DNA of 24,838 nt from a virus: positions 1-24,838 of IMG/VR virus record IMGVR_UViG_3300034104_001144; one strand, 5' to 3'. The notes below the pieces were generated by a model. That model did not search any database, was not told where the DNA came from, and worked only from the letters and a program-made list of their open reading frames with translations. This document shows positions 1 to 24,838 of the stretch, piece by piece (positions within the stretch are counted from its first letter, which is position 1; every line of letters begins with the position of its first letter). A program made the translations under genes and the position numbers.

Positions 1-1
1 T

Positions 2-3000
2 TCTGATTCATACCATATTCCTGGTAGACAAGCACTAGCTTCTGATAGAGCTACTATAGGTGGAGAAGATGCTTTTGAAATAGCAGATGGATTGAACGTA
101 GAACGCTGGCAGGTAGAAAATACAGGAATAGTAGACTCATTAACAACAAGTACATTATCTGATGGTGGTAAAATTATTGCAAGTGGTCAAATGGGCTACT
201 GGGAGTCTACAGAATTTTACCCTGACAATAACCCTGAAGTATGGGGATCATTTTGTGGTCAGCGTATTAGACACCATAAGTTTCCTGATGCCACTGTAGA
301 TCCTATTATTAACCACTATAACACTGATGGTCAAAACATTGTAGTCTTAGGAGTACAGTTTGAGAATATTACTCATCCATTAGGACTAGATGGTTTACCC
401 ATCTCATCTATTGTTGGCTATGAAATACTTAGAGCTACAAGAGAAGGTCATAAGACTATTGTAGCTACTGGTATATTTAACAACATGCGTGAGTATACTA
501 TTCAGGAAGGAACAGTAGGTATTCAAGGATTGTATCAAAACTATCCTTACAACGACCTTTCTCCTGACTACTACTTAACCTCAGATGAGAATATTATAAA
601 CGAAGGTTCTTTTGATAACCGTAAGCGTGATCCATTAAGAAACTATAGAAAAGATGTATTCTCATTTCATAGTCCGGATACTACTTTTACACAACCTTTC
701 TTATCTGTACAAGAGGTTAAACTTTATGGAGAGATGTATGGTAAGTCACAGGGTTCTTTTGAGATACCTTGGAGACATCCTAAAAATAAGTTTATTGGTA
801 GAGAGGTTGAAATAGTTAATAAAGCTTTACAGATTATTAGACTTATAAACACTATTGGTAATAATAATTTTCCTCCAGGTAGTGTAGAGTTTGTGGGTAC
901 AGGTACTGTTCCTGTTAAAATTAATTTAGCTCCTGCTCCACCTGAGAAAAAAGAAACAGTTGTTGGTGGTCTTTTAGGAGGTTTAGCAAATCTTATTGTA
1001 CCAGGATCCGGTAGTGCTGTAGCAGGTGTTGTTAACAGTGTAGCATATGGTTTAGAGTTAGTAGCTTATAATGCTCAGATGCTTTTAGTTAAGTATATCA
1101 CAACTGAAACTACACATGCTCAGATGCAGGCGTTAATTTATGGACTTATTCCTAAACGTCAGTATGCATTACAATATAACTCACATGGATTTTTTAATAA
1201 GTTCACTCCATCTATTTCTGGAAACAGAAGAAGAAAGATTGATGATAGCTTATATGTAAAGTCAAACGTACAAGGTTTTAATAATGGATTTAGAATTAAT
1301 AACTTATACAGAAGCAACTTTGTAATAGTTAAACTTCCTAACGGTAAGTCTTTTGATAATCCACGTAATAGTGATAATAGTAGAGTGTTAATTAGTGATG
1401 CTGGAGTAGAACCACAAAAAGGTTTTCAGCGTGACATTTCTTGTCATTATGGAGCTATTAAAATACCATTAGCATCACAGTATGGACAACTAGAGTCTAT
1501 TAAACAAATACCAATCTCTACATGTATTGGTAAAACTAATGGAGCATCTGGAGTTAAGTTTACATCAGATGTTATATTTGGTGGTGATGTTTACATTAAT
1601 AAGTTTACTGAAAAGAACAGCATGCCTTTCTTTAATGATTGGATGATAGACTTTCCAGATGAAACTGCTTATGACTATAGAAACTATATCAATGTTCCTT
1701 ATCCAAGATATTGGATGAATACAACAGAGGTTGAGTATAAACTACTACAATCATCTGCTAAAGAACATCATCATTTAGATAAGTCTGTTAATAGATTTTT
1801 CTATATCCATAAAGGATATATGTACTTATTTAACTCTGGTGTAAGAGAATTCTTTGTAGAGTCTGAAGTTAACTTAGCTTACCGTGATTGGGAGGATGAA
1901 ACATCTAAGCGTCACTATGATGCTAATAGTTTTTCAGATCTAGGTTTAATGTTTAGAAGTGATATTATTAGAAGTGGTAACTACTATAAGTATGATTACT
2001 CTCTAAGTGTATCTAAATTATATAGTAATTTTGTATCTTTTGGTAATCTTTTACCAAGAACATATGATCCTGAAACTTATTCTACTTGCTATACATATAG
2101 ACCAAATAGAGTGATCTATTCTTTACCACAGCAAGATGAAATAAGTAAAGATAACTGGAGATTGTTTTTAACTAATAACTACTCAGACTTTGGCTCAAAA
2201 ATATCTAGCATTAAATCTATTAATAAGAATGGTGCTTTGTTTATGTTGGCTAACCAAAGTCCTGTTCAGTTCTTAGGTGTAGACCAGCTTCAAACAGATG
2301 CTGGTACTAAAGTGACAATTGGTGACGGAGGTTTGTTTAGCCAGCCTTTACAAAACTTAGTAAACTCTGATGGTTCATATGAGTATGGATCAAACCAAGG
2401 TAGATTCTGTGCTGTAGGTACAACTCATGGTGTATTCTGGGTAAGTCAGAACCAAGGGAAGGTATTTCAGTTTGGTGGTCAACTAGATGAGATATCTCGT
2501 AATGGTATGAAGTGGTGGTTTGCTAACTATCTACCTAGTCAATTACTTAAAGCATTTCCAGAGTATCCATTATATGATAATCAGGTTATGGGTGTTGGTG
2601 TACAAATGATTTATGATAACACCCATGAGATATTATACATTACTAAGAAAGACTATAAACCTAAGTTTAGTGATTTAGTATATGATAGTAAAGGGTTCTA
2701 TAGATTGATTAATGGTGAGAAGAAGTATTATACGTTTAAGAGTGAGGCGTTTGAAGAATCTTCTTGGACTGTAAGTTATGATCCTAAGAGTAAGATGTGG
2801 TTGTCATTCCATGATTGGATTCCTACATTCTTGATTCCTGGTAGATCACACTTTATGTCTGTTAACTCTAACACTGTATGGAAGCATAATCAACGTTGTG
2901 ATAAGTTTGCTAACTTCTACAATAAAGATTATCCTTTTGAAGTTGAGTATGTATCATCTACAGGCCAGACTGTGGCTACAGCTAGAAATATAGAATACTT

Positions 3001-3469
3001 ATTAGAAACATATAAGTATCACAATAACTGTGCTGATAAGTTCCATGTGTTAGATCAGAACTTTGATCAAGCTATTATATATAACTCAGAACAGATTTCT
3101 GGCTTATTAGAACTTAGACTAAAAAGTAAAACTAATCCTGTGGATATGTTATCATTTCCACAAGTAACACCTTCTTCTATAAGAATTAACTTTTCTAAAG
3201 AAGAGAACAAATATAGATTTAACCAATTCTGGGATGTAACTAAAGATCGTGGAGAGTTTAATAGTGTAAACTTACCTATGTTTAATACTAAGGCTAACGG
3301 TTACCAGTTTGAAATTAACCCTCAGTATGTTAACTATCAGAAAGCACCACTAGAACGTAAGAAGTTTAGACACAATGTAAATAGAGTGCTTCTTAGAAAA
3401 CTTACTAGCAATGATCTAAAAATGATCTTTAAGATATCTAATCAGAAAATACAACAATCTTTGAGGTAA
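2..3469 (+). CDS. Large tail/muzzle-type structural protein, crAss-like (5' partial)
   Basis: The frame is open from base 2, so the true start lies upstream; the TTG at 92 has no claim to be the start. 1155 residues are visible. I recognise the style of the large structural protein that ends the tail-module block of crAss-like phages, which in the phiCrAss001 structure forms the tail muzzle; this is inferred from content and position, not from a search. The visible protein is mostly soluble, rich in Tyr, Asn and aromatics, as expected of beta-rich tail proteins. A Gly/Val/Ala-rich hydrophobic stretch lies at about visible residues 320-366 (bases 959-1102), with core GGLLGGLANLIVPGSGSAVA. It contains seven Cys, unlike every protein after it. 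The next gene starts three bases after its TAA. Alternative: a tail hub or tail-stabilisation protein. A structural tail role is fairly secure; the exact part is not. Confidence 0.6.
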   Translation, partial: SDSYHIPGRQALASDRATIGGEDAFEIADGLNVERWQVENTGIVDSLTTSTLSDGGKIIASGQMGYWESTEFYPDNNPEVWGSFCGQRIRHHKFPDATVDPIINHYNTDGQNIVVLGVQFENITHPLGLDGLPISSIVGYEILRATREGHKTIVATGIFNNMREYTIQEGTVGIQGLYQNYPYNDLSPDYYLTSDENIINEGSFDNRKRDPLRNYRKDVFSFHSPDTTFTQPFLSVQEVKLYGEMYGKSQGSFEIPWRHPKNKFIGREVEIVNKALQIIRLINTIGNNNFPPGSVEFVGTGTVPVKINLAPAPPEKKETVVGGLLGGLANLIVPGSGSAVAGVVNSVAYGLELVAYNAQMLLVKYITTETTHAQMQALIYGLIPKRQYALQYNSHGFFNKFTPSISGNRRRKIDDSLYVKSNVQGFNNGFRINNLYRSNFVIVKLPNGKSFDNPRNSDNSRVLISDAGVEPQKGFQRDISCHYGAIKIPLASQYGQLESIKQIPISTCIGKTNGASGVKFTSDVIFGGDVYINKFTEKNSMPFFNDWMIDFPDETAYDYRNYINVPYPRYWMNTTEVEYKLLQSSAKEHHHLDKSVNRFFYIHKGYMYLFNSGVREFFVESEVNLAYRDWEDETSKRHYDANSFSDLGLMFRSDIIRSGNYYKYDYSLSVSKLYSNFVSFGNLLPRTYDPETYSTCYTYRPNRVIYSLPQQDEISKDNWRLFLTNNYSDFGSKISSIKSINKNGALFMLANQSPVQFLGVDQLQTDAGTKVTIGDGGLFSQPLQNLVNSDGSYEYGSNQGRFCAVGTTHGVFWVSQNQGKVFQFGGQLDEISRNGMKWWFANYLPSQLLKAFPEYPLYDNQVMGVGVQMIYDNTHEILYITKKDYKPKFSDLVYDSKGFYRLINGEKKYYTFKSEAFEESSWTVSYDPKSKMWLSFHDWIPTFLIPGRSHFMSVNSNTVWKHNQRCDKFANFYNKDYPFEVEYVSSTGQTVATARNIEYLLETYKYHNNCADKFHVLDQNFDQAIIYNSEQISGLLELRLKSKTNPVDMLSFPQVTPSSIRINFSKEENKYRFNQFWDVTKDRGEFNSVNLPMFNTKANGYQFEINPQYVNYQKAPLERKKFRHNVNRVLLRKLTSNDLKMIFKISNQKIQQSLR
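3463..3467 (+). promoter_or_regulatory. Shine-Dalgarno-like GAGGT before the 1871-residue lysin gene
   Basis: GAGGT lies five bases before the ATG at 3473 and overlaps the last codon and stop of the preceding gene. It is the only clear Shine-Dalgarno-like site at the seven gene junctions here; the other starts have AT-rich leaders, as is usual in Bacteroidota and their phages. It supports 3473 as the start. Confidence 0.45.
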
Positions 3470-3472
3470 GAC

Positions 3473-6400
3473 ATGAATAAGTTATTACAACATATTATAG
3501 ATGCTGGTGATGTAGATCACAAAGTTCTTCCTGGATTACAGAAAATGCAAAAGGGTAGTTATCAAGAAGAACTTCCTAAAGCTCAATGGGGAAGTTTTGT
3601 AAACCCTGTTACTATAGCTGGTGCTGCAACTCTTTTTGCAAAAGCTAAAGAATTTTTTGGTTTTGATGAACCTAAGATTGTTAGAACACCAGCATCAGCT
3701 CCTAAAAGATTAAGCATACGTGATCCTAGAAAAATCATGATGACTACTGGTAAACCACTTAGACCTAACTCAGATTTGGTTACTGGTGAGTATGATTCTG
3801 AGCACTTAGGTAATTTATTAACAGAGGCTAAGAGACGTAACATGTCTTATAATGATATGATGAATCTTGCTGCTATGGGTTTTCAAGAAACTAAGTGGGG
3901 AAGATCAGATGATAATATAGGACATACAAAAGGTGATTTTGGTGATGAACCAATGCAAGATACTTATTCAAACTTTATCAATGCTTATAATGCTAAGATG
4001 AAAGATGCTGATAGGTTGAAGATTAAAGATGAGGCTACACGTTTACAAGTATATAATGGTTTAGGTAAAGTATTTCCTTCTACAGAAGCAGATTATCATG
4101 GCTTCAAAATGAAGAAGATATATGGAGTAGAAGTTCCTAAAGGAGGTATAGATTTAAGAAAGAATCCTCTTTATGGTAAACAGGTTATGGATATAAGAGA
4201 TAATGTACTTAAACGTAATCCTGAGTTTATGAGATATATGGATAGTACATATAGAGCTCCTATACCTAAAGAAGAAGAGTTTGCTAATGGTGGCTTATTT
4301 AAAGTGTTTGCTCAAGAGGGTTTAGAATATAAAGGACCAAGTATTGTAGATTACTTAGCTACTAAAGGATACTCTGGTAACAAAGCATTTAGAAAAGAAC
4401 TTGCTGAAAAGTACGGTATAGAAGGTTATAATTTCTCAGCTGCTAAGAATACAGAACTTCTTAATAGACTACGTGAGAATGATGACTTGTTAGAACAAAA
4501 CTATCAACCAACTCAGGCTGCTATACCTGTAGAAAGAATGATGGAGATGGAAAGTCAGGCTAGAGCTGCAAGACAAGCTGCTGCTCAAAGTGCTCCTCAA
4601 CAACCAGCTCAACGACCTGTTAATCCTGGTAACTATTATACTTATAGTCCTGATTATGGGGATATGAGAATACCTCAACCAAAGATAAATACATCACTAC
4701 AACCTAAAGTGAAGTATGATAAGTTTTCTTTATCACCTCAGATGGTAATTCCTTTACCATTTGGATTTGGTAAACAGACTCCTAGTGAAATACCTAATAG
4801 TGAAATTACAGATCCTGTTCGTAATGTTTCTGCAAAACCAAAAGTAAATCTTCCTCAGTATAATCCTTTTGTAAAACCAGTTGCTAAACCAGAACTAGGT
4901 CCTTTTAATAGTGAAAGGTATAATGATGTGCAAGAAGTAGATCCTGTAAATCAACAAGGAGCTCCTGAATTTTTATTTAATAGTGAAAAGTTATTTAACA
5001 GTTTTAATAGACCTAAACAAAAGCCATTACTACCTGTAGTAATACCAGCTAAGAAACCAGTTGTTAAAACTGAAAAGTATACTAAACCTGAAGTAGAAGA
5101 ACTACCGTGGTATGAGGAAGCAGCAAATGCTGTAACAAACACTTTAAAAGGTTTCTATGATGACTTTGCAGAATCTGTAGAAAAGAGTCCTTTTGATTTT
5201 AGAGGTATGAACTTTGGTACTCCAGTTTCTCCACAAGGAGCTACTGAGATGACAAGAGACTTAACTAAAAGAGGATTAAGTTTGTTTTCTCCAGACATGG
5301 CTGAAAAGTATAATAACTGGCTAAACCGTCAACAGGCTATAAAAAATATGGATAAAGATCCAGTTAGTAAAATTGTAGTTCCTGATTTTGACTATGCTCC
5401 TATGTATATAACAGGAGATACTATTCCAGATGCTGGTGGTCGTCAATATCATATACCAGAAAGCATGGATCTTAATGCTTTAAAATTTGGAGTACGTAAT
5501 AGAGGAGACTTTACCCCTATAGATACAGAAGCAGCTTCTATTACAGCATTCCATCCTTTTGTAGATTCTAAATTATATTTTACTCAAATTGCAGATGATC
5601 CTGCTAATGCTACTTATTTAGGAATTACACCAGATGGTCAAGTACAAGTTGGTGGACGCAAAGATGTTGAAAATAAAGATATAAAAATAACTCGTGTATT
5701 TTCTAATAAAGTAGTAGACTTTATTAAAGACCCAACAGGAGGTATTAAAAAAGTTCCTGCTGGAGCTAAGGTTAACAAGAATGCTTTTTCACCAGCTGTT
5801 ACTGTTATAGGTGATGATGGTAAACAAAAAGAAGGTAAGCTTAACTTAGTAGTACCACAAGGAACAAAAGCAGATGATGCATTTGGTGTAGCAACAGGTG
5901 GTCGTTTTATATTCCAAACACCTGATGGACAAAGTCGTTTAGTAAGTGGATCTTTAAGTAATATAGAACAAGAGTTTAAACGTATTAAAGGAAAGAATCC
6001 TTATGTTACTGTAATAAGTTTAGATAATGGTTCTTTTTCTCGTGGTCTCCGTACTTTTGATAAAAGACTTACTTCTGTTGATTTAAGATCATATGATAAT
6101 TTAAATTCAGGTGGTGGTAACTTTGCTTACTTACTACCTAATCAACAAACCAGTAGACCTTTAGCTAAGTTTGATGAGTTTGAAAAAGAAGCTACAAAAA
6201 GACTTCAAGCATTATATCCTGGTAAGAAAGTTAGTGTTGAATATCAAGATACTGGTCTTTATAATCAAACAGGTGGGCGTGATATTCAGACTCAAGCTGA
6301 TATACAGAAAAAAGGTAACTCTCAAACTCCAGTATCTCTTCATAATTTTAATGCTGCTAGAGACTATGTACTTTATGTAGATGGTAAACCTATAAGTGGT

Positions 6401-9088
6401 GATCAAAGTAATAAAGCAGGTAATAATATTTATAAAGAAGTTCTTTGGAAAGCTGCTGATAAAACAGGAGTATATCATGTGGAAGATTGGGATGTTGGTC
6501 ACATAGGTCTAGCTAAAGAAGGACAAAAGACTGCGTTTGATGAACTTAAATCTAAGTACCCTGAGATATTTACAGATCCTAACTTTGTTAAAAGCTTAGA
6601 GTTTATTAATAAGAATAAGTCTAATCCTACTTATGCAGAATATTATGAGTTGTTAAATAACATTCAACCGTTTACTGGACAACCTCGTACTACTGAGTTT
6701 ATGAAAAGAAGTGGTACTGCTAAGAAGCAACAAGGTGGTTTAGTAAATATGCAAATGGCTGGTCAATATTTAGCTGAAAAAGATCAAACAAATACTCCTA
6801 TTAATAATAAAGTTGCTTACATGCAACATAGAGAAGATCCTGTATTTTTATTAAATAGTATTAAAAAAGGAGCTAATAACTATGTGAATGACCAACAAGA
6901 AAAATTAAGAAGACAACCACAGTTTAGACAAGATCCTGGATTTTTAGAAAAGGCTTTAATGCCACTTGATGTTGCTACAGATGTAATGCAATTAGGTAAT
7001 TTTATACCTGATATAAATGCTCAAGCAGTTGGGAAATTTGGAAACTGGATTGGTGCAGGAGTAGACGCAACACAAGCTGCATTAAGTGCTAAAAGAGGTG
7101 ACTATTTAACTGCAGCTCTTAATGCATCAAGTCTTATTTTACCAGCATATTTTCAAAAACAAGGTTTTACAAGAACTTCTAAATTTATACCTGATAATTC
7201 TATATTAGGAAAACTTAGAAGTTCTACAGAAAGAACTAAATACATGAATGTTGGCAACAGGGTAAAGGGACAGACTCCTATGAATCTTCTTGCAAACAGA
7301 GCTGCACTTGGTACATTAGGTGTAGAAACTGCATATGACTTAGATTTGATGGGTCCAGTCAAAAAAGAAAATGGTGGACCTATATTAGATCCTCGTGGTC
7401 AATGGGCTCACCCTGGTAAAGTTACTCGTATACCTGGATCAGACATTACTATGCAAGGTGTTAACTATCCTGTATTAGGAATAGGTAACAATGGTAAGAA
7501 ACAAATGATGTACCCAGGACAAGAGTATAACTTTGGTGGTGCGTCTTATGTAGATGAATATCCAATGATGCAAAAAGGTGGGTGGTCAGGTGGTGGTCTA
7601 TCTAGATATGACTTGGCAACTATGGCAGCTCTTAATAAAAATATTAATTCTAAGAAAAAGTATGCTCATAATTATGATACTAGAAAAACAATTGAAGATG
7701 TTTCTTTAGAACAAGGTTATAAAGATATGAGTAATTTTATGAAGTATTGGTTAACTGAAAGAGCTAGCGATCCTAACTTTTCTGAATGGGCTAATAAAAG
7801 ATTATCTGTTTTAAATAATGTACCAAATAAATATAAATCCTATACTAATAAAGATATAGAGACTGGTAAGGCTCCATATAATAGTCAGGCTTTTTATAGT
7901 CCTAAAGATTCTTCATTAAACTTTAATACTGACGAAGAATCAAGTTTTAGTGCTCCTACTCAAATTCATGAACTTAGTCATAAAATGGATTATGAGGATA
8001 ATGTTTTTTATAAACAACCTAGATATTTTTGGGATTCTCTGGATTATACTACTCCTAGTAATTTTATTTCTAAACAGCTAATTCCTAAAACTAAGGAGTT
8101 TACAAATAATAGATTTGCAGGTAAACAAGATGAGTATAGTTATCTTTCTAATCCAACTGAAATTAATGCTCGTCTTAATGAGTTTAGATATCAGTATAAT
8201 CTAGATCCAAAAAAGAAGTATACAGCAGAGGATATGAAAAAGATTATTAATGATCATAATAACTATAAGGGAAGTTTAAAAAATATACGTGATGAACTTT
8301 TTAAGAGCAAAGAAAATAGCTTGCAAAGTTTAGATGACCTTTTAAAGATACTAGGTAATGATCCTAAAAAGTTAGCGGATCTTCATAATCAGGTAGTAAA
8401 GAATAAAACATTTTATGCTTCTGATGCTATGCCTCAAGCAAAAAATGGTGGTTACACTGTAACTAGAAGTAATGATCGTAAAGGTAAGACTCATAAAGTT
8501 ACAGGACCAGATGGAACTGTTAAATACTTTGGTGATTCTAAACTAGGTCAGCATCCTAAAGATCCAGAAAGAAAGAAAGCTTTCTATGCTCGTCATAAAA
8601 AGAACTTAGCTGGTAATCCTTTCTTTAGGGCATTTGCTAGAAAGACTTGGGAAGAAGGGGGTCAAACAGATTATATGCAAGGTGGTGGTTTATGGGATAC
8701 AGATAAAGTTGCTTACTTAGATAGTACAGTTAATGCTAATAGAAACTTAGAGTTTATTAGACGTGCTATAGAAAATGATGGACTAAGTATTCCTACACCT
8801 AAAGGAGCTCCAGGATATGGTAAAGGTATGACTAGTTCACACCTTATGACATATGATCCAAAGAGTAGAAGGTCTTATCCTGAACTTGTAAATATAAACG
8901 GTACTCTAAAATACTTAACTGGAGATGACGCATATAATTATGCAGAAGATACTGGAGAGTATATACAATTTCCTACAGCTGAACAAGCTAATTACTTTAG
9001 CAAAAATTATAAGAAAAGTAATTATGTTAAAGTGGGTAAACAACCATTAGAAAAGAAACACGGTATTAAAGTAACTTATAAAAAATAA
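3473..9088 (+). CDS. Giant multidomain virion lysin with two wall-lytic domains and a zincin protease
   Basis: 1871 residues and no Cys. Domains in order: LPKAQWG motif at 34-40 followed by a hydrophobic helix; a lysozyme/transglycosylase-like domain at about 112-260 with a likely catalytic Glu139 in GFQETKWG; a small helical repeat-like block near 285-340; a Pro/Gln-rich linker to about 560; an unassigned beta-rich domain at about 640-930; an M15-type peptidase with SLHNFNAARD (His957, Asp964) and DVGH (Asp1007, His1010), matching the zinc-ligand layout of M15C phage endopeptidases; a conserved phage block with PRGQWAHPG near 1305; an HELSH zincin at 1499-1503 with a likely third ligand Glu1563 in NPTEINAR; a basic module at about 1670-1712 (HPKDPERKKAFYARH); and a C-terminal module with SSHLM and IQFPTAEQA. 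It probably opens peptidoglycan during DNA entry and may process itself or partners. The start has a Shine-Dalgarno-like site and the next gene follows by four bases. Domain calls are by eye. Confidence 0.7.
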   Translation: MNKLLQHIIDAGDVDHKVLPGLQKMQKGSYQEELPKAQWGSFVNPVTIAGAATLFAKAKEFFGFDEPKIVRTPASAPKRLSIRDPRKIMMTTGKPLRPNSDLVTGEYDSEHLGNLLTEAKRRNMSYNDMMNLAAMGFQETKWGRSDDNIGHTKGDFGDEPMQDTYSNFINAYNAKMKDADRLKIKDEATRLQVYNGLGKVFPSTEADYHGFKMKKIYGVEVPKGGIDLRKNPLYGKQVMDIRDNVLKRNPEFMRYMDSTYRAPIPKEEEFANGGLFKVFAQEGLEYKGPSIVDYLATKGYSGNKAFRKELAEKYGIEGYNFSAAKNTELLNRLRENDDLLEQNYQPTQAAIPVERMMEMESQARAARQAAAQSAPQQPAQRPVNPGNYYTYSPDYGDMRIPQPKINTSLQPKVKYDKFSLSPQMVIPLPFGFGKQTPSEIPNSEITDPVRNVSAKPKVNLPQYNPFVKPVAKPELGPFNSERYNDVQEVDPVNQQGAPEFLFNSEKLFNSFNRPKQKPLLPVVIPAKKPVVKTEKYTKPEVEELPWYEEAANAVTNTLKGFYDDFAESVEKSPFDFRGMNFGTPVSPQGATEMTRDLTKRGLSLFSPDMAEKYNNWLNRQQAIKNMDKDPVSKIVVPDFDYAPMYITGDTIPDAGGRQYHIPESMDLNALKFGVRNRGDFTPIDTEAASITAFHPFVDSKLYFTQIADDPANATYLGITPDGQVQVGGRKDVENKDIKITRVFSNKVVDFIKDPTGGIKKVPAGAKVNKNAFSPAVTVIGDDGKQKEGKLNLVVPQGTKADDAFGVATGGRFIFQTPDGQSRLVSGSLSNIEQEFKRIKGKNPYVTVISLDNGSFSRGLRTFDKRLTSVDLRSYDNLNSGGGNFAYLLPNQQTSRPLAKFDEFEKEATKRLQALYPGKKVSVEYQDTGLYNQTGGRDIQTQADIQKKGNSQTPVSLHNFNAARDYVLYVDGKPISGDQSNKAGNNIYKEVLWKAADKTGVYHVEDWDVGHIGLAKEGQKTAFDELKSKYPEIFTDPNFVKSLEFINKNKSNPTYAEYYELLNNIQPFTGQPRTTEFMKRSGTAKKQQGGLVNMQMAGQYLAEKDQTNTPINNKVAYMQHREDPVFLLNSIKKGANNYVNDQQEKLRRQPQFRQDPGFLEKALMPLDVATDVMQLGNFIPDINAQAVGKFGNWIGAGVDATQAALSAKRGDYLTAALNASSLILPAYFQKQGFTRTSKFIPDNSILGKLRSSTERTKYMNVGNRVKGQTPMNLLANRAALGTLGVETAYDLDLMGPVKKENGGPILDPRGQWAHPGKVTRIPGSDITMQGVNYPVLGIGNNGKKQMMYPGQEYNFGGASYVDEYPMMQKGGWSGGGLSRYDLATMAALNKNINSKKKYAHNYDTRKTIEDVSLEQGYKDMSNFMKYWLTERASDPNFSEWANKRLSVLNNVPNKYKSYTNKDIETGKAPYNSQAFYSPKDSSLNFNTDEESSFSAPTQIHELSHKMDYEDNVFYKQPRYFWDSLDYTTPSNFISKQLIPKTKEFTNNRFAGKQDEYSYLSNPTEINARLNEFRYQYNLDPKKKYTAEDMKKIINDHNNYKGSLKNIRDELFKSKENSLQSLDDLLKILGNDPKKLADLHNQVVKNKTFYASDAMPQAKNGGYTVTRSNDRKGKTHKVTGPDGTVKYFGDSKLGQHPKDPERKKAFYARHKKNLAGNPFFRAFARKTWEEGGQTDYMQGGGLWDTDKVAYLDSTVNANRNLEFIRRAIENDGLSIPTPKGAPGYGKGMTSSHLMTYDPKSRRSYPELVNINGTLKYLTGDDAYNYAEDTGEYIQFPTAEQANYFSKNYKKSNYVKVGKQPLEKKHGIKVTYKK

Positions 9089-9092
9089 AGAT

Positions 9093-10214
9093 ATGTATTA
9101 TCAACAAGGTGGTCAACAGGATCAAATTATGCAGATTATTCAGGCTTATGCTCAGATGAATCAGATTGATCCTAAGCAGTTATTAGAGCAGTTTACTCAG
9201 ATGGCTCCTGAACAACAGAAAGAAGCTATTATGCAAATGGCTCAAAGTATTCAACAAGGTGCTTCTCAGCAACAACCTGATATGGCTCAAGCTGCTATGG
9301 CTTACGGTGGATATACAACAGGTATCTTTGCAGGTGGTGGAGAAATGATCCGTAGAGCTGATGGTTCTTATTCTAAAAGAGGATTATGGGATAACATTCG
9401 TGCTAATAAAGGATCTGGTAAGAAGCCTACTAAGCAAATGTTAGAACAAGAGAAGAAAATTCGTAGACAAGAAGCAGCTTATGGCGGTGTGTTTGGAAAT
9501 GGTGGTACTAACAATGCTGGCTTTGACGCATTGCCAGACTATGTACAAGCTAAGATTTTAAGAAACATGGGTTATGGTGGTTACTATGATCCAATGGAAT
9601 TAATGGCAGATGGTGGTGAACCTAATGGTGAAATGGCATTAGGACAAATGTCTTCTGTAGCTGATAAGATGAATAAACTACGTGAGTTTATTTCTCCAGA
9701 ACAAAACTTAGATCCATGGATTGCTTCTAAGTTAGCTGTTATGGATTATTCAGCTGATGCTATTTCTGACTACATGATGTATAATCCTGAAGCTCAGGAT
9801 GAAGAGATGGAAATGGAAGAGATGGAAATGAAAAAAGGTGGTTCAACATTTAGTGGTAATGCTTGGTATAAAAACGGTGGAACAAATAATCCAGGCTTTA
9901 GAGCTCTACCTGAATTTGTACAAAATCAAATACTTTCTAACATGGCGTATGGTGGTATACAATTAGATCCAGCTAAGAGAGGAACATTTAAAGCTCAAGC
10001 CACTCGTATGGGTATGGGTGTACAAGAAGCAGCATCTGCAATACTTAATGCACCAGAAGGAAGATACAGTCCAGCTATGAGAAAAAAAGCTAACTTTGCT
10101 AAGAACTTTGCTAAGCAAATGGGTGGTTTAGTAGAAGGTGATATACTTGATGTTACACCAGAACAGTTACAGATGTTAAAACAAGGTGGTTATAACTTTG
10201 AAATTATTGACTAA
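9093..10214 (+). CDS. Small Gln/Met/Gly-rich modular virion protein with internal duplication
   Basis: 373 residues, no Cys, no enzymatic motif seen. The N-terminus is Gln- and Met-rich and helical (about 1-65). A basic module follows at about 90-120 with RGLWDNIRANKGSGKKPTK, a short block I recognise from many phage and giant-virus proteins. Two copies of a 28-residue element start at residues 136 and 261 (NGGTNN, then a GF-ALP core, ending YGG). An acidic Met/Glu tract lies between them. A second recurrent module at about 297-340 includes GTFKAQATRMG and KKANFAKNFAKQ. The C-terminus EGDILDVTPEQLQML resembles the end of the next protein. At least ten x-GG motifs punctuate it. It sits between two lysin genes and its TAA overlaps the next ATG, so the two are probably translationally coupled. 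I infer a virion-packed adaptor or nucleic-acid-binding protein; the function is unknown. Confidence 0.6.
   Translation: MYYQQGGQQDQIMQIIQAYAQMNQIDPKQLLEQFTQMAPEQQKEAIMQMAQSIQQGASQQQPDMAQAAMAYGGYTTGIFAGGGEMIRRADGSYSKRGLWDNIRANKGSGKKPTKQMLEQEKKIRRQEAAYGGVFGNGGTNNAGFDALPDYVQAKILRNMGYGGYYDPMELMADGGEPNGEMALGQMSSVADKMNKLREFISPEQNLDPWIASKLAVMDYSADAISDYMMYNPEAQDEEMEMEEMEMKKGGSTFSGNAWYKNGGTNNPGFRALPEFVQNQILSNMAYGGIQLDPAKRGTFKAQATRMGMGVQEAASAILNAPEGRYSPAMRKKANFAKNFAKQMGGLVEGDILDVTPEQLQMLKQGGYNFEIID
9498..9581 (+). repeat. Copy A of the 28-residue internal protein repeat
   Basis: Encodes NGGTNNAGFDALPDYVQAKI and eight further residues ending YGG. It matches copy B at 9873-9956 at 20 of 28 residues, counted by eye. 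The DNA has diverged more at third positions, so the duplication is old and kept at protein level. Confidence 0.8.
9804..9833 (+). repeat. Two 15-base tandem units coding an acidic Met/Glu tract
   Basis: GAGATGGAAATGGAA is followed by GAGATGGAAATGAAA, 14 of 15 bases alike. In frame this gives EMEMEEMEMK, a strongly acidic helix-forming tract in the small modular protein. A recent slippage duplication is likely. Confidence 0.8.
9873..9956 (+). repeat. Copy B of the 28-residue internal protein repeat
   Basis: Encodes NGGTNNPGFRALPEFVQNQI and eight further residues ending YGG, the partner of copy A at 9498-9581. It is followed directly by the GTFKAQATRMG basic module, whereas copy A is preceded by the other basic module, so repeats and modules alternate along the protein. 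Confidence 0.8.
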
Positions 10215-10216
10215 TG
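10212..10216 (+). promoter_or_regulatory. TAATG stop-start overlap
   Basis: The TAA of the 373-residue gene shares its last A with the ATG of the 613-residue gene. No Shine-Dalgarno-like site precedes the ATG, so reinitiation by the terminating ribosome is the likely route. Confidence 0.6.
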
Positions 10217-12055
10217 AGAATACGTATTACAGGAAAAGGTTTACCTAAAGCTCAACTTGCTGGTCAACAGCCTGTTAGAAACAGTGTGTCTATTAATGGA
10301 ACTACTTATTTTGAAGGAGATCCTGGTTATGAAAAAGCTAAACAAGATGCTGCTATGATGAAGCAGCAAAATTCTGCTTTTAATAATCTTGTTAACTCTC
10401 GTATTAAACCAGGTATTGAAAATGCTATAACTGATGTTAAAAACTTTGCTTCTAATAAGTTTCCAAAGTTAAATTTTAAACCACTTGGTCAAGCACCTAT
10501 ACAACCTGCAGCTGCACCAAATAATACTCCAGCTGTTACAACAAACTCAGCTACTCAGATTTTACCTGCAGCAGCTTCTGCTTTTCCTTTTATACCTAAC
10601 CAAGGCTTTTCAAGTAGTGCTTTTTCATTAGGTAAATCTGGTTTACCACCTTTACCAAAGGTAACGACTGTTAATGCTGATGGTACTACCACTACTACAG
10701 GTGATTTTGGAAATCCTATTAGACAATACTCAACAGATCCTAATAGTGGTGGTGGGGATGCTAATCCTTTATTACAACCTACTTCATCAAATCCAGTTAG
10801 TTGGTACAGTAAAAATATTGGTGACCCTGTAGAAAAAGCATTTGAAAGTATAGATAAGTTAACATCATGGGGAAACTTTGGTACTGAACTTGTTAACAGT
10901 TATAAAAGAAAACAAGACTTTGATAAAAGGCTAAGACGTCAAACATCTACAGATTCTTTATTCCCTGAAGTACCTAGTGAGATGTCAGGTAATCGTGGAG
11001 ATTATGTAGTTAGTGGAAGTAGATTTGGTGAGTTTAGACCTGATGAGTATGTTGTAAACAAAGGTATGTACACTGGTCAGTTCTTACCTAGAATGGCACA
11101 ATATGGTGGAGGAGTAATTCCTGAAGAACTTGTTATGCCTGTAGATCCTATTGAACTATCGGCACCAATGCCGTATGCAACATCTGCTCCTGCAGAATCT
11201 AGTCCTGCTCCAGCACCAAGATCTTCAAGTGGAGCTAATCCAGTTGCTGAACAAACATGGGAAGAAGTTTCTACACAGTTTCCAGGTGTTAAGCATTTAG
11301 GTATATGGGGAGATAAAAGACATCAGAAAACTAAGAGTGATCATAACACTGGAGATGCTTTAGATATTGGTATTACGGATCTTAATCAGGGTACAGAGAT
11401 TGCCCAGAAACTTATTAAAGAAGCCCAAGATAAAAACATTAGTTATATTATATGGAACAAGCAGATATGGAATCCATCTGTATCTAATTCTTGGAGACCT
11501 TATAATGGAGATAATCCTCATACTAGTCATGTTCACGTAAGCTTTAATAGATCATCTCAGCCTGCTGCAGGAGAAATTGCTTTAACTCATAACAATCCTT
11601 TAAACATACATCATGGAGACTTTACTTCTAAATATGGTGGTAAACAAGGATCTAGAGATTCTAATGGATACGTTAGTATGTTTCCAGATTTTGAAACAGG
11701 TATAAGAGCAGCTAAAGATCTTTTGTTTGGTCCAAACTATTCTAATCTTACTATATCTCAAGCTAGAAATAAATGGGTAAGTGGTAGTCCAGATAAAACT
11801 AATGCATCTACTCCAGATATTGTAAAAGCTATGGGTACAAATAAAGTACTAGCAGACCTTAGTCCAGCAGAACGTGACAAACTAATAAAACAGTTTGCAA
11901 GATGGGAAGGTAAACAAGCATACCAAAAACTAAGTGGCATGCAGTTATACGCTGATGGTGGATCTGTATCTTATACAGAAGGTGATGTTTATGAACTAAC
12001 AGAGGATGAAATTAAGTCTATACTTTCTTCAGGTGGAGATGTAGAATTTTTATAA
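10214..12055 (+). CDS. Second virion-associated wall-degrading protein: M15-like peptidase plus lysozyme-like domain
   Basis: 613 residues, no Cys. It begins with a basic strand and LPKAQLAG (10-17), the same motif as near the start of the 1871-residue protein. Residues about 70-350 are low-complexity (Pro, Ala, Ser, Thr), a likely flexible spacer, with a DYVVSG-FRPDEYVV block near 265-280. The peptidase domain (about 350-445) has SDHNTGDALD (His377, Asp384) and HTSHVHVS (His436, His439, His441), the ligand pattern of VanY/M15-like zinc peptidases. Residues about 454-590 (Glu454, NNPLNIHHGDF, FPDFETGIRAAKDLL) resemble the lysozyme-like domains of phage structural lysins. The C-terminal tail (582-613) resembles the end of the preceding protein. 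It probably cleaves both glycan and peptide of peptidoglycan at infection, acting from the virion. A lysis endolysin is possible, but no holin is visible and the gene lies among virion genes. Confidence 0.7.
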   Translation: MRIRITGKGLPKAQLAGQQPVRNSVSINGTTYFEGDPGYEKAKQDAAMMKQQNSAFNNLVNSRIKPGIENAITDVKNFASNKFPKLNFKPLGQAPIQPAAAPNNTPAVTTNSATQILPAAASAFPFIPNQGFSSSAFSLGKSGLPPLPKVTTVNADGTTTTTGDFGNPIRQYSTDPNSGGGDANPLLQPTSSNPVSWYSKNIGDPVEKAFESIDKLTSWGNFGTELVNSYKRKQDFDKRLRRQTSTDSLFPEVPSEMSGNRGDYVVSGSRFGEFRPDEYVVNKGMYTGQFLPRMAQYGGGVIPEELVMPVDPIELSAPMPYATSAPAESSPAPAPRSSSGANPVAEQTWEEVSTQFPGVKHLGIWGDKRHQKTKSDHNTGDALDIGITDLNQGTEIAQKLIKEAQDKNISYIIWNKQIWNPSVSNSWRPYNGDNPHTSHVHVSFNRSSQPAAGEIALTHNNPLNIHHGDFTSKYGGKQGSRDSNGYVSMFPDFETGIRAAKDLLFGPNYSNLTISQARNKWVSGSPDKTNASTPDIVKAMGTNKVLADLSPAERDKLIKQFARWEGKQAYQKLSGMQLYADGGSVSYTEGDVYELTEDEIKSILSSGGDVEFL

Positions 12056-12060
12056 ATTTG
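12053..12060 (+). promoter_or_regulatory. Possible Bacteroidota -7 promoter element
   Basis: TAAATTTG matches the Bacteroidota housekeeping -7 consensus TAnnTTTG exactly and overlaps the stop of the upstream gene, 14 bases before the next ATG. No convincing TTG at the -33 spacing was seen, and in AT-rich DNA such an octamer can arise by chance. Confidence 0.25.
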
Positions 12061-12074
12061 TAATATACTATAAT

Positions 12075-14006
12075 ATGAAAACGTATAAAGTAAGAATTAG
12101 GAAATCTCCAGAGTCTATGGCTTATGGTGGTCAATCAAATTATGGATTAGATCTAGGTCAGAAGAATATATATTCTGATATGACAGATAATCCATATGAG
12201 TCAGTATCTAACACTCTACAACCTGTAGATAGAGAAGAAGCTAATATTGAAGCTGAGCTTGGTGAAACAGCATACGGAGACTTTAACAATGATGGTCGTA
12301 AAGAACATATGAAGATTGGTGGTGAAAGACACACCAATGGTGGTACACCACTAAATGTTCCAGAAGGTACATTTATTTATTCTGATACTAAGAAGTTAAG
12401 AATTGGTGGTCCTGTACTTGCAAAGTTTGGTAAGTCAGAAAATACTAAACAGAAATTTACTCCAGCTCAACTAGCTAAACAGTATGATATTAATAAGTAT
12501 CAAGCTATCCTTGATGATCCATATACTGATAAAATGGCTAAGTCTACTGCTGCTCGTATGATTGATAACTATGAGAAAAAACTTGGTGGCCTTGCTTTAG
12601 TACAAGAGTCTATGAAAGGATTTCCTCAAGGTATTCCTGATGTAGCTAAGTCTGTATTACCAGAAGGTATGGGACAACAACTTGCTGAGATGGGAGGTTT
12701 TTATGGTGATGATCAAGATTATTATCAAGGTGGTGGTCAAAATGATATTCCAAAAATTAATAAAAATCAGATAGCTCAGAAAGAAAAAGAAGGTTTTAAA
12801 AGGATTCCTGGTACTAATATATGGGAAAAGAAAGGTCAAACTATTGAGGTTAGAGATGCTATAAAAGGTACTCCTGGAACACAACCAGTTACTAAAACTA
12901 TCCCAGGTAAAAAATATGTACCAAATCCAAATGCTTGGTGGAACAGTCTTACACCAGAACAAAAAGCTGCTCATAATAAAAAAGTTCGTGAAAGAATTGC
13001 TAAAGATCCAGAGTATCAACCTAAAATAGAAATAGTTACTCCTGGAACTAAAGGAACACCAGATACTTGTGAACCAGGATTTGCAATAAATCCAGCTACA
13101 GGTAAATGTGAAAAGATCATTCCTAATTTAGAAAGGTTTACTTATGAAGAAACTCCTACTACCACTACTACTATAACTACTGGTGGTGGTGGAGGCGGTA
13201 GACGTCCTTACTTTGGTAAGCAGTTTATGGTTCCTCCTAAACGTTACACTCCTTATGCTGCTCCTCTTAATGCTATGATTCCAGAACCTACGTTCTATGA
13301 TCCTAATAGAGAGTTAGCTGAAGGTGCATCTAATCGTAACATGATGGCAGCTTATATGTCTCAAATGGATCCTCAGCAGTTTTCTGCTAGAGCTAATGCA
13401 TTAAATGCACAAGGAGCTGAGCAAGCAGCTAACACTATTGGTAAATATCAAAACATGAATGTTGGTGTAGCTAATCAGTTTAGTCCTTTACAAACAGATA
13501 TTATGAATAAGGTGATGGCTTATAGAGCAGACGCTGCTGATAAGTTAGCGTTCAATGCTCAGCAAGAAGATAAAGCTTATCGTAATACCATGAGAAACTA
13601 TCTTAAAGCTCAAGATATGTATGATATTAATGAGTATGATAGAGCAACTAAACAAGGTATGCTTAATCAGACTAATCCATATTATTCTATAGAAGATGGT
13701 CGAGGAGGTGCAACTCTTAAGTGGAAAGATAAAACTAACTGGATGAATATGGTTACTGGTCAATCTCCTCAGTTGGATACTAAAGGATTACAAGATGTAG
13801 AACGTTATGCACTTGAATTAAAAAATGCTGGGCATGATGCAGCTACTGTTACTCAACTAATGAGAATGAAATATCCTAATGCTTTTCAATCTAGTAGAGG
13901 TGCTAATAATGCTGCAGCTATTAATGCTCAGTATATGAGTATGAATAGAGCACCAATGGCTCAAAGTGCATACCCATTTGGATATGATGATGGATATGAT
14001 TATTAA
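12075..14006 (+). CDS. Conserved crAss-like virion/cargo protein
   Basis: 643 residues. The N-terminal block (about 50-200) is one I recognise as conserved in crAss-like phages: EANIEAELGE, DFNNDGRKE (69-77, reading like a calcium-binding EF-hand-type loop), GGERHTNGGTPLNVPEGTF, QYDINKYQAIL and GGLALVQESMKGFPQGIP. The middle (about 225-375) is low-complexity and ends in Thr-rich and six-Gly runs. It holds a mini-loop with Cys332 and Cys345 (CEPGF then TGKC), the only cysteines in the six downstream proteins and a plausible disulfide. The C-terminal half (about 400-600) is helical and Asn/Gln/Ala-rich, with ASNRNMMAAYM and DPQQFSARANALN. It ends in a Tyr/Asp-rich tail. It follows the second lysin gene by 19 bases with no Shine-Dalgarno site. 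A structural or ejected cargo role is inferred from family and position; no enzyme motif was seen. Confidence 0.65.
   Translation: MKTYKVRIRKSPESMAYGGQSNYGLDLGQKNIYSDMTDNPYESVSNTLQPVDREEANIEAELGETAYGDFNNDGRKEHMKIGGERHTNGGTPLNVPEGTFIYSDTKKLRIGGPVLAKFGKSENTKQKFTPAQLAKQYDINKYQAILDDPYTDKMAKSTAARMIDNYEKKLGGLALVQESMKGFPQGIPDVAKSVLPEGMGQQLAEMGGFYGDDQDYYQGGGQNDIPKINKNQIAQKEKEGFKRIPGTNIWEKKGQTIEVRDAIKGTPGTQPVTKTIPGKKYVPNPNAWWNSLTPEQKAAHNKKVRERIAKDPEYQPKIEIVTPGTKGTPDTCEPGFAINPATGKCEKIIPNLERFTYEETPTTTTTITTGGGGGGRRPYFGKQFMVPPKRYTPYAAPLNAMIPEPTFYDPNRELAEGASNRNMMAAYMSQMDPQQFSARANALNAQGAEQAANTIGKYQNMNVGVANQFSPLQTDIMNKVMAYRADAADKLAFNAQQEDKAYRNTMRNYLKAQDMYDINEYDRATKQGMLNQTNPYYSIEDGRGGATLKWKDKTNWMNMVTGQSPQLDTKGLQDVERYALELKNAGHDAATVTQLMRMKYPNAFQSSRGANNAAAINAQYMSMNRAPMAQSAYPFGYDDGYDY
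13158..13199 (+). repeat. ACT/GGT low-complexity run
   Basis: ACT-rich then GGT-rich codons encode a Thr run followed by six Gly (residues about 362-375). It marks a flexible hinge between the two halves of the 643-residue cargo protein. Confidence 0.75.
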
Positions 14007-14009
14007 ACT

Positions 14010-14035
14010 TTTAAGGTTTAGTTTTAAACTTTAAA
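14010..14035 (+). terminator. Hairpin with T-rich tail between two cargo genes
   Basis: TTTAAGGTTTA (14010-14020) pairs with TAAACTTTAAA (14025-14035) over 11 base pairs with one G-T wobble, closing a GTTT loop. ATTTTATT follows at 14037-14044. It lies in the longest intergenic gap (14007-14064), just after a TAA. The stem has only one G-C pair, so it is weak. It could be a leaky terminator, an RNA-processing or stabilising structure, or chance in AT-rich DNA. Confidence 0.35.
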
Positions 14036-14064
14036 GATTTTATTGTATATTATATATGTAAACT

Positions 14065-17000
14065 ATGGCACAATACCTTCCTTATATTCCAGAAACCATA
14101 CCTGAACCGGCTTTATACAAACCGGACTTTAACTTCTTTGATAGAATGCTTCAAAGAAAGCAGTCTATGTTTGAACAAGGTCTTAGTAGAGTTAGATCAG
14201 CGTATAGTTCTGTACTCAATGCTCCACTTTCTAATAAGAATAATATACCTCTTAGAGATCAGTATATTAAAAATGCTCAGGAACAGTTAACTAAATTATC
14301 TTCTTCTGATCTTTCTCTTATGGAAAACGTAAATGCAGCTGAGTCAATCTATGCTCCGTTTTGGCAAGATAAGTTTATAGTACAAGATGCTGCTATGACT
14401 AAAGCTTACCAAAGTGAAATGCAAAAGCTTATGTCATGGAGAGATTCACCTAAACTTGAAGAGCGTGAAAAGTATAATGCTATTTCAATGATGGATCTTC
14501 AAAATGGTTTAAGTGTATTGCAAAATGCTGATAGAACCCCTGAAGCGTTTGGAGCTGTAGAAATGCGTAAAGCTGAGCCGTTTACAAACATTGAAGCTTA
14601 CTTACACAAGATGGCTACGGCTGAAAAGCTTGAAGTTAAATATGATGATCCTAATGGACCATATTTAGTAGAGACTGTTAATGGCCAACGTTCTGAAAAG
14701 AAGTATGCTGTATGGGCTGCTTCTAAGATTGGTAATAACTTTCAGGGTCAGTTTGATGTAATAGGTAGAGTAGAAAATGAAGAACGTATTAAGATATTAA
14801 AACGTAACAATCCTAATCTTACTGATCAAGAGGTTAAAGGAATTATTGCTAAAGATGTAGTATCAGAACTTAATCAGGGATATACTAAAAGAACTCAAGA
14901 AGCAGATGTTGAGATTGCTAGAATAGATAGTTTATTAGGATCTATTGGACAAGCAAATGATCCTCAACATGAGCAGATGTTTAAAAAACTTAAACTAGAA
15001 CGTGATGAACTTGTAGCTAGAAAAGCTTCTATTAATCAAGAGTATACATACTTTGATCAAGGTAAAGATAAAGTTTTAAACTATGTTACTAGTGCTCCTA
15101 AACAATACTTTAGTGTACTAGCTAAACAACGTCTTATTAATAACTTTGCTATTGGTATGGCAAGTATTGATCAAAAAATTATAAAAGAAAATACTGGGTT
15201 CACTGCTGCTCAAAACTATGAGCTTGAAAAAGCTAAGTTTAATTTGTCTGTAACAAAAGCTGAACGGGATTATGAGCAACAAATATGGGAGAGAATGAAT
15301 CCTAAAACTACAGGAACTGGTACAGGAACTGGTACAGGAACTGGTAGCGATCCAAATAACCCTGTAGTTCCTGGTATTGATCCAACTGGGTCTATTATAT
15401 ATGCTGGAAAGTCTGGTACTTCAATTGAAAGAACAGCTGCTCAAGTAATGGATATCTTTAATAAGCATCAAGAAGAAAGATTTACAAATGGTCATAATTT
15501 ATTATTTACACAAGATGGTCTTCTAGGTCTTACTAAAAACTTAGGATTAACTCCAGGTGAAATAGCAGATATAGCTACTGCTTTTCAAAGTGAAATAGCT
15601 ACTAAATATGAACATAAGTTTACTAATGATCAAGCTAAAGCATCCAATAAATTAACAGATAAGTTACTTGCTGATCCAGCTGTTAAAGCAGCAGGTATCA
15701 CTAAAATTACTGGACCAGGTACAATGAAGAACGCTCTTATTGCGTATTCAACAGACCATTTTGCAACTAAGATTAAAAATAATATTCCTTTTACTGAGGA
15801 TGAAAAGTCAGCACAGAAGAGTATGATTGCTGCTGTTAGAAACTTAGAGGTATATAATGCTTTAGAAGGACAAAGAAAAGAATTAATTAAAACTAACTTA
15901 TTAAGTAACAAGAACCTAAGCCACCTTGCTGTTGATCGTGGCGGTGGTCAAAAAGATTTAGTTAGTATTAGTGATCTTGAAAAAAAGTTTAAAGCTACTA
16001 AGTTTGAAGATGAAGATGGTAAACAAGTAACATTATCAGCTAAAGAATTAGCTACTGCTTATATATCAGGAAACCTTAGTGAATATAGACCTAGTGGTTG
16101 GCAAGCAGCTGGTTTAAGAAACTCAACTAGTTTTTATACTGGACAAACTGTAAAGATTGATGGAAAAGAATATAGTTCTTATGGTTTATATACACCAATG
16201 ATGGGTGTAGGTCCAGATAGAAAAGATTATCCGATTGGATTAGAAACATTAAAAAATACGGTAACAGAGTTAGATAAGGTATATGGCTCCTCTAAAAAAA
16301 TCTCTACAGATTTGGTTGCTGCTAATACCAGTATTGTTCCTAACTTGTTAGATTATAAAAATCTTACGGGAGTCCAAAGTAAAGAGTTTAAATTAAACTT
16401 TAAGTCAAATGCAACAATGGCTAACGGTGATAATGCCGCTCTTGCTGTTTATCAAGGTACACAACCAGGTAATGTAAATGAAGTTTATGGTGCAGATGGT
16501 CAAGTAGTTCCTGATACTCATATCTTAGCTATTAATACGTTGTTAAAGAATGAAAAAAATATAGAAGAGTATGTTACAGCAGAATATCTTCCTGATGCTA
16601 AAAACGGTAGAACTTTAAGAATTACTCTTAGTAAAGTTAGAGATGATGAAGGAAAAGATGGAAAAATTGCAGATGTTCCTATTTCTGAATTAAAAACTCA
16701 GTATAACTTTGTCCTTAAAGAAGGTACAGGAACATACTTAGATGATCTATATAAAAGTGCAAGTTATCAAATTTTTCAAAGTATAGTTAGAGGTGAAGAA
16801 TTTACAACAGATCCTATGTTAGAAGCTGCTGGATTTAAAGGTACAATCACCCCTAACGTTAAAGGGCCAGGTTCTAATCCTACATTTGTAACAGTAACTA
16901 CAAACTATAAAGAGAGGATTAATGAAATAGATAAAAATACTGGACAATTTGTTTCATATTTAAAGGACAAATCTGATAGTTTTAAACTAAATTTGGTAGG

Positions 17001-17190
17001 AGATACTGCTAAGTCCCCAGATGAAATTGTTAGTAGTTTATATGATGGTCTTTACCGTCAGTTAGATCAAAACCATAAACTAGAAGAACAGTATGATCTG
17101 TATCTTGAAAAAATGAAAAAAGCTGGTTCAAATACTTGGGATGCAAAAGAAGCTTTAAGAGCAGCTGGATTATCTCATTTGATTAAGTAA
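14065..17190 (+). CDS. Conserved crAss-like virion/cargo protein, 1041 residues
   Basis: 1041 residues, no Cys, largely helical and charged. The first about 160 residues look like a block found next to the giant polymerase gene in crAss-like phages: FNFFDRMLQRKQSMFEQGL, YSSVLNAPLSNKNN, DLSLMENVNAAESIYAPFW. Helical segments rich in Lys/Glu continue to about residue 405. A TG-dipeptide linker (416-427) then separates an N-terminal half from a C-terminal half containing short beta-type stretches (for example near 690-720 and 850-880). No catalytic motif, signal peptide or membrane segment was seen. The ATG at 14065 follows a 58-base gap holding a hairpin; the leader TATATATGTAAACT has no Shine-Dalgarno site. 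The giant gene begins 22 bases downstream. I infer a protein packed with the RNA polymerase polyprotein and ejected with it; the biochemical role is unknown. Confidence 0.6.
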   Translation: MAQYLPYIPETIPEPALYKPDFNFFDRMLQRKQSMFEQGLSRVRSAYSSVLNAPLSNKNNIPLRDQYIKNAQEQLTKLSSSDLSLMENVNAAESIYAPFWQDKFIVQDAAMTKAYQSEMQKLMSWRDSPKLEEREKYNAISMMDLQNGLSVLQNADRTPEAFGAVEMRKAEPFTNIEAYLHKMATAEKLEVKYDDPNGPYLVETVNGQRSEKKYAVWAASKIGNNFQGQFDVIGRVENEERIKILKRNNPNLTDQEVKGIIAKDVVSELNQGYTKRTQEADVEIARIDSLLGSIGQANDPQHEQMFKKLKLERDELVARKASINQEYTYFDQGKDKVLNYVTSAPKQYFSVLAKQRLINNFAIGMASIDQKIIKENTGFTAAQNYELEKAKFNLSVTKAERDYEQQIWERMNPKTTGTGTGTGTGTGSDPNNPVVPGIDPTGSIIYAGKSGTSIERTAAQVMDIFNKHQEERFTNGHNLLFTQDGLLGLTKNLGLTPGEIADIATAFQSEIATKYEHKFTNDQAKASNKLTDKLLADPAVKAAGITKITGPGTMKNALIAYSTDHFATKIKNNIPFTEDEKSAQKSMIAAVRNLEVYNALEGQRKELIKTNLLSNKNLSHLAVDRGGGQKDLVSISDLEKKFKATKFEDEDGKQVTLSAKELATAYISGNLSEYRPSGWQAAGLRNSTSFYTGQTVKIDGKEYSSYGLYTPMMGVGPDRKDYPIGLETLKNTVTELDKVYGSSKKISTDLVAANTSIVPNLLDYKNLTGVQSKEFKLNFKSNATMANGDNAALAVYQGTQPGNVNEVYGADGQVVPDTHILAINTLLKNEKNIEEYVTAEYLPDAKNGRTLRITLSKVRDDEGKDGKIADVPISELKTQYNFVLKEGTGTYLDDLYKSASYQIFQSIVRGEEFTTDPMLEAAGFKGTITPNVKGPGSNPTFVTVTTNYKERINEIDKNTGQFVSYLKDKSDSFKLNLVGDTAKSPDEIVSSLYDGLYRQLDQNHKLEEQYDLYLEKMKKAGSNTWDAKEALRAAGLSHLIK
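15310..15345 (+). repeat. Three perfect 12-base tandem repeats (ACAGGAACTGGT)
   Basis: Three exact consecutive copies encode (TG)6, residues 416-427 of the 1041-residue protein. Perfect conservation including third positions suggests recent expansion, so copy number may vary between related phages. It acts as a flexible interdomain linker. Confidence 0.9.
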
Positions 17191-17212
17191 GTAACTATAT
17201 AAAGACATATAC

Positions 17213-20200
17213 ATGGCATTAGAAACTGGTGTAATACCTCAAGAACTTCAAGGAGTTTATTCACAAGATCCATATCTTCCATTACCAGAACCTATACAAC
17301 CTAGTATGTTGGATCTAATAGGAACTGGTGGTGGGATGTCTACTAACTATGCTCCTACTACTCCTAGTAGAAATGCTATGCAAAGTTTTTTTGATGACTT
17401 TAGCAGAACTCCTGCTAGCATGACTACTTTATCTACACCTGTATATTTTGATTATGATGCAGCTCAAGTAGATAGATATAAGAGTTCAGATATGTTTAAC
17501 GCATTAGGATTTGATCCATCAGGTCAAGTTAATAATGAATTTAGATATGGAGCTAGACAAACCTGGGGAGACATTTGGTCTAATGGTCTAAATGGTATGT
17601 TTAGGCTAGCAGGTAACACTTATATTGAAGGATGGAAAGGTTGGGGTAATTTAATTGATGCTATAGGAAGTACTAGTTGGGATGAAGCTAAACAAGATCT
17701 TATTGGTACTCCAGAGTATCTATTAGAGCAGGATAAGATTACTAAAGATATCATGAATAAATATGCTATCTATTCTACTCCTGAATCTGAAGAAGGTATA
17801 TTTAACCGTCAGTTTTTTGGTAACATGTTACAGCAATCAGGTTTTGCTGTAGGTGCCATTGGTCAATTCTTATCAGAAGAACTACTTACATGGGGTTTAT
17901 CTACTCAGTTTTCAGTAGCTAAGCTTGGCCTTAGACTACCTGCTATATTTGGTAAGGTGGTTACTAAAGCTGACATTGCTAAAGATCTTACTAGTCTTGG
18001 TAGCCCTATTTGGAAATCTCGTTCTGTAGCAGAAGGTTTAGTACAAGGTGCTAGAAAGTTTGTACCTTTTGCAGATACTGTATATGATCTAAATAGATAT
18101 GGTAAAGCCGGAGCTGGTCTTGGTCAGATGGCAGCTATTGGTGTAGGTGGTGTAAGACGTGTTCTATCTGAATCTAACATGGCTTTAACAGAAGCTCGCA
18201 TGGAAGCTGCTGGTACATATGCTGAATTATATAATAAGTTATATGATGAAGAACTTCGTAGAACAGGACAAGCTCCTAGTTTTGAAGTAGAAGAAAGAAT
18301 TAAAGCTTCTGCAATGGCTGGTGCTCAGGATAACTTAGGTGTTAACTATGGTATCTTGATGCTAAGCAATAGACTTCAATTTGATAATATATTTTCTAAG
18401 TTTGGAACAAGCCGTGCTATTTTTGGTACTACAGGAGAGTTTGCAAATGATGTACTAAAAGTTACAGGTAAACGTGTTGGTGCAGAAACTGCAGAAGAAA
18501 CAACTAAACTATATGCAAAAGGTAAACTAGGAACATTAGGTTTACTAGGTCAAGTGTCTAAAGACTTTGGCGGTAAAGCAGCTGCATGGCAAGCAACTAA
18601 GTCTCTTGGTAAGAATGTATTTAAATGGGAAGCTAGTGAAGGTTTACAAGAACTATTTCAAGAAGGTTCTAATATAGCTTTACAAGATTATTATTATGAC
18701 TTGTACCATGGTTATAAAGGTACAAGTATGGATAAGTCAATAGATAAAGCTATTGAGTCTCAAGCTAATATCCAAGGTTTAAAGACATTCTTAATGGGTG
18801 CTTTAACGGGACGTATGTTATCTCCTATTAATTTTACTGTAGGTAAAGTAAAAGAGTTTGCTGGTACAACTTCTGATCAAAGAGCTGCTCGTTATAAAAA
18901 TATAAACGAAGCTGTAAAAGAAGTAAATGCTTTCTATGAAAACCCTAATAAGTTTTTAGGTGAGCATATTGCTAATATAAAAGTACAGAATAAGGTTGCT
19001 ACCAACATGCAAGAAGCTGTTGCTAACAGAGATCAGTATGTATTTAACAACAACAAGAACTCTGGTTTTGCTAAGATGATATCTTCTGCTATTAAGACAG
19101 ACATGACCGGTGCTGTACTTGATACATTACGTGGTTATGGAGAGACGTTTAATGAAGAAGACTTTAAAGAAGCTTTTGGTCTAGATATGACCACTGAGAA
19201 TATTAAGTCTACAAAAGAGTTCTTTAATAATATTGCTAATGAGGTAGAGACCTTCCATAAAAACTGGAAAGCTCTTAAAGATAAATATGGTGATTCTGTT
19301 CTACTTGATATGTATGAAGAGGGTACACCAGAACGTAGAACAGCTTTAATTGCTAAGCGTGCATTAGATGATGCTATTGAGATAATGGCTACTAATGATT
19401 ACAAGGCTCACAAGGCTGCCCAGCGTGCTGTACAACTACAAACAGAAATGGCATCTGTTCCTCAAATAGGTGCATCTGTAGGTAGTGCTTTCCGTAATCT
19501 AGGTGTTCTTCAAAACACACAGAAGGAAATAGATATTCTTAGAGCTGAGGTAGAAAATCTTACTGCCCAACCTAAGAAAGATGCTGCTTCAAGAGAACTT
19601 CTTAAGTCTAAGAAAGAACAACTTGAGTCTTTAGAAAACTGGAAAGAGCAGTATGAGAATCTTAAAACTATGGAGCCTGGTCAAAAACGTAAGTTTAACA
19701 AGGCTGCTAAAGTATTTGAAAGATATGTTAACGCTAAGAATAGAGAGTCAGGTATTGATACTACAATAAAAGCGGATGACGTTCAGGAAATATATAAGAA
19801 TCTTACAGAGTATATTGATCTTAACAATGATGTTAAAGACTATGTAGATGCTTATAACATTATGGCTAACCCTATACAGTTTGTAAAGGTACATCAGAGA
19901 TTAATGGAATCTATTGATGCTACTGGTAAGAAACTTTTAGAAGAACACATTAAAGAAGTTGAGAATATACTTGCCGGTAAACCTCCTGTAGAGAAAAAAG
20001 ATCCATTAGCACCTGGGGAAGTTATTGAAGACAAACCTAATGGTTTACCAGATAATGCTAAAGTTTTAGATAGTAAAAATGGAATTTATCTTATAGAAGA
20101 ATCAGATGATGCATCTGAGAAATTTTACTACATTGTTAATAAAGATGGTGATCCTGTTGTAGATGTAAAGCTAGATGATAAAATGTTCCCTGGTTGGGAA

Positions 20201-23200
20201 CCTTCTAACCTTTATACCATTGAAGATGCTAGAATTTATTTTGATGCTTTAGTAGAAGTTAATGCTGATAAGTATAAAGAGTATCAGTTTGATGGTCAAA
20301 CATTAAAGTATGGTGACATTCTTGTAGATTCTAAAGGTAGAAAGTATAGAGTAACTACTCAAAAGCAGCCTACAAATGTACAAGGTAAACTTAAAATTTT
20401 TATAGTACCATTAGAAGGTTCTATTAGAACTGAAGGTATACAAAATCTTAATGGATTTAAACTTGAAAAAGCTTTTGAATCTGCCTTATTACCTGAGAAC
20501 CCAGATGCATTTAGACTAAAAAGAGTTAATGAAGTTAACCGTATTTATCCTAAAGTAAATAAAGATCAGGGTGAAACTCCAGAACAAGCTAAAGAAAGAC
20601 TAAAACAGTTTATTCATAGTACACCTAAACAAGATTTTCTGTCTGGAGTTACAATTAAAGTAACTAGAAATACTCAGCTTGGACAAACTAGTTTAGCAGG
20701 AACAGAAGGAATAGATCAGAATAAGCATTTACAAATGAACCCAGAACCATACATGGTAGAAATCATGTATGCTGGGGAGACTATTGGTTTTGCTACTTAT
20801 TATAATAGATATACATATTTAGATAATGCTGGTAAACCTATTGCTCTTAATAATATTACTAAAGAACAATTTGTACAAATCTTTGACTCTAGTAAAAAAG
20901 ATGTTACTGATGAGCTTAAAAGATTTAAAGAGAACTATAACTCTGGTCAAGCTTTTTTTACTGCTGTAACTAATAAGCTTCCTGAAGGATCTAATGAAGT
21001 TGTTTTAACAAATGATGAAGTAAATACTTTATTTAATGTTGCTCCTTCGGCAGGAGAGTATGATTTTGCTACTGATAGGGATATTAGAGTTTCTTTTGAT
21101 GAGTTAGACTATAGTACAATTAATGACTTTACTTATATTATTGACCAAAGAACTAGATATCTTGGTAATGGTATGTATGAAGAAGATACACGTGTTCATA
21201 CAGATACTATTGGTGATACTACAGAATTAGAAAAAAGAATTAATGATGCTAGATATGAAGGTGGTGAAGATAAGATTAGAAACTATGGACGTTATGTAGG
21301 TGTAGTAGAATTACCTAACGGTTCTATTAAATTTATTGAGTTACAAAGTAGTCCTGTTGCTTCTGAACAGTTAGATGCTCTTGTTGAGAAAATAAACAAC
21401 AAGTCTAAAGAGCTTAAAGAAAATAACACTGAGGAAAAAACAGATGCAAAAACTAAAAAGAAATATTTAGGTGCAATAAATCCTATAGCAGCTAATAATA
21501 TTAATACAGAGATTAATGACTCTATTTATATTACTGTTGCAGGAAAACGTGGTTATACAGTTAGTTTAGAAGTAAAACCAACTGGAGATATTAAAGTTGA
21601 GTTTTCTACGTATATAAAAGGAAGTACTAATAAAGATAAACAAAGTATTACTATACAAGAATCTGCTGATGCTTCTAAACCTTTACAGTTAAAAAATTCT
21701 ACTGATCTAATTGAAAGGATTAACCGTGCTATAGACGATCATAACCAGACTAATTTTAAAAAGATAAATGTAAAGTTAGATAAGAATAGTTTTAAAAACT
21801 CTATAGCTGATAATGCTGAAGTAAAAGAGTATCGTCAATTGATATCTGGTGTTAACAAACCTGTTGTTAAGAATGAGGGTATATATGTTTATGCCAAAAA
21901 GAACCAGCAGTCACACTCTAGTAACGTTCTTAATCCTGTTATTAAGTCCAAACAAGTAGCTGAGGAACCTTCTGAAAGTGCACTAGAAGGAGTAGTTGTT
22001 CCACCAAAAATTGCTGCAGCACAAGCTGAGTTTTTAGCTCAACGTAAAGCAGAACAACAAAAACTTAGTATACAAGATAAATTACAAGAGCTTAATGATA
22101 AGAAAGATGCTTTAATCAACGAGATAGAAGGAGAACTTCTTAAGTCTGGTATGAAGAGAGTTGATGTGATGAAGTATAATTATAATGCAGATCCACGTAT
22201 TCAAGCTATCAATCAAGAGATTGCTCAGATTAATGATAGTGCTGCTCTTAAAATATCTAATAAACTTACAGCTCAAGATTCTGTAAATATTAACACTTTT
22301 AGAAAGTGGGTTCAACAACATCTACCAGCCTTTATCTCTGTAGAAGAGTTAAAGAATATGGCTCGTAGAATGAAGACTGAAGGTATGACTGTTGGTATGT
22401 TCTATACTCATATGAATGAGTTAAACAACCAACTTGAAGGTAAGATTGCTGTAGGTAAGAATACTCCTTTTAAATATCATGAAGCTTTTCACGCTGTATT
22501 CCGTATGTTACTTACTGATCAACAGATTGATAAGTACTTAAATATAGCTAAACAAGAACTTCGTCAACAAGGTAAGAGTATTGCTAAGCTTAAGCAAGAA
22601 CTACTTGCCTCTAAACCAGAGTTTTATTCTAAGCTTACGGAAGAACAATTAGAAGAACGTGTTTATGAAGAGTATTTAGCTGATAAGTTTGACGCATGGA
22701 AGTCTGATATTAAAACACCAACCTCTTCTGAAAATAAGAGTTTCTTTAGATGGCTTATAGATTTTGTTAAAAATTTCTTTAAGAGCCTTAAGTCTTCTCC
22801 TTTAGAAGATTTATTCCAGTCTATTGAAAAAGGTGATTATAAAAACTCTAGTTTAGTTAAGAATAGGTTTACTGCAGGACCTAATATTGCTGTTTCACAA
22901 ACTGCATTAAAGGCTATACAAATAGGATTTACTGTCATAGATAATGAAGATGGTGAGAGAGAACGTATTCCTATATACTTAAGTCAACAAGAAGGAGATG
23001 TATTAGCCTCTACTATTGCTGCTGTATATCATAGACGTATGTCTGAAGCAGGTTTATCTACCCATAACGAAGATGTTATGGATGGCGTTCTTGCTGACTA
23101 TGCAAACCTATATGATAGAAGAATCAATCCATACTATGAGTCAGATGAGTTCTATGAAAGATATGATAGTGCATTAGCTGCTAATAAAGCTATTGAAAAA

Positions 23201-24838
23201 TTAGATCAGAAGTACAAAATATTTAGTAACAAAGAGTTGTTAGAGACTCTTAAGTCATCTATTCGTGAGCATACACGTATCATGGGTTATCAAATGCAGT
23301 CAGAAAGTGATGCTTTTGATGACAATGTAGATAGTTATGGTGATAGAGTTACTACTGATAATCATAAAGAAACATATAGCATTGGTGGTTATGGCTCTTT
23401 ATCTGAAGAACTACGTCAGTATTTGGCTACTATTGTAGAAGAAACAGCTGATGAGTTTGGTAATACTAGATTTGTATCTGAAGAAGGTTCTCCTACTGAA
23501 GAAGCTTTAATTGAAGCTGTTAATGCTAACGTTCTTTATAACGGTATTCTTAAAGCAGTAGCTGGATCTACTGATCAGTTTCAGATGCTAGATAGATTAA
23601 GAATTTTTGCTGAGCATAATCCTGAAGCTAGAAAGTTCTGGTCTAAGTTTTCTAATGATGTTGATCTTCAATATGACGAGAATGGAAACTTTGTAGACAT
23701 TGGTAATAAAAACCAAGCTAATCTATTCCAGGCTGTTATTAAAGGTTTCAATCAGTATTCTGTTGACTACTACTTTATTAATAAGGATATTAGTAAAAGA
23801 GATTCTAGGATTAGTGAAGCTAACCGTAAAGGTGCTGCTAGAAACCAGTTTTCTATTTGGTATAATGCTTTTATAAGATTATACAGAGATCAGTATGATA
23901 ATACACCTAGAGATATAGATAGTCTAACTAAGTTTATTAATACTAAAACAGCTCCTTTAAATAGACTTGCTACAATTTTAAAGAAAGGTAATACCTATAA
24001 AGCTGATATTGTTAATACTGAAATAGATAGTATTGTTCTTTTACTAAAGAATGAGCTAGGTATTTCTTTGTCTCCTTTATTTGTTAAGTATAGTTACTTA
24101 TCAACTGTTGATACTAAGGATCTTACAGATGATGAATTAAGAATACTTAAAGCATTTGAAGGTACAGATGTTATGACTGAAGAAGATGCTAGAGAAATAG
24201 CATCTATTCTTAAGAGTGGTAAAGATCCATTTGGTAGTAACATTGATCCAGACAAGATTGCAGAATCTGAACAGCAAGTAAGTGCTTTGATTGATGCAGA
24301 GAAGTCTACACCTATAAGTGAGGAAGAGTTTGAAGAGCAGGATCAAGATGTTGAAGATGATATAGATTCTGCTGTAGGTCGTTTAACAAGAATTGCTGCT
24401 GGTAACTCTGTATTTGATGAGCAAGTATCTTCTACATCATATAAGAATGCAGAGGGTGAGCTTGTATATTCTCATCAGCTACCTACATTTAACTTAGTAA
24501 GAGCTGCTGAATTACAAAGTGAAAACTTCCGTAACACCCTTAAAAAAGATAAATTCTTAGCTACCAACCATTTACTAAATAGTCCTTTCTTTAATTATAT
24601 AGCTGACACACTTAAGATTGCTCGTATAGATGGTGTTAAATCTTCAAGTCTTACTAAGAATGAAGATGGTTCATTAACAGAAGATAAGCGTCTTAACGTA
24701 AACCAAAATGATGGTATTACTTTTGGTAGTATGACTGACCGTGAGTTTTTAATCAGTTTGTTTGAGTTGTATGCTAATAATAAAAAGCATGTTATTCCTC
24801 CTACTGAGGGGGAACCTCGTAGAGAGTTCATGACTTCT
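17213..24838 (+). CDS. Giant virion polyprotein with zincin motif, probable N-terminal part of the virion RNA polymerase protein (3' partial)
   Basis: Reading from the ATG at 17213 (first ATG after an in-frame TAA at 17192) to the last base gives 2542 codons with no stop and no Cys. The N-terminal about 550 residues hold amphipathic or hydrophobic blocks (near 203-250, 300-318, 523-545) and phrases such as EASEGLQELFQE and SNMALTEARME, typical of giant crAss-like virion proteins. Coiled coils are likely at about 770-820 and 1600-1646. HEAFH (1756-1760) with EEYLAD (1819-1824) about 60 residues on is a zincin metalloprotease pattern. An acidic linker lies at about 2368-2388. In crAss-like phages the virion RNA polymerase lies in giant proteins at this genome position. 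No DxDGD polymerase signature appears in the visible part, so that assignment is inferred and would depend on sequence past the window end. It may be a separate giant cargo protein instead. Confidence 0.7.
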   Translation, partial: MALETGVIPQELQGVYSQDPYLPLPEPIQPSMLDLIGTGGGMSTNYAPTTPSRNAMQSFFDDFSRTPASMTTLSTPVYFDYDAAQVDRYKSSDMFNALGFDPSGQVNNEFRYGARQTWGDIWSNGLNGMFRLAGNTYIEGWKGWGNLIDAIGSTSWDEAKQDLIGTPEYLLEQDKITKDIMNKYAIYSTPESEEGIFNRQFFGNMLQQSGFAVGAIGQFLSEELLTWGLSTQFSVAKLGLRLPAIFGKVVTKADIAKDLTSLGSPIWKSRSVAEGLVQGARKFVPFADTVYDLNRYGKAGAGLGQMAAIGVGGVRRVLSESNMALTEARMEAAGTYAELYNKLYDEELRRTGQAPSFEVEERIKASAMAGAQDNLGVNYGILMLSNRLQFDNIFSKFGTSRAIFGTTGEFANDVLKVTGKRVGAETAEETTKLYAKGKLGTLGLLGQVSKDFGGKAAAWQATKSLGKNVFKWEASEGLQELFQEGSNIALQDYYYDLYHGYKGTSMDKSIDKAIESQANIQGLKTFLMGALTGRMLSPINFTVGKVKEFAGTTSDQRAARYKNINEAVKEVNAFYENPNKFLGEHIANIKVQNKVATNMQEAVANRDQYVFNNNKNSGFAKMISSAIKTDMTGAVLDTLRGYGETFNEEDFKEAFGLDMTTENIKSTKEFFNNIANEVETFHKNWKALKDKYGDSVLLDMYEEGTPERRTALIAKRALDDAIEIMATNDYKAHKAAQRAVQLQTEMASVPQIGASVGSAFRNLGVLQNTQKEIDILRAEVENLTAQPKKDAASRELLKSKKEQLESLENWKEQYENLKTMEPGQKRKFNKAAKVFERYVNAKNRESGIDTTIKADDVQEIYKNLTEYIDLNNDVKDYVDAYNIMANPIQFVKVHQRLMESIDATGKKLLEEHIKEVENILAGKPPVEKKDPLAPGEVIEDKPNGLPDNAKVLDSKNGIYLIEESDDASEKFYYIVNKDGDPVVDVKLDDKMFPGWEPSNLYTIEDARIYFDALVEVNADKYKEYQFDGQTLKYGDILVDSKGRKYRVTTQKQPTNVQGKLKIFIVPLEGSIRTEGIQNLNGFKLEKAFESALLPENPDAFRLKRVNEVNRIYPKVNKDQGETPEQAKERLKQFIHSTPKQDFLSGVTIKVTRNTQLGQTSLAGTEGIDQNKHLQMNPEPYMVEIMYAGETIGFATYYNRYTYLDNAGKPIALNNITKEQFVQIFDSSKKDVTDELKRFKENYNSGQAFFTAVTNKLPEGSNEVVLTNDEVNTLFNVAPSAGEYDFATDRDIRVSFDELDYSTINDFTYIIDQRTRYLGNGMYEEDTRVHTDTIGDTTELEKRINDARYEGGEDKIRNYGRYVGVVELPNGSIKFIELQSSPVASEQLDALVEKINNKSKELKENNTEEKTDAKTKKKYLGAINPIAANNINTEINDSIYITVAGKRGYTVSLEVKPTGDIKVEFSTYIKGSTNKDKQSITIQESADASKPLQLKNSTDLIERINRAIDDHNQTNFKKINVKLDKNSFKNSIADNAEVKEYRQLISGVNKPVVKNEGIYVYAKKNQQSHSSNVLNPVIKSKQVAEEPSESALEGVVVPPKIAAAQAEFLAQRKAEQQKLSIQDKLQELNDKKDALINEIEGELLKSGMKRVDVMKYNYNADPRIQAINQEIAQINDSAALKISNKLTAQDSVNINTFRKWVQQHLPAFISVEELKNMARRMKTEGMTVGMFYTHMNELNNQLEGKIAVGKNTPFKYHEAFHAVFRMLLTDQQIDKYLNIAKQELRQQGKSIAKLKQELLASKPEFYSKLTEEQLEERVYEEYLADKFDAWKSDIKTPTSSENKSFFRWLIDFVKNFFKSLKSSPLEDLFQSIEKGDYKNSSLVKNRFTAGPNIAVSQTALKAIQIGFTVIDNEDGERERIPIYLSQQEGDVLASTIAAVYHRRMSEAGLSTHNEDVMDGVLADYANLYDRRINPYYESDEFYERYDSALAANKAIEKLDQKYKIFSNKELLETLKSSIREHTRIMGYQMQSESDAFDDNVDSYGDRVTTDNHKETYSIGGYGSLSEELRQYLATIVEETADEFGNTRFVSEEGSPTEEALIEAVNANVLYNGILKAVAGSTDQFQMLDRLRIFAEHNPEARKFWSKFSNDVDLQYDENGNFVDIGNKNQANLFQAVIKGFNQYSVDYYFINKDISKRDSRISEANRKGAARNQFSIWYNAFIRLYRDQYDNTPRDIDSLTKFINTKTAPLNRLATILKKGNTYKADIVNTEIDSIVLLLKNELGISLSPLFVKYSYLSTVDTKDLTDDELRILKAFEGTDVMTEEDAREIASILKSGKDPFGSNIDPDKIAESEQQVSALIDAEKSTPISEEEFEEQDQDVEDDIDSAVGRLTRIAAGNSVFDEQVSSTSYKNAEGELVYSHQLPTFNLVRAAELQSENFRNTLKKDKFLATNHLLNSPFFNYIADTLKIARIDGVKSSSLTKNEDGSLTEDKRLNVNQNDGITFGSMTDREFLISLFELYANNKKHVIPPTEGEPRREFMTS

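Follow-up and report, generated by a model that had tools for sequence, protein, structure and literature searches.

The giant virion RNA polymerases of crass-type phages are built from chains whose interiors are nearly free of cysteine and which carry a cysteine at exactly those ends that face the next chain. This end-cysteine rule emerged from the analysis of a 24,838-base stretch of viral DNA (the window) and its relatives; we regard it as a valuable result that we did not meet in the literature covered, our search having returned no paper that combines crAssphage with terminal cysteine. The best explanation, which we hold to be probable, is that the window belongs to a cargo block purged of interior cysteine, in which the facing-end cysteines act as interchain disulfide couplers of one covalent thread. 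In its full form, to which we give even weight, the multi-chain RNA polymerase would be injected as one disulfide-joined thread and undone by the host cytoplasm, with fusion and coupling being interchangeable and repeatedly switched. Whether phage ejection proteins are unfolded in transit, in which order they pass and in how many threads are long-open questions. The sequence hints at an answer in physical terms, in which marked ends link the proteins into a single chain.

Gene content of the window

Seven abutting open reading frames (ORFs) on the + strand fill the window (Table 1; ORF calling), whose last base is the end of the virus record. The first gene matches PHROGs 37948 (6e-55) and 15100 (virion structural) and, by tblastn, the csAssE-Sib protein annotated 'Muzzle protein' and structural proteins of phi17:2 and Lbo-JY46; its direct BLASTP match to phiCrAss001 gp44 is marginal (E 0.021). 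Residues 285-364 of gene 2 form a cell-wall peptidase-like domain (PHROG 2307, L-alanyl-D-glutamate peptidase, 2e-10). Homologues of gene 6 in four relatives share 53-59% identity with it and have 0 Cys in each. Gene 7 is cut by the window end, and its C-terminus and partner gene lie beyond. In three relatives that are 75-78% identical over the visible part, the complete gene encodes 4,512-4,545 residues and carries the catalytic motif GADFDIDK at 3298/3313, a signature common to phiCrAss001 gp50 and phi14:2 gp66; the GxDFDxDK motif of the giant virion RNA polymerase thus falls outside the window, and its assignment to gene 7 goes through these relatives.

Table 1. Genes of the window and the only cysteine codons of its six cargo-type proteins
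Feature	Coordinates	Strand	Basis and remarks
Gene 1, muzzle-type virion protein	2..3469	+	5' end cut by window; 7 Cys/1155; internal control
Gene 2, cargo-type protein, 1871 aa, 0 Cys	3473..9088	+	ORF, Cys count
Gene 3, cargo-type protein, 373 aa, 0 Cys	9093..10214	+	ORF, Cys count
Gene 4, cargo-type protein, 613 aa, 0 Cys	10214..12055	+	ORF; G003/G004 homologues likewise 0 Cys
Gene 5, cargo-type protein, 643 aa, 2 Cys as a short-range pair	12075..14006	+	ORF; context CEPGFAINPATGKC
Codons Cys332 to Cys345 of gene 5	13068..13109	+	Sole Cys of the six proteins; 12-residue loop
Gene 6, cargo-type protein, 1041 aa, 0 Cys, directly 5' of the polymerase	14065..17190	+	ORF, Cys count
Gene 7, fused giant virion RNA polymerase (gp47+gp50 type), first 2,542 residues	17213..24838	+	0 visible Cys

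Because of the matches of genes 1 and 2 and the catalytic motif in the relatives of gene 7, the window is predicted to be the ejected-cargo block of a crass-type phage, with muzzle, small cargo and polymerase in the order seen in phiCrAss001. The position of the muzzle-type gene directly 5' of the putative cargo genes is itself a mark of the crass type. Homologues of this cargo have been detected inside the virions of phiCrAss001 and phi14:2 by mass spectrometry; the window virus itself is uncultured.

Cysteine depletion in the cargo block

An initial annotation of the window had pointed to near-total cysteine depletion in the six consecutive proteins that follow the muzzle-type protein, and its counts are exact for all seven genes (Table 1). 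The six proteins hold 2 Cys in 7,088 residues, against 95.5 expected from the positional base frequencies of each gene (Poisson P 1.5e-38) and, as that annotation had also calculated, 43 at the rate of gene 1 (P 2e-16), where Cys stands at residues 85, 481, 508, 696, 803, 966 and 1010. Its argument that AT-richness is not the cause is borne out, because other reading frames are rich in TGY (for example, gene 2 has 112 and gene 7 has 194 in the third frame); base composition is rejected as a cause by this and by the expectation from positional base frequencies. The giant protein lacks Cys in its visible part, as had been claimed, but the three complete relatives have a single Cys (4508/4542), 3-4 residues from the C-terminus. 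Such terminal cysteines, which tell the most, were out of sight of the initial annotation, as the giant gene runs past the window end. The contrast that it drew holds between cargo and muzzle but not between virion and non-virion proteins, since the 131-kb relative G003 also has fibre-like proteins (1206, 897, 834 and 764 aa) and a capsid-like protein (539 aa) with 0 Cys. The observation is thus confirmed and its interpretation is partly right, whereas its generality was overstated.

The cysteines that remain in non-polymerase cargo are mostly short-range, in C-x-x-G-[FY]..C loops and CxxC..CxxC ribbons. The pair in gene 5 is of the loop type C-x-x-G-[FY]-x(8)-C (CEPGFAINPATGKC), and a similar short pair is present in relatives G003, G004 and G038. 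The gene 2 homologue in G004 contains a CxxC..CxxC insert at 1814-1836, and the 476-aa homologue of gene 3 in G003 a short Cys pair at 298/314. Elsewhere in G003 (110530-116544), small fibre-region proteins have terminal Cys (..VVDC, ..LIPC, ..QQGCC, MSCGC..) and are perhaps interlinked on the virion surface.

Cysteines at the facing ends of polymerase chains

Polymerase loci were collected by a catalytic-motif scan of viral contigs, the motif pattern being chosen since a single-protein scan with phiCrAss001 gp50 gave only near copies. We read 46 contigs, covering 20 kb upstream and 15 kb downstream of the locus unless the contig was too short; eleven further genomes (nine named ones and the relatives G003 and G004) bring the total to 57 genomes and 76 candidate junctions, which were set by motif position and gene adjacency, independently of Cys. 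At all 74 true junctions, a Cys lies within the last 10 residues of the upstream chain and another within the first 10 of the downstream chain. Its position is narrow, at -1/-2/-3 of the C-terminus in 62/74 and at residues 3-5 of the N-terminus in 70/74. In phiCrAss001, for example, gp47 ends ..LRCNS, gp50 runs from MSKRC.. to ..KICGANTLYEL and gp49 begins MAKKC.. (gp47 C2339, gp50 C5 and C2404, gp49 C5), and the chain ends of phi14:2 read TIC / MACK..QECK / MSCK. In the window family, the giant ends GC(E/K).. and the next gene begins MACK in the relatives, including G003 and G004, in which the rule is seen; the junction of the window virus itself is past the window end.

Candidate junctions were rejected in G033, where a fused giant follows a small cargo gene, and in G043, where the polymerase is fully fused. 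An apparent exception in G028 comes from a fused gene that has an intron-like break, that in crAss002 gp33 reflects an over-extended annotated start (M33-S-C35), and the last chain of csAssE-Sib starts with MTSTC, frameshifted into the annotated ORF. The record of csAssE-Sib (L253:35086-41488) thus gives a wrong start for its last structural protein, whose gene is interrupted by a frameshift.

Outer ends are bare: Cys occurs at 0/53 outer C-termini and 1/45 outer N-termini, the sole case (G044) being a contig whose truncation removed the upstream gene. Control ORFs have a Cys at 14/164 N-termini and 24/164 C-termini (9-15%; Fisher 1e-47 and 7e-41). The interiors of the polymerase trains (gp47-gp50-gp49 in phiCrAss001 terms) hold 75 Cys in 274,757 residues, compared with 11.2/1000 in downstream ORFs. 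A prediction fixed beforehand held at 5/5 held-out junctions in phi17:2, Lbo-JY46 and csAssE-Sib, whose short middle chains have Cys at both ends and whose chains are identified as polymerase by position and annotation, the catalytic-motif pattern being unmatched there. Two further junctions, in cr7_1 and cr52_1, obey the rule (2/2), for a grand total of 81.

Alignments at 11-38% identity single out the same residues. The sole invariant column at the upstream C-terminus (alignment A2) is the terminal Cys, and the only invariant columns at the downstream N-terminus (A1) are M1 and the coupler Cys; A2 is the cleaner test, as the rows of A1 were preselected for a Cys in the first 8 residues. The junction codons are 108 TGT and 17 TGC. 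Furthermore, the pair is kept in phiCrAss001, DAC15 and cr116_1, where gp47 is on the opposite strand, and therefore acts at the protein level; these opposite-strand pairs and the use of both Cys codons lead us to reject a junction signal based on DNA or on translational coupling. G019, G031 and cr7_1 keep the end pair despite many interior Cys, so that coupling needs no purge, and the couplers are for this reason under a separate, stronger constraint than the purge.

Split and fused forms

Fusions of gp47 and gp50 into one gene have no Cys at the N-terminus, and the single 5,331-aa chain of G043, in which all three are fused, has 0 Cys. The break points vary by lineage; counted from the catalytic motif, they lie at about -1270 to -1470, -2183 and -278. 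At least seven changes between split and fused states fall on a quick tree with several long branches, on which state was coded by N-terminal Cys, in agreement with gene structure wherever checkable.

The G019 polymerase (L198/L199, ORF 14199-22694) has 23 Cys, and its N-terminal residues 284-475 share 45% identity with the C-terminal region of the cr109_1 giant, which has the look of a permutation or duplication. The gp49-like last chain carries polyvalent-protein and nuclease domains, such as ART-PolyVal (2e-7) in L066, PD-(D/E)XK in L044, and Kinase-PolyVal (2e-31) with a histidine phosphatase in L103. Judged by these domain matches, injected effectors seem to be joined to the polymerase train.

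Ejected and other proteins across phages

In phiCrAss001, the cargo identified by mass spectrometry consists of gp45, gp46, gp47, gp49 and gp50, the muzzle serves as gatekeeper, and the ejection model includes partial unfolding (PMC10172136). The check proposed in the initial annotation comes out as it foresaw in this phage, with 7 Cys in the 7,478 residues of proven cargo, compared with 10/1371 in the muzzle, 8/762 in TerL, 12/706 in PolI, 17/858 in RNR and mostly about 15-20 per 1000 in replication enzymes. The cargo of phi14:2 is similarly depleted. The ejected proteins of other phages are equally poor in Cys: N4 gp50/51/52 (0/4,294), T7 gp14-16 (1/2,261), P22 gp7/16/20 (0/1,309) and the lambda tape measure (0/853). 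Related enzymes that are not ejected have ordinary Cys contents (N4 RNAPII 13/673, T7 RNAP 12/883). Since T7, P22 and N4 show the purge without couplers, passage alone suffices to select against Cys. In T7 (L011), the ejected gp14 and gp6.7 (27728-28318, 18864-19130) each have a lone Cys2, possibly another end-cysteine pair.

The purge has clear limits. In phiKZ, gp80, 149, 178 and 180, the virion RNA polymerase subunits and head proteins according to annotation, have 16 Cys in 2,614 residues (6.1/1000), against 9.5/1000 in four non-virion RNA polymerase proteins of the same phage. A purge universal across phages is rejected by this polymerase, and a purge specific to cargo by the fibre, scaffold and capsid proteins that can be Cys-free, including the scaffolds of P22 (0/303) and T7 (0/307). 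Because the phiKZ polymerase has Cys and many non-cargo structural proteins lack it, a low Cys content is not required for ejection, nor does it suffice as a mark of it.

The absence of Cys from N4-type virion RNA polymerase has been published, with passage through the tail or the oxidising periplasm suggested as its reason (PMC2784036, PMC3715699, PMC3915230), and the idea that Cys hinders passage is thus not new for that polymerase. Cysteine is unmentioned in the ejection-protein review and the N4 polymerase structure preprint covered by our literature check. Our comparison extends the remark on N4 to a wider constraint, to which there are known exceptions. The polymerase chains also differ in interior Cys between ten gut crassviruses (70/59,084, 1.18/1000) and phi14:2, phi17:2, Fpv1 and Lbo-JY46 (1/19,883, 0.05/1000), whose hosts are Cellulophaga, Flavobacterium and Leptolyngbya. 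This difference between phages of gut and aerobic hosts, with lineage uncontrolled, may fit a redox component or oxygen exposure.

A proposed disulfide-coupled thread and its alternatives

We infer the following chain of events, of which unfolded passage, disulfide formation and reduction on arrival are candidate chemistry. Cargo chains would pass the portal, the tail and the host envelope at least partly unfolded, as is also the case in the published phiCrAss001 model of partial unfolding during ejection (PMC10172136). A disulfide between interior residues, once it arose in the released virion or the envelope, would loop the chain, and interior Cys would be selected against because such a looped chain would jam or misfold in transit. 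Within the train, Cys would be kept exactly at the ends facing the next chain, where, once the virion is oxidised, the C-terminal and N-terminal residues may pair through a disulfide between chains; a total of about 4,300-7,800 residues in two or three giant chains could then travel as one covalent thread. The host cytoplasm would reduce the bond, releasing the chains to fold into the polymerase. Interior Cys would do harm in two ways, since it could close loops in the thread and could pair wrongly with the couplers. A covalent end link would be superfluous in a folded complex and useful for unfolded chains in a narrow tail.

The phiCrAss001 virion does contain disulfides, namely in the proteins of its tail hub, ring and portal vertex (PMC10172136). 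AlphaFold models of both chain ends have low confidence overall, and a fold search with the N-terminal model returned nothing significant. The Bacteroides cytoplasm is reducing, and the bond would therefore have to form after assembly or lysis. The unpurged cargo of phiKZ speaks against this explanation, as do G019, G031 and cr7_1, in which the pair stands alongside many interior Cys. To our knowledge, nothing like covalent end-to-end threading is known for any ejected or translocated protein set.

The end cysteines might instead belong to a joint of the folded polymerase, each supplying half of a metal site (Zn or Fe-S) or of a docking contact. Such a joint would hold chain ends where a fused homologue has a peptide bond, and the purge would be a separate matter. 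For the gp49-like chain, a compact module is predicted in the first 88 residues, with Cys3 just before its first strand (pLDDT 84-95), and the pair is kept in genomes with a relaxed purge, both of which suit such a joint. However, one Cys per end provides two ligands and Zn needs four, A1 and A2 show no conserved partner column of Cys or His, and a folded complex would have no need of a residue so close to the very end (-1 to -3), so that we regard this reading as unlikely. It is distinctly improbable that the purge chiefly prevents mispairing of couplers, rather than being due to unfolded passage. Although interior Cys is lowest in coupler-bearing trains (0.12/1000 excluding G019 and G031), the ejected proteins of T7, P22 and N4 are just as purged without facing couplers, the fully fused G043 has neither coupler nor Cys, and the non-train cargo of the window is purged too.

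Low Cys could also be a by-product of fold and composition in long helical, disordered or repetitive virion proteins, ejected or not, as the Cys-free scaffolds of P22 and T7 and the fibre-like and capsid-like proteins of G003 would suggest. We consider this improbable, given that paired enzymes differ (N4 virion RNA polymerase 0/3500, N4 RNAPII 13/673), that the purge in the trains extends to catalytic polymerase, nuclease and kinase domains, and that the confinement of Cys to facing ends would be left unexplained. The general rule of the initial annotation, by which the ejected cargo of any phage is recognisable from its Cys frequency alone, as a search-free predictor, is true for phiCrAss001, phi14:2, N4, T7, P22 and the lambda tape measure; it breaks down for the phiKZ virion polymerase, for the many Cys-free scaffold, fibre and capsid proteins, and for gut crassviruses, in which interior Cys reaches 3.3/1000 in the relaxed cargo of cr7_1. 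As a universal statement it is highly improbable.

Comparison with known systems

The disulfide-coupled thread would concern some of the most abundant human gut viruses along with phages of marine and freshwater bacteria, and the end-cysteine rule offers a simple means to find and order injected polymerase members in uncultured phages. The cyanobacterial Leptolyngbya phage Lbo-JY46 (L252) has a crass-type muzzle and cargo block with an end-cysteine junction, which takes the crass-type module beyond Bacteroidota hosts.

T7 gp14/15/16 and P22 gp7/16/20 are ejected ahead of the DNA and are almost Cys-free, as is the cargo of the window, but their sequences are unrelated to it and they have no chain-junction couplers. 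The N4-type (Schitoviridae) virion RNA polymerase likewise is a giant ejected polymerase without Cys; unlike that of the window family, it is a single 3,500-aa chain without junctions or end cysteines, and its T7-type fold differs from the double-psi-barrel DFDID type. The window gave no T7-type or N4 family match in Pfam or PHROGs and its relatives carry DFDIDK, which sets its polymerase apart from the T7-like single-subunit N4 type of about 3,500 aa.

The structure of the phi14:2 virion RNA polymerase gp66 (PDB 6vr4) is the single PDB sequence match of phiCrAss001 gp50; gp66 starts MACK and ends ..QECK, and 6vr4 represents this middle chain in isolation. The phiCrAss001 paper reports disulfides in tail and portal-vertex proteins only and leaves cargo Cys unmentioned (PMC10172136). 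With gp45/46/47/49/50 of that phage, the window family shares the gene order after the muzzle, the polymerase motif, the Cys purge and the junction cysteines, and it differs in having gp47 and gp50 fused.
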